Virus record (IMG/VR): IMGVR_UViG_3300031239_000001
Location: 62,001-126,000 of that record
DNA length: 64,000 nt
Direction: 5' to 3' (one strand)
Source: a virus
In this document: positions 1 through 64,000 of the stretch, piece after piece
How the letters are laid out: each line of letters starts with the position of its first letter
How positions within the stretch are numbered: the first letter of the stretch is position 1
Notes under the pieces: generated by a model
What the model was told of the DNA's origin: nothing
Seen by the model: the letters and a program-made list of their open reading frames with translations, nothing else
The model's database searches: none
Made by a program: the position numbers and the translations under genes

Positions 1-2
1 AA

Positions 3-374
3 TTGGTCCAGCAGCTACATAACGCCCAGGTCGAGGTTGCTCGACAGGCTCCCCCAATTGGTGAAGGAGCAACTACGGTTAAGGTCGACCTCGCAAAGGC
101 GATGGAAACGCCTCGTGAGAGAATCAAGCCATGTTTGCCTGAGGGGTATCGGTACCCCCAGAAATACGAGTTTGGCACACGCACCGAAGGGTTGTCGGCT
201 GAGTGTGTCGCCGTCGGGGAGCACATCAACGAACAGAAGTTCAAGGCCACCCCTATCGAGGAGAAGGTCGAAAGTTTGACGGCCCAAGTGGCGATGTTGA
301 GTCAACGGGTAGCAGATTTGACGGTGTTTGTGGCCAAGATCAATCACAATAACAACAAAAAGGAGACCGAATAA
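3..374 (+). CDS. Hypothetical coiled-coil protein, 5' end cut by window edge
   Basis: The reading frame is open to the left edge of the window, so the true start is probably upstream; the TTG at position 3 is only the first possible initiator. The last 40 residues (KVESLTAQVAMLSQRVADL...) have heptad spacing and look like a short coiled coil, followed by a polar NHNNNKKE tail. The stop codon TAA overlaps the ATG of the next gene by one base, so the two are probably translationally coupled. No family is recognised. Confidence 0.6.
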   Translation: MVQQLHNAQVEVARQAPPIGEGATTVKVDLAKAMETPRERIKPCLPEGYRYPQKYEFGTRTEGLSAECVAVGEHINEQKFKATPIEEKVESLTAQVAMLSQRVADLTVFVAKINHNNNKKETE

Positions 375-1021
375 TGTCCGCAGGTTCCAGTATGCGTCGT
401 GGGGTCGAGGCCGCCCAGAATCAGGCCCTCAAGAAGCCGTCCGCAGTCGAGCGTCTTGACAATCTCGAAGCCGCTTTCAAGCAGCTCGTGGAGTCCATCA
501 ACGAGAACTTCAAGGCAGACCGTCAGGTTCGCGAGTCCATCGTGAAGACCCTTAATGCGGTCACCGATTTGGTGGGCGAGGAAAAGGTTCAGGCTAAGCT
601 CCAGGAGCGCGACCTGGCAGAGCTGGAGAAGCGGGCTGACGATGCCGAGCAAGCGCTCGACAAGCTGGTGACCGACGGCCGAGTCGTCGAGTCTCTGTCG
701 TTCTCGGACAAGACGGTTGTCATCAAGGTTCGGCAGCTGAAGGACGGCGTGGTGATGCCTCCTCGCCACCTGATTCTCCCCCCAGACGGACTCACCGAAG
801 AGGTCCGCAACCTTCTCCCCGGCACCTCTGCTGGAGAGTCTCTGAGCCTGGCTGACGGAACCACGGTCGAGATCCTGGCCCTGTTCGAGGCCGTTGAGGT
901 TCCCGCTGAGACTCCCGTCGAGGTTGCTCACCCGGACGCGATTATCCCGCCGGCTGTCGGGACTACCGATTTTGTGGAGGTCAAGGCCCCGATTGAGGTT
1001 ACGGAAGTAAAGGCGGAATAG
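374..1021 (+). CDS. Hypothetical protein with coiled coil and acidic Val/Glu-rich tail
   Basis: The 215-residue product has a helical, charged first half, including a likely coiled coil around residues 75-100 (LQERDLAELEKRADDAEQAL). A more globular middle section follows, and the last 60 residues are rich in Val, Glu and Pro. The start ATG overlaps the upstream stop (TAATG). It sits directly upstream of the metallophosphoesterase gene in the same unit. No family is recognised. Confidence 0.7.
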   Translation: MSAGSSMRRGVEAAQNQALKKPSAVERLDNLEAAFKQLVESINENFKADRQVRESIVKTLNAVTDLVGEEKVQAKLQERDLAELEKRADDAEQALDKLVTDGRVVESLSFSDKTVVIKVRQLKDGVVMPPRHLILPPDGLTEEVRNLLPGTSAGESLSLADGTTVEILALFEAVEVPAETPVEVAHPDAIIPPAVGTTDFVEVKAPIEVTEVKAE

Positions 1022-1023
1022 TC

Positions 1024-2580
1024 TTGGCCGGGACCAAGAAGCCACAGCGCGCGCCTGAGTGTCCGCGCTGTGGTAAGGTCATGGGCAAGAACGGGTTCGA
1101 GAGGGACGGGAAACAGAAGTGGAGGTGCTTCAAGGGTTCCAATTCTGGAGACGGCGCTAGAGGCGAAATCTGCTATTCTGGCGTCAATGTGGCGGCTGAC
1201 GATCCCAAGAAAGCTCCTGCGGACTTCAAGCTGCAACTGTCGGGGAATTTGTTTGTCATTACGGGTGCCCAAAATGGCACCCCTGTGGTCGGAGAGTTCC
1301 TAGAAACTTTGAAGGTCGTGGCCGGCGCTCGGAAGGCCCAGCTGGTGGTCGTTCCGATGCGATATCGAAACCCGACGTCTACTTGGACAGCTTCCCAGGC
1401 TGGAGACGAAGTGTGGGCCGAAGAGGTTATTCCTTACTTGTGCAACCAGCGCCGCGTTTTAAGCAAGCACTTGGTTTTGCTGGGGGACGCAAAGGTGCAG
1501 CCTACGGCGACGGACCCTACTGCGGGCTTTGACGGCGTCACAGGAGAGAAATCGGCCATCCTGGCTCACACCAAGGTGGCTCTTCGGTCTGTGCCGCAGT
1601 TGGCAAGCCATGGTGGCCCCAAAATCATGGTCACGACTGGCTCTGTCACCAGAGCCAACTACACAGACAGCCGCGCCGGGGCCCTTGGAGAGTTCCACCA
1701 TAGCCTGGCCGCCGTTATCGTAGAGATCACCGGGTCAGGCGGGTTTCACATCAGGCACCTTCACTGGGACCCTAAGCGGAAATCGGTCGTTGACCTGGAC
1801 GTGGAATACTTTGCCAGTGGGAAAGTCACGAAAGCCCCTCGGGCTCTCGCTTTGATATGCGGCGATCTGCACGTTGGCTCTGTTGACCCAGGCGTGGAGA
1901 AGGCCACCTTCGGAAAAGGAGGCATGATGGAGCGTCTCCGACCTCTAAACCTCGTCCTTCACGACACCTTTGATGGGATTAGCGTCAACCCTCACATGGT
2001 CAATCCTTTTGAGAAGCTGCGGAGGCAAAATTCTAAGCTCTCCAACGTTCGAGAGGAAGTCCAACGGTGTATTTCATACGTTCGCGAAGTCACGCCCGAA
2101 GACTGTACGGCAGTCGCTGTGGCAAGCAATCATGATTCGTTCCTGTCTAGGTGGGTCGCGACTAACGACTGGCGCACGGACCCAGAGAACGCTGAATACT
2201 ACCTGGAATTGGCACACAAGATGGTGAAGCGGGGTACCGGGAACGCTGTAGCGATTGCCTTTGAAGGCTCAGGAATTCACATACTGTCTCCGGACGAGTC
2301 TTTCCGCCTTGCAGGAATCGAGCTAGGGATGCACGGCCATTTGGGCCCAAATGGCGCCAAGGGGTCTCTGAAGAATCTTTCGAAGATCGCCCAGAAGTCG
2401 GTAACAGGCCACTCTCATACGGCCGGCATCATTGGTGGAGCGATCGCGGTGGGAACCTCCACGACATTGAGACTTGGCTATAACGTGGGTCCTTCTTCTT
2501 GGGGACAGGCCCATTGTTTGCTGTTGGCGAACGGCAAGAGGCAGCTCGTTTTCATCGTCGATGGTAAGTGGCGTATTTGA
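1024..2580 (+). CDS. Zinc-ribbon and calcineurin-like metallophosphoesterase fusion protein
   Basis: The 518-residue protein starts at a TTG two bases after the upstream stop, with AGG-rich sequence about 10 nt upstream. Residues 12-40 hold a CPRCG...KWRCF pattern like a zinc ribbon. The second half carries the metal-binding motifs of the calcineurin-like phosphoesterase fold: GDLHVG near 280, SNHD (the usual GNHD) near 368, a His-rich GMHGHLG near 437 and GHSH near 462. That fold includes the Mre11/SbcD nucleases and phage nucleases such as T5 A1. I infer a nuclease or phosphatase acting on DNA; the substrate is unknown. The zinc ribbon could target it to nucleic acid or to a partner. Confidence 0.75.
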   Translation: MAGTKKPQRAPECPRCGKVMGKNGFERDGKQKWRCFKGSNSGDGARGEICYSGVNVAADDPKKAPADFKLQLSGNLFVITGAQNGTPVVGEFLETLKVVAGARKAQLVVVPMRYRNPTSTWTASQAGDEVWAEEVIPYLCNQRRVLSKHLVLLGDAKVQPTATDPTAGFDGVTGEKSAILAHTKVALRSVPQLASHGGPKIMVTTGSVTRANYTDSRAGALGEFHHSLAAVIVEITGSGGFHIRHLHWDPKRKSVVDLDVEYFASGKVTKAPRALALICGDLHVGSVDPGVEKATFGKGGMMERLRPLNLVLHDTFDGISVNPHMVNPFEKLRRQNSKLSNVREEVQRCISYVREVTPEDCTAVAVASNHDSFLSRWVATNDWRTDPENAEYYLELAHKMVKRGTGNAVAIAFEGSGIHILSPDESFRLAGIELGMHGHLGPNGAKGSLKNLSKIAQKSVTGHSHTAGIIGGAIAVGTSTTLRLGYNVGPSSWGQAHCLLLANGKRQLVFIVDGKWRI

Positions 2581-2611
2581 AACGCCCCAGTTGCGTGTCC
2601 GAAACCGCCCG

Positions 2612-2640
2612 TTGCGTAAACTACCCAGCTCTGCTATACT
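2612..2640 (+). promoter_or_regulatory. Sigma70-like promoter giving a probable leaderless mRNA
   Basis: TTGCGT at 2612-2617 and TATACT at 2635-2640 are separated by 17 nt. The GTG start of the next gene lies only 6 nt after the -10 box, so transcription should begin at or next to the start codon. No Shine-Dalgarno sequence can fit. The 66-bp gap here is the longest break in the first 18 kb. Confidence 0.65.
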
Positions 2641-2646
2641 TATCCG

Positions 2647-3039
2647 GTGATTGCAGAAGCTGAGCTTGTAGAAGGTATCAAAAAGACGTACGCAACGATA
2701 CAGACGTTGTCGTCGAAGCTTGACCGCAGCCGGGCTGTTCTTACCAAACACGGAGCGATTTTACTGTCCGCCGAGGCTAATTTGGCGTCGGTAAAAAGTG
2801 ACGCACGCGAGACACTCAACTCGGAGGTCATAGACCTGGGGCGCTACAAAAGTTGCCGCAAGCAAATTGCGGATATAGGTGCCTTCATCGACGAAATCCG
2901 AATCAATATCGGCAACGCTGCAGTCGAGGTGGAAGGCACCAGACAACAACTGGAGGGCGCCAAAGCTCTGTATTCTGAGTTGGTGAAAACCTTAGAGAAC
3001 CCAAAACTTGCGACCGTACTTCCGATGGAGCGTCCATGA
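2647..3039 (+). CDS. Hypothetical coiled-coil protein
   Basis: The 130-residue product is almost wholly helical and charged, with heptad-like spacing through residues 5-60 and 80-118, so a coiled coil is likely. It starts with GTG directly downstream of a strong -10 box and has no other convincing start for 20 codons (the next candidate is a TTG at 2707). It is the first gene of the unit that leads into the DNA polymerase genes. Its stop overlaps the next ATG (ATGA). The function is unknown. Confidence 0.7.
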   Translation: MIAEAELVEGIKKTYATIQTLSSKLDRSRAVLTKHGAILLSAEANLASVKSDARETLNSEVIDLGRYKSCRKQIADIGAFIDEIRINIGNAAVEVEGTRQQLEGAKALYSELVKTLENPKLATVLPMERP

Positions 3040-3236
3040 GCGATGAGCGTCTAACTGCAGATCCCGATTTCATCTTGTTGAAGCGTTTCGGATACAGCAT
3101 TCAAAAGCTTGAACAGAGATACCCGGACGGCTGTCCGGCGCATATCATCGCCCCGGCGCTGGGCCTCACCGAGGAAGAGCTTGTGGCCAAACACGAAGAG
3201 ATCGTCGTCAAGCTTCGCGCCCTGATGGGAGCATAA
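3036..3236 (+). CDS. Small hypothetical protein, possible helix-turn-helix
   Basis: The product is 66 residues. The central part (CPAHIIAPALGLTEEELVAKHEEIV) could form a helix-turn-helix of the sigma-region-4 kind, but this is only a pattern impression. The gene overlaps both neighbours (ATGA at its start, TAATG at its end) and lies immediately before the polymerase, so its expression is coupled to replication genes. Confidence 0.65.
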   Translation: MSDERLTADPDFILLKRFGYSIQKLEQRYPDGCPAHIIAPALGLTEEELVAKHEEIVVKLRALMGA

Positions 3237-5032
3237 TGAGCTTCAAGGCGTTTTCGACTCCACACTGTCACCCCCTTTCTCTCGACTCTGGAGCCACCCC
3301 TGCTGCGTTTGCAAAGCGTGAAGTGGAGCTAGGCTCCGGAAGTATCACCTGCACCGATCACGGGTCACTGGCAGCAGCTTATGAGGTCACGAAGCTTGCC
3401 AAGAAGCACAACCTGCTGCCCTGTGTGGGGCTCGAAGCGTACGTGCGTGACGACAATTGCCCAATCCTTGGGAGCCTTGGGGTCGCAAAGACAGACACTA
3501 TCCCCAAAGGAATGGACAAGGAGGCCTGGCTTGCCGAACATCCTGACGGTTCGTACTTCGAGTATTCCAAATACCAACACCTGACCCTGGGGTTTCGGGA
3601 CTACGCCGCGTACCTTACCGGCGTTCGCCTGCTGTCTGACGCCGACGCCCGAGCCGAGCGGCATGGGTCCGAGCTGAAGCCATTGTTCGCCTGGGACCAA
3701 ATCGAAGAGCTGGCCTCAAAAAATGTAACGGCGACTTCGTCCTGTTTGATAGGGATGGTTGGGCGCTTTCTGTTGGAGCACAACAACGAGGACGCGGCAG
3801 AGGCATACTTCGATCGACTCAATCACTTGTTCAAGGGCCGATTCTACGTGGAGGTCTTCCCTCACGAGTGTACCCACAACTGGACCAACAAGGTGTTTTT
3901 GGAAGTGGAGGCTCCCGAGGGGAAGCGTCGCCTCCCTTTCCATACCGGGAAGAAGCTGCGTACCAACAGAAACGAGCCCAAGGGCATTTCTGCAGAGGAC
4001 CTGGCAGCGGTGTTCAAAGGTGGTGGTTACCAGACCCTGCATGAGATTTGCCACTACCGGAAGTGGGAAGCCCTCCCGGCTCCTGTGAAATTGTTGAGCG
4101 TCGAGCGTATCGAGGGCTTCATCGAGAATGAATGCGACCCTTACGGGAATACGGACGTCCAGATCAACGTCAACAAATTCGTCCTTAGGCTTGCAGAGAA
4201 GTACAACGTGCCGGTTCTGCCTTCTGACGATAGCCACCTCGCGACACCTGACGAGAAGAGCGTCCAGGACGTTCGTTTAGCGCAGCAGGGCGATTGGCGC
4301 TTTCACAAGGCGTACTATCGGATGTCGTCTGACGACGCTTACCCTTATTTTAGGGACAAATTGGGTATCTCGCCCAAACAGTTTGAGAGTTGGATTGACA
4401 ACTCCCACGAGTGGGCCCAGGGGTTCAAGGGGTTCAAGTTCGACGGAACCCCAAGCCTCCCCAAGAAGTTCTATCCCTCTGACACTCTGGCTCACCTGAA
4501 GGCTTTAATTCAAAAGCATGGGAAGTTCCCACGAGGCGATAAAAGGTACGTGGAGCGTCTCAAAAAAGAAATTGAGATGGTTCACAGGAACGGGAAGATT
4601 GACCTCCTGCCGTACTTCTTCAGCGCAGAGGAGTGTACGCGGCTGTATTCCAATCAGGGCATGCTGACCGGATTTGCTCGTGGCTCTGCAGGGGGTTTGT
4701 TGATTTCGTATCTGCTGGACATCACCCAGCTGGACCCGATTCGGTATGAACTGTCAATGGAGCGTTTTTTGACTACTGACCGTGTTCTGTCGGGGAAGCT
4801 CCCAGACATCGACCAAGACCTTACGTCCCGCGAGCTGTTGGTAGGCCAAGAGACGGAAGTGGTTGAATTTGAAGCAGAGGATGGTACACTCCACATCCTG
4901 CCCGAGTGGTTCAAAGTGGAGACGGACCAGGGGCTAATGACTGTCAGAGAGGCCAAGGAGAAGGACGCGGACGTCTACCCTTGGTGGCTGGAGAAAGAAA
5001 TAGATGAGAATCAGGAAAATCCACCGGGCTAG
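3236..5032 (+). CDS. dnaE: DNA polymerase III alpha subunit, N-terminal half (PHP domain and catalytic DID)
   Basis: The 598-residue protein opens with a PHP domain that keeps metal ligands: H10 and H12 in PHCH, D41-H42 in CTDHG, and the D-S-H triad around residues 332-334. An active PHP nuclease, perhaps for proofreading, is therefore possible. The palm follows (FARGSAGGLLISYLL, then LPDIDQD at 522-528), whose D524 and D526 match the catalytic aspartates of bacterial DnaE. The last 70 residues do not continue as DnaE. They include a stretch (DGTLHILPEWFKV, then TDQGLMTVREA and DADV) resembling the core of a Hint/intein module. The rest of the polymerase is in the next gene, +1 frame, overlapping by 29 nt. 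Confidence 0.88.
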   Translation: MSFKAFSTPHCHPLSLDSGATPAAFAKREVELGSGSITCTDHGSLAAAYEVTKLAKKHNLLPCVGLEAYVRDDNCPILGSLGVAKTDTIPKGMDKEAWLAEHPDGSYFEYSKYQHLTLGFRDYAAYLTGVRLLSDADARAERHGSELKPLFAWDQIEELASKNVTATSSCLIGMVGRFLLEHNNEDAAEAYFDRLNHLFKGRFYVEVFPHECTHNWTNKVFLEVEAPEGKRRLPFHTGKKLRTNRNEPKGISAEDLAAVFKGGGYQTLHEICHYRKWEALPAPVKLLSVERIEGFIENECDPYGNTDVQINVNKFVLRLAEKYNVPVLPSDDSHLATPDEKSVQDVRLAQQGDWRFHKAYYRMSSDDAYPYFRDKLGISPKQFESWIDNSHEWAQGFKGFKFDGTPSLPKKFYPSDTLAHLKALIQKHGKFPRGDKRYVERLKKEIEMVHRNGKIDLLPYFFSAEECTRLYSNQGMLTGFARGSAGGLLISYLLDITQLDPIRYELSMERFLTTDRVLSGKLPDIDQDLTSRELLVGQETEVVEFEAEDGTLHILPEWFKVETDQGLMTVREAKEKDADVYPWWLEKEIDENQENPPG

Positions 5033-7409
5033 TTCCCCGCGCCCTGAAGAAGGAGCTATCAAGCCTTGGTTCCCGGGCTGGTTTCATGAACGCTTCGGGG
5101 ACCATATCGCGCAAATCAGCGTAGACACGACTCTCAAAATGAGGTCGGCCGTGAAGGACGTGTCGCGTGCTAGGCACGGGTATGTGGCCGACGACGTTGA
5201 AAAACTAGCCGCAAAATTCCTGACGCCCCCGATGGGGATTTCGGATCATCGTTTCGCTTTAGGTGACGATAGCGAGGATGAAGGACGAATGCTCGGGTCT
5301 TCTGTGCCAGGGCATGTGGGCAGCGATGCTGCCCTTATCGAGTACATTCGACGCTATCCTGAGGAGTGGGGAGTTGTCCAGAAGGCTTTGGGTTTGCCTC
5401 GCAACAAAGGCAAGCATGCCTCGGCGTACGTTTTGGCTAACCGTCCGATCAAGACATTCATCCCCCTGACGACCGTCACGGGTGAGCAGGTCACAGCGTT
5501 CACGGCGGCCCCTGTCGAGGCGGCTGGCGGAGTTAAGATGGACTATTTGGTGGTCTCCCAAATTAAGGACATCCAAGACGCTATCAGGATTGTTCAAGGA
5601 CGGCATGGAGGTGAGCCGACCACCCAAGTTCTGAACGGGATTCCTGTCCCGCCACAGCGCCTGGTCCCTTTGCCGGCCGGCGGGTATGCAGACATCGCAG
5701 ACCTCCCTCCCGACCCATCTGTGTTCAAAGAGATCGCTCTGAGTCGCACCGATACCGTGTTCCAGTTGAACACCCCGGCAGCAAAGAAATGGCTCGAACA
5801 TTTTTCTCATCAACGCCCCGATGGCTCTTATGTTATCGACAGCGTCAAGGCTATCGCTGACTTTACGGCCCTCGACCGACCGGGACCCCTGGACGCATTC
5901 GTCATCAATCCTGACTGGGACGGGCCGCCCGACCACCAGGACGCGCGACATAACATGCTCGTCGAATATGCTCGCAGAAAGCGTGGGGCGACACCTTCGC
6001 CAGAGATTCAGCCGATCATGGAAAAGATGCTTCCTGAGACGGCGGGCATCTTGATTTATCAGGAGCAGGTCCAGCGGGTGTACCAAGAGCTGACGGGCTG
6101 TACCGGTGTAGAGGCTGAGGGGTTCAGGGCAGCCGTGGCCAAGAAACAAAAGGAAGATGTCGATAAGGCTTACCCGTTTTTTATGGCCGCTGCCGAGAAA
6201 CAGATTGGCAAAGAGAATGCCCAGCAATTGTGGGACGCCATCGAGACGTTCTCCGCCTACGGTTTCAACAAGGCCCACGCTACGGCGTACGCCCTTACTG
6301 CCTATGCCTGTGCGTGGCTTAAGTTCCATTATCCTTTGGAGTGGTGGACGGCGGTCCTGGGCAACGCTACCAAAAAAGCTATCAACGAAAAGTTCTGGCC
6401 CTATTGCCACAAATTCGTTTTGCTACCCGACATCCGGTTGTCGGGGCACGATTGGCAGATAGAGGGCGACAAAATCCGAGCCCCGCTGTCTCTTCTCAAT
6501 GGAGTAGGCGAGAAAGCGTTCGAGCAGCTGTGCAAGTATGCCCCTTACGATTCCATCCTGGATTTCGCCAAGGCGATTAAGAAGCACCAAGACTCCAACC
6601 CGAAGGCGCGCGAACGCAAGGTAAAGGGCGAGGACCGAACAGAGACGGTGGAAGGCCCCGGGCTTTCTTCTATTCATCGTTCGACGGTGTACCGAATGAT
6701 AGTCGCAGGGACCATGTCTTCTCTCTTCCCACAAAATTACACTGTCGGCGAGTGTATCGCCGCGTATGACGCCGCCATGACCGAAGTGTTTGGTAAGAAG
6801 TATACGAAGACCAAGAAGGCCGTGTTCCCCACACTCGACACCTACGGCCGCTATCAAATCAAAAAGGAGGTGCTGCCAACGTATGGCGAAGACCTTCGCG
6901 TTTTGGTAGTGAAGGCCGGCCTTCCTGCGTATCTCAAACTATACGACGGGAAGAGATTGAGATTCAGCTGGGTCAAATGGAGCAGGACGCATTATCGAGA
7001 AATTGAGACCGAAGACCCCGTCATTGGTTGGGAGAGACTGGAGTCCCTCGTGGAGGCAACTACCGTTCCTCCTGGCGGTTTCTCGTGCGCAGTTGTTTGC
7101 TATGTAGACGCACGGGAGTTTATCAATTACGGACCAAACAAATCTAAGAGAGGTTTGAAGTTGCATGTAGACGTGGGAGGTGGTAGACTGGAGTCTGTCT
7201 TGTGGCCCAGAGGCGATAAGGGCCTGCCGCCGGGAGCCAATAATCTTGAGCCCGGCTGCATAGCGGTTCTTGCTCTCGAACGGAACGACTCCACGAGGGG
7301 GTTCAACGTGAGAGCTTTTGAAGTAATTCGTGCACCACAAAAACTGAAGGAGGAAGATGTCGACGCCAAAGATAGCGGACCTGCTGACCACAATCCAGCA
7401 AGCAAATAA
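5004..7409 (+). CDS. dnaE: DNA polymerase III alpha subunit, C-terminal half (palm/fingers, HhH, OB fold)
   Basis: The 801-residue protein resumes DnaE just after the catalytic DID of the preceding gene. FGDHIAQISVDTTLKM and AVKDVSRA match the region that normally follows directly in one chain. Further DnaE hallmarks are VFQLNTPAAKKWL, DRPGPLD, GILIYQEQVQRVY, AYGFNKAHATAYALTAY and LNGVGEKAFEQL. The C terminus (CAVVCYVDAREF...ESVLWP) looks like the OB domain. ATG 5004 follows an in-frame TAG and has GGAG 10 nt upstream, so separate, coupled translation is the simplest reading; +1 frameshifting inside 5004-5029 is the alternative. Together the two genes give about 1,400 residues, longer than E. 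coli DnaE. No clamp or clamp loader is recognised here. Confidence 0.88.
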   Translation: MRIRKIHRASSPRPEEGAIKPWFPGWFHERFGDHIAQISVDTTLKMRSAVKDVSRARHGYVADDVEKLAAKFLTPPMGISDHRFALGDDSEDEGRMLGSSVPGHVGSDAALIEYIRRYPEEWGVVQKALGLPRNKGKHASAYVLANRPIKTFIPLTTVTGEQVTAFTAAPVEAAGGVKMDYLVVSQIKDIQDAIRIVQGRHGGEPTTQVLNGIPVPPQRLVPLPAGGYADIADLPPDPSVFKEIALSRTDTVFQLNTPAAKKWLEHFSHQRPDGSYVIDSVKAIADFTALDRPGPLDAFVINPDWDGPPDHQDARHNMLVEYARRKRGATPSPEIQPIMEKMLPETAGILIYQEQVQRVYQELTGCTGVEAEGFRAAVAKKQKEDVDKAYPFFMAAAEKQIGKENAQQLWDAIETFSAYGFNKAHATAYALTAYACAWLKFHYPLEWWTAVLGNATKKAINEKFWPYCHKFVLLPDIRLSGHDWQIEGDKIRAPLSLLNGVGEKAFEQLCKYAPYDSILDFAKAIKKHQDSNPKARERKVKGEDRTETVEGPGLSSIHRSTVYRMIVAGTMSSLFPQNYTVGECIAAYDAAMTEVFGKKYTKTKKAVFPTLDTYGRYQIKKEVLPTYGEDLRVLVVKAGLPAYLKLYDGKRLRFSWVKWSRTHYREIETEDPVIGWERLESLVEATTVPPGGFSCAVVCYVDAREFINYGPNKSKRGLKLHVDVGGGRLESVLWPRGDKGLPPGANNLEPGCIAVLALERNDSTRGFNVRAFEVIRAPQKLKEEDVDAKDSGPADHNPASK

Positions 7410-8055
7410 TACGATTGCAACTCCGGTAGAGACGGTTCACCGGACCATCGCTGCTGGCCACCAGATGCGGCAGCAGGACGCCCGGGATGCGCTCCCGGGG
7501 CTCAAGAAGCAGCTGACCGAGCTAACCGTTCCGGAGCGTCTGTTCGCTCTTTATGCTACCGGGTCGACCGCTGGCACCGAGGCTTTTCTGTCGGCCAACG
7601 GCGGAGTGGTGCTGTCAGTCGACCGTTTCTGGCTCGACCTGGCCGACCAGGTGCAGCTGGGCCCGGACCACATGGTCCGCACCACCGAGCACTTCATTTT
7701 GTTCCGGGCTCTGGAGAACAAGGGCAAGGACCTGGAGATCGGGAAGACAACCGTGCCCGATTACCGAGAAGCAATCTGTAACACGCTACCGGAGCTGGCA
7801 GCATGGGTTCGTGACCGTGCTCTTTCTGCCGGCAATACGGCGCACAACTATCAATTCCTCTTGAATCAAATCTTGGAGCAGGTCATCGCAGGCGATATCG
7901 ACGGTAAGAAAATTCCGGTACTCATCGTAGGCAATACTTCACCCCAGGAACAAGCATCTCTTTCATCTCTCTTCGCAAAGACGGGGGCTCATCATTTCGA
8001 TGAGGACTTCGTCCCCAAACTTAACACCATCACAGACCTCTTTCGCAAACTGTAA
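7357..8055 (+). CDS. Hypothetical protein downstream of the polymerase
   Basis: The 232-residue, mostly helical protein starts at an ATG inside the end of the polymerase gene, preceded by a good Shine-Dalgarno (AAGGAGG). The N-terminal 60 residues are polar and helical; the C-terminal part (IPVLIVGNTSPQEQASL) looks globular. No family is recognised. Position between polymerase and the likely ssDNA-binding protein suggests a replication accessory role, which is inference only. Confidence 0.75.
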   Translation: MSTPKIADLLTTIQQANNTIATPVETVHRTIAAGHQMRQQDARDALPGLKKQLTELTVPERLFALYATGSTAGTEAFLSANGGVVLSVDRFWLDLADQVQLGPDHMVRTTEHFILFRALENKGKDLEIGKTTVPDYREAICNTLPELAAWVRDRALSAGNTAHNYQFLLNQILEQVIAGDIDGKKIPVLIVGNTSPQEQASLSSLFAKTGAHHFDEDFVPKLNTITDLFRKL

Positions 8056-8063
8056 AGCCCACA

Positions 8064-8270
8064 ATGCCGTCGTCCATTAACGATGATGAAACCTACAAAC
8101 GCCTTCGCGAGAGAGAGGTTTCTCTAGGCAAGCAAAAGCTCAAACTTATGCGCTCGCTGGCCACGCTGGCTGGCGCTCGTCAAGCTATGGAGAACCTATC
8201 CCCAGACCTTGAGAAGGCCAGAAAAGATGTCTTTGATTACACCTACCTGTTCAACAACTACAACGAATAA
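8064..8270 (+). CDS. Small hypothetical helical protein
   Basis: The product has 68 residues, is highly charged, and is predicted helical with a heptad pattern (YKRLREREVSLGKQKLKLM). It starts 8 nt after the previous stop. A 38-nt gap with an AAAGGAA ribosome site follows before the next gene. No function can be assigned. Confidence 0.6.
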   Translation: MPSSINDDETYKRLREREVSLGKQKLKLMRSLATLAGARQAMENLSPDLEKARKDVFDYTYLFNNYNE

Positions 8271-8308
8271 CTCTCTTCGCAAACGTCCCGAAAACTGAAA
8301 GGAAACAC

Positions 8309-9427
8309 ATGGCAAACGATATCGATAACGAGCTACCAGAAGGATTCGCCGAGGCCTCTTACGGCGCCGGCAAGTACGAGACTTTTGCTCTGAAGCCCGA
8401 CTCCACCTTGGTGGTGCGCATCCTCCCGCCGATGAAGTCGCTGATCAAGTCCCGCGATTACGGAGCATTTTGGTACACCCACTTCATGAAGGGGACCGAC
8501 CAGCGCAACCCAGACAAGATCAAGACGTACCCCGTTCTTGGTATCGAGGAGCGGGATTTCCGCAAAGGCGGCATCATCATCAAGCAGGACCCGCTGGTCG
8601 AGGCTCGTCGTCCTTACCTGGACAAGATCGACGCCATCACCGCCTCTGGCAAGGAGAAGGGGTTGTCCAAGGAAGAGATCAGGAAGGCCGTAGCCCCCTA
8701 CCGGGAGTGGCTTGAGGACCACGGGTACAGCGGCAAGTGGCATCTGTACGCCATCAACAAGTCAGGCCAGTTCGGCATTCTGCGTATCAGCAACCGGCTG
8801 ATGAAGGAGCTTCGGGCCGAGGTCAAGAAGCTCATCGCCCGCGAGATCAATCCCATGGGGGTAAAGGGCGTGTTCTGGTCGTTCACTCGTACGGGAAACG
8901 GATTCCAGGACGCTGATAAGGTTGTCCCGAATCGCATCGTCAACCCTGGCGATGGCAGCGAGCGGCTCGACTTCCATACCCTCACCGCAGAAATCGGTCG
9001 GGCAGCTCTGGAGGCCCTCCCGGATTTGGAGGAAGAGAAGGCTCGCATCTCGTACTCTATCGAGATCATGGAGGCCCTTGCTAAGGACTCGTCTCCAGAG
9101 AACGTCGCGCATCTCTTGAACCGTACCGATTCTCGGGACCAGGCTGATTCTAATGTTCCCGCCGAGTCGAGCCGTCAAGAGGACGACGAAATCCCGGCTG
9201 GAGTTGCGGCGAGCAGCCCTACTCCTCCGCAGGAGAAGGCCGCCGAGCCGGCTCCGGCTGAGCCGACCGAAGAGGACGAAGAGGCCGCGCTGCAAGCACA
9301 GCTGGCAGCCCTCAAGGCCAAGAAGGCCGCCAAGGCCAAGCCCGTTGCCAGGCCTGCGGCCAAGCCCGAGCCGCCGAAGGCTCCGCCGGTCGATGACGAC
9401 GGCCTAGACAGCGTCTTCGAAAGCTAA
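8309..9427 (+). CDS. Probable phage single-stranded DNA-binding protein
   Basis: The 372-residue protein has an N-terminal globular domain with TLVVRILPP, which resembles the FRILP-type opening of gp32-like and related phage SSBs. An Ala/Pro/Glu/Lys low-complexity linker spans residues 270-358, and the acidic tail ends DDDGLDSVFES. An acidic tip of this kind is typical of SSBs, where it recruits partner proteins. It is followed by a coiled-coil protein and a RecA-type recombinase, as SSB-mediator-recombinase genes often are in phages. No zinc knuckle is seen. The assignment rests on tail, linker and context rather than on an unambiguous fold motif. Confidence 0.6.
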   Translation: MANDIDNELPEGFAEASYGAGKYETFALKPDSTLVVRILPPMKSLIKSRDYGAFWYTHFMKGTDQRNPDKIKTYPVLGIEERDFRKGGIIIKQDPLVEARRPYLDKIDAITASGKEKGLSKEEIRKAVAPYREWLEDHGYSGKWHLYAINKSGQFGILRISNRLMKELRAEVKKLIAREINPMGVKGVFWSFTRTGNGFQDADKVVPNRIVNPGDGSERLDFHTLTAEIGRAALEALPDLEEEKARISYSIEIMEALAKDSSPENVAHLLNRTDSRDQADSNVPAESSRQEDDEIPAGVAASSPTPPQEKAAEPAPAEPTEEDEEAALQAQLAALKAKKAAKAKPVARPAAKPEPPKAPPVDDDGLDSVFES

Positions 9428-9432
9428 AACCC

Positions 9433-10020
9433 ATGGGGATTGAATCCGGCAAACATACTTACGTCGTCCCGGCTGGGGACGGCGTAAGGCCCCCCATTGT
9501 AATCGATTTGAAGAAGGTGGCCATCGCCGAGGCCCGGCTTCAGGACGTGGCCATTGTCAATAAGCAGACCGCCTCGGAGTTGTTGTCGACGTACAATGAT
9601 GTCTGGCTAAAGCTGCAAGAGAATTGCACCAAGCTTGGGTTTGAACGTGACGAGGCGAAAAACGCCGTTGGCCGGACTCGCGCCGAAGCTCTGCTGGGCT
9701 GCAACGACGACACCTTCAAGAAGATGGGGCACGCCAAAGGCTCTGCAGACCTCAGGAACGCGGTCGTGGATCTTGACCTGGATGTCAAGGCAGCAGAGGA
9801 CCGCCTGAACCAAATCAAGGCCGTGTTGGCGTTCCTGGAGGCCAAGGCTAAGGCCTTCGAAAACGCTTACAACTCAGTCAAGGCGTTGGTTCGCGGACAG
9901 GGCGAAGGAGGAGTGTCGGCCCCGGTGCCTCTGCGGGCGGGCGCCGCCAATCCGCACAATGACCCTCCAGAGGAAAGAAGCTCCCTTCCACCAGGTTTCG
10001 CTGACGTAATTTACAAGTAG
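9433..10020 (+). CDS. Coiled-coil protein, candidate recombination mediator
   Basis: The 195-residue protein is helical between residues 25 and 145, with a long heptad-rich segment (LDVKAAEDRLNQIKAVLAF), and ends in a Pro-rich tail with PPGFADVIYK. It lies between the likely SSB gene (5 nt away) and the RecA-type gene (10 nt away). The position is that of UvsY-like mediators that load recombinase on SSB-coated DNA. No sequence motif of UvsY can be pointed to, so this is an inference from gene order. Confidence 0.5.
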   Translation: MGIESGKHTYVVPAGDGVRPPIVIDLKKVAIAEARLQDVAIVNKQTASELLSTYNDVWLKLQENCTKLGFERDEAKNAVGRTRAEALLGCNDDTFKKMGHAKGSADLRNAVVDLDLDVKAAEDRLNQIKAVLAFLEAKAKAFENAYNSVKALVRGQGEGGVSAPVPLRAGAANPHNDPPEERSSLPPGFADVIYK

Positions 10021-10030
10021 AAAGGAACGA

Positions 10031-11173
10031 ATGGCTAACAAGTGGGTTAAGCAGTTGCGCCAGCTCGAAGGCGCAGTGACACATTACCGGGACCCGTACG
10101 CTTCTGTGATTCGGAGTCCAAGCCCGTCTGTAAACTGGCTCTTTGCCAACACGCACGGACTGCCACGCGGTTACTCGATGCTTCTTTGGGGCGAGCCCAA
10201 GGCTGGAAAGTCCCTGTTGTCGAATTCAATGACGGGACAGCTCATGCGCGACGACCCAGAGGCCATCGTGGTGAAGATCGACACCGAGTTCCGAGACGGA
10301 GGTCAGGTCACCACGCAAGTGGCGAAGGGGTTTGGAATTGACCTTGACCGTTATGTCGTCATTGAGGCGAACGACCCGAGCCACGTGTTCGACCAAATTA
10401 AGGATCAAATCGGTCCTATGGTCGAAGCCGGGGCTCCCATCGGGATGATTATCATCGACTCAATCACAGGTGTGCAAGGGCGGCAGGAAGCGGTTAGCGT
10501 TAAGGGTATCCAGGGGCGGACTTTCGGTGACCACGCTCAAACGGTCCAGATTGGCCTGAAGAGCATCCTTCCTATCCAGCGGAAGGGCAAAATCTCACTG
10601 GTCGTTTGTGCCCATGCCCGTGCCGAGATGGACCAGGCGGAAATCATGCGAGGGAACAAGACCAAGGCTGCGGCCTCGTTCGGTGTTCTTCATCACTGCG
10701 AATACTTCATCCACGTAGAGCGCAACAAGACGAAGGCCGGGCGTACTGCGGAGGACGGGACCGAGTTTATCGACGAGTCGAAGCAGGACATGGCCGACAC
10801 GGGCGAGAAGACGGGCCACAAGATTCGCGTGTGGATGCAGAATTCGTCGATGGGCGGGACCGACCGTGTCGGGGAATTCACGGTTGATTACAAGCGCGGC
10901 ATTATCAATCAGCACGAAGAGTTGTTCAAGCTAGGGTACCGCCAGCATATCATTGAGCGTCCGAACCTGAAGACGTACGTTATCAATGGCAAATCTTTCA
11001 ACGGAAAGGTTGCATGTTTGTCCGGAATACGCGATACTCCAGAGCTGCAGGAGTTCATCAAGAACGCTTTGTTGCTGGCCGAGAAGGAAGACCGCGTGTT
11101 GGTCAAATCGGCCCCTGAAGCTCTTGCAGAAGGAGAGAAAGATGAATCCGAGACTGAGGACACCAACGAGTAA
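10031..11173 (+). CDS. recA: RecA/UvsX-family recombinase
   Basis: The 380-residue protein has a Walker A motif GEPKAGKS at 54-61, a Walker B strand MIIIDSI near 138-144, and the RecA-core LVVCAHARAEMD near 190. RecA/UvsX proteins form filaments on ssDNA and catalyse strand exchange for repair and recombination-dependent replication. Length matches the family (350-390). The C terminus is very acidic (EGEKDESETEDTNE), as in other RecA proteins. Its ribosome site is AAAGGAA 6 nt upstream. The next gene starts inside its 3' end. Confidence 0.9.
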   Translation: MANKWVKQLRQLEGAVTHYRDPYASVIRSPSPSVNWLFANTHGLPRGYSMLLWGEPKAGKSLLSNSMTGQLMRDDPEAIVVKIDTEFRDGGQVTTQVAKGFGIDLDRYVVIEANDPSHVFDQIKDQIGPMVEAGAPIGMIIIDSITGVQGRQEAVSVKGIQGRTFGDHAQTVQIGLKSILPIQRKGKISLVVCAHARAEMDQAEIMRGNKTKAAASFGVLHHCEYFIHVERNKTKAGRTAEDGTEFIDESKQDMADTGEKTGHKIRVWMQNSSMGGTDRVGEFTVDYKRGIINQHEELFKLGYRQHIIERPNLKTYVINGKSFNGKVACLSGIRDTPELQEFIKNALLLAEKEDRVLVKSAPEALAEGEKDESETEDTNE

Positions 11174-11462
11174 CAAGCAGGCGCTGCAAGATATACCTTC
11201 TGGGGTGCCGTTCCAGTTCTATTTTGGGGGACCAGAAGTGTTCGAAGCTCTGGACCAATACCGAGAGGCCTCGAAAGGGGCCGTCTTCAGAGCGTACAAG
11301 CAGGTCGGCGTGTTTGATAGCGACGGTGAAATATGGGCCGTAAACCCATTGGTAGCTAACCGGTTCGAGCGTCCCGGGCGAGAAGTGATTGTTCTCGAAA
11401 AGGACGAGTACGGTAACCCGATGGAGGTGGAGGTCCCGAAGGCGTCGAAAGTCTCTCGATGA
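11142..11462 (+). CDS. Small hypothetical protein between recombinase and primase
   Basis: The 106-residue product starts at an ATG with AAGGAGAG just upstream, nested in the last 32 nt of the recombinase gene. It has a compact, mixed composition (GVPFQFYFGGPEVFEAL) and a basic start. Its stop overlaps the primase ATG (ATGA). A longer version from upstream codons would overlap the recombinase for 190 nt and is less likely. Function unknown. Confidence 0.65.
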   Translation: MNPRLRTPTSNKQALQDIPSGVPFQFYFGGPEVFEALDQYREASKGAVFRAYKQVGVFDSDGEIWAVNPLVANRFERPGREVIVLEKDEYGNPMEVEVPKASKVSR

Positions 11463-12430
11463 TTCGCAGAGAGATTGACCCGGAACGGTTGTTTGATTGG
11501 CTGAAGAATTCTTCAATCGAGCATCGGACGATTGCAAAATCGTTCGTGTTCAAGTGCCCTCGGTGTCACCGCGACACGGTCTACATGTATCGCCAGAGCG
11601 GGTACTTCACCTGTCAAGCCTGCACCGACCAGGGGAAGCCGTTTCGGGGGGCACCGGAATTCTTGTTTCGGGAGCTGGTGGCCCTGACCCTTCAGGACCT
11701 ACGCGAGCTTTTGTATGATAGCCCAGACGCCGCTATCAAGCTCGAAGCCAGCCTAATCGACGACCAGGACGAAGAAGACGAGGTGGGTGAGGCCTTACCC
11801 CTGGAAGAATCGTGGCCGCTTCACTGTGTTGAGCTAATAGAGAAAGAGGCTGCCCCTGGGGTGGAGTATCTCGCTTCGCGCGGAATCCCAATTGAACTGG
11901 CGGAGGCGTATCAGATTCGGTACTCGTTCAAGGAGCGTTCGATTGCCTTCCCGATGTTGGTCTCGGGAAAGCTGTATGGGTGGCAGTACCGAATCATTGG
12001 TAGTCCTTCCAAGTTTAGACCGAAGTCGAAAAACAGTGACGGACTCCCCCGGCACAGATTTGTTTTGTTCGGGGACCTGCTTCGCGGCTGCGAACGTGCT
12101 ATACTGTGTGAGGGTCCTGTGGACGCCATCAAAGCGGGGCCTGGTGGGGTTTGCACCATGGGGAAGATGGTGAGCCAGCAGCAGGTGGACCAGGTGCTGT
12201 CGTGGGGCGTCAAGGAGGTGTGTGTTGCACTGGACCCTGATGCGGCGTCGGATGTCGGGGCTCTGATATCGAAATTGAAAGGGGTGCGGGTGACGAAGGT
12301 GGAGCTGCCTTCCCGTGCAGACGGAGAGAAAGCTGACCTAGGAGCGCTATCGTTCGAGGAAGCACGTAATTCCGTGCGAGCAGCCAAGCCGTGGAATCTA
12401 GGCATGGTCAATGTTTATCTGAAAGGCTAA
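11459..12430 (+). CDS. dnaG: DnaG-type primase (zinc ribbon and TOPRIM)
   Basis: The 323-residue protein has an N-terminal zinc ribbon (C33-x2-C36 and C52-x2-C55), then a TOPRIM domain with ILCEGPVDAIKAG near 215 and ALDPDA near 258, which supply the acidic metal ligands. Such proteins make RNA primers on the lagging strand and work with the replicative helicase, whose gene follows at once. It is much shorter than bacterial DnaG (about 580) and has no helicase-binding domain of the usual size, so contact with the helicase must differ. A 13-residue acidic stretch lies near residue 100. Confidence 0.88.
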   Translation: MIRREIDPERLFDWLKNSSIEHRTIAKSFVFKCPRCHRDTVYMYRQSGYFTCQACTDQGKPFRGAPEFLFRELVALTLQDLRELLYDSPDAAIKLEASLIDDQDEEDEVGEALPLEESWPLHCVELIEKEAAPGVEYLASRGIPIELAEAYQIRYSFKERSIAFPMLVSGKLYGWQYRIIGSPSKFRPKSKNSDGLPRHRFVLFGDLLRGCERAILCEGPVDAIKAGPGGVCTMGKMVSQQQVDQVLSWGVKEVCVALDPDAASDVGALISKLKGVRVTKVELPSRADGEKADLGALSFEEARNSVRAAKPWNLGMVNVYLKG

Positions 12431-13900
12431 GTGGCTGAAAAAGACAACATAGCATTCAGTGTCCGCCAGCAACAAGCTGTTTTCGGACACGCCCTCGTGG
12501 GTCCAGAGCTGTGGGACCAGTTGGAGCAGTTCGGGGTATCGAAGTCGTGGATTGCGGACGCAGCCCTGCAGGAGCTGTGGGACCACATCGCCAGGTTTCG
12601 CAAGTATTACGCCCGCCCACCAGGCCCCGAGGAGCTAGTCGAATTTGTAGCTGCCAAAGACCCAGACCTACGGCCGGCGATGTCTCGCCAGGTTACAGCA
12701 TGCATCACCTCGGCAAACGACATCGCCCTAGACATCCTGACGAAGAATCTCTCGTCCTGGGCCAAATCACGGGTGATCGCCGACAAAATTACCAACATCG
12801 CCAAGCTGTACAATGCTGGCGAGCACGAAGCCGCAGCCAAGCTGTACGAACAGGGCTCTGTTGACCTTGAGCGTATCCGAAGCATGTCCGGGACCAAGCC
12901 AGATAAGATGGAGGACGCCATTATCCGTTTCGACGGCGAGGCAGCGCGCCGGCTAGAGGACGCAAACAACCTGACGCCTTATGGTGTCACGTTCTTGGAC
13001 GACTGTTTGGGCGGCATCATTCCCAACGATTTGGTGCTTTTCGGGGCTCGCACCTCCGTGGGGAAGACCGAGCTGCTCAAAATCATCGCCCAGCACAACG
13101 CCAAACAGAAACGACGGGTGGCGTTTTTCGCGCTCGAAGCGGAAGAGGCTGAAATCGAGCGGCGAATAAAATTTGGGCTACTCGGACGGCGCCTTCGAGG
13201 AGATGAACAGTCACTGGCGGGCTTCAACTATGCAGACTGGCGCATGGGGCGGTTGGAAAAGAGGCTGGCGAAGTTCTCTAAGTCAGTAGAGGAAGAGTTT
13301 CACGACACGTACAACACGCTGAAGACGTACTACCGTATCAAAAACGACTTCGGTCTCCCAGACCTCGACAGAGAGGTCTTGAAAATCTTTGACGAGACAG
13401 AGCTTATTATCATCGACCACCTCCAGTATTTTGACAGTGACGGAAAGAACGAAAACCACGACATGAAAATGCTCGTGAAAAAGCTGAGACACCTTGCCCT
13501 CGGACTCGGGAAGCCGATTCTAGCTATCTCCCATCTCCGGAAGGACTCCGGACAGACTCTCGCTCCAGGCCTAGACGACTTCCACGGCTCTTCAGACATC
13601 ACGAAAATCGCGACCACAGCCATCATGCTGGCTCCAGCTTGGGGGTTTTCGGCCGGGGATATCAGAGCCAACGGCTCTCCCACTTTCATTCGGATTGTCA
13701 AAAACCGTCTTGGTTCCGATCGGGTGGCGACAACCGGCGTGGCATTTTATGACCGAGCCGAGGGTACGTACACTCCCTATTACGCTCTAGGTAGGTTTAA
13801 TGCTCATGATACCTTGTGGAAGGCTCAGAAAGAGAACTTTCCAATCTGGGCCGACGGGCACCACCTACTCAAGAGCGCTAACGACGTCACAGAAGGATAG
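12431..13900 (+). CDS. dnaB: DnaB-type replicative DNA helicase
   Basis: The 489-residue protein starts with GTG directly after the primase stop. The N-terminal helical domain runs to about residue 160. The RecA-like motor has Walker A GARTSVGKTE near 205-213, Walker B LIIIDHLQYF near 325-334, a conserved ISHLRK sensor, and DFHGSSDITKIA as in DnaB motif 4. This hexameric helicase unwinds DNA 5' to 3' ahead of the fork. Length fits DnaB (about 470). Its gene follows the primase, a common primosome pair. Confidence 0.92.
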   Translation: MAEKDNIAFSVRQQQAVFGHALVGPELWDQLEQFGVSKSWIADAALQELWDHIARFRKYYARPPGPEELVEFVAAKDPDLRPAMSRQVTACITSANDIALDILTKNLSSWAKSRVIADKITNIAKLYNAGEHEAAAKLYEQGSVDLERIRSMSGTKPDKMEDAIIRFDGEAARRLEDANNLTPYGVTFLDDCLGGIIPNDLVLFGARTSVGKTELLKIIAQHNAKQKRRVAFFALEAEEAEIERRIKFGLLGRRLRGDEQSLAGFNYADWRMGRLEKRLAKFSKSVEEEFHDTYNTLKTYYRIKNDFGLPDLDREVLKIFDETELIIIDHLQYFDSDGKNENHDMKMLVKKLRHLALGLGKPILAISHLRKDSGQTLAPGLDDFHGSSDITKIATTAIMLAPAWGFSAGDIRANGSPTFIRIVKNRLGSDRVATTGVAFYDRAEGTYTPYYALGRFNAHDTLWKAQKENFPIWADGHHLLKSANDVTEG

Positions 13901-13908
13901 GAGGACTT

Positions 13909-14511
13909 TTGAAGAGCGAATCAGAAGAGGCCGAGCATGATTCTCATGACACGTCACCCGTTCCCGTAGAAATAGCAGACATCGAGCTGCGCGAAATTTA
14001 CGTGCTCGATAGCGTCTCGAATTCTATGGCTGTCGCCATCACAAAGAGTCTTAGGAGAATGGAGGCGGAAGACCCCGACCTCCCAATCACTATCGTAATA
14101 AACTCCTGCGGAGGCGAGGATGGGGCCGGATGGGCCATCTTCGATGCCATCCAGATGTGCACACCCTTGGTGATCGGGCATGTAATCGGGAACTGTTTTT
14201 CGATTGCAACTTTGATACTGCAGGCGTGCGACGTCAGGGCTCTTTCAAAGCATTGTCGATTTATGGTTCACTGCGGGTCGGTTAGTTACTCGGGCCCCCA
14301 TCAATACATCGGCCCCTACATCAATGAGTCCAACCTGCTAAATGACCAATATTACACGACAATGGCGCAGCGAGCTAAGATGAAACCCGCCGTCTTCCGT
14401 AGGATGTGTGAAAAGGAGACGTTCCTGTCCGCCGTGGAGGCCGTGGAGGCCAATCTTGCTGACACGGTCATCCTCCCCCGCCCCCGAAAACGCCTCAAGA
14501 AAGTTGTTTAA
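13909..14511 (+). CDS. clpP: ClpP-like serine protease (family S14)
   Basis: The 200-residue protein starts at TTG with AGGAGG 6 nt upstream. It shows VINSCGGE (ClpP INSPGG), the nucleophile S98 in NCFSIA, H121 in FMVHCG, and FLSAVEAVEANLAD, which matches ClpP FLSAPEAVEYGLVD. The residue that aligns with the catalytic Asp of ClpP (RDRF) is Glu170 here (KETF), and the Ser region lacks the usual Met after Ser, so activity may be altered. It lies among replication genes, not capsid genes, so a role in host-protein or regulator degradation is as likely as prohead maturation. No Clp ATPase is nearby. Confidence 0.82.
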   Translation: MKSESEEAEHDSHDTSPVPVEIADIELREIYVLDSVSNSMAVAITKSLRRMEAEDPDLPITIVINSCGGEDGAGWAIFDAIQMCTPLVIGHVIGNCFSIATLILQACDVRALSKHCRFMVHCGSVSYSGPHQYIGPYINESNLLNDQYYTTMAQRAKMKPAVFRRMCEKETFLSAVEAVEANLADTVILPRPRKRLKKVV

Positions 14512-14512
14512 C

Positions 14513-15142
14513 ATGCTCAATATCAGCACCTTCACCTCCCACAAAACCGCCATCCTAATCGTTCTCGGAGTCGTGCTGGTCGCGGTCCCGAGCTTCCTTG
14601 CCGGACGGCATTTTGCTCCAGTCGATGTTCGGACTGTAGAGACCACCAAGACTATTGAGACCCGTCACGAGCTGCAGACCATCGTTCAAAAGGTCGACAT
14701 CGAGGAGTTGAAGAAGGCGATTTCGCAGATTCAGATCAAGAACAATGTCGTCACACAGCGGGTCATCGAATACCACGCCGACGGCACCAAAGAGGTCAAG
14801 GAAACGGTAGTCAACAAGACCGAGACTGACAAGAAGACCGATACTTCTTCGGAAAAGAAGACTGACGATCAGGCGACCACCAACACCAACGTGACAGACA
14901 ACAAGCAGGTCGAGACCTCGAAGATGGTGGAGCAACTACGCAAGCCCAACTGGGGGCTGGCGGCGCAGGTGGGATTGAACCTTCTTCATCCTATCGACGG
15001 GATCGGGAACGTTATCCCCGGCGTCCCCAAGCCAATGGTTCTGCGCTTGGTGCTGGAGCGTCGATTGTTCGGTGGCCTGTATGGCCAGGCCTGGACGGAC
15101 TCCCATCTTGATGCTGGCGTTGGTTTGCGTTTAGGGTGGTAA
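14513..15142 (+). CDS. Membrane-anchored coiled-coil protein
   Basis: The 209-residue protein starts at the ATG right after the protease stop. Residues 10-32 form one membrane span (TAILIVLGVVLVAVPSFLAG). A long polar Thr/Lys/Glu segment with coiled-coil character (residues 45-140) follows, then a C-terminal glycine-rich domain (RLFGGLYGQAWTDSHLDAGV). It probably anchors in the inner membrane by its N terminus. No family is recognised; a spanin-like or envelope role cannot be excluded. Confidence 0.7.
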   Translation: MLNISTFTSHKTAILIVLGVVLVAVPSFLAGRHFAPVDVRTVETTKTIETRHELQTIVQKVDIEELKKAISQIQIKNNVVTQRVIEYHADGTKEVKETVVNKTETDKKTDTSSEKKTDDQATTNTNVTDNKQVETSKMVEQLRKPNWGLAAQVGLNLLHPIDGIGNVIPGVPKPMVLRLVLERRLFGGLYGQAWTDSHLDAGVGLRLGW

Positions 15143-15391
15143 GTGACCAGGAAGTACAAATGCGTCGACATGATCGGCGCCAAACGCCACATCGTGGTGC
15201 TGACCGACGACCCTTCCACACCTGACCAGAAAGAGGCTCGCCGACAGGCGTTCCTTCAGTTGGTCTTTGTGGATGGGCTCTTCCAGGGGCTGTTGAATTG
15301 CGGGCCTTTGCCGTTTGAGACTTTGAGAATGCAGCACAACGGCCAGGCCTGGTTCGTCGAGATGGAAAATACAGAAAGGGACACACAATGA
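15143..15391 (+). CDS. Small hypothetical protein
   Basis: The product has 82 residues and begins with GTG immediately after the TAA of the upstream gene, so it probably relies on coupled translation. Composition is mixed and globular (KRHIVVLTDDPSTP). It overlaps the ATG of the next gene (ACACAATGA). No function is recognised. Confidence 0.6.
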   Translation: MTRKYKCVDMIGAKRHIVVLTDDPSTPDQKEARRQAFLQLVFVDGLFQGLLNCGPLPFETLRMQHNGQAWFVEMENTERDTQ

Positions 15392-15948
15392 GCGATATCG
15401 TTTGCACAGCATGTACGGTCAAGACTGCCAAGAAGGCTCCTGTTTATGAGATTTACGATGCTCACGGTGTCCCCAGCACCGTTGACGAGGTTTTGTTCCA
15501 CAGCCGAGAGTCGTGGGCCTCTGTGGTCCATTATTTTGGCTCCGAGCCTCCCACGAACATCTTCCTCACTCACCCTCGGGTTCCTGGGGCAAAGTTCCGG
15601 GCTTCGATTCAGACCGTAGTCGAAGAGAACGACAAGGTGTTCGACGGGACCGAGAAGCAAGCCTTGAAGGCTGGCTGGGTCGAGAATGAGTTTGGCTGGG
15701 TCTGCAAGGAGTGCGCAGGGACCGAGTTCGAAATCGGCGGTTCGGCCGATGACGAAGAAGGCAACACCCTCAAGGCGGCCTTCGTGTCCGCGACTTCTGC
15801 CGAGCTGGTGGACGGGGAGGAACAGCTTGAGCACAGCAATGGTAAGCTCGCGGCCCCTACCGAGAAAGCAAAGAAGGAAAAAGTCAAGAAGCTGGTTGAG
15901 AAAATCGTCGAGGAAGAGCCCTCGATCGACATCGAAGAGGCGGAGTAA
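15388..15948 (+). CDS. Hypothetical protein with two CxxC pairs and acidic Lys/Glu tail
   Basis: The 186-residue protein has CTAC at residues 6-9 and CKEC near 106-109, which could bind one zinc ion together. The last 60 residues are a Lys/Glu-rich helical tail (EKAKKEKVKKLVEKIVEEE). Its ribosome site is GAAAGGGAC. It sits just ahead of the ribonucleotide reductase unit. No family is recognised. Confidence 0.65.
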   Translation: MSDIVCTACTVKTAKKAPVYEIYDAHGVPSTVDEVLFHSRESWASVVHYFGSEPPTNIFLTHPRVPGAKFRASIQTVVEENDKVFDGTEKQALKAGWVENEFGWVCKECAGTEFEIGGSADDEEGNTLKAAFVSATSAELVDGEEQLEHSNGKLAAPTEKAKKEKVKKLVEKIVEEEPSIDIEEAE

Positions 15949-15950
15949 CT

Positions 15951-16289
15951 ATGACCAGCGACCCCGACGAGATGCTCGAAGACCTTATGCGCGACGGCGA
16001 GGTGATGATCGTTTCTATCAGTCCCTCACCAACAAACGCGGGCCTTGTCGAGGTGCAGCTGGCGGTAATCTGTAGTGACGTTTTTGCGTGGGGGTCTTCG
16101 GACTGTGAGCCGGTGTCGTTTTCCGAGCTACCAGAGGTGTATTTGGCCTGGCGCAAGGATAGGAATTATGGCACAATGCTTTGGGCGTGCAGGAAGAGGA
16201 ACCGCCGACCCCAGCAAGCGTGGGAACGAAAACTGAAGGACTCGGGGCACTGGTCTAACGAGTTTGAATCACTACCGAAAGAGGGATAG
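15951..16289 (+). CDS. Hypothetical protein upstream of the ribonucleotide reductase
   Basis: The 112-residue product has an acidic N terminus, a beta-rich middle (VMIVSISPSPTNAGLVEVQL) and a Trp/Arg-rich end (RKRNRRPQQAWERKLKDSG). It starts 2 nt after the previous stop and ends 7 nt before the reductase start. Function unknown. Confidence 0.6.
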   Translation: MTSDPDEMLEDLMRDGEVMIVSISPSPTNAGLVEVQLAVICSDVFAWGSSDCEPVSFSELPEVYLAWRKDRNYGTMLWACRKRNRRPQQAWERKLKDSGHWSNEFESLPKEG

Positions 16290-16296
16290 GGATAAC

Positions 16297-18036
16297 ATGT
16301 TTGAGCCAAAGGGTCTGGGATTGGAGATTTTTCAGAAGCGTTATCGGGCACACCCAGACGAAACCTGGGCCATGGCCTGCAAGCGTGTCGCTGCGTTCGT
16401 GGCTTCTGCCGAGGACGGAGCTGCCCAGGTGCAGTACAGCGAGAAATTCAACTCCATCCTGGTGGAAGGCCTTTTCGCTCCTGGTGGGCGCATTATGTAC
16501 GGCTCCGGGCGCCCCCGAGGTCAGCTATTGAACTGTTTCGTCATCCCTACGGCTGATAGCCGCGAAGGGTGGGGGCGCCATCTGTCGGACACGGTGATTA
16601 TTTCTGGCACGGGCGGAGGAATCGGCACGAATTTCTCTCCGATTCGACCCAAGGGCGCTCCCATTCATGGGACCGGCGGCTACGCCACAGGCCCCGTAAG
16701 CTCTATGCGCATGCAAAACGCTGCCGGCGAGGAAATCAAGGCCGGTGGTGGGCGCCGAACAGCTCTCATGAGCGCATTGGAGCACGACCACCCAAGCATT
16801 TTTGAGTTCCTGGACGCAAAACTCGACCTCGGTCAGCTCAACAACGCCAACGTGTCAGTGATTTTCGACAAAGACCCAGAGCTTTTCTTCGCAGCGGTAA
16901 CGAATGACGAAAAGGTTCCCTTGACGTTTGGCGGGCGCGTGATTGCGGAGGTTCCGGCCCGCGAAATTTGGGACAAAATCGTCAAGAACGCACTGAAGTG
17001 TGGTGAGCCTGGCGTTCTCAATGGCTATCTGGCCAACAAAACCAACAATGCGTGGTATTCGGACAAGCTTGTGTGTACGAACCCTTGCGGTGAAATCTGG
17101 CTCGCCCCGTACGATTGCTGCTGTCTGGGGGCGTTGGTGCTCCCCCGCTTTGTTCACTCCGGAGGGGTCGATTACGCGGCCCTGGGCGAGGTGGTGAACA
17201 CCGCCGTTCGTTTTCTGGACAACGTCCTGACCGTCAATACGTACCCGCTGTCCGAAATCAAGGAGCAGTGTTCGTCTCTTCGACGGATCGGGCTCGGCGT
17301 GATGGGGCTCCACGACATGCTCCTGATGCTCGGCCTCAAGTACAACACCGACAAGGCCCTAGAGCTGGTCGATAAGGTGATGGGGTTCATCAAGAACAGA
17401 GCTTACGAGGCCTCGATCGACTTGGCCAAAGAGAAGGGGTCGTTCCCGAAGTTCAATCCCGAGCTGTTTTTGCGTTCTGGCTTTGCCAAGACCCTGAAGC
17501 CCTCCGTTCGCTCGAAGATTCGAGAGTTCGGGATCAGGAACGTGGCCCTGTTGACGGTGGCCCCTACTGGAACCACCTCGATGGTCCAAGGGGTGACTTC
17601 AGGGATTGAGCCAATGTTTGCGCCCGCCTATCGTCGCAAGTTCCGAGATACGGACAACACCCTCAAGGAGGAGATCGTGATCCATCCCCTCTTGCGGGAG
17701 TACATCGAGGCCGGCCGAAGCGTCAAGCATTTTCAGGGCGCCCACGAGCTGAAGCTGCGCGAACACTGCGAGATGCAGCGGGTGGTCCAAAAGCACCTTG
17801 ACAACGCCTGCTCGAAGACAATCAACTTGCCCCCGGGCACGACCGCAGAGGAGCTGTCCGAGCTGTATATGGAATTCCTGCCAGACCTGAAGGGAATAAC
17901 CGTCTATCCGGACGGGAGCAGAGAGGACCAGCCCTTGACCCCGATTTCCCTTGAGGACGCAATCAAGCATGCCAAGAATGCGGTGGAAGCTGACATCGAG
18001 GGCGGGCGGTGCAAGTCTGGGGTTTGCGAGATTTAA
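16297..18036 (+). CDS. nrdJ: Class II (adenosylcobalamin-dependent) ribonucleotide reductase
   Basis: The 579-residue enzyme reduces ribonucleotides to deoxyribonucleotides with a B12-generated radical and needs no partner subunit. Visible marks are the first redox Cys in NCFVIP near 79, the radical-site NPCGE near 262, the partner Cys in the YDCCCLGA segment, GLGVMGLHD, APTGTTS, and the C-terminal shuttle pair in CKSGVC. There is no ATP-cone domain before the catalytic barrel and the protein is short for the class. I chose ATG 16297 because GAGGG lies 9-14 nt upstream; a TTG at 16264 would overlap the previous gene. It is the last gene before the next promoter. Confidence 0.92.
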   Translation: MFEPKGLGLEIFQKRYRAHPDETWAMACKRVAAFVASAEDGAAQVQYSEKFNSILVEGLFAPGGRIMYGSGRPRGQLLNCFVIPTADSREGWGRHLSDTVIISGTGGGIGTNFSPIRPKGAPIHGTGGYATGPVSSMRMQNAAGEEIKAGGGRRTALMSALEHDHPSIFEFLDAKLDLGQLNNANVSVIFDKDPELFFAAVTNDEKVPLTFGGRVIAEVPAREIWDKIVKNALKCGEPGVLNGYLANKTNNAWYSDKLVCTNPCGEIWLAPYDCCCLGALVLPRFVHSGGVDYAALGEVVNTAVRFLDNVLTVNTYPLSEIKEQCSSLRRIGLGVMGLHDMLLMLGLKYNTDKALELVDKVMGFIKNRAYEASIDLAKEKGSFPKFNPELFLRSGFAKTLKPSVRSKIREFGIRNVALLTVAPTGTTSMVQGVTSGIEPMFAPAYRRKFRDTDNTLKEEIVIHPLLREYIEAGRSVKHFQGAHELKLREHCEMQRVVQKHLDNACSKTINLPPGTTAEELSELYMEFLPDLKGITVYPDGSREDQPLTPISLEDAIKHAKNAVEADIEGGRCKSGVCEI

Positions 18037-18038
18037 GC

Positions 18039-18066
18039 TTGACATCCCGGCGGGATGCGGTATTGT
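18039..18066 (+). promoter_or_regulatory. Sigma70-like promoter giving a probable leaderless mRNA
   Basis: A perfect TTGACA at 18039-18044 and TATTGT at 18061-18066 are 16 nt apart. ATG 18073 follows after 6 nt. It lies in the 36-bp gap after the reductase gene and should drive the RNA ligase and downstream genes. It also shows that the in-frame ATG at 18055 cannot be the start in this transcript. Confidence 0.7.
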
Positions 18067-18072
18067 CTTCCC

Positions 18073-19245
18073 ATGACACCCGAGAGACCCGAGCTGGAAG
18101 TCCAGAAGTTCCTCCGCAAGAACCATAACCGAGACGGGCTTAACGCCCTGCATGAAACGTACGCAATCGATTTCAAGCGGCACAACGAGCACCCGAACCT
18201 GGTGCTGCTGAAGTACAACATGATCGATTCCCCCATGGGGGAGAAGATCGTCCAGGAGTGTCGCGGGCTGATTCTCGACTCCGAAAACAACTGGGAGGTC
18301 GTGGCCTTCCCGTTCGAGAAGTTCTTCAATCTGGGAGAGTCTCACGCCGCCAAAATCGATTGGTCTCAGGCCGTGGCCGAGGAGAAGGTGGATGGCTCCA
18401 TCATCACGCTGTACCACTACGCCGGCAAGTGGCATGTGTCGACGTCTGGCGTGCCGGACGCTTTGTGTTCTCCCGCCCTGGACTACCTGACGTTTGCCGA
18501 GTTGTTTTGGGCGTCCCTGCAGAACGGACCTATCGCACGCGAAGAATTTTGCGAAAAGCTGTGTGAAAATTACACGTACGTCTTCGAGCTGACAACCCCC
18601 TACAATCGAGTGGTAGTGCGTCATGCTGACAGCAGAGTCACTCTTCTGGGGGTTAGGAACCGAATTAACTTCCATGAGGAGCCCCTGATCGATATGGGCT
18701 CCATCGGAGCCTGGGCGCTCGGCGTAGAGAGAGTCAAGCAGCCCGAGCGGCTTAGCGCTTTCCGTGGTCCAGAAGACGTGGTAGCGTACGTCCGGAATAT
18801 GAACCAAGGGGCCGAGCTGACCGACGAGGGCTTCGTGGTTGTGGATTACAGCCGCAGGAACGCCACAGGCAGCTTCCCTCGCGTCAAGGTGAAGAACGCC
18901 AAGTACCTTCTGGTCCACGGCGCCAAAGACGGGCTGCTGAGCCGCAAGCGCATCCACGAGCTGGTTCGGGCTGGAGAGACGGCGGAAGGTCTGGCGTATT
19001 TCCCGGAGCTGGCGGACGATTTCCTGAGGGCCCAGGCTCGCCACAAGCGGCTCGTCGCCGACATCGAGCTGACGTGGGCAAGCTTGAGCCACATCACGGA
19101 CCAGCGGGCGTTTGCTCAGGTCGCAACCCAATATCCTTTCTCCGGGGCCCTGTTCGCTCTCAAAGCGAAGAAGACCGAAAGCGCCGGGAAGTACCTGGCC
19201 GAATCAATCACCTTTCCCGCCTATCTCAGGCTGATGGAGTGCTAG
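18073..19245 (+). CDS. T4 Rnl1-type RNA ligase
   Basis: The 390-residue protein carries nucleotidyltransferase motifs of the T4 RNA ligase 1 family: the lysine nucleophile in EEKVDGS (K105), DEGFVV near 251 (motif IV) and RVKVKN near 269 (motif V). Length is close to T4 Rnl1 (374). Such ligases seal broken RNA ends with ATP; in T4 this repairs tRNA cut by host anticodon nucleases. No polynucleotide kinase is seen in this window. The start is set by the promoter just upstream and there is no Shine-Dalgarno. Confidence 0.88.
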   Translation: MTPERPELEVQKFLRKNHNRDGLNALHETYAIDFKRHNEHPNLVLLKYNMIDSPMGEKIVQECRGLILDSENNWEVVAFPFEKFFNLGESHAAKIDWSQAVAEEKVDGSIITLYHYAGKWHVSTSGVPDALCSPALDYLTFAELFWASLQNGPIAREEFCEKLCENYTYVFELTTPYNRVVVRHADSRVTLLGVRNRINFHEEPLIDMGSIGAWALGVERVKQPERLSAFRGPEDVVAYVRNMNQGAELTDEGFVVVDYSRRNATGSFPRVKVKNAKYLLVHGAKDGLLSRKRIHELVRAGETAEGLAYFPELADDFLRAQARHKRLVADIELTWASLSHITDQRAFAQVATQYPFSGALFALKAKKTESAGKYLAESITFPAYLRLMEC

Positions 19246-19247
19246 TC

Positions 19248-19673
19248 ATGTCAGAAATCAAGGTCAAGAAACTCTCTACCAAAGCTCGGATTCCCACAAA
19301 AGCCGAGCCAGGGGCCGCAGGTTTTGACCTGTATGCAAATGAGGTGGCGTATCTGCGTCCAGGGGAGATTACCAGGGTGGGCTGCGGGGTCGCTGTAGAG
19401 ATCCCGCCAGGTTGGGAGGGCCAGGTGCGTGGGCGCTCGGGCCTCGCCTCCAGGGGCATCTGGGTGACCCTGGGAACCATCGACTCCAGCTACCGAGGCG
19501 AGATCGGCGCCATCATGACCCTTATCGGGAACGTCGACTTTCACGTCGTGCATGAGGGCGACCGGATTGCCCAGCTGGTGATTTGTCCTGCTCCAGAATT
19601 TACCCTTGTGGAAACACAGGAATTGAGTCAGACTGAACGTGGGACCAAGGGGTTTGGTTCTACTGGAAAATAA
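19248..19673 (+). CDS. dut: dUTP diphosphatase (dUTPase)
   Basis: The 141-residue protein shows all five motifs of trimeric dUTPases: PGAAGFDLYA at 21-30, GRSGLA, GTIDSSYRGEIGA, GDRIAQLVI and RGTKGFGSTG at the end. It hydrolyses dUTP to dUMP and pyrophosphate, which keeps uracil out of DNA and feeds dUMP to thymidylate synthase, encoded 2 kb downstream. Start ATG 19248 lies 2 nt after the ligase stop; a longer frame upstream overlaps the ligase and is rejected. Confidence 0.95.
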   Translation: MSEIKVKKLSTKARIPTKAEPGAAGFDLYANEVAYLRPGEITRVGCGVAVEIPPGWEGQVRGRSGLASRGIWVTLGTIDSSYRGEIGAIMTLIGNVDFHVVHEGDRIAQLVICPAPEFTLVETQELSQTERGTKGFGSTGK

Positions 19674-19684
19674 GAAAGGGACAC

Positions 19685-19876
19685 ATGGCACGATATCTTG
19701 ACAGCGAGAATCTGGAAATTTTCATCAAGGGCAAGTACGAAGGAGAGAGCGCCCAGGACGTGGTCGACGACGACCCGGACTACGTGGAGTCTCTCCTCAC
19801 GGGAGAAGGCCTCGACGCCGACGAGCGAGAGGTTCTGTCTACACTCTACAACGAGTGGGCGAGCTTTCAGCGATGA
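19685..19876 (+). CDS. Small acidic hypothetical protein
   Basis: The product has 63 residues and is strongly acidic (SAQDVVDDDPDYVESLL). Its ribosome site is AGAAAGGGAC. It overlaps the following membrane protein gene by 4 nt (ATGA). Function unknown. Confidence 0.6.
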   Translation: MARYLDSENLEIFIKGKYEGESAQDVVDDDPDYVESLLTGEGLDADEREVLSTLYNEWASFQR

Positions 19877-20094
19877 GCGCTATCAACAGCACAAGTGAAG
19901 AAACGAAGCAGATTTTGGGATGCCTCTCCACTGTGGTGGTTTTGGTTCTCGCGATAGCGATCTGGGGAAGTCGCTGTGTAGCCAGCGGCAACGCCTACAA
20001 CACACAAATCGCCAAAACCCATACCGATGCAATTGTAGAATGCATCAAAGCTGGACATTCGCCAGGTGATTGCAAGGGGGCTATCAATCCATGA
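19873..20094 (+). CDS. Small single-span membrane protein
   Basis: The 73-residue protein has one hydrophobic segment near residues 14-33 (GCLSTVVVLVLAIAIWGSRC) and a short C-terminal domain with two Cys (VECIKAGHSPGDCKG) that could form a disulphide if outside. The size fits small phage envelope proteins, but holin, spanin or other roles cannot be told apart. It overlaps both neighbours. Confidence 0.65.
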   Translation: MSAINSTSEETKQILGCLSTVVVLVLAIAIWGSRCVASGNAYNTQIAKTHTDAIVECIKAGHSPGDCKGAINP

Positions 20095-20399
20095 GCCACC
20101 CCGACGACTACGTCCACATGGTCCCCGAGCCCAAGTATCAAGAATTCCTTGCTTACAAGGCTAGAATCGAAGAGTTGTACGCCGCCCTCGCTGGCCGTGA
20201 CGAGGACTTCTACGAGACGCAGGACATCGCCGACAAGCTTACTACCAAGAACTGGGAACTCGAAGAAGAGTTGCGCTACAAGAACGGGCTGGTGAGAGGC
20301 CTTCAGACAGCCCTCAGGGGGATGCAGGCCGTTGTCCAGTCTCAGTCGCAGCACATTGTCAACTTCACGGCCACGGAGCTATGGAGAGACGAGGGGTAA
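20091..20399 (+). CDS. Hypothetical coiled-coil protein
   Basis: The 102-residue protein is helical with a heptad pattern between residues 15 and 85. It starts in an ATGA overlap with the upstream membrane protein and ends in a TAATG overlap with the exonuclease. No function can be assigned. Confidence 0.6.
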   Translation: MSHPDDYVHMVPEPKYQEFLAYKARIEELYAALAGRDEDFYETQDIADKLTTKNWELEEELRYKNGLVRGLQTALRGMQAVVQSQSQHIVNFTATELWRDEG

Positions 20400-21373
20400 T
20401 GGAGTTCGACGACACCATCGACTTGCCTGAGGGCTTCGCAAAGACCTGCAGGATCGTTCCAGGGATTGATAAGGCCGACTATATCTTGGTTGTGGACGTA
20501 TCAAACCTGGCCTGGAGGTCCGCCTTCGCTTACGATTTGTCGATCGGCACCAAAAAGACAGGGCACGTTCACGGGGCCTGCACCCTCCTTCTTTCGACTA
20601 TTGCGAGGAAGATTGCTGCAGGCAATTGGTTCGTGGTGTTCTGCTATGATGGGGCTGGAGCAAAGAAGCGCCGACAAGCTATCCTCCCCGAGTACAAGGC
20701 TAAGCGTGACCTGGAGAGGTGGAATCCTTGCCCAGAGGTGGAAGAGGTCTTCCGGTGCTTGCCTGGGCTCCATCTCAAAAAGGATCTAGCTGAGGGCGAT
20801 GACGCCATCGCTTATGCCACAGAGAAATTCGCACGAGAAACCCCCGTGACAATCCTCAGCGGGGACAAAGATGTCTGGGCACTGCTTCGGTTTGACAACG
20901 TGAGCGTGTTTTACCCCAATCGCGACAAACTCATCACCAAGGAAGACGTCGAGGAGGAGTTCGGGGTCAAAGACCCTGGCCGCATCAAGCTTGCCAAAGC
21001 CCTGTTCGGAGATAGCTCAGACGAAATCAAGCCGCCAGTTCCGAGGTTGCGGAAGGCGAAATTCACAGACGCCCTCAATCACCCGACGGTAGACAATATC
21101 GGCTCCCTTTTGGTAGCAGCTGGAGCCACACAGCCTCCGACTAAAAGCAACATAAAGAACCTGGCCAACCTATTAGACCACCGAGTTGACCTTGAGACAC
21201 GGCTTGAGGCAATCACCCCTTTCCTGGAGCCGTTCTCTCTGGTAGACTTGGTCACAGGGATCAGCACAGGCAATAGGGAGGAGTTCTTAAGGCTCTTGGA
21301 GACCTACGCCTGCAAACAGGTGGCAGAGAAGGCGGCCTACTTCTTTGGAATGGAGTTCTACTCCAATGACTAA
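20399..21373 (+). CDS. PIN-domain 5'-3' exonuclease / flap endonuclease
   Basis: The 324-residue protein has the order typical of phage 5' nucleases (T4 RNase H, T5 D15): LVVDVSNLAWR, then FCYDGAGAKKRRQAILPEYKAKR in two parts, EGDDAIAYATEKF and LSGDKDVWALL, whose aspartates bind the two metals. A helix-hairpin-helix-like region follows. The usual role is removal of RNA primers and 5' flaps on the lagging strand. ATG 20399 with GAGGGG just upstream is preferred over an ATG 18 nt earlier. Confidence 0.85.
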   Translation: MEFDDTIDLPEGFAKTCRIVPGIDKADYILVVDVSNLAWRSAFAYDLSIGTKKTGHVHGACTLLLSTIARKIAAGNWFVVFCYDGAGAKKRRQAILPEYKAKRDLERWNPCPEVEEVFRCLPGLHLKKDLAEGDDAIAYATEKFARETPVTILSGDKDVWALLRFDNVSVFYPNRDKLITKEDVEEEFGVKDPGRIKLAKALFGDSSDEIKPPVPRLRKAKFTDALNHPTVDNIGSLLVAAGATQPPTKSNIKNLANLLDHRVDLETRLEAITPFLEPFSLVDLVTGISTGNREEFLRLLETYACKQVAEKAAYFFGMEFYSND

Positions 21374-21590
21374 AGACCAGGACGCGAGGAGCTATTTAGC
21401 AGAGAAGGTTCGCTCTTGGGCTGGGGTGGAGTGCCCGGCCAGATTTTCGGAACCAGGCAAGCCGGCGCAATCAGCGGATTGCGGAGAGTGCCCATTGTGC
21501 GTGTGTAGGCAGACGCTGTTTAAGCTAAGAGAGGCCTTTGCTCAGCACATCTATGACCTAAAAGAGGAGGACGAGGCATATGAGAGATAG
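21366..21590 (+). CDS. Small Cys-rich hypothetical protein
   Basis: The 74-residue product contains five Cys, four of them in the cluster CGECPLCVC, a likely zinc site, plus an earlier ECPARF. It overlaps the exonuclease 3' end by 8 nt and the next gene by 11 nt. Function unknown. Confidence 0.6.
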   Translation: MTKDQDARSYLAEKVRSWAGVECPARFSEPGKPAQSADCGECPLCVCRQTLFKLREAFAQHIYDLKEEDEAYER

Positions 21591-21819
21591 AGAGTTTCTG
21601 AAATCGCCTAGCGAAATCGCAGCTAAGGTTGAGGTTGAGGGGCTGAGAGTTCCAGAACGGGACTTTGCCATGGTGCAGGCCGGGATGGTACACGCCATCG
21701 AACAGTTCATCGATTGGACTTCTGACGACGGATGGTTGGATGTGGGATGGATGCGCCGAAGGCTGTTTGAGATAGCCACCAGACCATACGAAGGACCTAA
21801 GGAAGGGGAGGAAGAATGA
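21580..21819 (+). CDS. Small hypothetical protein upstream of thyX
   Basis: The 79-residue acidic protein starts after an AGAGGAGGACG ribosome site. Its stop overlaps the thyX start (ATGA). Trp-rich segment FIDWTSDDGWLDVGW. No family is recognised. Confidence 0.6.
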   Translation: MRDREFLKSPSEIAAKVEVEGLRVPERDFAMVQAGMVHAIEQFIDWTSDDGWLDVGWMRRRLFEIATRPYEGPKEGEEE

Positions 21820-22640
21820 TTAACGTACGTATTTTGGCCGACTCCATCGCACCTTGCGGGAAGAGGCTGACCACCTGGGAGTGCGAGTACCCGCGCGCGA
21901 TCCATGCCGAGGTGAAGACTCACCGCGCTCTCTCAACCAACAGCGCCTCTTCCCGAGCCATTCCCGTCGCCAAGATGATCGAGCGCGTGGTGACCAACCC
22001 GTGGATTCCCGACCATATTGGCAAAAACCAGCGGGGCATGCAGGCGGGCGATCAGGTCCCCGAAGAGGTCCGTCAGGCTGCGGTCGATGACTGGCTGTAT
22101 CTCCGAGACGAAGCTGTCAAGACCGCTACTCGGCTGATGAACGCTGGTATTCACAAGCAGATTGTGAATCGCGTGCTGGAGCCGTGGATGCATATCGTTA
22201 CTATCATTTCCGCTACCGAGGTGGGAAACTTCTTTGGACTCCGCCGCCACAAAGACGCTGAGCCCCATTTCCAAGACCTTGCAAACGCCATGTTCCGGAC
22301 GCGGGAAGAGTCGACTCCGGCAGAGCTGGAGGCAGGTCAGTGGCACCTGCCTTTGATTTTTGTAGACGATGAAGACTGGCGAGCACTCGACGGCTTTACC
22401 ATTCCAGACCTCAAAAAGGTTGCCGTCGGCCGGTGCTGTAGGGTTTCATACCTGACTCACAGCGGGACTCGGGCTCCCGCAGAAGATATTCGGCTCCACG
22501 ACGATTTGATCCGTAACGGACACATGTCGCCGACAGAGCACGTCGCCCAGGCGCTTGACATTCGGAATAGGTCTGGTAACTTCCGTGGGTGGCGACAGTA
22601 CCGCAAAACCATCCCCAACGAGTGCTTCCCGGAGGGGTAA
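21816..22640 (+). CDS. thyX: Flavin-dependent thymidylate synthase (ThyX family)
   Basis: The 274-residue protein has THRALSTNSASSRA at 35-48, a variant of the ThyX signature RHRxxSxNExSxR, with Ser in place of Glu. The helix that follows (NRVLEPWMHIVTIISATE, then GNFFGLRRHKDAEPHFQDLA) matches the second half of ThyX, including the R...A-x-x-x-x-Q/E dUMP and flavin contacts. ThyX makes dTMP from dUMP using FAD and NADPH. With the dUTPase and ribonucleotide reductase it completes a dNTP supply set. The Glu-to-Ser change is a departure from the usual signature. Confidence 0.82.
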   Translation: MINVRILADSIAPCGKRLTTWECEYPRAIHAEVKTHRALSTNSASSRAIPVAKMIERVVTNPWIPDHIGKNQRGMQAGDQVPEEVRQAAVDDWLYLRDEAVKTATRLMNAGIHKQIVNRVLEPWMHIVTIISATEVGNFFGLRRHKDAEPHFQDLANAMFRTREESTPAELEAGQWHLPLIFVDDEDWRALDGFTIPDLKKVAVGRCCRVSYLTHSGTRAPAEDIRLHDDLIRNGHMSPTEHVAQALDIRNRSGNFRGWRQYRKTIPNECFPEG

Positions 22641-22641
22641 C

Positions 22642-23346
22642 ATGCTGATCCAGCCCGTAAGTGACGTCCACACAGAGTTCCACCGAGACGGCGGGAAGGA
22701 CTTTTTTGAGAGTCTTCCCGTGGAGGGCGACGTCTTGGTGATGGCTGGAGACATTGGCCATGCCGGGAATCTGGGGCCCGTTTTCGAGCGCGTTTCGAGG
22801 CGTTGGAAGGATGTGGTATACGTCGCCGGCAACCATGAAGCTTACGGGACTGGCATCGTCGAAAGTCGAGAGGTTCTGCTGAAGACCGTAAAGCCTTTCT
22901 CCAATGTCCACTTCCTCAACAACGACTTTGTCACGATCGACGAAATAAAGTTCTTCGGCGGTACAGGCTGGTTCCCCAAGTGCCCGCCTTCGGCCCAGAT
23001 GAACGACTTCAACATGATTTCGGATATGGACCCCGAAGCGTACCGTCTTAATCAGGAGTTCCAGGTGAACTACAGGCGCCTCGAATCCGATGCCGACGTG
23101 ATTGTGACGCATCACCTCCCTTCAATGCAATGTGTCACGCAGAGGTGGAAGCACAGCACCTTGAACAAATACTTCGTTTCGGGGTTTGCACCCGAGCATT
23201 CGGGTGCCGCTTTGTGGGTTTATGGGCACACCCATGACTCGAACGACTTTATGCTCGGGTCCACCAGGATGGTTTGCAATCCCTTCGGATATGTCACAGA
23301 GGACCAGAGCCAATTCTTCAATCCGTATCTACGTTTGGAGGTATAA
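22642..23346 (+). CDS. Calcineurin-like metallophosphoesterase
   Basis: The 234-residue protein shows SDVHTEF (D8, H10), VMAGDIG (D37), GNHE near 65, VTHHLPS and GHTH, the five metal-binding blocks of the fold. The substrate is not evident: small phosphoesters, cyclic nucleotides or nucleic acid ends are all possible. It is a separate, shorter protein than the zinc-ribbon version at the left end. The start is an ATG just after the thyX stop with GGAGGGG 4 nt upstream. Confidence 0.85.
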   Translation: MLIQPVSDVHTEFHRDGGKDFFESLPVEGDVLVMAGDIGHAGNLGPVFERVSRRWKDVVYVAGNHEAYGTGIVESREVLLKTVKPFSNVHFLNNDFVTIDEIKFFGGTGWFPKCPPSAQMNDFNMISDMDPEAYRLNQEFQVNYRRLESDADVIVTHHLPSMQCVTQRWKHSTLNKYFVSGFAPEHSGAALWVYGHTHDSNDFMLGSTRMVCNPFGYVTEDQSQFFNPYLRLEV

Positions 23347-23696
23347 TGCCAAAGTCAATCATGGAGGTGAGCCAACTGCACCGAGAAATCGCCCTGACCA
23401 CCGTCAGTGACTGTGAAGAGTGCCATGGCCAATGCGGCCGGTGGGACTCCGAAGCCATGGACCAGTGGTACCCCTGTTCGGCCTGCTACGAACGGGCCGT
23501 GGGCGTAAGCCTTGGCCTGGCCGCTGCCAGAGATCAGATTGACGGCCTGGTGTTTCACTGCCGAATTCTCGAAAAAAGGTTTGACACGCTCAAGGGTGAG
23601 CGCTATGGTAGTTGCATGGTAACGCTCTCAAACATCTACTACACGGCCAAGTGCTGGTTCCTGCACCACGCTTACAAGTTCATCCCCTTTATGTGA
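23346..23696 (+). CDS. Hypothetical protein with DnaJ-like zinc-finger cysteines
   Basis: The 116-residue product carries CEECHGQCGRW followed by YPCSACYER, i.e. CxxC-x2-C and CxxC spacing that could bind zinc as in DnaJ-type fingers. The remainder is helical with an aromatic C terminus. It starts in a TAATG overlap with the phosphoesterase. Function unknown. Confidence 0.65.
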   Translation: MPKSIMEVSQLHREIALTTVSDCEECHGQCGRWDSEAMDQWYPCSACYERAVGVSLGLAAARDQIDGLVFHCRILEKRFDTLKGERYGSCMVTLSNIYYTAKCWFLHHAYKFIPFM

Positions 23697-23700
23697 CACA

Positions 23701-24213
23701 ATGAAAAGCAATCATTGCGATGTCTGCGGCAGCGGCAACCCCGAAAATGACAACTGTTACGGGTCTTTATGCTGCAGTATCAGGGAGGAGAAGCTCAACG
23801 CAAAGCTTAAGAAGCTCCGGCGGTTCCGGGCCGCCTACAGCCGGACCATGGAGATCCAGCGTGAGCTTTTGCGTGAGCTGAAGAATGTTTCATTAGAGAA
23901 AGAGCTTGATCTTTTGTTGGTTCTTCAGGCGACTTGCGAAAGCTCGGAGGCCCGCTATCAGAAAGTGCTGAAGGAGAATGGCCAGGCAGGCGGTCAGTCG
24001 GCGAAGACCAAGAAACGGAAGACAAAACCTATCGAGATCCCTTCCTCTTGGAGGCTCATCACAGAGGACGATAACGAGGACTGGGTCTGCGAGCTTCGAG
24101 CTTTTCCAAATTGCGGGAAAAACGCCGTGTGTCGCCCCAAGAATTTTACGCGGACACAAGGTGCGTGCCGCAAGCACGCTCTCATGGCGGCAAAAACCGG
24201 AGATTGGAAATGA
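23701..24213 (+). CDS. Hypothetical zinc-finger protein, paralogue of the next gene
   Basis: The 170-residue protein has an N-terminal CDVCGSGN and CCSI cluster, a helical Lys/Arg/Leu middle, a basic linker (KTKKRKTKP) and a C-terminal domain of about 55 residues beginning SWRLITEDDN and ending ACRKHALMAAKTGDWK. That C-terminal domain recurs in the next gene, with the same Cys positions (VCEL, NCGK, VCRP, ACRKH). The domain probably binds zinc. Function unknown. Confidence 0.65.
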   Translation: MKSNHCDVCGSGNPENDNCYGSLCCSIREEKLNAKLKKLRRFRAAYSRTMEIQRELLRELKNVSLEKELDLLLVLQATCESSEARYQKVLKENGQAGGQSAKTKKRKTKPIEIPSSWRLITEDDNEDWVCELRAFPNCGKNAVCRPKNFTRTQGACRKHALMAAKTGDWK

Positions 24214-24515
24214 GCACCTACCGCACCGAGCAGCTGTTAGAGCAGATTCTAAAGGCGCTAGAAGCCCTGGCGGGGGTGCGGCCGCCCAAGGCTAAGAAGC
24301 CCAAGGCTAAGAAGCCCAAGGCTAAGAAGCCGGCCTTCCCTAGGTCTTGGAAGCTGATCGCCGACGACCCGCTGGAGGACGGCTGGTTGTGTAATCTGAA
24401 TCGCTTCAGAGACTGCAACAGGTTTGCCTGGTGTAAGCCTAAGGCGGACGGTGACGGAAGAGGTGCCTGTCGAAAGCACGCCCGTATGGCAGCGGAACGA
24501 AAGGATTGGACATGA
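24210..24515 (+). CDS. Hypothetical zinc-finger protein with Lys/Pro/Ala repeats
   Basis: The 101-residue protein has a short helical start, a basic repeat (KPKAKKPKAKKPKAKK at about 27-42) like histone-H1 or AlgP tails, and a C-terminal domain homologous to that of the preceding gene (SWKLIADDP...ACRKHARMAAERKDWT). The shared domain and adjacency indicate a tandem duplication. The basic repeat suggests nucleic-acid binding. ATG 24210 overlaps the upstream stop. Confidence 0.65.
   Translation: MSTYRTEQLLEQILKALEALAGVRPPKAKKPKAKKPKAKKPAFPRSWKLIADDPLEDGWLCNLNRFRDCNRFAWCKPKADGDGRGACRKHARMAAERKDWT
24285..24329 (+). repeat. Three tandem 15-bp units
   Basis: The unit CCCAAGGCTAAGAAG occurs three times without mismatch and encodes PKAKK three times in frame. 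Perfect identity suggests a recently expanded or unstable repeat. Confidence 0.9.
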
Positions 24516-24769
24516 GCCTGAACCAGGACGTCTGGTGTGTGGCCTGGCTTGATCGCGAAGCCCCGGGCCCGTCTACTAAGCGTCCGGTTGTCTGGTGTGC
24601 CACGAAGGGCGGTCGAAGTCCTTCCGAGGCCGCCTGGTCTGACGAGACAAGATGCGGGTACGCAATAATCCTGCGTTGCGGGAGCGCCAGACGGACCCCC
24701 ACCTGTCCAGACTGCATCAAGAAGATGGAAAAGAAACCACGAGCAGCAACAAGAAAGGCCGGCAAATGA
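24512..24769 (+). CDS. Small Cys-rich hypothetical protein
   Basis: The 85-residue product has Cys at WCVAW, WCATK, RCGYA, RCGSA and CPDC, and a basic C terminus (KKMEKKPRAATRKAGK). It overlaps both neighbours by ATGA. A zinc-binding fold is likely; function unknown. Confidence 0.6.
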   Translation: MSLNQDVWCVAWLDREAPGPSTKRPVVWCATKGGRSPSEAAWSDETRCGYAIILRCGSARRTPTCPDCIKKMEKKPRAATRKAGK

Positions 24770-25371
24770 GCGCAGACAAGCGAACCGTGAGCACCGATGC
24801 CCTGGAGACCCTCGGACAAATCCACACCAAGCAGGAGAAGCGCGACGCGATCCATTTGGCGGTTTTGCCGGTGATGGCCTCCTGCAGCTTGCTTCCGGGT
24901 GAGGATATCGTTATCAAAGACGGAGTAGCTTACGACCCGTCCGATGTCGAGGCCCGAGGATCAGAAGTTCTGTGCATCGTCGACCCGTTCCTCGAAGGTA
25001 AGGTCAAGAAGGGCCAGAAGTTCTGGGCCATTCTGCGGCCCCGGCTGGTAAAGTCTCTGCGCCACGTTTGGGAGCACCCTGCGTTCCCGGAGGGGAGCGA
25101 AGAGCCTAAGCTGGAGACGGCGAAGGCCGTAACTACCGCCCAGATTGCCTCCCGACAGTGGATTCAGGACTTTGCTGCAAGCGTTTCACTCAAGTACGAT
25201 GTCCTCATGGAGGGGGCCGATAGCTACCTCAATCACGGCGACTATCTTTGCTTTGGCGGACTGCTTGAGGGCGAAGACGTACCTGATGAGTTTTGGAACC
25301 ACTACGAAGTGGTGACGGGGAGAACTGTCCCCGAAGCGAATCGCGGCAGCTTCTTTACCTGCAGCTGTTAG
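24766..25371 (+). CDS. Hypothetical protein, last gene of the rightward early block
   Basis: The 201-residue protein is globular with an all-mixed composition (ASCSLLPGEDIVIKDG, then DYLCFGGLLEGEDV and PDEFWNHYEVVTGR). It ends in FFTCSC. Its stop codon overlaps the stop of the leftward gene on the other strand (TTAG), so transcription of both units must meet here. No family is assigned with confidence. Confidence 0.65.
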   Translation: MSADKRTVSTDALETLGQIHTKQEKRDAIHLAVLPVMASCSLLPGEDIVIKDGVAYDPSDVEARGSEVLCIVDPFLEGKVKKGQKFWAILRPRLVKSLRHVWEHPAFPEGSEEPKLETAKAVTTAQIASRQWIQDFAASVSLKYDVLMEGADSYLNHGDYLCFGGLLEGEDVPDEFWNHYEVVTGRTVPEANRGSFFTCSC

Positions 25372-25673
25372 ACGGGCTGCTGACCGCCCACAACCTGACG
25401 GTCGGTCTGGTACGTTGCCGCCCCGCCGTTGAAGGCCGAGAGGTCAGAAAACATCACAGCATTAGGCGGCCCACGTAAAGGAGCTAGACAAGCCCGGAAA
25501 GTCGTGGTAGAAAGAAGCTCGGTCACTTGAATCTGGACCGAAGCTACCCCAACTTTTGATAGCGAGCCTTCCTGTCCAACCAACACCCCAGTAGTGCTGG
25601 CGCAGGTCAACATGCCACTGGCGTTCGCCGCAGTAATGGTAACGGTGATTGGATTTGAAAGAATGGCCGACAT
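25368..25673 (-). CDS. Stand-alone paralogue of the tail-fibre N-terminal domain
   Basis: The 101-residue protein matches the first 95 residues of the leftward fibre gene ending at 28143: both share SGxLTCxSTxGVxxGQxGxxSKxGV, FSDLSAFxGG / FGDLSAFDGG and QVV near the end. In the fibre this domain precedes the shaft, so here it is a free capping or adaptor domain. It is the only gene of its unit and starts downstream of a TAATCT box 7 nt from the ATG. It could be a fibre remnant, a virion decoration protein or a competitor for a fibre partner. Confidence 0.75.
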   Translation of the reverse strand: MSAILSNPITVTITAANASGMLTCASTTGVLVGQEGSLSKVGVASVQIQVTELLSTTTFRACLAPLRGPPNAVMFSDLSAFNGGAATYQTDRQVVGGQQPV

Positions 25674-25683
25674 GAGTTATAGA
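25655..25683 (+). promoter_or_regulatory. Sigma70-like promoter for the 25698-28142 rightward unit
   Basis: TTGAAA at 25655-25660 and TATAGA at 25678-25683 are 17 nt apart. Transcription would start near 25690, leaving a very short leader that still contains the AGGTGGAG ribosome site of the next gene. The -35 and spacer lie inside the opposing gene. Confidence 0.55.
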
Positions 25684-25686
25684 TTA
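25681..25686 (-). promoter_or_regulatory. Leftward TAATCT start-site box
   Basis: Read leftward, TAATCT is followed by 7 nt and the ATG at 25673. It belongs to the AATCTT family of boxes seen before seven other leftward units, with one extra base of spacing and A for the final T. It overlaps three bases of the rightward -10 box, so the two promoters probably exclude each other. Confidence 0.5.
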
Positions 25687-25697
25687 GGTGGAGCAAA

Positions 25698-25895
25698 ATG
25701 CTGAACGACGACGCGATTCCGATTGATATCGATGAAGACGTGGTGACCGAGGAGGTCTCGTACGACGACATCACCGTGCCGTACGCTTTCACCCCTCTTG
25801 AGATGGTAGGCCTCCTGATGGAAGCCGGGATGGGGAAGAGCGTCGAAAATTTCCTCAAAGTTTGGGATGGACCTAAGCTCCAGGGGATGGTATAA
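25698..25895 (+). CDS. Small acidic hypothetical protein
   Basis: The 65-residue product has an acidic start (DDAIPIDIDEDVVTEEVSYDD). The ribosome site AGGTGGAG lies 7 nt before the ATG. Its stop overlaps the next start (TAATG). Function unknown. Confidence 0.6.
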   Translation: MLNDDAIPIDIDEDVVTEEVSYDDITVPYAFTPLEMVGLLMEAGMGKSVENFLKVWDGPKLQGMV

Positions 25896-26344
25896 TGCCC
25901 TGCTCACCACTTATGCACTCGCGTTGGTTTCTTTATCAAAACACTCTTTTGAAGGGCCCCGAGAAAAACTGGTGCCCACATTGCGACCGGCCTTCTTTCT
26001 CGTTTTGGCTGTCTCAGGTGCACGAAAAAGCGGACAATGCGGACGACACCAATGCCTACTGGATGAGGGTGTTCAATCAAATCGTGAAACACGGCAAGGA
26101 AGACACCGAATACTGGGTGCCCTACAAGGCAGCTCCCGTCAGGCGCCAAGGCCTCATATCTTATGGATTCAAGGAAGTTGGGGATGGTAAGTTCGAGGTC
26201 TCGTTCGGTAAAGACCCGTCTGAAATCTCAATATTGGATTGCCTGAGACAAGAACAGTACCTCTGGGAACCAGACCAGCGCCGTCTTATTCAAAAATTGA
26301 AAGAGGAAAGGTACGAAAGGAATCGACCGAAGAAACAGGATTAA
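25895..26344 (+). CDS. Hypothetical protein with CxxC motif
   Basis: The 149-residue protein contains CPHCDRPSF near residue 27 and a basic C terminus (KEERYERNRPKKQD). The Trp/Tyr-rich middle suggests a globular domain. It is coupled to the small acidic gene upstream. No family is recognised. Confidence 0.65.
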   Translation: MPCSPLMHSRWFLYQNTLLKGPEKNWCPHCDRPSFSFWLSQVHEKADNADDTNAYWMRVFNQIVKHGKEDTEYWVPYKAAPVRRQGLISYGFKEVGDGKFEVSFGKDPSEISILDCLRQEQYLWEPDQRRLIQKLKEERYERNRPKKQD

Positions 26345-26572
26345 TTTGGGCGTGGTGCAAGACGACCGGCCGGCCTACCTTGCACTTTTGGACGACTGCG
26401 TATTTTGGACAAACCAGGCCTCGGTTTGGGGAGGATGAAGGGGTACGCAGCGGCGCCCGCTATTTTACGCCTACGGGCAATCTATACACTGGACTGTGTA
26501 GAACACATTCACAAGACCTGTGCCATGGTGGTACCGGGGTCTATCAGAGTAACGCAACAAAAGGAGTATACA
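26345..26572 (+). other. 228-bp gap without a credible gene
   Basis: This is the longest non-coding stretch of the window. A small hairpin AGCGG-CGC-CCGCT at 26449-26461 is followed by ATTTT and could be a weak terminator for the upstream pair. TATACA near 26483 and TATTTT near 26401 might be -10 boxes, but neither has a well-spaced -35. The gap ends with the AAAGGAG ribosome site of the first lipoprotein. No tRNA cloverleaf is seen. Confidence 0.5.
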
Positions 26573-27307
26573 ATGAGACGAGTATTGATTGGATTAGTAT
26601 TGGGCGCGGCGCTTGCCGCATGCGGCGGCACGCGACAGGGGGTCGATGTCCCTGTGTCTGACCCGGGCCTTGTGGACGTGAGCCAGGTAAAGCTGCTCGC
26701 GAACGAGCACGACATCGTCAACGATGCGAACTCGTTTGGGTTCTTGGAGTCTTTCGACAGTTTCAACGCAATTGGCCCCGCTGGCAGCGGGGCTCCCGAG
26801 GCGAGCATCAGGGGATCTGGCTCGTTTCGCTACGTGCAGGGCACCGTGTCGGGTGCGAGCGCGTGCACGTCCGGTGGGTCATGCTGGATCATCAGCACCG
26901 TCGGGTCGGCTACGGCCCCATTCGTGGTGTGCCAGGCCGGCGCCGGGAGCGGCCGCGACCTCAAGCTCCGACCAGCGGTGGGCGTCGAGGCCAACAACGT
27001 TGGCTCTCTCTGGCCGGCGGCGTGGTCAAACGGAGGCGCCCAGTGGACTGGGAATACTTACTCGGGGAATTCGGGCAATGACCCGGCGACCTGGAACGCC
27101 ACGTTTAACAACATGGCGTGCGTGTGGTCGGACACCAACCAGACCGTCACTCCGACGCTGGTCTATGCGGCTTCGTTCGATTCCACGTTCGATTTCACGA
27201 GCCACATCCCGCTCCTGTGGGTCGAGATCCAGTTTACGTCGTCGCGGGGCATTTTCCCTCGCAAATACCGGCAGGTCATGCCCATGACGTGGTCGTCCTC
27301 GTTCTGA
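26573..27307 (+). CDS. Secreted lipoprotein, first of a paralogous pair
   Basis: The 244-residue protein has a lipoprotein signal: MRR, a hydrophobic VLIGLVLGAALAA and lipobox AAC at about residue 17, so the mature protein would be lipid-anchored in the envelope. ATG 26573 has AAAGGAG 8 nt upstream. The mature part is Gly/Ser/Trp-rich with several Cys. It shares an overall layout with the next gene: SLWPAAWSNGGAQWT matches SWLFPATWDNHGTQWT, and both end in a YRxVxPM segment. No enzyme motif is seen. It sits beside the fibre genes, so blocking of the phage receptor against superinfection is a reasonable guess. Confidence 0.75.
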   Translation: MRRVLIGLVLGAALAACGGTRQGVDVPVSDPGLVDVSQVKLLANEHDIVNDANSFGFLESFDSFNAIGPAGSGAPEASIRGSGSFRYVQGTVSGASACTSGGSCWIISTVGSATAPFVVCQAGAGSGRDLKLRPAVGVEANNVGSLWPAAWSNGGAQWTGNTYSGNSGNDPATWNATFNNMACVWSDTNQTVTPTLVYAASFDSTFDFTSHIPLLWVEIQFTSSRGIFPRKYRQVMPMTWSSSF

Positions 27308-27320
27308 GATGGAGAAGAGC

Positions 27321-28142
27321 ATGAAGAAGATCATCATTTTTGTGGCGCTATTGGCGGCATGCGGTGGAACCCCAAGGCCGCAGGACCTAGCCCTCGTTGA
27401 GACGGGACCGCACCAGGCTCCAGCCGAAATCTCGGTGGCGCAAGAAAAAATCGTGGCGTGTCAGTCTTACGTGCATACATCCGACGCCGGCAACGCTGGG
27501 TTTGTCGAGTTCAAGCAGGGAGGCGGAGCTGGATCATTGGTTGGAGTGGGCGTAGGGAGTTTGCCGTACTGGCGATTCGATTCCCGCGCCTCGACGTTCG
27601 TCCCAGTTAACGCATTCGCACAGATGTGCGACGAAAATCACCGAGGCGATCCCAATCGCGACTACGCCACGTGCGACTGGGTGCTTGGACTGAGCCACAC
27701 GGCAGCGCAGACCTCGGCAGCATCAGGGCCATTGCTAGTGTGCAATGGATTGGCACTGCTCAAAACCTCGTGGTCCTCGGCAGATGCCATCGAATTCGTC
27801 GGTGGCAACAATGGTCAGTCGTGGCTGTTCCCGGCAACTTGGGATAACCACGGAACACAGTGGACCACCAAAACCTGGATTCTCGACCACGACACTGCCA
27901 ACCCCAACCCCGGAGAGTGTCACTGGGATTTCGATCCTAGCAATCCGGTGCGTATCGACAGTGTCGAAATGCTCACGTTCGAGCCCAACGCGACCGCGCA
28001 GACGCAGCTACCCGCAATTGGGTTCGGCACTAACTGGCTATCAATCGATGTGAATTATGTCAGTCAGGGGGTAGCCTACGAATACCGGGTAGTCCAGCCG
28101 ATGCATTACGATACTCCTGGGCCAGCGCACAGCTGCCCGTAA
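27321..28142 (+). CDS. Secreted lipoprotein, second of a paralogous pair
   Basis: The 273-residue protein has the signal KKIIIFVALLAAC with lipobox LAAC at about residue 13. ATG 27321 with GGAGAAGAG upstream is preferred over the ATG 12 nt earlier. Homology to the upstream lipoprotein is visible in WLFPATWDNHGTQWT and YRVVQPM. The two genes are 13 nt apart and would be co-transcribed. The stop is directly next to the stop of the opposing fibre gene (TAATTA). Role unknown; receptor masking is proposed by position only. Confidence 0.75.
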   Translation: MKKIIIFVALLAACGGTPRPQDLALVETGPHQAPAEISVAQEKIVACQSYVHTSDAGNAGFVEFKQGGGAGSLVGVGVGSLPYWRFDSRASTFVPVNAFAQMCDENHRGDPNRDYATCDWVLGLSHTAAQTSAASGPLLVCNGLALLKTSWSSADAIEFVGGNNGQSWLFPATWDNHGTQWTTKTWILDHDTANPNPGECHWDFDPSNPVRIDSVEMLTFEPNATAQTQLPAIGFGTNWLSIDVNYVSQGVAYEYRVVQPMHYDTPGPAHSCP

Positions 28143-29669
28143 TTAAATCCAAGTACCAATAAAACTAGAAGGCACCAAATAGACGGCCGTGTCCAGGTCT
28201 AATTTCCTGGATGCGGCCGTCGTTCCATTTGTAACGGAACACCATGGGAAGACAGGGGCAAAGGCTCCCATGCTGAAGCTTACCGGAGTTTCCCCATCAA
28301 TTGCACCAAACATGGTTCCCGAGCCCGTAGTCCAGACCTCGGCAATATGGAAATTAGTGTCAATGGCGATGGCCGAGGCCACTCCAGAGCCTCCCGAGTA
28401 GAGCCTAAAGTTCGAAGTCGAGGCTGCCCCATTGATGCCAATCCCGACAGTCGCTCCAGAACCCTGGACATAGCCCATAAGCACCTTGGTTTGAGCGTCG
28501 ACACCAGACGGCACACGGAAAACGAATAGGGCGTAAGAGGTCCCCGAATTGGGGTCCGGAGCCCATGATCCTACGAATGTTTCGGGATTACCGGAAGCAG
28601 CGATGGCAGCCGAGCTGGAGGCCGTCCCTGAGGTGTCGAGGCGGGCTAGCCCCGTACCAGTGACTCTGGTTAGAGTCCCATTGCTTCCCAGGTCCCTCGT
28701 CCAGACCGACGCCAGGTCTCCAGGGAGGGCCGCCATTGAGTCGTAGAGCGTTTCTGGGGGCTTGGTCAAGGAAAGCAGTGCCCGAGCCCTACGCGCAGCG
28801 TACAGCGCAATCGAGTCGGTCTTGAGCATGATGCCAGCGTTGAAGGGCTGGACGTCCAGACCGATGGTTAGGCCGAGATTGCCACGAGCCGTGGCTGCGT
28901 TGGCTACGTCGCTTAGGTTGTTGGCAGCCAGCAGGGCGCCCGCAGAAGACCCGAAGAGCACGAAGGTGATGGGGTCCACCCCAAGAACAATCGAGGTATT
29001 GGTATTGACGTATGACCGCTGGCCGTTTACGGTCCCTGTTTCGATATAGGTGACAGCTCCCACAAGGTCGGACCCGGAAGCAGCGTCGGAGCTTCGGGCG
29101 GGTGGGCCAGAAGAAGCAACGACGTAAATCCCATTAGTGGTCGGGTCCGCCTGGTTTTTGATAAGCAGACGATCGCCGGTCAGAAGAGTCGCTCCGTCCA
29201 CTACAGAGCCGTTTTGGAAGTCGGTGGCGATATTGCCTGGGCCGGTAGTGGCAGCGAAGCAGGGCGATTTCCACTCTGAGCTGGACCCACCGCCTCCGCC
29301 GGAGGCATTGATGATGGGGTTCGTAGAGGTTCCGCCGAGGATGATATTGTTGCCGGCGATGATACTGTCGACCCCTCCGCCCGGGGTCCCCACCACTTGT
29401 TCTTCCGCGTTGAAGAGGGCCCCTCCGCCGTCGAAAGCAGACAGGTCTCCGAATACGTTGTTGGAGTTGTAGCCCGGTTCGTCAATTCGGCACCGGAAAG
29501 ACGTGCCGTTGAGGATATCTGTGACCTGAACGTTCCGCGATATGACGCCCGTCTTGGAAATATTCCCTATCTGCCCGATGATCACCCCTAACGTGGAGGA
29601 GCAGGTCAGCACGCCGCTGGACGAAGCAGCGCTGACCGAGATAGAAACTCGCGCCGCTACGATGGACAT
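28143..29669 (-). CDS. Tail fibre / receptor-binding candidate
   Basis: The 508-residue protein has an N-terminal domain (1-95) shared with the gene at 25368, a Gly/Ser linker (SGGGGGSSSE), a fibre module with GDRLLIKNQADPTTNGIYVV near 163-185 that is common in phage fibres, a shaft-like Ala/Gly stretch (AANNLSDVANAATARGNLGL), and a C-terminal beta domain reminiscent of LamG/concanavalin folds (FVGSWAPDPNSG to AIDGETPVSF). It is last in the unit 32454-28143. The C-terminal domain is the probable host-contact part; this is inferred from the general layout of fibres. Confidence 0.75.
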   Translation of the reverse strand: MSIVAARVSISVSAASSSGVLTCSSTLGVIIGQIGNISKTGVISRNVQVTDILNGTSFRCRIDEPGYNSNNVFGDLSAFDGGGALFNAEEQVVGTPGGGVDSIIAGNNIILGGTSTNPIINASGGGGGSSSEWKSPCFAATTGPGNIATDFQNGSVVDGATLLTGDRLLIKNQADPTTNGIYVVASSGPPARSSDAASGSDLVGAVTYIETGTVNGQRSYVNTNTSIVLGVDPITFVLFGSSAGALLAANNLSDVANAATARGNLGLTIGLDVQPFNAGIMLKTDSIALYAARRARALLSLTKPPETLYDSMAALPGDLASVWTRDLGSNGTLTRVTGTGLARLDTSGTASSSAAIAASGNPETFVGSWAPDPNSGTSYALFVFRVPSGVDAQTKVLMGYVQGSGATVGIGINGAASTSNFRLYSGGSGVASAIAIDTNFHIAEVWTTGSGTMFGAIDGETPVSFSMGAFAPVFPWCSVTNGTTAASRKLDLDTAVYLVPSSFIGTWI

Positions 29670-30217
29670 TAGGTCACCGGTTGTTCGAGAAACAATTTCG
29701 CGGTCGTGTCGTTACGTTCGTCAGAAGCGTCTGCTCGGTGACAGGCGGACGAGGCCACATTCCATTGGTGGGATTTGAGTGCTGGTGCCAGATGTTGAGT
29801 TTTGATGAGATTCCCGATACCGCACTGGAAGACCCAATCCAAGGTCCCCAGCTGCGGACCCTCAGGCCATGTATCAAAGTCAGGGAAGTAGTGTTGGATC
29901 TGCTTCCCGAATTCAGCGACACGGGAAAAGAAGAGGTTTTCGATTGCCTGAATCGTCAGCCGAACGTTGGTGAATTGGGCATAGTACGAAGCTCTGAACC
30001 CTACGCCACATTTTGAGACGGTCTGGTAGGCAGCGATTACTTCCGTAGAGGGAGCCGCAGAACCGTCCTTGCGCACCCAATCCAGGGCCAGGCATGATTC
30101 TACAGTGGGAAAGTAGTTCCCGATTCCGCCTGTGACAAAGCCCTTGTTGTCCTTGTAGAGCCAACTCTTGACCCCCTCGTGGACAGAGATGATTTGATAG
30201 GCCCGGAAGTTATTCAT
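29669..30217 (-). CDS. T4-type lysozyme (GH24-like)
   Basis: The 182-residue protein resembles T4 lysozyme at its N terminus: HEGVKSWLYKDNKGFVTGGIG corresponds to the Glu-Asp-Thr catalytic region (T4 E11, D20, T26) with Glu in HEG, Asp in KDNKG and Thr in FVTGGIG. It would cut peptidoglycan. Because it lies between two fibre genes and overlaps both by TAATG, it could be a virion-borne lysozyme, or the endolysin expressed late with the structural genes. No signal peptide and no holin gene next to it are visible. Confidence 0.75.
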   Translation of the reverse strand: MNNFRAYQIISVHEGVKSWLYKDNKGFVTGGIGNYFPTVESCLALDWVRKDGSAAPSTEVIAAYQTVSKCGVGFRASYYAQFTNVRLTIQAIENLFFSRVAEFGKQIQHYFPDFDTWPEGPQLGTLDWVFQCGIGNLIKTQHLAPALKSHQWNVASSACHRADASDERNDTTAKLFLEQPVT

Positions 30218-32454
30218 TAGAGGCCGCCTGTGTATGCTGGAGAAGTTGCCAAAACGGTTTCCGTACCGTCAAACCATTGAACAACCAAGCTGTCTGTAGT
30301 GGACCGTCCGGGCGTTCCAGATGTCAAAGAAGCAAACGTTATGGAGGTGACACCGGGACTGATGGGATTAGCGGTAGAGATTTTGTAGTTGAAGCCGGTA
30401 CGGACGGTTCCGGCTGTTATTCTGGTGGCCATGTTGTTGCAACACTTCGCCGAGTCGTCATTGTCTGTCGTCCTGATCAAAATCCAAGGAGTGCCCGCGC
30501 TCCCTACCTGTGTGACGACATAGATTCCGTTATCTCCGCCGGCTGTGGCCGCTGTTACCAAGATGCGGTCGTTGAGGGCAACCGCTACGCTGTCTACCGA
30601 GAGGGCTCCGTTAGCGTTTGCCGTTAATGTGCGACCTACAGCGGGACCGCCGCTGGCAGTGTACGCTGGCAGCGCGGCAGCGGTACTTAGGCGACATGGC
30701 GCGCGCCAGAACAAGGTAGGCTTGAGGTACATCCTGGTGTATGCCAGACTTCCTCCCGATACGTACCCACCAGCGAAAGGCTGTGCCAGTGAAGTGTTGA
30801 TCCGGAGCGCCCCGGACGCTTCAACAGAAAACAGTTCATCGTCGTTGGTACCTGTAACCCCAAGACTTACTTCACGTTGAGCGGCAACATACAAAACCCC
30901 TGCGGCTGAATAAGGTCCACTTGCGCCCAGACCATTGGCCTTCATGGAAATTCCCAACGTACCGAAGGCTGCATAAGAGGACCTCCCCCGAATAATGGTG
31001 CAGCAACCGGCGCTATCGGTCGTGGTCTGCAGGTTAATGGGGAATGAGGTTCCCGATGTAATTAGGATTTGGTTGTCTCCCCCAACAGAACCTCTACCAA
31101 TGACGATGTCACCACCGGAAGGAATATTAACCGTATTCCCGAAATCAAGGTTGTGAGAGATACCGCCACAAGTCGCCGTGTAGAAACCTGTAGGAGACAT
31201 TGCTACGGTCGGAACAACGGGGATGCTGGCAGGGACCCAAGAACCTGAGGCCATGCTGGTGACTCTGACTGCTCCTGTGGCTCCCGTAGTGGCCTGGCGA
31301 AACGAGCCGCCTACCGGGAACGGCTGGTCGCGCACATATACGTTCGAGCCGCTGCGGTAAGCGATTACAAAGCGCTGGCCAGGTGTGGCCGAACCGCCAA
31401 GAGTCTGCAGAGTTCCTTTTTGTGCAGTCAGGGCGTTTACGCCAGCGACGGTTCTAGTGGTAGACCTATCGATATCAACGTAAAGGCACTGTCCGTCAGA
31501 GAGATTGGTCAGCCCCGCACTGTCTGTCAATTGGTCATTGATCTCGTTGAGGGTGGCGTTGCTGTTGTCAAAAACAAAACGAAGCCCTTGCCAATGGAGG
31601 TTGGTACCTGTCCACTCGAACGACTCCGAGGTGTTAACAAACACATTTCCGTTGCCAGTCATTCTGATGTTGCGGTCAGCGGCGAGGGAGTACCAATACT
31701 GTCCTCCGCCAATTTCCCACAACTTGGTCATGATGGCGTTCATCCAGTCTTTAGTGGAGAACAGTGAGCGGTCTCCGGCCACAGTAGCTAGAGAGGCGGA
31801 AGACTCGTCACGCCCGCCCGGCCATCCGAACGGATTCACAGACTGGGGGTTACTGCCACCCGAGCCGAGACGAAAGAGCAGGTTGCGAGCGTCTGTAATG
31901 GAAAGGATTGCGTTGGCCCCGTCTGTGGTGACCTTGGCCAAAGGACAGATGCCCGGAGTACCGCTGAACTCGGTCGTGCTGACGACAATTACGTAGTCGA
32001 GGGTCCTCGCCAGAGGGACGGTATAAGGCGTCTCCAGGCCCGTGTCTGGGTTGTAGAATTGAACAACGTCTGCGGTGCTGTCGTCTGCGGTTCGAGTGAA
32101 GTCGATGCCTACGAAATTGACAGCGTTGGGAGCGAAGCCCCCAGACATTCTGGGGTTGACGGTCGACAGGATCTCGTTGGCTCGGTCCTCGGGTACGTGC
32201 AGGTACGAACCAGCCTCCGAGGCCTCATAATGCAGGATGAGCCCGCCGGCCGTCTGGAGAACCAGCGAGGTCGCCGCGTTCCCTATGACGCCAGTGGTGA
32301 CCAGATTGAAGCCGCTAATGATAGTTGGGACTTTATTGGTAGCGATGAGGCCTAGAACGTCGAAGTCGTTCGCAACACTGGATTCCAGGGCCCGCAGGTG
32401 TTGCAGGTCCACGCGCTGCTGACTCAACCAGTTCTGCTGCCTCTGAATTGCCAT
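30217..32454 (-). CDS. Large tail-fibre or baseplate-fibre protein
   Basis: The 745-residue protein starts in a helical segment (QRQQNWLSQQRVDLQHLRAL), then has beta-rich domains and, near residue 628, a second copy of the fibre module (LNDRILVTAATAGGDNGIYVV) found in the 28143 gene. The tail end SLVVQWFDGTETVLATSPAY is beta-rich. First gene of its unit, with AATCTT 5 nt before the ATG. It is probably a fibre or connector that carries the downstream receptor-binding protein; the exact place in the virion is unknown. Confidence 0.7.
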   Translation of the reverse strand: MAIQRQQNWLSQQRVDLQHLRALESSVANDFDVLGLIATNKVPTIISGFNLVTTGVIGNAATSLVLQTAGGLILHYEASEAGSYLHVPEDRANEILSTVNPRMSGGFAPNAVNFVGIDFTRTADDSTADVVQFYNPDTGLETPYTVPLARTLDYVIVVSTTEFSGTPGICPLAKVTTDGANAILSITDARNLLFRLGSGGSNPQSVNPFGWPGGRDESSASLATVAGDRSLFSTKDWMNAIMTKLWEIGGGQYWYSLAADRNIRMTGNGNVFVNTSESFEWTGTNLHWQGLRFVFDNSNATLNEINDQLTDSAGLTNLSDGQCLYVDIDRSTTRTVAGVNALTAQKGTLQTLGGSATPGQRFVIAYRSGSNVYVRDQPFPVGGSFRQATTGATGAVRVTSMASGSWVPASIPVVPTVAMSPTGFYTATCGGISHNLDFGNTVNIPSGGDIVIGRGSVGGDNQILITSGTSFPINLQTTTDSAGCCTIIRGRSSYAAFGTLGISMKANGLGASGPYSAAGVLYVAAQREVSLGVTGTNDDELFSVEASGALRINTSLAQPFAGGYVSGGSLAYTRMYLKPTLFWRAPCRLSTAAALPAYTASGGPAVGRTLTANANGALSVDSVAVALNDRILVTAATAGGDNGIYVVTQVGSAGTPWILIRTTDNDDSAKCCNNMATRITAGTVRTGFNYKISTANPISPGVTSITFASLTSGTPGRSTTDSLVVQWFDGTETVLATSPAYTGGL

Positions 32455-32476
32455 GTCCCAAGATTCGTGCTAGACT
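32448..32476 (+). promoter_or_regulatory. Sigma70-like promoter for the single gene 32537
   Basis: TTGCCA at 32448-32453 and TAGACT at 32471-32476 are 17 nt apart. It overlaps the start codon of the leftward fibre gene. The predicted leader is about 55 nt and holds an AAGGAGAG ribosome site, so this unit is not leaderless. Confidence 0.5.
32460..32465 (-). promoter_or_regulatory. Leftward AATCTT start-site box
   Basis: Read leftward, GAATCTT is followed by exactly 5 nt (GGGAC) and ATG 32454. No Shine-Dalgarno is present. No -35-like sequence stands out. Confidence 0.65.
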
Positions 32477-32536
32477 GCTCCCTTGGAGTCGTGGCCCAGG
32501 TGGCGCGACAAGAAAACCCAGTAGAAGGAGAGAAAC

Positions 32537-32812
32537 ATGCAATTCAAGATGGTATTTAAGGTAAAGTCGGTTACGCAGGATTGGAATGGTGAGGCCAAGG
32601 TCAAGATGGTCCCGACGGGGGCGCCGTTGAGTGGCACGGTCGGCTCGACCGTCAATAACGAGGTCTGGGGAGGCGGCTCACCAAACGGAGAGATTTTTCT
32701 TGACAATGTCTTGGGCGATATCGGGGCCGACCTGATTGCCGGCAAGGAATACAACGTTCTGGTTTATGACATCGACCCCGTGGAAAGAGCTGGTGGAAAG
32801 ACTAAGGCTTAA
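32537..32812 (+). CDS. Small hypothetical beta-rich protein
   Basis: The 91-residue protein looks like a small beta barrel (MQFKMVFKVKSVTQDW, ... EYNVLVYDIDPVERA). It has a strong ribosome site (AAGGAGAG) and stands alone as a rightward gene between two leftward units. The stop overlaps the stop of the glycosyltransferase gene (TTAA). Function unknown. Confidence 0.7.
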   Translation: MQFKMVFKVKSVTQDWNGEAKVKMVPTGAPLSGTVGSTVNNEVWGGGSPNGEIFLDNVLGDIGADLIAGKEYNVLVYDIDPVERAGGKTKA

Positions 32813-33780
32813 TCCGGCGAGCTGCCGTCCTCGTCCCTAGCGGCCATGTACTTCCCTATTTCTCGTTCGAGCTGAGGCTTGTTCCAGATGTAGGGAAGGC
32901 CCTGCTTGTCGTACCGAATGTCCGTCAATGGGTCGAACTTGTTATCGACCAAGATTTGCCACCGCTCGCGGTACCATCGCTTTTTCTTGCTGCCGTGCCA
33001 AGCATGGGACAGGGTCCCGGGGATAAAGCCAATGTGCCCGCCAGTAACCGGGAGCACCTTGGCTTGCCAATCCAGGCAGGCCTTCTTGAAGCCAGCCGAC
33101 ATTTCGGCATGATAGCTCTCGTCAACGTGTCCGTACATGGCCCAGGCCATATGGCTGTCAGCTGAGCCCAGGGCGGCGAAGTCCATTACGCCGCCCACCT
33201 GCTCCCAGAACTCGCGTGTAGCCGCCCAGGCGTAACCAGGGTGGCCAAAGCTGTAAGGCTGGGTAGGCTTGCTCTGGGGCTTCTTGCCTTTTGATATGAG
33301 CTGTCCGAAAGACTGGAAGAGCTGGAGGGCTTCTCCGTTGGGGCCTAGGTCTATGGTCTCGCTCCAGGGCTGAATGACGGGGTCGTGCTGGAGCTGGTGG
33401 ATTGTCTCCAAAGCCCAATCGTCATTGCTGAACCAAACATCGGCATCAATCCATGCCACGTAACGCCAGTCGCGAGGCAGCAGGTGGCGTACCCCCAGGT
33501 TGATCATAGGCTCCTTGTACCAAAAGTTGTGGCTGGACCGGAGCTGGAGGTGATTGGGGTTTTGAGAATCCGTAACCTCAAAGTTGCGATCCCCGAAAGC
33601 AAGCTCGACCACGTAAAGCTGAACGTTGGGGGTGGCCGAGATTTTCTTTTCCCACTCGCGGAAGATGCGGTAGCGGGAATGATAGCGCATAGGATTGCTG
33701 ATAACCGCAACTACGTGGAGCGTCGAATCGCTGGCCAGGTGCGGACTGTTGATCGCCTGAGAAATACCGTGGAACTTCAT
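32809..33780 (-). CDS. Glycosyltransferase-like protein (GT-A type)
   Basis: The 323-residue protein has the order of a GT-A transferase: an N-terminal beta-alpha unit (LHVVAVISNPMRYHSRYRIF), then YVAWIDADVWF near 108-118, where DAD is a DxD metal/nucleotide-sugar motif, and later GGHIGFIPGTLSHAWHGS, with the His/Trp block often seen near the acceptor site. It is the only gene of its unit and lies among tail genes. It could glycosylate fibre or baseplate proteins, or change host surface sugars. The donor and acceptor cannot be read from the sequence. Confidence 0.7.
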   Translation of the reverse strand: MKFHGISQAINSPHLASDSTLHVVAVISNPMRYHSRYRIFREWEKKISATPNVQLYVVELAFGDRNFEVTDSQNPNHLQLRSSHNFWYKEPMINLGVRHLLPRDWRYVAWIDADVWFSNDDWALETIHQLQHDPVIQPWSETIDLGPNGEALQLFQSFGQLISKGKKPQSKPTQPYSFGHPGYAWAATREFWEQVGGVMDFAALGSADSHMAWAMYGHVDESYHAEMSAGFKKACLDWQAKVLPVTGGHIGFIPGTLSHAWHGSKKKRWYRERWQILVDNKFDPLTDIRYDKQGLPYIWNKPQLEREIGKYMAARDEDGSSPD

Positions 33781-33785
33781 GACCG

Positions 33786-33791
33786 AAGATT
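33786..33791 (-). promoter_or_regulatory. Leftward AATCTT start-site box next to a hairpin
   Basis: Leftward TAATCTT is followed by 5 nt (CGGTC) and ATG 33780. The TAA stop of the upstream gene is part of the box. A perfect hairpin AGCCCT-CAC-AGGGCT (33792-33806) lies directly upstream and could end the upstream transcript or mark the promoter. Confidence 0.65.
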
Positions 33792-34218
33792 AGCCCTGTG
33801 AGGGCTGCATCCCGTTCGACCACCTGACAAACGAGAAAGCCACGTCTCCCATGATGTGGCCTCGATTGAAGGTCCAGTTCTCAGAAATGGTCGAACATTT
33901 GTCCGCACGGAACAGTGTCGTGTCCGTTGCCCGGTCGAGCACCAGAATGGAGAAGTATTTCTCCCTGGAAACATCTTCCCACACTGCAGCCATGCCTAAT
34001 GCCTGGATGCCGCCGTCTTGGTGGAGTCTGTAGATTTGCATCTGGCCGTGTCCCGATACTGACTGCGGCATCAACTCCATGGGTTCAAGCGTGTCAATTG
34101 TGTGAAGTTCTTTTCGGGGTGTGGAATTCATGATTCCGATGGACGCTACTCGCCCGAGCATGGAACCATTGACGTACACCACAACTTGTGCCCCAGTGAT
34201 CAGCCTAGAACGCGCCAT
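33790..34218 (-). CDS. Probable tail-tube or baseplate structural protein
   Basis: The 142-residue protein is beta-rich and of the size of myovirus tail-tube-like proteins (GAQVVVYVNGSMLGRVASIG, then IYRLHQDGGIQALG). It is joined by a TAATG overlap to the giant baseplate gene upstream and belongs to the same unit. I do not see a decisive signature, so tail tube, tube-initiator and hub component are all possible. Confidence 0.55.
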   Translation of the reverse strand: MARSRLITGAQVVVYVNGSMLGRVASIGIMNSTPRKELHTIDTLEPMELMPQSVSGHGQMQIYRLHQDGGIQALGMAAVWEDVSREKYFSILVLDRATDTTLFRADKCSTISENWTFNRGHIMGDVAFSFVRWSNGMQPSQG

Positions 34219-37200
34219 TACTCGCCCTTCGCTTTCTTGATTTCGGCGTCAACGGTGTCGCCGCCCCATACGTACACCTGGTCTGAAATCTTCGAACTCC
34301 CAGTTGCAGGGAACCCTTCACCGCCGAGCCCACGGTCTCCCGGATATCGAACTGTTAGTGCCGTTTCGATACCTGCAGGAGCGATGTCGGAGATGAGATT
34401 TTGTGCAGCCTGCCGGCCGGCAGTAGCAGCTGTGGCGTAGAAAGCGCCAAGCGAATCAATGTTCTCAGGCACTGCCTCGCTGCTCTTCACGACCGAAACC
34501 GAGCTTCCGATCTCGACCGTAGCCGGGAAAGCGTACCGTCCGTCAATTGCGATTTGGTTGGTGCCGATCGTTCTTTGGTAAGGGAGCGGCCCTATCTGAT
34601 TGCCGTGTCCGAACTGCAATACCAAAAACCCTGGGGTCGATGGAATGTTGGCGGTAGACGCCACGTCCAGGAACGTGTAGCTCCCGCCCTTTTCCCTACG
34701 AGAAGTCAGCGTGGTCAAGGATGAGCTTACCGTAATTCCCATTTTGGGATCGAACATGAATGGGCCCTTCAGGTCGTCTTCATTGACAGCATCCAGAGGC
34801 GTTACGACACCCGACCCAGTTACAGATGTGAATGCGAGATGTGTTGAATCCTTGAATACCAATATGTTACTACCCGTTCCGCTTAGGGCCGTATGGGTGC
34901 CATTGAGACCGCCAGTCATGATTCTGTTGCCTCCACGAACCATCACGAACCCGTAGTTGGTCGAACCACTGACATCGTAGACTCCGGAGTTATTACGGGC
35001 GCCCCCTAGAATGACTGGGTAGCTGCCTCCAAGCAGTGTGCCTCGGGAGAAGTAGTGGAACTCGGTAGTGCCTGCGGTCATTTGAGCCGGCAACACGTGC
35101 CACCTTAAGGTCTTGACGTCCAGGTACTCCGTACGAATCGAGGTGAACCCTCCAGACACGTAAACCCGATTTTCGTCGGCAACGTACTCGCACAGGCCAT
35201 AGCTGTGGGGGTCGGCCATGTTTGGTAGAGGAGTCCAGATTTTGGTGGCCGGGTCATAGATTTCGGAAGAATTCAGCTCCAACTGACGCTGTGACTTATT
35301 GCTAGGGAAAGGGGCGGTACTGGGGTTGTATCCGATTCCGCCCGCCACGATCACTCTACCGTCTGGGAGTTTTACGCACCCGAAAGCGTAACGAGCATAC
35401 GTCATGGACCCAGCCGGAACTGTTGGATTTAGGTTAGACGACAGCGAGACGATTTCGCAGCTGTTGAGTACAGTACCAACCGGAGAAAGGTCTACCCCAG
35501 TTGGGTTATCGTACATAACACCCACCTCTTCGTTGTACATCCCCCTGATATCTGAGTCGACAGCTTGCACCCCAGGCCCGAATCCGATTGCGTCTATACA
35601 CCCGGTAAACCGCGCTGTGTTGGGACAACCGGTGGCAATTTCCGAAGCGGTAGGAGCCATACCGAAATTCCATATCCCCGACAGACCCCCGTCCGGGGTA
35701 GAGGTGGCTACTGAAATGATTACTTTACCGTCAAGATATAGGTAAACCACGCCGCCTGCGGCATTGACCTCAATCAAGAATTGGTGATACACGGGGAACG
35801 CGTTGGAGATGGAAGGACCCCACAAAGAAGTCCGCGTGACCGAAGACTTATTGAGAATGCCACCACCAGAGTTCATCCAGTAAAGGAAAAACTTGTCGTC
35901 ATTGGTGTCGACGCCGAACATGAGGTTCGTTTGTGTAGCCAACGAAGAGAACGTGGCGGCTCCGTTCCTAAACACAACTCCCTGATTATTGGTCATCCAG
36001 CCTACAAGAGTGTACGAGAGCTGGAGCTGTCCGTTAAGTGTAGTCTGCGCGGCACCTGGTGCCGGATTCTGCATAAGGCTTGTGGAGAGGTTCACTCCAT
36101 AGCCAGACTTGCCAGGTACACGTGCGTTGCCATTGACGGATACGCTGACGGGGCCGGTCAAGATAGCCGCCCCAAAGGCCTCGTCAAAATCCCAGCCAGT
36201 GATTCCCAAACGAGTGCGGGTTGCGAAACTAACGGGCCTTCGACCGCCAATCACGAGCGCCGTAGTGGAAGTAAGAGGAACCATCGAGTGTCCCGCACGT
36301 GGAGTGATGAGCGAACCCCCAGGTTGAGTCCACGTCCCGGGTCCCTCTTGAATAGCATTCGTAGGCAAGTTAAATGTAGTGTTGCCCCCAGTCACCAGTA
36401 GTTTGGTGCCCAATTGCACCACAGCCTGGTCTGCGGCTGGAGTGACGAGCGAGGTGCTGTCCTGGACTACAGACTTTAGCCAGTTCATGGCTGCGTTATT
36501 CCAGACTGTGGTCTGCCAGCTACTAAAGCTCGCGTTGTCAATGATGCTATAAATATCGTTAGTAGAGAGAGACACCTTGGGCAACCTAAAGCCAGCGATA
36601 CCAAACAGAGGGTCTCCGAAAGGGAGAGGGGTTATGAAGCTATTGACTGTGCTATAGTCAAATTTTACTTGGGTAGGATCGCTAGTCCCGGGGGCATAAG
36701 CCACTATGTTGGTTTTAGCGGATAGCGCGCCCAGGCCCCACATGCGCAAAGGAGACTCGCCCCCGCCCGAGGTCTTCTCAATAACAACAACGGCGCTGGT
36801 CGCGACCCAATTGACCAACGTGGTGGTATTGACCGCAGTCCAAGCAGCCGCACCGTCTCCCGTAATGGCAGTAGCAAGATTGGACATCGTGATAGCTGCA
36901 GTCCCACCGATGGTGACGGTCACGTTCCCTCCCGTGCCGAAACCGTATGTTCTGGTGGTGCCGCCTGTGCTGATGGACAGAACGTCTCCAGAAACTGGGT
37001 TGGCCAGAAACCAAAGGGGGATAGCCGCCAAGATACCTTGTGTGTTATTGAGCTGGTTAGCGTGTAGAACGGTTCTCAGCGGAGGTCTCTTAGTAACGAT
37101 AAGCGGAGTCACGGTCGTTACGGCGGTGGCAGTAAGATTGTTCCAAAGCTGGGAGTACCCTCCAATTAGATAGAGGGAGTTGTTGTTTGAGGCGTTGCTT

Positions 37201-39125
37201 GAATACACTATAGGTGCAGAACCGGAGGTGCAGCTGAAGTCGAGCAGGGCCCCTTGCTGTGTGCGATAGCTAGTCTGCTTGGTGCCATTGGTGTTGCTAA
37301 TCTGGTTTATCGGAGTCAACCACGCGATCGTGTTCCCAGCTCCACCAACGATGTAGTTACCGGTGATCCATACGTCCTTGTCTTGGTCTGCAACTAGCTG
37401 GTTTGGGATGTAGCGAATGGGAGAGAAGGACGTCCATAGAGTGTTGGCTGAAAGATAGGAGGTGCCGAAGGCGGTGTTGGTGCCTCCATAAACCCCCGGG
37501 TCCACTGCGCCGCTAGAAGATGGTGCGACAAACGAATCTGTGGCTACAGAGTCGATAACGAACGAGCTTCCAATCTGAATCCCATGATTGCCGGAGGTGG
37601 TTACGGTAGTCGTTCCGTCTGGATTGCGAACAATGTTACTGATTAAGACCTCTTGAGGATTGTGTACGTACGCCCCGCTTCCCTCACTGCGGTGAACAGA
37701 CGTGGAGGTGGCAGCCACGTTGACGATAGCTTGGCCGCCGGCCTGCGTAAATAAAGAGTAAGAGGGGTTTTGGTAGATGGTGGACTTAAGCGGATGAAAC
37801 AGGACCAAAGAGCGATACGCCAATTGGGACACAGTCTGAGGTGCGGCCTTGGGGTTGGTGATGTCGATGTATTGAGAGGAAGGTCCGACGAAGACGTTTA
37901 CGATAGGGAAGGAGCCCTGATTCACAGCACTGAATTCCGAACCCCGAATGACGACATAGTCTCCAACCACGGTAGAGCCGAGCGGGTATGAAAACGAAGA
38001 GGAAGACGAAAGCCTGGCAGTGTTGTTGCCCAACAACGTGATGGTCCAGGTAGTGGCCGGAGGTGCGGCCGTACTGATAGTTGACAGTGCGCTGGGGAAC
38101 TGAATGTCCGGCTGAGCCGTACCACCAGTGATTCGAATTGCCGACACCAGGCCTCGGCTGCCTGAGTAAACACGGAGCTTCTTGACGCCAGTGGTGGTAT
38201 CCTGAGTAGAGGTGGCGTAAGCGTTCGCCCCGGCGTCTTCGAATGCTCGATTGATGACTGCGGCTACCTCGTCCACCAGGGCTCGGCGAATGATAGCGAA
38301 ATCCGTTCGATTGAGGGTCACGTTTACTAGGTGCAGCTCGTCCACAAGGATTGACAGAGTCGTGCCATCGTTTAGCGTCATTGGCTCGTTGACGGCTGCG
38401 TCTGCATACGCCCGGACTGTCTCGGTCCCACAAAGGACCTCAAGAATGTCCGCCACGGCGCTGGAGGTGAGCTTCGAGCTGACGGTAGCAATAGCCAGCT
38501 TCCTGAAATCTTGGTCCGAAATCCCGATGTTGGCCGGGCGGGCGATTCCGTAGTCTGATGCCCTCTTGGTCAGATAGCTCCCAGAGGCGGAAGTCAAGAA
38601 CAATTGGTCAAAGGCCGACTGAGCCATAGCTTTGACGCTGGCGTCGCCCGTGGCCAGGCCGGCGATGATGGCCTCCCAGGTGGGGCGGTTACGGTAAGCC
38701 GGATTCAGGAAGGAACGAAGGGTGTCCGCAGACGCCGCGTTCGTGGCCCCGCCCGGGATAGGTCCCTCTTTGACCGCAGAAATAGCGAATGAAACCGTCA
38801 GGGGCGCTCCCGAGGCCGTCAAGGCGATGCCGCTGATCGAAGTGACAGTGCCGGCAACGGTCAGGGTGTAGCTACCGGGAGCCAAAAAAGCAAAAACGTC
38901 AATAGTTTCAAGATCTTGCGCGGTCGGACTGACACTGGAGACGGTGACTGGACCGCTGGGCCCCGTGATGGTATAGTTGGGCGCGTAGTCGGCCCGCACG
39001 GAATTGCTCCCTGAGACCGTTTTGGGCGTATCGGTGTACCTGACGCGAATAGTAGTCAATACGCCCGAGCTGGAATAGTTCAGGGGAACGGCGGAATCTA
39101 GGCGGAAGTCCAAGGAAATGGCCAC
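34218..39125 (-). CDS. Giant baseplate/tail protein with kelch-like and LamG-like domains
   Basis: The 1,635-residue protein starts at GTG 39125, five bases after an AATCTT box; an open frame continues upstream but through a divergent gene. The N-terminal domain (1-120) is Ig-like (PSGPVTVSSVSPTAQDLETI). A helical section near 140-260 looks like baseplate wedge proteins. Kelch-like blades occur near 905-945 (LLVTGG, HSMVPLTSTTALVIGG) and near 1240-1330 (YARYAFGCVKLPDGRVIVAGG, SEIYDPATKIWTPLP). A LamG-like domain sits between them, about 990-1145. Beta-propeller insertions suggest surface contact with the host. The fold assignments are pattern-based. Confidence 0.7.
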   Translation of the reverse strand: MAISLDFRLDSAVPLNYSSSGVLTTIRVRYTDTPKTVSGSNSVRADYAPNYTITGPSGPVTVSSVSPTAQDLETIDVFAFLAPGSYTLTVAGTVTSISGIALTASGAPLTVSFAISAVKEGPIPGGATNAASADTLRSFLNPAYRNRPTWEAIIAGLATGDASVKAMAQSAFDQLFLTSASGSYLTKRASDYGIARPANIGISDQDFRKLAIATVSSKLTSSAVADILEVLCGTETVRAYADAAVNEPMTLNDGTTLSILVDELHLVNVTLNRTDFAIIRRALVDEVAAVINRAFEDAGANAYATSTQDTTTGVKKLRVYSGSRGLVSAIRITGGTAQPDIQFPSALSTISTAAPPATTWTITLLGNNTARLSSSSSFSYPLGSTVVGDYVVIRGSEFSAVNQGSFPIVNVFVGPSSQYIDITNPKAAPQTVSQLAYRSLVLFHPLKSTIYQNPSYSLFTQAGGQAIVNVAATSTSVHRSEGSGAYVHNPQEVLISNIVRNPDGTTTVTTSGNHGIQIGSSFVIDSVATDSFVAPSSSGAVDPGVYGGTNTAFGTSYLSANTLWTSFSPIRYIPNQLVADQDKDVWITGNYIVGGAGNTIAWLTPINQISNTNGTKQTSYRTQQGALLDFSCTSGSAPIVYSSNASNNNSLYLIGGYSQLWNNLTATAVTTVTPLIVTKRPPLRTVLHANQLNNTQGILAAIPLWFLANPVSGDVLSISTGGTTRTYGFGTGGNVTVTIGGTAAITMSNLATAITGDGAAAWTAVNTTTLVNWVATSAVVVIEKTSGGGESPLRMWGLGALSAKTNIVAYAPGTSDPTQVKFDYSTVNSFITPLPFGDPLFGIAGFRLPKVSLSTNDIYSIIDNASFSSWQTTVWNNAAMNWLKSVVQDSTSLVTPAADQAVVQLGTKLLVTGGNTTFNLPTNAIQEGPGTWTQPGGSLITPRAGHSMVPLTSTTALVIGGRRPVSFATRTRLGITGWDFDEAFGAAILTGPVSVSVNGNARVPGKSGYGVNLSTSLMQNPAPGAAQTTLNGQLQLSYTLVGWMTNNQGVVFRNGAATFSSLATQTNLMFGVDTNDDKFFLYWMNSGGGILNKSSVTRTSLWGPSISNAFPVYHQFLIEVNAAGGVVYLYLDGKVIISVATSTPDGGLSGIWNFGMAPTASEIATGCPNTARFTGCIDAIGFGPGVQAVDSDIRGMYNEEVGVMYDNPTGVDLSPVGTVLNSCEIVSLSSNLNPTVPAGSMTYARYAFGCVKLPDGRVIVAGGIGYNPSTAPFPSNKSQRQLELNSSEIYDPATKIWTPLPNMADPHSYGLCEYVADENRVYVSGGFTSIRTEYLDVKTLRWHVLPAQMTAGTTEFHYFSRGTLLGGSYPVILGGARNNSGVYDVSGSTNYGFVMVRGGNRIMTGGLNGTHTALSGTGSNILVFKDSTHLAFTSVTGSGVVTPLDAVNEDDLKGPFMFDPKMGITVSSSLTTLTSRREKGGSYTFLDVASTANIPSTPGFLVLQFGHGNQIGPLPYQRTIGTNQIAIDGRYAFPATVEIGSSVSVVKSSEAVPENIDSLGAFYATAATAGRQAAQNLISDIAPAGIETALTVRYPGDRGLGGEGFPATGSSKISDQVYVWGGDTVDAEIKKAKGE

Positions 39126-39130
39126 GAAGC

Positions 39131-39136
39131 AAGATT
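39131..39136 (-). promoter_or_regulatory. Leftward AATCTT start-site box
   Basis: Leftward GAATCTT, then 5 nt (GCTTC), then GTG 39125. It forms the left half of a divergent cassette with the rightward promoter that begins 6 nt away. Confidence 0.65.
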
Positions 39137-39141
39137 CGGCC

Positions 39142-39169
39142 TTGACAGATTGCCGAGGTGTGGTATCAA
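39142..39169 (+). promoter_or_regulatory. Sigma70-like promoter giving a probable leaderless mRNA
   Basis: TTGACA at 39142-39147 and TATCAA at 39164-39169, 16 nt apart; ATG 39177 follows after 7 nt without a ribosome site. The spacer begins GATT, as in the copy at 63479. Confidence 0.7.
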
Positions 39170-39176
39170 TAGACAC

Positions 39177-40076
39177 ATGAGCAACATCGATTTGGAAGAG
39201 TTTGCGAAGACAATCAACAAAGCCATCGCCCGGGCCGAAAAGGTTGAGGCGGAGGTCTCTGCGCTGGTGGCCACAATCAAGGTCAATGAAGAGGATCACA
39301 CCTTGATGGTCAAGCGAATTGAGGCGGATAAGCAAAAGGCCGAGCTGGAGCGGGACAAGGCAATCGAAGAACGAAAGAAGAACCACGCCGAACTTGTTGA
39401 TGCGATGCGGCTTATCAAAGCTCGGGCCGAGAAGGCCGAGGGGGAGGCTTATGCCTACAAGCGTGACTTCGAGGCCGAGTTGGCCGGCAACAAGCATTAT
39501 CGTGAGCGGTTCGGGGCACGCGACGACGAGACGATGGAAATGTTCTATGAGCGGCTAGTGCGGGAGCGCGACGAGGCGAAAGCGACGCTGGAAACCTATC
39601 GCTCCGTCGCTGGCGTCGCCGAAAGGACAGCCGAGGAATTGCGCGAGCGGTCTGTCGAGGCGAATGCCCGCCTCAAGAAGGTCGAGCGGGAACTCGCTGA
39701 TGCGCGTGCTAGCCGTGATGGTTGGATTGAGGCGGAACGCAAGGCGCGACTGGAGCGCGACGAGACAGAGGAGGGCTCGGAGGAGTTCCGTAAGGGTTTC
39801 GCCAAAGCGCAGGAGGAACACTCGGTGAGCGAGGGCGTAATCGCTGACCTGGATCTCGGGCTTGCAGACCTGCGAGAGAACCAAATACCGACCCTGATTG
39901 ATCGGGTCAAGACCTTGGAGCGGCAGGTCGCGGATCACGACTGCGTGATGGTTAACGACTCCGAGCGGCACCGGCACGAAAAGCACGAGGCGCGCATCAA
40001 TGCGCTGGAGTCGCTGCTACTGGACCCCAGCGATTGCAAGGGATGCCGGGGCCTGTGCCACGCGTGCGACCGATGA
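39177..40076 (+). CDS. Long coiled-coil protein with C-terminal Cys cluster
   Basis: The 299-residue product is an almost continuous charged helix (residues 5-275) with heptad pattern, ending in a Cys cluster (CKGCRGLCHACDR) with four Cys that could bind zinc. ATG 39177 is set by the promoter; the earlier in-frame ATG at 39150 lies inside it. It opens a rightward operon of about 13 small genes between two giant baseplate genes. Function unknown. Confidence 0.7.
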   Translation: MSNIDLEEFAKTINKAIARAEKVEAEVSALVATIKVNEEDHTLMVKRIEADKQKAELERDKAIEERKKNHAELVDAMRLIKARAEKAEGEAYAYKRDFEAELAGNKHYRERFGARDDETMEMFYERLVRERDEAKATLETYRSVAGVAERTAEELRERSVEANARLKKVERELADARASRDGWIEAERKARLERDETEEGSEEFRKGFAKAQEEHSVSEGVIADLDLGLADLRENQIPTLIDRVKTLERQVADHDCVMVNDSERHRHEKHEARINALESLLLDPSDCKGCRGLCHACDR

Positions 40077-40237
40077 CCTCCCGCGAGCGAGCGGCGGCGG
40101 CCCTGGCGCAGGTCCAACTGGACCTTGCCGAGGCGAAGGAGCGCATCAAGGCGCTGGACACCCTGGTCCAGGCGATGGGCCAGCGGGTCAACGACCACGA
40201 GCGCCGGCTGCGCGCACGCGAAGGGAAGCCGAAATGA
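40073..40237 (+). CDS. Short coiled-coil protein
   Basis: The 54-residue product starts MTSRERAAAALAQVQLD and is helical with heptads. It overlaps the gene before it by ATGA. The first seven residues, MTSRERA, are the same as in the next gene. Confidence 0.55.
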   Translation: MTSRERAAAALAQVQLDLAEAKERIKALDTLVQAMGQRVNDHERRLRAREGKPK

Positions 40238-40398
40238 CATCTCGTGAGCGGGCGTCGTTCGCGCGGGCGGCGCGGTGGCTGGATCGATGGCGCATCTGGC
40301 GTGCCTGGCGACGCACGCTGTGCTGCTGCGGAAACTGCCACAATGGGCGCGCGATATGTAGGCCACCTTCCCTCGACGGCGTGGCGATGCGTGGGTGA
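40234..40398 (+). CDS. Short Arg/Trp/Cys-rich protein
   Basis: The 54-residue product starts MTSRERASFARAARW, has a Trp/Arg-rich segment (LDRWRIWRAWRRT) and a Cys cluster (CCCGNC). It shares the first seven residues with the previous gene and overlaps both neighbours by ATGA or GTGA. Small and uncertain. Confidence 0.5.
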   Translation: MTSRERASFARAARWLDRWRIWRAWRRTLCCCGNCHNGRAICRPPSLDGVAMRG

Positions 40399-40559
40399 AG
40401 ATCAGAAAACCAAAGGCGACGGACAAGCGGCTGGTGGAGTTGACCAGGCTCTGCCAGTGTGGTCGCCCACTAGGCTTCCACGGATTCCCGAAGCCACACG
40501 CGGTCTACGACGACCAGGAAAACGTCCTTTGCGCCGGGTTCAGGGAGGCTAAGCCATGA
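40395..40559 (+). CDS. Short Cys-containing protein with GTG start
   Basis: The 54-residue frame begins GTG at 40395, overlapping the stop of the gene before it (GTGA), and reads MKIRKPKATDKRLVELTRLC and on to LCAGFREAKP. Cys residues at CQCG and LCAG could bind metal. It ends in an ATGA overlap with the next short gene. The unbroken chain of overlaps supports it. Confidence 0.5.
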   Translation: MKIRKPKATDKRLVELTRLCQCGRPLGFHGFPKPHAVYDDQENVLCAGFREAKP

Positions 40560-40729
40560 GAGTCTGTGATTGCGGACACGTGGAGGACGACCACGGGCAC
40601 GACCCAAAGCATCCGGGGTCGACTGCATGTCGGATGGGGTCGGATGGTCTCAACGACGCGGACCCGCTACTGGACGGCTACGACTGTGATTGCTGTTGCT
40701 TCTCGTGGGACGAGGAGGAAGAGAGCTGA
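40556..40729 (+). CDS. Short Cys/His/Asp-rich protein
   Basis: The 57-residue frame starts MRVCDCGHVEDDHGHDPKH and continues to DCDCCCFSWDEEEES. It has eight Cys and several His, suggesting metal binding. It starts in an ATGA overlap and ends 2 nt before the next ATG. Confidence 0.5.
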   Translation: MRVCDCGHVEDDHGHDPKHPGSTACRMGSDGLNDADPLLDGYDCDCCCFSWDEEEES

Positions 40730-40731
40730 CG

Positions 40732-40905
40732 ATGAGTGATATCAAACCCACTGGTGGCCTCCGAGTGAATGGTTCAAGATCGGTAAACGAAAGTTCTCTG
40801 ACCAAGCGCTGGCCCGTGTCTTCAGGGTTCCAGAAATCGTCATCCAAAGAAGAATCCACCGACTGTTTTACCCGAGGTAGAAAATGGTCTTGCTATTTAT
40901 ATTGA
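40732..40905 (+). CDS. Short hypothetical protein
   Basis: The 57-residue Ser/Lys-rich product (MSDIKPTGGLRVNGS...) is preceded by GAGGAGGAAGAG. It overlaps the next gene by 22 nt. Support is limited to position and ribosome site. Confidence 0.45.
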   Translation: MSDIKPTGGLRVNGSRSVNESSLTKRWPVSSGFQKSSSKEESTDCFTRGRKWSCYLY

Positions 40906-41579
40906 CCGTATTGGCGTTGTCCGGCCTGGGGCTGGTGGCCCTTAATTTAGGAATCGGTCGCTGGTGTCGCCTCGAAGAGGCCGAAGGTCAGAAGCGAGTG
41001 GAGGCGCAGCGTAGAAGGGAAGAACTCGCCCCCTACATGCATGAAGCCGAGCGTGAAGTAGACGAGCTGTTGGGTATCAAAGCGGTTGATGAATTTGTCA
41101 GTAAGACGTGCGGGTGCGACGTGTGTACAAATTATCATGGCAGTTCGAGCCTAGATAAACGGCTAGCTGGCCTGGACGACTTGGTCTGCCCAACGTGCGG
41201 ACGCGACCGTGCCTGGCATTTTGTCAATAATATGTACTGCATAGTCGAATTGCGGCCAGGGGTAAAAACCATGTTCGGCGATTGGCAACACGGCAAGCTT
41301 CAGACCCAACTATCCTACGACCAATGCCTAAAGTGCGGCCACAAAGCCTTGCCTGGCGCTTACCCGAAACACGATTGTGTGCCGAAGGGGGCCGAAAAGC
41401 TGGAACCCGGGGTGTACGTGATGCGTGGAATCACCAGCGCTTTCTCCAATCGCCAGCCGTCGTTCAGCGACTTGATTTCAGAGGCCAAGGATGCTATAAA
41501 CAACCATCCTCCGTACGAGGAAGAGGTCCTAGTGCAAGAAGGCCCACGTTCTTATTTTGTCAAGAGGAAAGACCAATAA
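40884..41579 (+). CDS. Membrane-anchored zinc-finger protein
   Basis: The 231-residue protein begins with a membrane span (MVLLFILTVLALSGLGLVAL), then a charged helical stalk, and three CxxC-type pairs (CGCDVC, CPTCGRDRAW, CLKCGHKALP with a later C), i.e. zinc ribbons. The N terminus would anchor it in the inner membrane with the ribbons in the cytoplasm or periplasm depending on orientation. GAGGT lies 8 nt before the ATG. Function unknown. Confidence 0.65.
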   Translation: MVLLFILTVLALSGLGLVALNLGIGRWCRLEEAEGQKRVEAQRRREELAPYMHEAEREVDELLGIKAVDEFVSKTCGCDVCTNYHGSSSLDKRLAGLDDLVCPTCGRDRAWHFVNNMYCIVELRPGVKTMFGDWQHGKLQTQLSYDQCLKCGHKALPGAYPKHDCVPKGAEKLEPGVYVMRGITSAFSNRQPSFSDLISEAKDAINNHPPYEEEVLVQEGPRSYFVKRKDQ

Positions 41580-42661
41580 TGCCAACAACTCCTTCGAATC
41601 CATCCCCGAGCGGCATCTCCGTCACCGTAAAAAAGTCTTACTACACGGCCGAGGCGCTCGCCATGAACTCTCCAGGGTACACGATTTCCGCTACGGACCC
41701 ATCCGTTCGAGGCAGGCTTTTGAGCGGCGAAATCGTGGGCTACACCGTCGAAATGAACCCGCTAGACGCCTTCGTGATCGTGGCGAGCGCTGCTTCCCCG
41801 AACGACCTGACGACCCTCGTGCGTACTTTGAATCCGCTCCAGGTCTTCCTGACCAACCACACGTTCAATCCCTTCGGTACCAATGTTTACTTCTTTGATC
41901 CGGCCAGAGTAATTCAGGCCTCGGCTAAGGCCCCTGTCGTGCCTGTAGTGAGCGGCTACACCCAGCAGTTCATGGCGGGGGCGACCCCAATCCCTCCGTC
42001 GGCTCCACCAGGACCTCCCATGACTCCGGCCGAGTACATGGCCAAGACTTACGCGGGATATACGGCCGAGTATGACGGGGGGAGCAGAAGTGCTCCCAAG
42101 GAGACGGGGGTTATTGTTGGCTACACCAGCTTGTGGAACGGGTACAGTGAATACGTGATTTTGGCTGACCAAAAGAACGGCGTGTCTTTGAACTCCTACC
42201 TGAATCAGGTAAACAAGCTTGCCCCCCAATTTAAAGGAGGGCCATTGCAGGCCTGGCTCACCGACCCCTGGTTCGACTTTACGCAGGATAACGTTGTTTT
42301 TCACTTGCCTGTAAACGTCTCTCCGTTAAGTCCAGCACCCGGGCTCAGCACCAATCGGTACGGCAACTGGTGCCAGGAATACATCCCGGGCAGCCCGTGG
42401 ACGGCTCCGGGGCGTTCGGCTCTTGGTCTGGGGCCCGGCTTCACACCCCCGAACCCTTCCCCGAGCCCAATGGTCCTAGGCCCACAGAACCATATTTACC
42501 AGTTCACGGGGAATGTCACGGTCCAAGAGGCGACAGAATACGATTTGGCTTGCAAGCCGCCAATCGACCTATCAAAGTTCCCCCACAAGTGCGTCAAGTG
42601 CGGGTACCCGGCCTACAACGGGTTCGCCTCTACAGAATGTTCGAACGAGAGTTGCAAATGA
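41579..42661 (+). CDS. Two-repeat protein with Pro-rich linker and C-terminal zinc ribbon
   Basis: The 360-residue protein has two related halves: VGYTVEMNPLDAFVIVA...VYFFDPARV and VGYTSLWNGYSEYVILA...VVFHLPVNV, joined by a Pro-rich linker (PPSAPPGPPMTPAEY). The C terminus is a zinc-ribbon module IDLSKFPHKCVKCGYPAYNG followed by two more Cys. The same module ends the leftward gene at 53058. ATG 41579 overlaps the upstream stop by TAATG; an open frame further upstream lies over the previous gene. Role unknown. Confidence 0.65.
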   Translation: MPTTPSNPSPSGISVTVKKSYYTAEALAMNSPGYTISATDPSVRGRLLSGEIVGYTVEMNPLDAFVIVASAASPNDLTTLVRTLNPLQVFLTNHTFNPFGTNVYFFDPARVIQASAKAPVVPVVSGYTQQFMAGATPIPPSAPPGPPMTPAEYMAKTYAGYTAEYDGGSRSAPKETGVIVGYTSLWNGYSEYVILADQKNGVSLNSYLNQVNKLAPQFKGGPLQAWLTDPWFDFTQDNVVFHLPVNVSPLSPAPGLSTNRYGNWCQEYIPGSPWTAPGRSALGLGPGFTPPNPSPSPMVLGPQNHIYQFTGNVTVQEATEYDLACKPPIDLSKFPHKCVKCGYPAYNGFASTECSNESCK

Positions 42662-42924
42662 ACGATTTCGAAAAGTTGATTCTGCTACAGGCCGAGCTGC
42701 GGATGGTGGAGTTCGAGGTCGCGCGCCGAGACGTTGCTCTCAGCTTCGCTTTGGAACGAAGCGCCGATAACCCGGGCGCTGCCCAAGATGCAACGAGACA
42801 ATTGAGGCTAGCTCAAGAAGAGAAGGGCCGCCTAACGAGAGAAGTCTTCAAGGCTCAAAGGGACCTAGTCCGGAGCCATTCTGGCAATTACAACTTGCTT
42901 TGTTACGACACCATGATAGAGTGA
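42658..42924 (+). CDS. Small helical hypothetical protein
   Basis: The 88-residue product is helical (LILLQAELRMVEFEVARRDV) and starts in an ATGA overlap with the previous gene. A coiled coil is likely. Function unknown. Confidence 0.6.
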   Translation: MNDFEKLILLQAELRMVEFEVARRDVALSFALERSADNPGAAQDATRQLRLAQEEKGRLTREVFKAQRDLVRSHSGNYNLLCYDTMIE

Positions 42925-42931
42925 GGGAACA

Positions 42932-43297
42932 ATGAGAATCAACAGAATCCCATACGGAGAGCCCGGTAAGACCGCAGAACCCGAAGAGATCCTCTTCTCC
43001 GGGTTTTGTGATAGACATAACCTGACCATCGATGTCGTCGACAGGGGGCCACATCGCGGCAACGTCATTCCGAGGTATTACGCAGCCATCAAAAACGGCG
43101 AGACCCTTGACAAAGGAATTCTCACTAGTACCATGGGTAACGGAGATACGGAGTTATTAGCTATCGCAGTCCTGAAGGAAGACCTATTGGGGAAGCTGCT
43201 GGTGGTAAACGCCATGACGAGCGATAGGACCGAAATCCAGTGTCCCTCGAATTGGCTGTACGAGCCACTAAATTTTTACTCTCAATTGATTAGATAG
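42932..43297 (+). CDS. Hypothetical globular protein
   Basis: The 121-residue protein has mixed alpha/beta composition (LFSGFCDRHNLTIDVVDRG, then ELLAIAVLKEDLLGKLLVVN). GAGGGAAC is its ribosome site. No family recognised. Confidence 0.65.
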   Translation: MRINRIPYGEPGKTAEPEEILFSGFCDRHNLTIDVVDRGPHRGNVIPRYYAAIKNGETLDKGILTSTMGNGDTELLAIAVLKEDLLGKLLVVNAMTSDRTEIQCPSNWLYEPLNFYSQLIR

Positions 43298-43306
43298 GAG
43301 CTGCAC

Positions 43307-44059
43307 ATGACGACAAATAACCAAATGTATTATGATGTTGAGGACCAGCGTAACCGAGCTTGGGAAAAAATCCAAGAACAGCGCAAGCTACTTGAGAAGG
43401 GGGAGGCCCGTCACAAGGATCAGTGCGACCTAATCAAAAGGCTTGAAGAGGAGCGAGGTCAGCTGAGAGAAGAAAACGAGCAGGCGTGGGAGCGGGTCAG
43501 TCAGCTGGAAGCAGAAAACCAGTCGGCGTGGAACGACGTCGCTACGTTTGAGCAGGACGGCCGCGAACAGAAGGCCCTGGTGGACTCCCAAAAGAAACAA
43601 ATCGCCACCCTCGAATTCGAGGCAAAGCGCCTAAACTCTGCTCTGCTTGGGGCCGTGGAGGATGTTGCAACTTTCAAGAAGTACGGCCTCGAACAGAAGG
43701 CCCTGGTGGACTCCCAAAAGAAACAAATCGTCAGCCTCATAACCCAGCTGGGCTCGGCCTTGGAAGAGACCGACCGGAATTCTAGTGGCCTGCCCCGCCG
43801 AGAGTCCCCTTTCGTAGTGATCGGTGGCCGAGAGCAGGAGCAGCCCACCGAAACCTTTGACCTCGCCGCTATCCAGGCCCGCCTCGTTGACCTGGAAAAC
43901 TGGAAGGCAGCCACGGACGTCGCCCTGGCGAATCATGGCGAGCTTATCCGGCTGCGAGGGCAAGATATCGAACAGCTCAAGGACGTCTTCGAAGAGTCGG
44001 GCGGATTCGATCCTAACGACGATTTTGGTTATCCTAACGACGGTTTTGGTTTCCGATAG
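43307..44059 (+). CDS. Coiled-coil protein with internal duplication
   Basis: The 250-residue product is coiled coil from residue 10 to about 160, then polar, and ends with a duplicated PNDDFGYPNDGFGFR tail. An internal repeat encodes DVATF-x6-EQKALVDSQKKQI twice, 42 residues apart. GATAGGAGC lies before the ATG. It may be a structural or scaffolding spacer; this is not proven. Confidence 0.65.
   Translation: MTTNNQMYYDVEDQRNRAWEKIQEQRKLLEKGEARHKDQCDLIKRLEEERGQLREENEQAWERVSQLEAENQSAWNDVATFEQDGREQKALVDSQKKQIATLEFEAKRLNSALLGAVEDVATFKKYGLEQKALVDSQKKQIVSLITQLGSALEETDRNSSGLPRRESPFVVIGGREQEQPTETFDLAAIQARLVDLENWKAATDVALANHGELIRLRGQDIEQLKDVFEESGGFDPNDDFGYPNDGFGFR
43564..43604 (+). repeat. 41-bp exact direct repeat, first copy
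   Basis: The 41 bases at 43564-43604 recur without change at 43690-43730, 126 bp further on and in the same frame. They encode EQKALVDSQKKQI in both places, pointing to a recent internal duplication in the coiled-coil gene. Confidence 0.9.
43690..43730 (+). repeat. 41-bp exact direct repeat, second copy
   Basis: Identical to 43564-43604. Flanking codons also match in part (DVATF before each copy), so the duplicated unit was about 126 bp. Confidence 0.9.
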
Positions 44060-44070
44060 AAAGGACGCAC

Positions 44071-44841
44071 ATGCCTAATATCAAAGTATCAAACTACCCC
44101 TACACCTGGATCGAGTTCGGTACCGAGCAGGTCACCGTGACAGGTCTCCTGGACCGCTTGTATGCGGCAAATCATTGCATCAAGAGCATGGAGGAGGAGC
44201 TTAAGGTGGCTGACGCAACCATTGAAGGTGTCGTCCGGCAGCGAGACAAGGCCGAGGGTGAGGTAGAGCGGCTACAGGCGGAGCTGCAAGAAGCCAAAAA
44301 TCTCATTGAGGCCCAGGCGAAGTTCATCAAGGATCTGGACAAAGAGGCGAATGAATACGCTGGGGAACTGCAGGCCTTCCACGACAAGGAAGACGAGAAC
44401 AAGAAGAACTACGCGGCCATGATGGACCGCCTAGAGAATCTCACCTCAGGCCTGCCCAAGAACGTTCACAAGACAAGCGACCACCTGGACCCTGGCGGCT
44501 ATTGTGGCTGCGGGGAGGACAAGCAGCCGACCGAGAACGTTTGCGAACACGGCGATCACCCAGCCCCAGAAGGCAAGCGTTTCTGCTCAGAGAAGTGTAG
44601 GGAGTGTGAGATGGAGTCGGTTGACGGTTGCGATGGCAATTGCGGGCTCGTGGAGCCTAGGGGCGAGGAGACCCAAAGCCTGGAGGAACGGCTCTTGTAC
44701 CTGGAAGACACCGTCGAGTTCAATGACGGCGTATACGACCGCAGATTCCAGGAACTGAATGACAAGATCAAGAAGCTAGAGAACAAGGGCACAGTCTACG
44801 GGCCGCGTTCCCCACAGAGGACTTTTGGGAGCAAGCCATGA
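44071..44841 (+). CDS. Coiled-coil protein with Cys-rich middle
   Basis: The 256-residue protein has an N-terminal beta segment, a coiled coil (residues 35-115, EGEVERLQAELQEAKNLIEA), a Cys/His-rich part near 145-195 (YCGCGED, CEHGDHP, FCSEKCRECE, GCDGNCG) that probably binds two zinc ions, and a second short coiled coil. The ribosome site is GAAAGGACG. It overlaps the next frame by ATGA. Function unknown. Confidence 0.65.
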   Translation: MPNIKVSNYPYTWIEFGTEQVTVTGLLDRLYAANHCIKSMEEELKVADATIEGVVRQRDKAEGEVERLQAELQEAKNLIEAQAKFIKDLDKEANEYAGELQAFHDKEDENKKNYAAMMDRLENLTSGLPKNVHKTSDHLDPGGYCGCGEDKQPTENVCEHGDHPAPEGKRFCSEKCRECEMESVDGCDGNCGLVEPRGEETQSLEERLLYLEDTVEFNDGVYDRRFQELNDKIKKLENKGTVYGPRSPQRTFGSKP

Positions 44842-45007
44842 ACCGAGCTACGGTGCTTGAGCACATTAAGAACTTCATCAAGCGCAATTGGCAGTTCATG
44901 GTGGTGGGAGGCATTGGCGCGACCTTATAGCCTTTCTGCTGCCCTGGTGGGCTGGCACGGGGTGCGTCGTTCTAGCTACCATAGTGGCCCTAGCCACCGT
45001 CGATTAG
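44838..45007 (+). pseudogene. Frameshifted small membrane protein
   Basis: From ATG 44838 the frame reads MNRATVLEHIKNFIKRNWQF MVVGGIGATL and stops at 44928-44930. The -1 frame takes over without a gap and reads IAFLLPWWAGTG CVVLATIVALATVD to a TAG at 45005-45007. Joined, they would be a 55-56 residue protein with an amphipathic start and two membrane segments, holin-like in size. No good slippery heptamer is seen, so a one-base indel (mutation or assembly error) is more likely than programmed frameshifting. Confidence 0.5.
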
Positions 45008-48000
45008 CTATTGACGTAGCTGATTACGATATCACTGTCGAGGTCCAGCACCAGTAGCTTTTCGCCGTCCCCTACCGGCAGCTGGTCGGAAGTCGAGCTG
45101 TAGGTGGGGGAAGTGACCGCTACCGCAATGACGCCGGTGACGCGGCTGGCCGCAGCCACCAGGTCCGAGATTGCGCAGGACGTTCCCACGTCCGTCTGGT
45201 TGATGGCTGTGGCCACGGCAGACTTAACCCGGCCCGCCAGGTCAGCTGAAGCGAAACCGCTCTGTACGCGCAAGGAGAGGCCCACGTGAGCACGCCTAAC
45301 GAGTGAGCCCTGGGTGATGATGCTCGAACCGACAGCTGCGTATCCCGGATAGGTTGCCCGGTCAGACTCGTCGCCGTACACAATTTTGTTGACTTCGCCC
45401 ACCAGGCCTGTGCTGTAAGAATACCCGTCAGTCCCAGAGAACACGCCTTCGGGGAATTCAAGCTTGTCGAGGGCCGTCACCACGGAGCCGCCCGTCTGCC
45501 CGATCTTGAAGTAGTCGGCTACAGAGTCAAGCTGGACATCTGAGAAAGAGCCGTCCGTCTGATTGGGGGCGATGCTGACGATTTGCTTTACCAGGCTGGT
45601 GGGCACGCCCTCTATCAGTCGAATGAGGGTGTTGTCCGCGCCCATAGCTGCAGCCGGGGTAAACAGTTGTGGAGTCTTGGCCGAAGCGTCAATACGTAGA
45701 ATCGTGCTGTTGACGTATTGTTCGCCGCCGGCAGTGTTACTGCCCACCTCGGTGATTTTCCATTGGCCCACGTTACCATTCCCGTACTCGGCCGTGGACA
45801 CAGACAGAATGTCACCAGGAACCGGCGTGCTGCTCGCCATGTTCTTGATATGGGCCACAGAGGTCTCTTCTACCGTGTTCGGATTGTTGACCCACAGGGT
45901 GATTTCCTGGGGAGTAAAGGCCAGCCGAAGGATCTTGAAGACGCCCCTGTTGCCCAGAGATACGGCCGGCAGGTCAGACCTATTGAGAGTAGGCGTGCAG
46001 ACGTAAAGGTAGTCACCCTCGTGGAACAAAGCCACGAAGGGCAGGGTGGCGTTGTTCTTGTACGAAATGCGAATGGCCGACCAACCCGAATACTTCTCGA
46101 ACCGCATGCGGACCTCGTCCGTGTCAGAGAACAGAGAAAAGATACTGGGGCTGAAAGTCCACAACCACGAGCCTGCAGTACCGCTTGGCGTAATGGTAGC
46201 GGTGGTGGCCGAGTTCCAGCTGACCAGCTTGGGGAGGGTGTTCTGGTTTTGGATGAGAGTCCAGCCGCCTCCGATTAGACCTTCGGCCTCGCCCTTCTGA
46301 ATTGTCACAGAGCAAGAGGCCGGAGCGTTCACAATCGTGCCAGACCTGGAGATGGCCCGAGCGCTCCCGTAAACAGCTGCGGAGGCGTCATTAGCGAGCC
46401 CACCTTGCACGGAAACAGAACCCGAGGACCCAAGGGTCTTGGATACGATTTGGACCTTCTCGCCTGAGCTGGAGGCCGATACCTCGGCAACGCTGGACAG
46501 GCCTGTCACGCCGAGCGTATTCAACCAATCCACCACGTTCTTGGCGGTGTTGGGGACCAGCCTGACGTCCTCATTGGCATAATCAGAGTTCGAGATCAGC
46601 GAGCTGGTGATGGCCGACTTGAACTTCAGCTCGGAGTTATACACACCCGGCGACACGAAATTCACCAGGTGCTCCTTGACATAGTTCAACCCGTCGGTCA
46701 GGGAGTAAGCGATAGTGCCTGAAGCCAATTCATCCCAAGTGGCCTGGTTGATGACGCCACCGCCCGAGCCAGTCACCACGCCCGTGACGGGGACCATAGG
46801 GTTGTTGATCGCTGCCAAAGCGTTTACTGCAGCCACCACAGCCGTAGCTGATTGCGTGCTGGCCCCGAAGAATTGAATGCCGGTCGGATTGAAGGTGCGA
46901 GACCAGGTGGGTGTGGTGAGGGTGGCCGAGGTGTCGTTCGCCAGCATGCTGGCCAGGATGTACTGGGGACCGTGCGCTTTAATACGCATGGTGTTCTCAA
47001 CGTAGCTGGCACCGGGCGCTCCTGGGACGAAGTCTCCAGTGTTCTTGATACGGAAGTAGTCGCCGTTGTTGATGGCGCCAGTGAACGAGGTCAACCCAGC
47101 CGTATCAAACGACACGGTCCCGGGATTGGATGTGGCACCGAGAATCGTCCCGTCATTGAGAGATAGAGAGGGGATGTAGATGACCTGCTGACCGGTTCCT
47201 GCGTTGAATGCGTCTACCTGGGCCACGGTAAATACGCCCGAGTAAATAGTGGAAACGGAAGGAGAGGCAACGTCTAGCCACAGTACGTCTCCGACGTTGA
47301 TACCGGTTCCCTGTGGGCCCTGAGCAATGACACCATTGTTGGGCACGGTCAGGGTCAGGGCGGTCATACCATTGAGCCCCGGCCGAGCTGCAGAAGCGAT
47401 AGAGAATCCCAAGAATGCATAGGTGTCGAAAATCAAGCCATTTTGATTACACCGAGCGAGCCCCATCTTCGAGGTGGAGCGGATGGTGGAGGGTGTGGCT
47501 GCGGCCCCCGAACCGAGCTTGATGCTGACGTAGACCTGCGGCACGAAGCCATTGATATCGCTTTGTGCGGACTGAGTGTCGTCGACCACCACCGAGACGG
47601 AAGCGCTAGCGGCGTCCGGATACACGTATCGCAAAGACACGTTGTTGCCCTCAGCCCCGTGCCTGTAGTATCTCCACACGGCGGTCTTGGTGGAATCGCC
47701 AGGGTGAGACAAGGTGCGGGCCTTCATGTAGACAGCGAAGTCTTTGAAGATGGGAGTAGGGAAGGCCGTGGCCAGTTGTACGCCTACGTTATCGCCGTCT
47801 GCCCAGTTACTATCAATGGAGTACGCCCCGGTGGGAATGATCTTCCTGTACATAGGAATGGAGAATCGTTTGGTGTCCAGGTCTCCGTCCACTACAACAG
47901 TGAGAGTGTCACGAGGAGAGATGGAGAATGGATTGGCAAACAACACTGGGCTGTTGGGGACGATGGGCGAGTTCGGGGCTCCGCCGTAAGCGATGTTGGT

Positions 48001-51000
48001 TTTGTCGCGGAAGCTGACAGACATGATGGCGCCATTAGCGTTGAGAGCGCCACTGGTAGACCTGCTCGCCGCACTAACACGCATCTTGGTGTTGTCGGAG
48101 TTTCCAATCTCCTTTACCGACAAGTCGCCGCCAGGAGCCCAAGTAGACTGCCAAAGCTTGGGGTTGAGGCCGTCACGGGATTTCTGTAGCCCCCAAGCTC
48201 GCGAATTGGCATTGGGCAGAGGCAAAGCCGGAGGCAGCAAAACCTTGAGTTCGCCGGCTGTCGTATAATTGTCGGTAACGTCTCCCAACATCTGGTAGAC
48301 CGCGAAGCCTTGAGGTGTACCTAGCTCGGAGTTCGCAGACTCGATAGACCCTTGGTTCGCCACTACGCTGGAGCCGAGGATGCCGGAGGGAATGTTCGAG
48401 GTCCCGCTTTGACCAGCTACCTTTACGATACTGCCATTGGAGCCGATAGTGTTGGTGCGGATGCGAACGCTGGAGGTCTTGTAGACCACACCCGAAGCTC
48501 CCTCGACGCCGGCAGTAATAGCGTTGGCGAGCGAATTGGCATCGGACACAGTAGGCAGCAGGATCTGCTGGAGGTCCCTCTTGCTGCGGGCGAACGAGAT
48601 GCCAGCCTGCGGGAGGGTGAGAGCCGAAATGGTAGCGATATTGGAATCGGGGTGAGTCCACTGTCCAGAAGCCAGGTTGATGGTTTCTGAGGTGGCGATA
48701 GCAATGCCAATACCGGGAGACGCGGAGGTCACGTTGGCCTCCATATTGTTGGCGCTGACACCGCCATGGAACACACAGAACCTGTTCCCAAAGCTGGTGT
48801 AAGAACCAACACACCCTTGACGGTCCACACCGAATGAGGTGAACAAAGCCGTCCCTGCGGAGGGTAGGTCGTTCCAGGTTAGAGACCCTCCCACAAACTG
48901 CTTAGGCTTGAGTGCTTTGACAGAGCCTGTGGTCTGACACCCGCCATAAGCGATAGCCATTGTGCCGTCGCCCACAAGACCGTAAGTCTGCTCGGTAAAG
49001 GTCCACCCAGAGGCTACAGCGGTAGAGCTGGTCCAGGTGTTGGCCGAAACGTCGTAAACGGTGTATGTTCCCACCTGAGCGACACCAAAGGTACCGATCC
49101 CACATCCTACTGCCAAAACCTTTTGGGTAGCAACAGAGGCCATACCAAAACCGAAGCGATTGACCGGCATGGAGGCCCGTGCGGTCCAAGTCTTAGTGGT
49201 AGGGTCATAGATGGCGGATTGAGCAGAAGGCCCACCACCCGCAACTCCGCCAGCGATAAACACCTTGCCAGCATCAGCGCCAGCCGTACCTGCTCCAGCT
49301 GGCAGCAATACTGCAGAATGAGAGTGGACAGCCACAGGCATATTGCGGACGTTGATGAACGCGTTCCCGATCGGGTCGTACTCTTCGCTGGTGAGGATCG
49401 GGGCTCCTGCAGCGTCAAGTCCACCGGCAATCAAAACCCTACCATTGGCCATCAAGGTGGCGCTGTGGTTAGACCTTGCAACAGACATCGTAGGCCCTAC
49501 CACCGCATCAATTTCGGAGGTGTTGGTAGAAATATAGGGAGCGTTCCCGCCAACAGTCAAGATGCCTCCACCCTGAAGTAAGGTAGAAGTGTGGTACCAC
49601 CGAGGAGTGGTAAGTGAGGTGAGTGTGGCCCACACGCCAGTAGCGGGATTGTACGACTCCACCAACTGGGTAGGACCGGTTCCAATGTGGAAGTAAAGGA
49701 ACGAAGGCTCCTCCTCATTGGTCAGACCACCGGTAAACACAACGGTCCCGTCAGCCTTGGCTACGGCCTGGTGAGCAAACCGGGGAATCTGGCCTTCGCG
49801 CTTTTCAAACACCAACTTATTGACAAAGCCGCTGCCGTCCACCGAGGTCGAGACAACCTTGTAAGGGTTACGCAAAGCCGAGGGGATCGCAGAATCCCAC
49901 AGTACCATAATGTCCTCGGGCAGGACGTTTAAGAAGTCCCCGTGGCCCACAGCCCCGGACTGCAATTGAACACGCTGGGCGTCTGTGGTCACACCAATGA
50001 TAGTGGCAGTAAGAGGTGTACTGGACTGTACGCTATGGGGTACCACAGCTGCGGAGGAGTCGACACCAAACCAAACGTTGTTCGAGGTGATATTGGGGTT
50101 CGTGACGTTGATAAAGCCGCGCGTCCACAGTGAGCCGAGAGACAGCCTGTCGCCGGCAGTCAAAGGAACGGCCAGAGCGATTTGACCCGTGCTTCGGTCG
50201 ACCGAGTAATCGCTGTTGGAGCCGGCTGAACTGCCCACCGCAAACACGCCGTTGCCCACCAACGTGCCGCCAGTGATTGATAGTGCGGACAAAGCTGACA
50301 GGCCTCTGTTGGAGGTCAACACCAGCACGCCATTTTGAGAAGTGGTCGTGACGCCTGGTAGCTTGGCATTAAGAACGGCCACCCATGCGGCCAGGGTGTT
50401 TACGCCCACGCCGCTGAACCCAGTGCCCGCCAGGACAAAGTCATTGTCGCCAATGGAGTACGTAATGGCGGGCGTCCCGTCTACACTCAGGATGAGCGTT
50501 TGGGTGCCAGACAAAGCGTTCCAGGTCGAAGGACGGTTGCTGTTGAGGAAGGCCACAGAGCCGTCCTTCGAAAGCAACAGGTCGTTCTTGTATAGGTTGG
50601 TAGTGAAAGCACCCGTGGCCGGGAATGCCAGGGCCGCGTTCGCATCCGTGTCGGGGAAATTGACCGCCACCACCTGGAGCTGTTCATTGGTCTCGGCGCG
50701 CGCAGTGATAACCACCTGTGAGCCGCTGTTCAAAGTACGTGCGGACCACAGCAGGGCCGAGTTGGCATTGATAGACGCAGCTACCTCGTAGCCAGAAGCC
50801 GTGGTGATATTGATAAAGTCTGCAGCACCGAACACATGCGTGGTTACAACACTGCCCACACGAATAGAGAGCTTGCAGCCGTCCACCAGGACAAAAGGCG
50901 CCACGTTGAGGGTCAACAGGAAAGCCTTGGTGATCGGGCGATTGGTAGTCTCGATGTATTGCTCGCCACCTACAGCCGAGTCAATAAGGACCTCGGAGCC

Positions 51001-52017
51001 TACTCCCTGCCAGGTTTCTTCGTAGCCCGTACCGTCGTCGATGTAAAGGGCTGAAGGCTGGCCGACCTTGTTGACGATTCGTGCCGAGGATACCCGCTTG
51101 TTCTCGGTATCTGAGATAGCCCCCAGAGCTGCGGTCTCGATGGACAGCGCCGTTCCCTTGGACTTCGAGCCACGCACCTTGCGGATACGGTCGCGGTAGT
51201 CATTGTCGGTCTCGGTGTCGTGTCCAGAGGTGAAGGGGAGCGGGTTGTTGACTGTCGCCCCAGTGAAGGGCACGCTGCCCGTGAACTGCACGACCGAGTT
51301 TGCTGGAGCGTTCCCAGAGGCCCCTGCGACGGTCGCCACGACGGCCACAGAAGCCACCTGGACTTCGCCGTCGGGAATGGTGGCAGAGAACAGGGTCGAG
51401 AACTGGATAGCCGCAGTGATAGCTCCCTGAGGGGTCGCCACGATCGTCCCGGCGTCCACAGTCCTGGCGCCACCTTGAGCCAACACCACGGTCTCCCCGA
51501 GGTTGTGGAAAGAGCTGGTGGGCGTGCTAAGGTTGAGGGTGTAGTAGGTCCCTGCGTTGGTGATGGAAGTGTAGTGAAGCGGGCCCTCGATATTCGGGGT
51601 GTTCCGGCCTACGTACACATTGCCCGTGCTCGGCCAGCCAGCCGCGTTCTCGACATTGATAGTGACAGCGCCCACAATGGGCGCGAAGCCGCCTGGGTAG
51701 ATTTTGGAGCTGACCTTGTTGAAGGAAACGTCGGTGATAGTGACCGTGCCGGTAGCCTTTGACAGCAGGTTCCGGGGTACGCCTTCAGACGCTCCAATTC
51801 GGTCCAGGGCATTGCCGGTGGCATTGTCCAGGCCCTGAGCCAGCAGCATCTGGAATACGTCGGCAGAAATGCGCGTGTCGGCCTGGGCGGCCGCTTCAAG
51901 CAGCGACAGGATAGGCGCCCCGACCTTCAGGCGCCTGATACCAATACGCGAGGTGACAGCGTCGATGCTGTCCCCGAGGAGTTGCGGATAGCTTTTGGGA
52001 GTCGGGGTGTTAGCCAC
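45004..52017 (-). CDS. Giant baseplate J-like protein with inserted kelch propeller
   Basis: The 2,337-residue protein has the baseplate J / T4 gp47 order at its N terminus: helical start to residue 75, then VASVAVVATVAGASGNAPAN and FTSGHDTETDNDYRDRIRKV near 260-280, the J hallmark. Its last 150 residues (GSLVRRAHVGLSLRVQSGF to TQTDVGT-like and VTGVIAVAV) resemble the J C terminus. Between them is a huge insertion with kelch-type repeats near 740-1040 (NHSATLMANGRVLIAGGLD, HSHSAVLLP, KVFIAGG, YDPTTKTWTARASMP). J proteins normally have 300-500 residues. GTG 52017 is chosen since AATCTT lies 5 nt upstream; GTG 52020 is possible. Confidence 0.8.
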   Translation of the reverse strand: MANTPTPKSYPQLLGDSIDAVTSRIGIRRLKVGAPILSLLEAAAQADTRISADVFQMLLAQGLDNATGNALDRIGASEGVPRNLLSKATGTVTITDVSFNKVSSKIYPGGFAPIVGAVTINVENAAGWPSTGNVYVGRNTPNIEGPLHYTSITNAGTYYTLNLSTPTSSFHNLGETVVLAQGGARTVDAGTIVATPQGAITAAIQFSTLFSATIPDGEVQVASVAVVATVAGASGNAPANSVVQFTGSVPFTGATVNNPLPFTSGHDTETDNDYRDRIRKVRGSKSKGTALSIETAALGAISDTENKRVSSARIVNKVGQPSALYIDDGTGYEETWQGVGSEVLIDSAVGGEQYIETTNRPITKAFLLTLNVAPFVLVDGCKLSIRVGSVVTTHVFGAADFINITTASGYEVAASINANSALLWSARTLNSGSQVVITARAETNEQLQVVAVNFPDTDANAALAFPATGAFTTNLYKNDLLLSKDGSVAFLNSNRPSTWNALSGTQTLILSVDGTPAITYSIGDNDFVLAGTGFSGVGVNTLAAWVAVLNAKLPGVTTTSQNGVLVLTSNRGLSALSALSITGGTLVGNGVFAVGSSAGSNSDYSVDRSTGQIALAVPLTAGDRLSLGSLWTRGFINVTNPNITSNNVWFGVDSSAAVVPHSVQSSTPLTATIIGVTTDAQRVQLQSGAVGHGDFLNVLPEDIMVLWDSAIPSALRNPYKVVSTSVDGSGFVNKLVFEKREGQIPRFAHQAVAKADGTVVFTGGLTNEEEPSFLYFHIGTGPTQLVESYNPATGVWATLTSLTTPRWYHTSTLLQGGGILTVGGNAPYISTNTSEIDAVVGPTMSVARSNHSATLMANGRVLIAGGLDAAGAPILTSEEYDPIGNAFINVRNMPVAVHSHSAVLLPAGAGTAGADAGKVFIAGGVAGGGPSAQSAIYDPTTKTWTARASMPVNRFGFGMASVATQKVLAVGCGIGTFGVAQVGTYTVYDVSANTWTSSTAVASGWTFTEQTYGLVGDGTMAIAYGGCQTTGSVKALKPKQFVGGSLTWNDLPSAGTALFTSFGVDRQGCVGSYTSFGNRFCVFHGGVSANNMEANVTSASPGIGIAIATSETINLASGQWTHPDSNIATISALTLPQAGISFARSKRDLQQILLPTVSDANSLANAITAGVEGASGVVYKTSSVRIRTNTIGSNGSIVKVAGQSGTSNIPSGILGSSVVANQGSIESANSELGTPQGFAVYQMLGDVTDNYTTAGELKVLLPPALPLPNANSRAWGLQKSRDGLNPKLWQSTWAPGGDLSVKEIGNSDNTKMRVSAASRSTSGALNANGAIMSVSFRDKTNIAYGGAPNSPIVPNSPVLFANPFSISPRDTLTVVVDGDLDTKRFSIPMYRKIIPTGAYSIDSNWADGDNVGVQLATAFPTPIFKDFAVYMKARTLSHPGDSTKTAVWRYYRHGAEGNNVSLRYVYPDAASASVSVVVDDTQSAQSDINGFVPQVYVSIKLGSGAAATPSTIRSTSKMGLARCNQNGLIFDTYAFLGFSIASAARPGLNGMTALTLTVPNNGVIAQGPQGTGINVGDVLWLDVASPSVSTIYSGVFTVAQVDAFNAGTGQQVIYIPSLSLNDGTILGATSNPGTVSFDTAGLTSFTGAINNGDYFRIKNTGDFVPGAPGASYVENTMRIKAHGPQYILASMLANDTSATLTTPTWSRTFNPTGIQFFGASTQSATAVVAAVNALAAINNPMVPVTGVVTGSGGGVINQATWDELASGTIAYSLTDGLNYVKEHLVNFVSPGVYNSELKFKSAITSSLISNSDYANEDVRLVPNTAKNVVDWLNTLGVTGLSSVAEVSASSSGEKVQIVSKTLGSSGSVSVQGGLANDASAAVYGSARAISRSGTIVNAPASCSVTIQKGEAEGLIGGGWTLIQNQNTLPKLVSWNSATTATITPSGTAGSWLWTFSPSIFSLFSDTDEVRMRFEKYSGWSAIRISYKNNATLPFVALFHEGDYLYVCTPTLNRSDLPAVSLGNRGVFKILRLAFTPQEITLWVNNPNTVEETSVAHIKNMASSTPVPGDILSVSTAEYGNGNVGQWKITEVGSNTAGGEQYVNSTILRIDASAKTPQLFTPAAAMGADNTLIRLIEGVPTSLVKQIVSIAPNQTDGSFSDVQLDSVADYFKIGQTGGSVVTALDKLEFPEGVFSGTDGYSYSTGLVGEVNKIVYGDESDRATYPGYAAVGSSIITQGSLVRRAHVGLSLRVQSGFASADLAGRVKSAVATAINQTDVGTSCAISDLVAAASRVTGVIAVAVTSPTYSSTSDQLPVGDGEKLLVLDLDSDIVISYVNS

Positions 52018-52022
52018 CACCG

Positions 52023-52028
52023 AAGATT
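52023..52028 (-). promoter_or_regulatory. Leftward AATCTT start-site box
   Basis: Leftward TAATCTT is followed by CGGTG and the GTG at 52017 (or directly, after 2 nt, GTG 52020). It abuts the base of a 14-bp hairpin. Confidence 0.65.
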
Positions 52029-52029
52029 A

Positions 52030-52086
52030 GAGCCCAGGTCGAGGGCGTCTACGGTTCGGTGACCTGGGCTCCTCGACCTGGGCTTA
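52030..52086 (-). repeat. Competing inverted repeats in the 72-bp gap between two leftward genes
   Basis: AGCCCAGGTCGAGG (52031-52044) pairs perfectly over 14 bp with CCTCGACCTGGGCT at 52071-52084, and its first 10-11 bases can pair instead with GACCTGGGCTC at 52061-52071. Only one pairing can form at a time. It could terminate the 53525-52090 transcript, protect RNA ends, or act as a switch ahead of the giant baseplate gene. There is no U-tract after it. Confidence 0.6.
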
Positions 52087-52089
52087 AGG

Positions 52090-53061
52090 CTAGCCGAATA
52101 CTCCCACAGGGTACCGCTGTTGGAGTTCGTCCATAGCGGCCTGGAATTCGAGACGCTTTGCCGTAATCGTGGCAATGTCGGGGCTATCAGGGGATACCTC
52201 GGCGATTTGGTTAGCCTTTCTCATAAGGTCGAGGGCTTCGTTTTTGAGAGCCTGCCGAATCAACTTGACGGTTTGGGGAGTCAATACGAGCCCTTCAAGG
52301 ACGCCGTTGGTGAACTTGAGACTGTGCGACCAAGACAAGTTCGAGGCATCATATTCTTGCTTCAGAATCGCGAGCCGGTGCTCGGCTTTCACTTTCCCGG
52401 CACGCAGCTCCCTGACGGTATCAAAACCAAGCTCCTCGCACAGCGCGGTGTACAGGCCAATTACCTTGTCCCTGGCCTCCTCGGTGGCCTTGAGCTTCTT
52501 CTCGGTCTCGATCAAGTTCTCAACGACATCCTCCACCGTCGGGTGCTCGGCACACACGCCCTCCCTTACGCGCGCGATTTCCTCGACTGCCAGGCCTACG
52601 TTCTTGAGCGCTATGTCGCGCTCGACTACGTAATCCGAGGCCCGGTCGACCAACATATCGTAGGTGTCTTGCAGGGTCTTGTTGGCTTCCTTGTAAGTTT
52701 CGACTTCCTGGCGCAAGGTCGTGGCCGAGGTTTGGTACGCGAGATGATCCTCGGTCGCCCACTTCTGCAGCTGGGCGTTCTGGCCGCGCAGACGTGCGGT
52801 CTCCCAGCGTAGGCTGTCGATCTCCTGGTACAGCCTATTGACAGTCCCCGGCTGGTGTTCGCTGCAAACCAGCGCCTGGCACCGAGGACAGGCCTGCTCT
52901 TCCAAGCGGGCCTCTAGCTTGTCCTTTTGCTGGCAGACAATTTCCAAGGCCTTGTCCTTGTGCTCGATTGTGGTTTTGAGAGTTCTGATTTCTTCTTCAA
53001 GCTCTTGCACACGGTCTTGAAGCTCTTGTACATAATCCATGGGGTCCCAAGCGAAGCTCAT
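52090..53061 (-). CDS. Long coiled-coil protein with CxxC
   Basis: The 323-residue protein has coiled coils at residues 8-55, 80-130 and 170-210, interrupted by CPRCQALVCSEH near 58-69, a likely zinc site. The C terminus (AKRLEFQAAMDELQQRYPVGVFG) is helical. AAAGGAG lies 8 nt before the ATG, which overlaps the previous stop. Similar in type to the rightward coiled-coil genes at 39177 and 44071. Function unknown. Confidence 0.7.
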   Translation of the reverse strand: MSFAWDPMDYVQELQDRVQELEEEIRTLKTTIEHKDKALEIVCQQKDKLEARLEEQACPRCQALVCSEHQPGTVNRLYQEIDSLRWETARLRGQNAQLQKWATEDHLAYQTSATTLRQEVETYKEANKTLQDTYDMLVDRASDYVVERDIALKNVGLAVEEIARVREGVCAEHPTVEDVVENLIETEKKLKATEEARDKVIGLYTALCEELGFDTVRELRAGKVKAEHRLAILKQEYDASNLSWSHSLKFTNGVLEGLVLTPQTVKLIRQALKNEALDLMRKANQIAEVSPDSPDIATITAKRLEFQAAMDELQQRYPVGVFG

Positions 53062-53525
53062 CGAATTTCTCCTTTACAGTTTTGGCTACACTCAACTTTG
53101 ACAAAGCCCACGTAAGCAGGTGCCTTGCACCTAGGGCAGGTGTGTGGGAACTTCGAGAGGTCCACACGAGGGCCCACCATTTCGATACGGGCTGCCTTGA
53201 AGGGAGCGAATGCGTCCCAAGAGGGCCAGCCGCAATCAACTGCCTTCACGTGCGGCCGGGGTTTGTAATAATACTCGGACACCCAGCTATGAGTCCACAT
53301 GGACGGCACTACAACGGACGGATCGCTCAGCACGCTAAGAAGCTCGCTAAACGGCTTCGCGGGCATGGGCGAAGCCGGGTGTGGCATGACCGGGTAGGGG
53401 TAGGGTATGCGGCTGAGGGCCCGATTTAGCTCTTCTATGCTCGGTTGCAGAAGTTCCTTGACGCGCTCCCATTCTGCTGCCACCAAAGGCTTCTGAATGC
53501 AACTGTTATCAAAATCCTCTTCCAT
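53058..53525 (-). CDS. Protein with C-terminal DLSKFPH zinc ribbon
   Basis: The 155-residue product starts MEEDFDNSCIQKP at ATG 53525, with AAGGAG 6 nt upstream; a longer frame overlaps the upstream gene. A Pro-rich middle (RIPYPYPVMPHPASPMP) leads to the C-terminal module VDLSKFPHTCPRCKAPAYVG, then ECSQNC. The same module ends the rightward gene at 41579 on the other strand. Function unknown. Confidence 0.65.
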   Translation of the reverse strand: MEEDFDNSCIQKPLVAAEWERVKELLQPSIEELNRALSRIPYPYPVMPHPASPMPAKPFSELLSVLSDPSVVVPSMWTHSWVSEYYYKPRPHVKAVDCGWPSWDAFAPFKAARIEMVGPRVDLSKFPHTCPRCKAPAYVGFVKVECSQNCKGEIR

Positions 53526-53533
53526 GATGCTCC

Positions 53534-54034
53534 TTAAATATGCTGCGAGGGGACTTGGGGGACTGTCGTGTGGCCGTGGTCTACAGTGACACAACGCAAG
53601 CCGAGCGTAGCACGTTCCTTACCTTCTGCCAAGGTCAGAGTGTTGAGGTCATAGTCCTTTTGTTCGGGAGAGCAAATCACGGCGATTGATACTGTCGACT
53701 TGTCCTTCTTGCAGGCCAACACCTGGGCGAACAAATCGCTCTCAATCTGGCCTGTGCTGCAGGTCCACCCCAAAGCCGGGCTGACCGCTTTGATAATCCC
53801 GTTTTCGTACTGGTGCTTTTCTTCACCGTGTGCTAGGACAGTCACCTCGAAGGCCGATTCGAACCTCGGGTGTGTGTCGTCGTAGCTCAGGGGCTGAATG
53901 GTTGGCTGTTCCACGGGAAGCGGAACAACGGCTTTTACGGAACGCCCGTAAGGCGCAGCATAAGCCGCCAGGCCGAGGGTCACGCAGAAAGCAACAGCTG
54001 TGGTCAAAAGGAACTGGGCAAAGATTTTGAGCAT
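53534..54034 (-). CDS. Exported or membrane-anchored protein
   Basis: The 166-residue protein has an N-terminal hydrophobic segment (FLLTTAVAFCVTLGLAAYAA), ending in a plausible signal-peptidase site after AYA, and four Cys in the mature part (WTCSTG, LACKKD, VICSPE, LRCVTV). It is probably periplasmic with disulphides, or tethered by the N terminus. It opens a three-gene leftward unit with AGTCTT 5 nt before the ATG. Function unknown. Confidence 0.65.
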   Translation of the reverse strand: MLKIFAQFLLTTAVAFCVTLGLAAYAAPYGRSVKAVVPLPVEQPTIQPLSYDDTHPRFESAFEVTVLAHGEEKHQYENGIIKAVSPALGWTCSTGQIESDLFAQVLACKKDKSTVSIAVICSPEQKDYDLNTLTLAEGKERATLGLRCVTVDHGHTTVPQVPSQHI

Positions 54035-54039
54035 ATTTG

Positions 54040-54045
54040 AAGACT
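54040..54045 (-). promoter_or_regulatory. Leftward AGTCTT start-site box
   Basis: Leftward AGTCTT, then 5 nt (CAAAT), then ATG 54034; one mismatch to the common AATCTT. Confidence 0.5.
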
Positions 54046-54060
54046 ATCACATCTTTCTTC

Positions 54061-54088
54061 TTGACGCCAGACCAATCATAGCTATCAT
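54061..54088 (+). promoter_or_regulatory. Sigma70-like promoter giving a probable leaderless mRNA
   Basis: TTGACG at 54061-54066 and TATCAT at 54083-54088, 16 nt apart; ATG 54096 follows after 7 nt with no ribosome site. Confidence 0.7.
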
Positions 54089-54095
54089 TGGGTTC

Positions 54096-54308
54096 ATGAC
54101 CAAGAAGCAGCTGATTAACTTTTCGAAGGACCTTTACTCGGCCGTCCATGCCGACACGTCCCTGGACAGCGACTCGTTTTGTAGGATGGAGGCCGCAGCG
54201 TTCGAGTTTCGGGCCACTATCAATGAGCTGGTCTCGGGCGTTGTGACGCAAAGCAAGGCCAACGAGAACTTGACGTGCGTCCGAGAACCAGGCCGCCGCC
54301 TTCATTAA
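54096..54308 (+). CDS. Small hypothetical protein
   Basis: The 70-residue product (MTKKQLINFSKDLYSAVHAD...) is helical at the start. The start is fixed by the promoter. It opens a three-gene rightward island. Function unknown. Confidence 0.6.
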   Translation: MTKKQLINFSKDLYSAVHADTSLDSDSFCRMEAAAFEFRATINELVSGVVTQSKANENLTCVREPGRRLH

Positions 54309-54344
54309 CCCAGAATCCCCACCCGCAAACGATTGGAGCAAGCC

Positions 54345-54515
54345 ATGATGAATTACACGCCAACTTTGACCGTCAAGGAGCTGATCGAGCAACTCTCAAA
54401 ACTTGACCAGGACCTTCCTGTTTGGCTTGAGGGCTGTGACTGTTTGGGGAGGGCTGGGTCGGTCACGGTCGAAGACGGAAGTGTTCTCATCAAACTGACT
54501 GTCCTGGTTGATTAG
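54345..54515 (+). CDS. Small hypothetical protein
   Basis: The 56-residue product (MMNYTPTLTVKELIEQLSKL then DLPVWLEGCDC) resembles small phage proteins of the 'TVKELIEQLSKLDQDLPV' type, which are widespread but uncharacterised. GGAG lies 7 nt before the ATG; ATG 54348 is an alternative. Confidence 0.6.
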   Translation: MMNYTPTLTVKELIEQLSKLDQDLPVWLEGCDCLGRAGSVTVEDGSVLIKLTVLVD

Positions 54516-54523
54516 GAACTGAT

Positions 54524-54763
54524 ATGGCCACCAACCGAGAACTAGAAAGAGCAGCCATGTATTACGCAATGGCTGCTCAGCGGGCCCAAGACACCAGTTA
54601 CGCTTACGACAGGGCGGTCGAGGACCATATTGGAGGCGGAAGCTCGAACTTCAAAGCCATGGACGCTTACAAGCAATACCGTAGTGCTCAAACAGAACTC
54701 TCAGACGCCCTCGACCGACTTATAGCAGCTGCCCGTAACTTCCCCCACGTCGCCAACCTCTAG
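54524..54763 (+). CDS. Small helical hypothetical protein
   Basis: The 79-residue product is helical (ELERAAMYYAMAAQRAQDTS). TTAGGAAC serves as the ribosome site. The stop lies 2 nt from the stop of the opposing baseplate gene, within a 12-bp perfect palindrome (AGACTTAAGTCT, 54762-54773). Confidence 0.6.
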   Translation: MATNRELERAAMYYAMAAQRAQDTSYAYDRAVEDHIGGGSSNFKAMDAYKQYRSAQTELSDALDRLIAAARNFPHVANL

Positions 54764-54765
54764 AC

Positions 54766-57360
54766 TTAAGTCTGGATGTTGTAAGACACAGGGACCGGCT
54801 GCTTCACTCCGACCAATGATATCTGGGCTGATATCGACGCCGTAACTCCGGACTTGGTAACCTTTACCCCGTCTACAGAGCTAAACGCTGGCTCTTCCGC
54901 AAACATTCTCTTGACAGCTGCTAGAGCTTCGTTCACATCGAGGTCTGCTGTCGACATACCCACCCTGAATGGAATACCAAAGTTTGGGTGCTGAAGAAGT
55001 GTTCCCCTCGTGACTGAGAGCGCGATGCGGATGTTCTGAATGATATTTGTTAAACCTGCCGACAACCGCGTGTCACCGTCTGGGGTGATAATGAGGTCGT
55101 TTGTGTCTGTCAAGAGTAAGTCTACTCCACCTGCAGCCGTCAGTGGGTCGAACACATCGATAGTAGGGATTGACTTCGTCACGAAGTCTGTGTCGGCCGG
55201 CTGGCGGTCAGAAGGAATGTAAATCAGGCTTTGGCTATTGACAGTGTCAGGTAGAAATGCTGACAGCTTCCCGTTAGAGGCGAGCGTGTAGCTTCCCATT
55301 GTCGGGTCACCGTCTACTCCAATCGTGATATAGCTGTCAGTAACTTTGATAGCGTTGATTCGGCGCTGCGTTCTAAGGGTCGTGTTAGAGCCGATGAAGA
55401 CCTGTTGGCCGATGTAAAGGTTGTTCTTCGTGTCGTCCGTATAAGGGATGACGACTTCGTTGCCTGAGCCGTTGGCCAGGAGGTAGATATCAAACCCTAC
55501 CTCATCGATGTAGGGTTGCCTTAGGCCATTGAGAGTGGCTATCTCCATCCACCTGTTGGCGTCGTTGAGGTATTTCTGGGCCAGGCTTTCGAGGGTAGAG
55601 CCATAGGGGAATGGCACTGCGTATTTGCTGGTGGGTATTTGGAATGCGACACCTGACCTTCTGGCTAGGGTCGACATCAAAACCATGTTGTTGTCGAGGC
55701 TGGTGGGCTCAGAGTCGCCTGTGGCTGCGAAAGCGTCTAGAGCTGCTGCTGCCTCATTGAGAGCGTAAAGAGCTTCCCAGTCTGATTCGGTGGGTGTTGC
55801 TTTTACCTGCTTGATGTTGGTTTGATAGGTAGTTTGATAAGTGCTGTTGCCTGCACCAAGAGCGAAGGCCAGGGCGTCTGCGGCTTGTCTTACGTTGTTT
55901 CGGTTGGCCTCATAGTTGACGCGCTTGAAGTTGCTGACCCTGATTCTTTCAGACTCGATTTGCTGGGTGACTCTAGGCGGGAGCTTTAAAGAGCTGATAT
56001 CGGCCTGGAGCATCAGCTGGACCGATTGAGAGTTCTGGCTGAAAGGCTGAAAGGCCGGATGCGTAGACTGCTGGCGCTTGAGGTCTGGGCCCATACGACT
56101 GGAGACGATATCATTCGTCTCGTTGGCGATAGAGCCGCCAGCCTGGAGCTGGCGCTTGACAGTATCATTAGTCTGGTTAGCTGCGTTCCTACGGCCTGTG
56201 CTGGTGCCCTGGAGCTGGACCCAGGAAGCATACGCTTCTTTCTGGATAGCTGCAGGCATCTCGGCCAGCGAGAGGGCCAGGCCTTGAGCGTCCTTTGCGG
56301 CAAGAGCTATTTCACGCAGAGGTTCGAACACGAGTCTATCGATGTCTCCAATGATAGCTGGAGCGATCCTCGAAGCCGACTGCAGGACCTGCCTTACGGC
56401 CTGAATGGTGTTGAGTACGCGTGCAAGCTTGTTGGGGTCCCTTCGGAGAGCTGTACCGAGGACTGTGTTGAAGGACGAGGTGTCGAGGTTGATACGGCGC
56501 CAGGCTTTCAGGCTGAGGTCGTACGTGGTCTCAAGAGGAGAGATGGCGGACCTGGTGGCCGAGAAGCTTACGGGCGTTACCAGGTAAATCGATTGGTCCT
56601 TCCACATGCAGAAGGCTAGGCGGAGGTCTCTTCCGGCTTTCGTCTTCTTGACGGCGTAATAGCTTTCGAGGAAGCGCTGGAGCTTTTGGAATTGATACCA
56701 ACCCGTGGTCTTAGCCACAATGCTTGGGTCGCCTACGCGGGCGTTGTCGACGTTCGAGTTGTTTGGGTCGAAGTCAGCGTTAGGATGAATGTTAGGGTTA
56801 GTAAGGGCTGTATTAGAAAAGGCTGAGAAAGCTGTAGCTACATCCTGCTTGACGATATTCAATTGCTGGACAGTCCCTCCGGCAATGGTCTCGAAAAGAG
56901 AGAAGCCAAGCTGTTGAGCAGCTGAGCCACGTCCGGGGAGAACGCCCGTTGAACCACGGATTGAGAGCAGCTTAAAGGGAGCCCCGTTGTGCTCCTCGAT
57001 GATGCCACCCTGGGTGGCAGAAACGGTGATAGCGATTTGGTCGCTGACAGACAGAGACTCAGGGGACACAGGCAGGGTGAATTGATAGCCCGGTTCGATC
57101 TGGTGGCTGGTGGTTCCGTCTGCAGCTGCTACTGCTCGCACTATCAATAGCTGGTAGGGCCTGAGCTGGTTCCAACGTGCGCTGTCGATATCATTCTGCA
57201 CCCAAAAGGCTTCAGCTGCTGTCAGAGGGCTTTTGTTCTCTGAGGCAAGCTGGAGGAGCAGGTCGGAGTCTACAACGGCGTCCAGGCCAGACACAGGCCT
57301 TGCCGAGCTAACGGAGGCTGTACCGGCCTGAGAAATCTGGTTGAAGAAGCTATCGCTCAC
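54766..57360 (-). CDS. Baseplate protein with LysM-like and gp25-like domains
   Basis: The 864-residue protein has a long N-terminal region without a recognised fold. Near 580-630 lies a LysM-like segment (YGSTLESLAQKYLNDANRWM, EIATLNGL), and near 770-864 a T4 gp25/P2 W-like domain (DTRLSAGLTNIIQNIRIALS, LLQHPNFGIP). gp25 is a baseplate wedge component joined to the sheath start; LysM-containing proteins usually form a separate hub or spacer protein. Having both in one chain suggests a wedge-hub fusion. It is alone in its unit, with AATCTT 5 nt before GTG 57360. Confidence 0.75.
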   Translation of the reverse strand: MSDSFFNQISQAGTASVSSARPVSGLDAVVDSDLLLQLASENKSPLTAAEAFWVQNDIDSARWNQLRPYQLLIVRAVAAADGTTSHQIEPGYQFTLPVSPESLSVSDQIAITVSATQGGIIEEHNGAPFKLLSIRGSTGVLPGRGSAAQQLGFSLFETIAGGTVQQLNIVKQDVATAFSAFSNTALTNPNIHPNADFDPNNSNVDNARVGDPSIVAKTTGWYQFQKLQRFLESYYAVKKTKAGRDLRLAFCMWKDQSIYLVTPVSFSATRSAISPLETTYDLSLKAWRRINLDTSSFNTVLGTALRRDPNKLARVLNTIQAVRQVLQSASRIAPAIIGDIDRLVFEPLREIALAAKDAQGLALSLAEMPAAIQKEAYASWVQLQGTSTGRRNAANQTNDTVKRQLQAGGSIANETNDIVSSRMGPDLKRQQSTHPAFQPFSQNSQSVQLMLQADISSLKLPPRVTQQIESERIRVSNFKRVNYEANRNNVRQAADALAFALGAGNSTYQTTYQTNIKQVKATPTESDWEALYALNEAAAALDAFAATGDSEPTSLDNNMVLMSTLARRSGVAFQIPTSKYAVPFPYGSTLESLAQKYLNDANRWMEIATLNGLRQPYIDEVGFDIYLLANGSGNEVVIPYTDDTKNNLYIGQQVFIGSNTTLRTQRRINAIKVTDSYITIGVDGDPTMGSYTLASNGKLSAFLPDTVNSQSLIYIPSDRQPADTDFVTKSIPTIDVFDPLTAAGGVDLLLTDTNDLIITPDGDTRLSAGLTNIIQNIRIALSVTRGTLLQHPNFGIPFRVGMSTADLDVNEALAAVKRMFAEEPAFSSVDGVKVTKSGVTASISAQISLVGVKQPVPVSYNIQT

Positions 57361-57365
57361 GATTG

Positions 57366-57371
57366 AAGATT
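57366..57371 (-). promoter_or_regulatory. Leftward AATCTT start-site box
   Basis: Leftward CAATCTT, 5 nt (CAATC), GTG 57360. It lies in the 20-nt gap after the exported-protein gene. Confidence 0.65.
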
Positions 57372-57380
57372 GCTAGCGGG

Positions 57381-58049
57381 TTATTGGGTCGGGTACGGGG
57401 TGCAAGTACGCGGGTCGACCATGGGGCGAGACGGCTGAAAATACGACCACGAAAAGTCACACGCCCATTGCAGGGTGTCTCCGGCGGAGCCGTGCAAGGT
57501 AATCCCGAACACGGAAGCGGCCACCGATGCCCAATCTGCGCTTGAGCGCTCCCCTGGAACCCCCGCCCCTATATCAATTGAAAAATCTGCCCCTGAAAGC
57601 TGGGGAGGCACTGCCGACATAATCGTCAACTCACTAAGTTTCTTCATCGTTCCGTGGTAGCCGGTCCCTGGGGTACAGAAAACGTTGTTCACCTTGAATA
57701 GGGCACGCTTCGTAATGAATGCCGGGTCCTTGCCTTCCGAAGATGCATGGCAGTTCACGACAACGTCAAGCGGGTCTCCTACTGCTGGCCTCGATGTTTG
57801 AATCCACACGGGTGGGTCAATGAACGCATTCCATAGTATGGGACATGACTGCACGGAGTAATAAAAGCCCCCCTTCGTCTGTGCTCCTATAGTGACGATC
57901 CCCCCAGCCGGAATACCGGACGATGCAGAAAAAATGTCGCTGGGGGTGCTCATTGATGTCCGGCACTCTTGCGGAGTTACGGCGGCCTGGGCGAATACAA
58001 CCCCGGGAACTAGTAACGACAGAAATAGGATCGCGATCCTGGTGTTCAT
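57381..58049 (-). CDS. Exported Cys-rich protein at the end of the spike operon
   Basis: The 222-residue protein has a classical signal peptide (MNTRIAILFLSLLVPGVVFA, then QAA). The mature part has six Cys in exported context, so disulphides are likely, and a beta-rich composition. ATG 58049 has TAGGAGA 6 nt upstream; an earlier ATG at 58082 would overlap the spike gene and put charged residues before the signal. It lies just downstream of the tail-spike gene. Function unknown; an envelope protein interfering with adsorption is possible. Confidence 0.7.
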   Translation of the reverse strand: MNTRIAILFLSLLVPGVVFAQAAVTPQECRTSMSTPSDIFSASSGIPAGGIVTIGAQTKGGFYYSVQSCPILWNAFIDPPVWIQTSRPAVGDPLDVVVNCHASSEGKDPAFITKRALFKVNNVFCTPGTGYHGTMKKLSELTIMSAVPPQLSGADFSIDIGAGVPGERSSADWASVAASVFGITLHGSAGDTLQWACDFSWSYFQPSRPMVDPRTCTPYPTQ

Positions 58050-58063
58050 ATGAATTCTCCTAG

Positions 58064-60145
58064 TTATGGGTTTCCACTGCAAACAACTTCAGTTATGCAC
58101 TGTTGTATCGTGATCACCTCGGAAGTCTGGGATTGAAGATGCAGAGAGATGAACTGCTGCGCGGTGGCCGAGTTCCATGTCGCCATGGTCGCGATCGTAA
58201 AGTCAATCGCCTTGGGACTAAACCCGGTCGTCGCCGCGTTGTGTGTCAGTTCGGAAGTTGCCACTCCCGCGCAGCTAGCGCCAAGTGGGCCACGTACGGT
58301 GAATTCAACGACTAGCCTCCCTTGGTCAGCCGCAGCCGTTGGGACGCTCGCATTCGTGAGTGTGGCAACGGTGGTGTCTGACGTTGTCCCGGTTGTTCCT
58401 ATTTTTACAAACCACGATCTCGTGCTCGTGACCCCCGTTGCCGTCTTCGACATCGTCACTGTCCAGCGGAACACCGTCCCAATCTGGAATCCCTGAGGCG
58501 GAACCCAGAGGAGCGAGCCTGTGATCAGCGTGAGCGTCGCCGCTGGGATTGCCTGGTCGGCTACACTGACCGATCGCGCGCCGTCGCGCCACCCACCGTT
58601 GGGGGTCCAGTCAAAAGCGGAATTCAACTCCGCCACAGGAACGGGAGCCCCATTCCCGAGCTGGTAAAGGTCCCAGTAGTTAGGCCCAGCCTGAGCTAGG
58701 AGGCGCGCGCCTGCGTTGGTAGCGCCCATGTTGCAAACCCCGCCGATTCCCGGGTCCCCTCCACGGAAGGTATTATTCCTTGAGGCCAGGGTCGCGGACA
58801 CGATCGAACCGTTCAGGCGTACCCCAGGTTTTCTGACACGGTTGATTGCTCCGTCATTGGTGGCATTGCCGCCATTGATATAAAGCTGGATGGTGTCAAT
58901 CGAATCGCTGTTGGAGAATTCTAGAGCTGCCGGCCCCCAAGTCGTGCCATGAGACAACTGGCCACCGATGAAAGTTCCACAGCAGGTATTGGCAGTAGAG
59001 CCTCCATTGAAACGAACACAGTAAGCATTGCCCGGGACCGCTTGAACGATATTAGAGCCGCTTACTGTAGTAGGAGTATGGACCACATCGTCGGCATTGA
59101 CTGTACATCCAGTAAGAGTAGTCGTTCCTCCACCTCCGGTGTAGTTAACCAAGGTAGGCATACCAGCGGTGGTCATTACCCAGATATACCCTGACGCCGG
59201 TAGCGTGTTTGCGGCGACGGTTAGCGACTGCCCAGACGCAGTAAGAACCACTGCCGAAGATGTGGTGATTGCGGTGGTTACAGGTGCCGGGGTTGCGGGA
59301 TTGTCGAGCTGTCGACAGAACAACTCGGTCAAAAGGAATCGTGTCGTGTCTTTGGCCTCAGTTGGTGTTGTGCTGATTCCGAGACGAATCGAACCCGCTA
59401 GAGAGTCACAAACGAAAACACTGTCAAGCCTCATTCCGGCGGCAGACGCTACCACCAGGCCATGGAGAGCCTGGTTTTGATCTCCATTGCGGCAGTCCAG
59501 AAAGATGTCACGTAAAGACGGCGCCTTTATCGTATTGATTCCAGTGGAGTTGAAAGCTAGCATCGCTCCGAAAGCGGTTCCCCCGTCAGAAGAAGTGCCC
59601 CACCAGGCCAAGCGGGTGCCGCCGAGCCGCGTGTAGTCTCCGACGTCGGCAGAATAACAGCTGCCAATCCCTCTGAGGCTAACCGGGCTTGTGAATATGG
59701 CACTGATTGGCCAACCATAAGAGTTGGTGGCCGACTGTCCGAACTCCACTACGGCCCCAGGAAAGGCGGCTCCGTTTAGGGTCGAAGTCATCAGCGTAAT
59801 GGCCGCAGTATTGTCTGTGCCGAAGCTAACACCACAAGCTCCGGAAGTAGTGGACCCAGCAGTCGCTGACAACGTCACTACGCTCGACGAAGTAAAGGCA
59901 GAAATGGTGGTTGTTAGTTGTGCCCCAGAAGCGCCAGCACGGGCCACCGTGACTCTCTTGCCGACATCCGTGGACTTGAATGGCGCGCTAGTCGCACAAG
60001 TCAACGTCGCTGATCCGGAGGTCATCGCACCATCGAACACTGTAATCAGATCGCCGACGAAGCCGAAGTCGTCTTGTGCGCTATAAAAAATCTCTCTGGT
60101 CAGTCCAGTCGAAAAGGGTCCAGCTTGGGGAGGGGAGAACGGCAT
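58064..60145 (-). CDS. Tail spike with pectate-lyase-like beta helix
   Basis: The 693-residue protein begins with DDFGFVGD, and near residue 110 has GTDNTAAITLMTSTLNGA followed by GAVVEFG. In many tail spikes these pieces form one compact block (GAVGDGxTDDTAAIQ) that opens a right-handed beta helix; here about 70 residues are inserted between them. The Ser/Thr/Asn/Gly-rich body to about residue 520 fits a beta helix, and the rest may be a trimer tip. Such spikes often cut or bind surface polysaccharide. Catalytic residues cannot be named. Confidence 0.7.
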   Translation of the reverse strand: MPFSPPQAGPFSTGLTREIFYSAQDDFGFVGDLITVFDGAMTSGSATLTCATSAPFKSTDVGKRVTVARAGASGAQLTTTISAFTSSSVVTLSATAGSTTSGACGVSFGTDNTAAITLMTSTLNGAAFPGAVVEFGQSATNSYGWPISAIFTSPVSLRGIGSCYSADVGDYTRLGGTRLAWWGTSSDGGTAFGAMLAFNSTGINTIKAPSLRDIFLDCRNGDQNQALHGLVVASAAGMRLDSVFVCDSLAGSIRLGISTTPTEAKDTTRFLLTELFCRQLDNPATPAPVTTAITTSSAVVLTASGQSLTVAANTLPASGYIWVMTTAGMPTLVNYTGGGGTTTLTGCTVNADDVVHTPTTVSGSNIVQAVPGNAYCVRFNGGSTANTCCGTFIGGQLSHGTTWGPAALEFSNSDSIDTIQLYINGGNATNDGAINRVRKPGVRLNGSIVSATLASRNNTFRGGDPGIGGVCNMGATNAGARLLAQAGPNYWDLYQLGNGAPVPVAELNSAFDWTPNGGWRDGARSVSVADQAIPAATLTLITGSLLWVPPQGFQIGTVFRWTVTMSKTATGVTSTRSWFVKIGTTGTTSDTTVATLTNASVPTAAADQGRLVVEFTVRGPLGASCAGVATSELTHNAATTGFSPKAIDFTIATMATWNSATAQQFISLHLQSQTSEVITIQQCITEVVCSGNP

Positions 60146-60663
60146 TACGTGATCTCCTCAATACGTGCGTTCCCCGTGGCGGATGTCCAGATTCCGTTTA
60201 TCTGGCCCGTGAAACACGGCTGGATGGCCTCATAAACCTGGTTAGGCAGAATAAGGATTGCTGAAGTCGCCGTCGCGGCAGTGCCCCTGCCAAGCCGAAG
60301 TGGAAATGCGGAGTCGTTCAGGATGACGAAAGACCGGCGTGCGGTGTTGCTGGCCAACAGCTGTACAGAGGTTAGCGAGGCAGCCACGGTAGATACAGTG
60401 GGATTCGTGGCAGACGCAGCAGCGGCCACTACCGAAGCGACGTTGATGACAGAGGCGTTACCAAGCCCAGCAGCAAGACCGTAAATAGATTCATTGGTGA
60501 CCTGCATAGGTTGTCCTAAGGGGGGAGCCGTACCAGTTGATTGAGTCACCCCCGAAGGGCCGATGATGCAGCCTCCCTGAGCAGAGAACCAAATCGTCCC
60601 CGTCCCCGAGAAGATCAGGGTGGGGGTAGTATCATTGAGTGAGAAACTCGCTGAGGTTGCCAT
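60145..60663 (-). CDS. Small structural protein of the spike operon
   Basis: The 172-residue protein is Ala/Ser/Thr-rich and beta-like; its C-terminal half (LLASNTARRSFVILNDSAFP, then LRLGRG) resembles small virion decoration or adaptor domains. GAAGGGG lies 9 nt before the ATG, and its stop overlaps the spike start (TAATG). It may be a spike adaptor or chaperone. Confidence 0.6.
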   Translation of the reverse strand: MATSASFSLNDTTPTLIFSGTGTIWFSAQGGCIIGPSGVTQSTGTAPPLGQPMQVTNESIYGLAAGLGNASVINVASVVAAAASATNPTVSTVAASLTSVQLLASNTARRSFVILNDSAFPLRLGRGTAATATSAILILPNQVYEAIQPCFTGQINGIWTSATGNARIEEIT

Positions 60664-60685
60664 TATCTAGTCCCCTTCATTATCA

Positions 60686-63463
60686 TTAATTGCACCAGTG
60701 GGAAACGATGGTGACAAGGAACACTACGACACCGGCCGTGGTCACGGTCCCCATGTTTTTTGCACAAATAGCAAAGTGTTCGCCGGGCTGCACGAAGATA
60801 TCCGGAGTCAAAATCTGGCCGCATTGGTTGGTAGGTATGAAACCTATCGCAGAGCCAGTAGGGATAGCGTGTAAGGACAAAGGCTTCCTTCGCGGTGCTT
60901 TTGTGTTAGCACTTTCGGCAGTAGCCAAAGAAGTGGCTGTGTGTCCCCAGGCGGCGGAGTAGTTGTATAGTACAGGGCCGCCAGTCAAAGCGGTGGTCAC
61001 GATTGCTTCTATCTTGATAGAGTCGATAGCCAACGTTCTACCCGTTACTGTGCTGGAGCCGGCTGGGTTCGTGAAATCACAAACGATACCGTCAGTACCT
61101 ACAGTCAAGGTCGGTAGGCAGGCAAACTGTCCGCCCAAGCCGGTGCCCAAAGCTGCGGTGGTGTTGGTCATTGCGGCGCCGGCACCTGCCGCCTGGTTGT
61201 TGGCCAAGTTGGCCGTACTCCCCTGCGTCTGCCCACCAGCTCCTTGTGAACCCGTATTGCCATTCGAGCCCTGAGCCTCAACCCACGGCTGGTTTAGGTT
61301 CTGCCCAGCCATGTTAATGCCGTACTCGATGACCTTGAAGCTTAAAGCACCAGAAGCAGCTGAGCCGCCGATAGCGTGTCTGAAAGAGAATGGACACGAA
61401 CCTGGACGGAACGGACGACCACTGGCGGCTGGCGAGTTAATTCGCCCCATCGACGTGTAGCCGTTACCGTCGCGCATGTCGAGCCAAAACACACACACGT
61501 TCGGGTTGATATAAATCGATCCGTCGTACTCCACACCAGAGGTGGGAACAAAGTTGGCGCCGCCGAACACAGTTGCAAAAGCAGATGTCAGGGTTTCTGT
61601 GCCGGCGTTGTTGGCGACCCCGAACATGCCAGAAGAATTCAGACGGAAGTACGCCCCGTCGGTAGGAGCGTAAGGTGTCGAGGTGGGCCGCTGGAAGCAA
61701 CCGAAGTCGATGGTGGTATTAGTGGCGTTCACCGTGCCCGTGAACATGAACTTAAAGTAGATGATCTGGGTACCCGAGGACCAGCAAGGGAAGAACCGCC
61801 GAGTAGAAAATGCAGCGCCGGTATTCGCAGTCGTGATCGATCCACCGTTGGTGGTCACTCCCGTACCTGGATAGGTCACCGTCATCGTGGTCGTATCGAC
61901 CGTATGTTTACCTGTGTTTTGGGCGGTATAGCAGAAATTCTCCTGGTCGAACACGTTGTCAATGCTGACACGTGCGCTGAAGTCTTCGCTGGTTTCAGGA
62001 GAGAGAATCCACGGGAAGCCATTCGAGCTTCCGGCATCCGACTCAGTAAAGTTAGTAACCCTTAAAGCACCAGACTTGCCAGTATTGAGAGGGTTCGTTG
62101 TGCCCGGTGTGTAGGCGGGGTAGAATAGCGTGGCTGCCGCCTGATCGAGCCCACCAGACTGTCCAGCTGTAGTAGAGCCTTGAGCTACTGCGCTTCCTCC
62201 ACCTCCGCCAGCCGTAACGTTCACCCTCAGCGCTCCGGTGGTGTCTAACGAAAGCGGAGAGGTCTGGCCGCTGGTGTATGTAGGGCTGGCGGTGGCCACA
62301 GCTCCCTGCATAAGGGGACCCGACTGGCCAGAAGTGGTAGAGCCCTGGGCTAGAGGCAGCAGGGCCAACGTGGCCTGCGTAGCTATGGTGCCTATGGTGC
62401 CGATGTTGGCAGTGATGGTGCCAGAGACAGGTTGAGTAACGGCACTCCCGTCTACCTTCCATGCTACAGTGTTAGGCGTGTTGCCGGGTTGTACAGTCCA
62501 GGTGCCGGACTGAGAGGCCGGGATTGCCGACTGGTCAGACGCAATGGCTACGGCCAGCGAGGAGGCCATGACCTTCTGGCCGAGAGTGGCGGGGAGCTTC
62601 CCCGACATGGTGCTGACGGTAGCGTCCAGTGCCAATGAGCCTGAGGTGCCAATGTTGGCAGTGACAGTACCGGAGATGGTCGGGGTCCCGCTGATCGACA
62701 CTGAGCCAGAGATCGGCTGGGTTACCGCACTACCGTCAACCTTCCAGGCTACGGTGTTGGCCGTGTTGCCGGGCTGGACTGTCCAGGTACCGGACTGGGT
62801 TGCAGCTACGGTGCCCGATACAGGAACGGTACCCGAAATGGCGACTGTACCGCTGACGGGCTGTGTGGTGGCCGAGGCGTCTACCCTGAGAGCGCCAGCG
62901 GTCGTCAATGATAGCGGGGAGGTCTGGGCGGTGGTATAGGTGGGCGAACCGGTGGTGACTGCGCCTAGGGAAAGTCCGCCTTTTTGTCCGCTTGTCGTGG
63001 AGCCCTGAGAGACCTGAAGCCCAGTAACGGAGGCGTCTAGGGCGAGGGAGCCCGAGGTTCCAATGTTTGCCGTGACCGTGCCTGTGACCGCCACGGAGCC
63101 CGTAATGGTAGTCGAGGTGAGGGAGACGGGGACCGTGTTGTTGGGGCTGATTGCCACCACGAGAGCTTTGTCGGTGGCGACAGCTGCTGTACTGGCGGCT
63201 TTGACAGTGGCAACGTTGGTGCCGTCAGTCAGCTTTGTCTGCTGCGTGCCACCGGTTAGGGTGGCGTCCAGGGCCAGGGTGCCGGCGGTCCCGATGTTAG
63301 CCGTAATCGTGCCAGAGACAGCCACAGGCGTCCCCGAGGCGATACCCTGAATGGTTATGACATCGGTCGAAGCGCTGCCGGCCGTCCCCAGGGCGGGCTG
63401 CTTGGCTGCGGTGGCTGCGCCCGTGGGGAGTACGCTCTGCTGCACCTGGGAAATTGTAAGCAC
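60686..63463 (-). CDS. Large repetitive tail-fibre protein
   Basis: The 925-residue protein has an N-terminal half (about 1-430) made of repeats: VSGTxTANIGTxGxLALDAT and GTWTVQPGNTxNTVAWKVDG, each present two or more times, with Ser/Thr/Gly/Val composition suited to a beta-rich shaft. The C-terminal half (from WILSPETSEDFSARVSID) is globular and could be the tip. It opens the unit 63463-57381 and starts with GTG, 5 nt after AATCTT. Repeats are also visible in the DNA, for example 62430-62520 against 62710-62800. Confidence 0.75.
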   Translation of the reverse strand: MLTISQVQQSVLPTGAATAAKQPALGTAGSASTDVITIQGIASGTPVAVSGTITANIGTAGTLALDATLTGGTQQTKLTDGTNVATVKAASTAAVATDKALVVAISPNNTVPVSLTSTTITGSVAVTGTVTANIGTSGSLALDASVTGLQVSQGSTTSGQKGGLSLGAVTTGSPTYTTAQTSPLSLTTAGALRVDASATTQPVSGTVAISGTVPVSGTVAATQSGTWTVQPGNTANTVAWKVDGSAVTQPISGSVSISGTPTISGTVTANIGTSGSLALDATVSTMSGKLPATLGQKVMASSLAVAIASDQSAIPASQSGTWTVQPGNTPNTVAWKVDGSAVTQPVSGTITANIGTIGTIATQATLALLPLAQGSTTSGQSGPLMQGAVATASPTYTSGQTSPLSLDTTGALRVNVTAGGGGGSAVAQGSTTAGQSGGLDQAAATLFYPAYTPGTTNPLNTGKSGALRVTNFTESDAGSSNGFPWILSPETSEDFSARVSIDNVFDQENFCYTAQNTGKHTVDTTTMTVTYPGTGVTTNGGSITTANTGAAFSTRRFFPCWSSGTQIIYFKFMFTGTVNATNTTIDFGCFQRPTSTPYAPTDGAYFRLNSSGMFGVANNAGTETLTSAFATVFGGANFVPTSGVEYDGSIYINPNVCVFWLDMRDGNGYTSMGRINSPAASGRPFRPGSCPFSFRHAIGGSAASGALSFKVIEYGINMAGQNLNQPWVEAQGSNGNTGSQGAGGQTQGSTANLANNQAAGAGAAMTNTTAALGTGLGGQFACLPTLTVGTDGIVCDFTNPAGSSTVTGRTLAIDSIKIEAIVTTALTGGPVLYNYSAAWGHTATSLATAESANTKAPRRKPLSLHAIPTGSAIGFIPTNQCGQILTPDIFVQPGEHFAICAKNMGTVTTAGVVVFLVTIVSHWCN

Positions 63464-63468
63464 ATCCC

Positions 63469-63474
63469 AAGATT
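63469..63474 (-). promoter_or_regulatory. Leftward AATCTT start-site box
   Basis: Leftward CAATCTT, 5 nt (GGGAT), GTG 63463. The rightward -35 box begins 5 nt away, giving the second copy of the divergent cassette. Confidence 0.65.
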
Positions 63475-63478
63475 GCTC

Positions 63479-63506
63479 TTGACGGATTCCAAGGTTCGGC
63501 TATCAT
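63479..63506 (+). promoter_or_regulatory. Sigma70-like promoter giving a probable leaderless mRNA
   Basis: TTGACG at 63479-63484 and TATCAT at 63501-63506, 16 nt apart; ATG 63514 after 7 nt. The spacer begins GATT, as at 39148. Confidence 0.7.
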
Positions 63507-63513
63507 CGACTTT

Positions 63514-63768
63514 ATGGCAAAAATGACCATCAACTCGACCACCCCCGAAATCGAACAAGCCCGCGCTCACTACTGGAAAGTCATGAACATCTGGCTTGCC
63601 CTGAAGGAAGCGCACGAGAGGCTTACCGCCCAGCTTACAAAGGTTGACGGGCAGGTCCAGGCGGCCCTGGAGGAGCTGAAAGAGGCACAGGCTGACCTGG
63701 CGTATTCGGCCGAGCACCAAGCAGCATGGGAGGCCGAGCTGGCGGCGAGAAAGGCGCGGGGAGAGTAA
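63514..63768 (+). CDS. Small coiled-coil protein
   Basis: The 84-residue product is helical from residue 10 to the end with heptads (LTKVDGQVQAALEELKEAQA). Its start is fixed by the promoter; the ATG at 63523 is inside. Its stop overlaps the next ATG (TAATG). Function unknown. Confidence 0.6.
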   Translation: MAKMTINSTTPEIEQARAHYWKVMNIWLALKEAHERLTAQLTKVDGQVQAALEELKEAQADLAYSAEHQAAWEAELAARKARGE

Positions 63769-64000
63769 TGGCCTGGATCGTATTCGCGTTCATTCTTCTG
63801 TTCTTCGTGTTTGTTCTCGCCCTCGGTGCGATGTTTAGTCGCTACCGAAAATTCGGAGGGGTTCTCGGCATAGTCCTGTCGCTTTTCTTGCTCTTGCGGC
63901 CCATCGGGGCGATCGCTGGGTTCGTGATCGGCAGGTGCTATCAGATGGATGCTATTGAAGCAGTAGAGCTGCGGGCGTTGAAAGCTGACTCTCTGCCCCC
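63768..64000 (+). CDS. Membrane protein, 3' end cut by window edge
   Basis: The frame is open to the right edge (at least 77 residues). Two membrane segments are visible: WIVFAFILLFFVFVLALGAM and a second starting GGVLGIVLSLFLLLRPIGAI. The part after them is polar and helical (MDAIEAVELRALKADSL). A small integral membrane protein of the inner membrane; function unknown. Confidence 0.6.
   Translation, partial: MAWIVFAFILLFFVFVLALGAMFSRYRKFGGVLGIVLSLFLLLRPIGAIAGFVIGRCYQMDAIEAVELRALKADSLP

What the first reader, a model, noticed from the sequence alone, without database searches (positions are those of the whole stretch)
25681..63474. AATCTT box exactly 5 nt before the start codon of leftward units
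All eight leftward transcription units begin with the same element. AATCTT-N5-ATG/GTG precedes starts 32454, 33780, 39125, 52017, 57360 and 63463; AGTCTT-N5 precedes 54034; TAATCT-N7 precedes 25673. Leftward genes inside operons lack it and use Shine-Dalgarno or TAATG overlaps instead. No conserved -35 is visible. The fixed distance to the start codon suggests either a -10-like box with leaderless transcription by a modified or phage-encoded polymerase, or a new kind of translation start signal. The genes are mostly structural, so this is probably the late class.
Basis: partly seen in the sequence, partly recalled or inferred. Interest (0 to 1): 0.8.

Follow-up and report, generated by a model that had tools for sequence, protein, structure and literature searches.

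The report
Phage late promoters abutting start codons
A large uncultured phage, related to Myxococcus phage Mx1, starts its late virion-gene transcripts from a short AATCTT box only 5-6 bases before the start codon, so the messages probably have no leader, and the box is most likely read by a phage-made sigma factor that has lost the part which reads the usual second promoter element.

Summary
The box is real and is a promoter. In the 132-kb phage record holding the window, 17 of 64 leftward starts carry A[AG]TCT 6-7 nt upstream (0.19 expected); boxed starts never have a Shine-Dalgarno. AATCTT precedes the same late genes in Myxococcus phage Mx1 (15 of 86 late-strand, 0 of 164 other CDS, deposited starts) and ranks first to third among hexamers before late-gene orthologs in 5 of 6 phages fetched afterwards as a test. 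There it lies anywhere from 7 to about 60 nt before the start, usually with a Shine-Dalgarno between, so it is not a translation signal. No -35 is conserved. Early genes of the same phage have ordinary TTGACA-N16-TANNNT promoters with the same leaderless geometry. No multisubunit RNA polymerase gene was found. The phage encodes a divergent sigma-70-family factor, outside the window; over 70 complete homologs all stop after region 4.1, lacking the -35 reader. I conclude: host core polymerase plus this sigma reads AATCTT as a -10-only late promoter; in this phage transcripts begin at the start codon. The sigma-box link is inferred, not shown. It works like T4 gp55 late transcription; membership of that family is not shown.

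The parts
25680..25685 (-). late -10 box AATCTA (TAATCT 25681-25686), 6 nt before ATG 25673 of a small gene similar at its N-terminus to the 28143-29669 structural protein
32460..32465 (-). late box AATCTT, N5 before ATG 32454 (745-aa structural protein with tail-fibre/decoration-like C-terminal module)
   Evidence: box kept at the same gene in G001, G002, G004, G006, Mx1
33786..33791 (-). late box AATCTT, N5 before ATG 33780 (323 aa, no PHROG match)
39131..39136 (-). late box AATCTT, N5 before GTG 39125 (1635 aa large protein)
   Evidence: start consistent with homolog alignment
52023..52028 (-). late box AATCTT, N5 before GTG 52017 (2337 aa baseplate J-like protein)
   Evidence: phrog_6; start supported by homologs
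54040..54045 (-). variant late box AGTCTT, N5 before ATG 54034 (166 aa)
57366..57371 (-). late box AATCTT, N5 before GTG 57360 (864 aa baseplate protein)
   Evidence: phrog_975
63469..63474 (-). late box AATCTT, N5 before GTG 63463 (925 aa)
18039..18066 (+). contrast class: sigma-70-type promoter TTGACA (18039-18044), N16, TATTGT (18061-18066), N6, ATG 18073; leaderless geometry with a -35
63479..63506 (+). contrast class: TTGACG (63479-63484), N16, TATCAT (63501-63506), N7, ATG 63514; divergent from the late box at 63469

Best explanation
AATCTT is the -10 element of the late promoters of a family of large phages related to Myxococcus phage Mx1. Host core RNA polymerase, carrying a phage-encoded sigma factor (G000:50162-51250, minus strand, 362 aa, outside the window), melts DNA at this box without any -35 contact, because the sigma ends after region 4.1 and lacks the region 4.2 helix-turn-helix. 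Transcription starts 6-7 nt after AATCT. In this phage that base is usually the A or G of the start codon, so most late transcripts would be leaderless; in most relatives a leader with a Shine-Dalgarno follows instead. Early genes, and the unit that encodes the sigma, use host-type -35/-10 promoters, giving an early-to-late cascade. Shown from sequence: the box, its position, its strand and gene class, its conservation, the missing -35, the sigma gene and its conserved truncation. Inferred: that this sigma reads the box, that the start site is at the start codon, and the timing.
For: Enrichment and position. Same geometry as the six TTGACA-N16-TANNNT-N6-ATG promoters of early-strand genes. Same box before orthologous late genes in G001, G002 and Mx1, with AATCTA in G004 and AATCAT in G006, at variable distances. 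Mx1 with deposited starts: 15/86 late-strand CDS, 0/164 other, 1/86 for the reverse complement. Test on six genomes fetched afterwards: AATCTT ranks 1, 2, 1, 1 and 3 among hexamers before late orthologs in five; 0-1 cases before early orthologs. Spacing floor: outside G000 starts almost never lie closer than 7 nt to AATCT; a purine is enriched at that same place in the mostly leadered promoters of G001 and Mx1. No -35: mean information about 0.02 bit at -30..-15 from the box in five relatives, none in G000. Sigma: PHROG sigma families, TIGR02937, RpoD/SigA by profile at E 1.4e-10, matching E. coli sigma70 370-566; AlphaFold model (pLDDT 85.7) matches sigma subunits in the PDB; over 70 complete homologs end after region 4.1. 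No multisubunit RNA polymerase.
Against: No transcript or binding data. G004 has an AATCTA box but its record lacks this sigma; the record seems to stop just short of the sigma-bearing cluster, and it carries a different full-length sigma. G023 has the sigma but AATCTT is only weakly enriched there. The foldseek TM-scores are low (about 0.4), as region 2 matches better than the whole chain. The box matches three positions of the host -10 consensus, so host sigma could contribute. The T7-like polymerase search had no positive control.
Confidence: 0.82

Rival explanations
1. Host primary sigma reads the box as a -10-only promoter of leaderless genes, as in Deinococcus, helped by a phage activator or modified host polymerase; the truncated phage sigma does something else.
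For: Geometry equals the leaderless -10 (TANNNT) promoters of Deinococcus-Thermus (PMC12340547); one early-type promoter at G000:126230 uses TAATCT as the -10 of a TTGACA promoter.
Against: The box keeps a fixed C and usually a final T, is not reliably preceded by T (often C or G), stays the same in phages of 36-64% GC, is nearly absent before early orthologs, and comes with no -35.
Confidence: 0.12
2. A new translation-initiation signal at fixed distance from the start codon.
For: Fixed N5-N6 in this phage; mutually exclusive with Shine-Dalgarno.
Against: In relatives the box lies 7 to about 60 nt away, with a Shine-Dalgarno present in 113 of 166 leaders of 9 nt or more; it marks unit starts more than internal genes.
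Confidence: 0.02
3. The box is read by another phage factor: a single-subunit RNA polymerase or a second sigma not recognised here.
For: G004 has another full-length sigma; the T7-like search had no working control; G006 has a second, 45-copy start-anchored motif.
Against: No RNA polymerase found; in G000 and Mx1 TIGR02937 finds one sigma only, and the truncated sigma is present in five of the six first relatives and in Mx1.
Confidence: 0.04

Closest known systems
T4 late transcription (gp55, gp33, gp45)
   Same: Phage sigma-70-family factor without a -35 reader; late promoters are a single -10-type element with no -35 (PMC2988020; PMC7892883); host core polymerase; late virion genes
   Different: Box AATCTT instead of the T4 late octamer; no gp55 relative found by profile among PDB chains; this sigma is much longer, with a conserved N-terminal part, and keeps region 4.1; no gp33 or clamp partner found; transcripts probably leaderless
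Leaderless -10 promoters of Deinococcus-Thermus (PMC12340547)
   Same: -10 motif adjacent to the ORF at fixed short spacing, no Shine-Dalgarno
   Different: There TANNNT at cellular genes; here AATCTT of a late phage class with a phage sigma
phiKZ/AR9-type late promoters (PMC5312081)
   Same: Late class marked by a short motif near the start site without a -35
   Different: Those phages encode multisubunit polymerases; none here; motifs differ (TATG; AACA-N6-TA/G)
Myxococcus phage Mx1 (OR576727)
   Same: Related gene set, sigma (38% identical), same late box
   Different: Mostly leadered late promoters; the announcement (PMC10720576) describes no promoters

Membership tests
sigma-70 family | region 2 (core binding, -10 recognition) | tested here: met
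   profile of 58 members matches RpoD regions 2 to 4.1, E 1.4e-10; PF04542 in 12 of 58 members
sigma-70 family | region 4.2 helix-turn-helix that reads -35 | tested here: not met
   over 70 complete homologs end after region 4.1; match to TIGR02937 stops at 131 of 165
sigma-70 family | binds core polymerase and directs initiation | not testable with these tools
   needs biochemistry
T4 gp55-type late sigma | sigma without -35 reader and promoters without -35 | tested here: met
T4 gp55-type late sigma | sequence relationship to gp55 | tested here: inconclusive
   no gp55 chain at E 0.01 in the PDB profile search; no direct comparison was made
T4 gp55-type late sigma | gp33-like coactivator and phage sliding clamp | tested here: inconclusive
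   bacterial-type clamp model PF02768 absent, controls ring; T4-type clamp and gp33 not tested; the conserved gene after the sigma looks GroES-like, not gp33
phage multisubunit RNA polymerase (phiKZ/AR9 type) | encodes beta-like polymerase subunit | tested here: not met
   PF00562 absent in five phages, present in all 14 controls
leaderless -10 promoter | -10 element at fixed short distance from the start codon, no Shine-Dalgarno | tested here: met
   (in G000; minority of sites in most relatives)
leaderless -10 promoter | 5' end at the start codon | not testable with these tools
   needs 5'-end mapping

The most novel reading that the evidence does not exclude
A separate clade of phage late sigma factors that kept region 4.1 but lost region 4.2, and has a conserved N-terminal part of its own, reads a -10-only AATCTT promoter without a gp33/clamp-type partner, and in some members the late regulon has been packed so that the promoter's -10 abuts the start codon and the late mRNAs are leaderless.
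Probability: 0.45. Interest if true: 0.75.

Novelty: new variant of a known kind. Interest (0 to 1): 0.62.

Why it matters
T4 gp55 is the standard example of a sigma that works without a -35 reader, and it needs gp33 and the clamp for full activity. Here is a family of at least 100 phage contigs, with a cultured member growing on a lab strain (Mx1 on M. xanthus DK1050, PMC10720576), in which a differently truncated sigma and a conserved -10-only late promoter can be tested directly. It also gives gene finders a start signal for leaderless phage genes, and a marker of late genes in uncultured phages.

Tried and rejected
Translation signal: rejected (see rivals). Phage RNA polymerase: none found (the second without a working control). 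Region 4 supplied by another protein: PF04545 gave only weak hits below the cut-off; the gene after the sigma is conserved in most loci but looks GroES-like by eye; the ORF at G000:36252-37127 that gave a weak hit looks like a homing endonuclease. Bacterial-type sliding clamp: none. The first AlphaFold model with 6 sequences was poor; redone with 58. A dinucleotide-shuffle test of the raw pattern alone is only moderately significant (1 of 100 shuffles reached 9); strand and start position carry the weight. The absence of a Shine-Dalgarno inside leaders of 8 nt or less (0 of 60) is trivial for lack of room and is not used as evidence. Two literature queries failed on syntax and one on term length. 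No held paper that I found describes AATCTT late promoters in phages.

Full report
What the window is. The window is bases 62001-126000 of a 132,208-base virus record, G000. It is a tailed phage: rightward genes include DNA polymerase III alpha, a RecA-like protein, a DnaB-like helicase, a ribonucleotide reductase and a dUTPase (read by eye from the translations; Mx1 carries annotated genes of these kinds); leftward genes include baseplate, tail-fibre, capsid, portal and terminase proteins. I fetched the rest and called genes with a home-made caller, which is a limitation: starts are predictions.

The observation. All eight sites are present as described. Over the whole record, 17 of 64 leftward starts have A[AG]TCT ending 6-7 nt before the start codon, where chance gives 0.19; unit-first starts have it far more often than internal starts; no boxed start has a Shine-Dalgarno. 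AATCTT followed by a start at N5/N6 occurs 17 times, 16 of them opening an ORF of 70 aa or more; the reversed motif gives 2 and 1. That scan added two sites, GTG 20613 (start supported by G001 alignment) and GTG 3058. Distances are 5 or 6 nt from AATCTT, with two sites at 11. Some leftward units lack the box at the start.

A built-in yardstick. Six genes of the same phage have TTGACA exactly 28 nt before the start (0.05 expected): TTGACA-N16-TANNNT-N6-ATG. These are host-type promoters whose predicted start site is the start codon. The late box sits where their -10 sits, but has no -35. The helicase-sigma genes begin with TTGAAA-N17-TACGAT-N7-GTG at G000:52748, so the sigma could be made before the late genes.

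Relatives separate promoter from translation signal. Orthologs of the boxed genes in G001, G002, G004, G006 and Mx1 carry AATCTT, AATCTTTA, AATCTA or AATCAT upstream, but at 7 to about 60 nt and usually with a Shine-Dalgarno between. Outside G000, starts almost never lie closer than 7 nt to AATCT, as expected if the transcript begins there; a purine is enriched at that place in the mostly leadered promoters of G001 and Mx1. In the late sets of G001, G002, G004, G006 and Mx1, the -35 region carries no information; for G000.

Independent tests. With Mx1's deposited starts, 15 of 86 plus-strand (late) CDS have AATCTT within 60 nt and none of 164 minus-strand CDS do. In six further phages fetched only after the motif was fixed, AATCTT ranked 1, 2, 1, 1 and 3 among hexamers before late orthologs in five and was nearly absent before early orthologs; the sixth, very AT-rich, showed only weak enrichment and a TAATCT-containing motif.

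The likely reader. No multisubunit RNA polymerase was found. G000:50162-51250 encodes a 362-aa protein matching sigma models. Its family (58-sequence profile) matches RpoD from region 2 to region 4.1, ending at the FGID residues of region 4.1; an AlphaFold model of good confidence finds sigma subunits as its PDB matches. Over 70 complete homologs from viral contigs end at that point. A sigma without region 4.2 would not be expected to need a -35, which fits the promoters. This is correlation of parts, not proof of function.

Known relatives. T4 gp55 works on -10-only late promoters without a sigma-4 equivalent of its own (PMC2988020). The present system works like it, but sequence membership is not shown and no gp33 or clamp was found. 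Leaderless -10 promoters are known in Deinococcus-Thermus (PMC12340547). The Mx1 genome announcement (PMC10720576) does not discuss promoters. The combination therefore looks like a new variant of a known kind.

Limits. No transcript ends, no binding data, predicted gene starts in all but Mx1, records of uncertain completeness, timing inferred from gene function, and an unknown host for G000.

Noticed in passing
G006 (loci L051-L059), about 45 copies: A second start-anchored motif, CGTTCGCTATAG, mostly 7-8 nt before start codons on both strands, almost invariant over 12 bases with no -35; its reader is unknown.
   Followed up: partly
L006:15243-16001 (+): A phage protein matching tRNA-His guanylyltransferase (Thg1), E 4e-29, with a homolog in G001.
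   Followed up: no
window 3236-5032 and 5004-7409 (+): DNA polymerase III alpha is split into two overlapping ORFs in this phage and in G006, but is one ORF in G001; the end of the first ORF looks like extra sequence, possibly an intein or insertion.
   Followed up: no
L007:16252-17127 (+): A homing-endonuclease-like ORF (N-terminal helix-turn-helix, by eye) lies in the late region next to the capsid unit.
   Followed up: no
L008:9851-10162 (-); L008:15157-16995 (+): A roughly 100-aa protein that looks GroES-like by eye follows the sigma gene and is conserved with it in most loci; the phage also encodes GroEL.
   Followed up: partly
G004:116863-117381 (+): This relative carries a different sigma factor that matches TIGR02937 almost to its end, above the curated cut-off, and has further start-anchored words such as GTTAGA.
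   Followed up: no
window 52029-52080 (-): Complementary arms CCCAGGTC / GACCTGGG lie directly upstream of the late box at 52023, perhaps a terminator of the upstream unit (visible).
   Followed up: no
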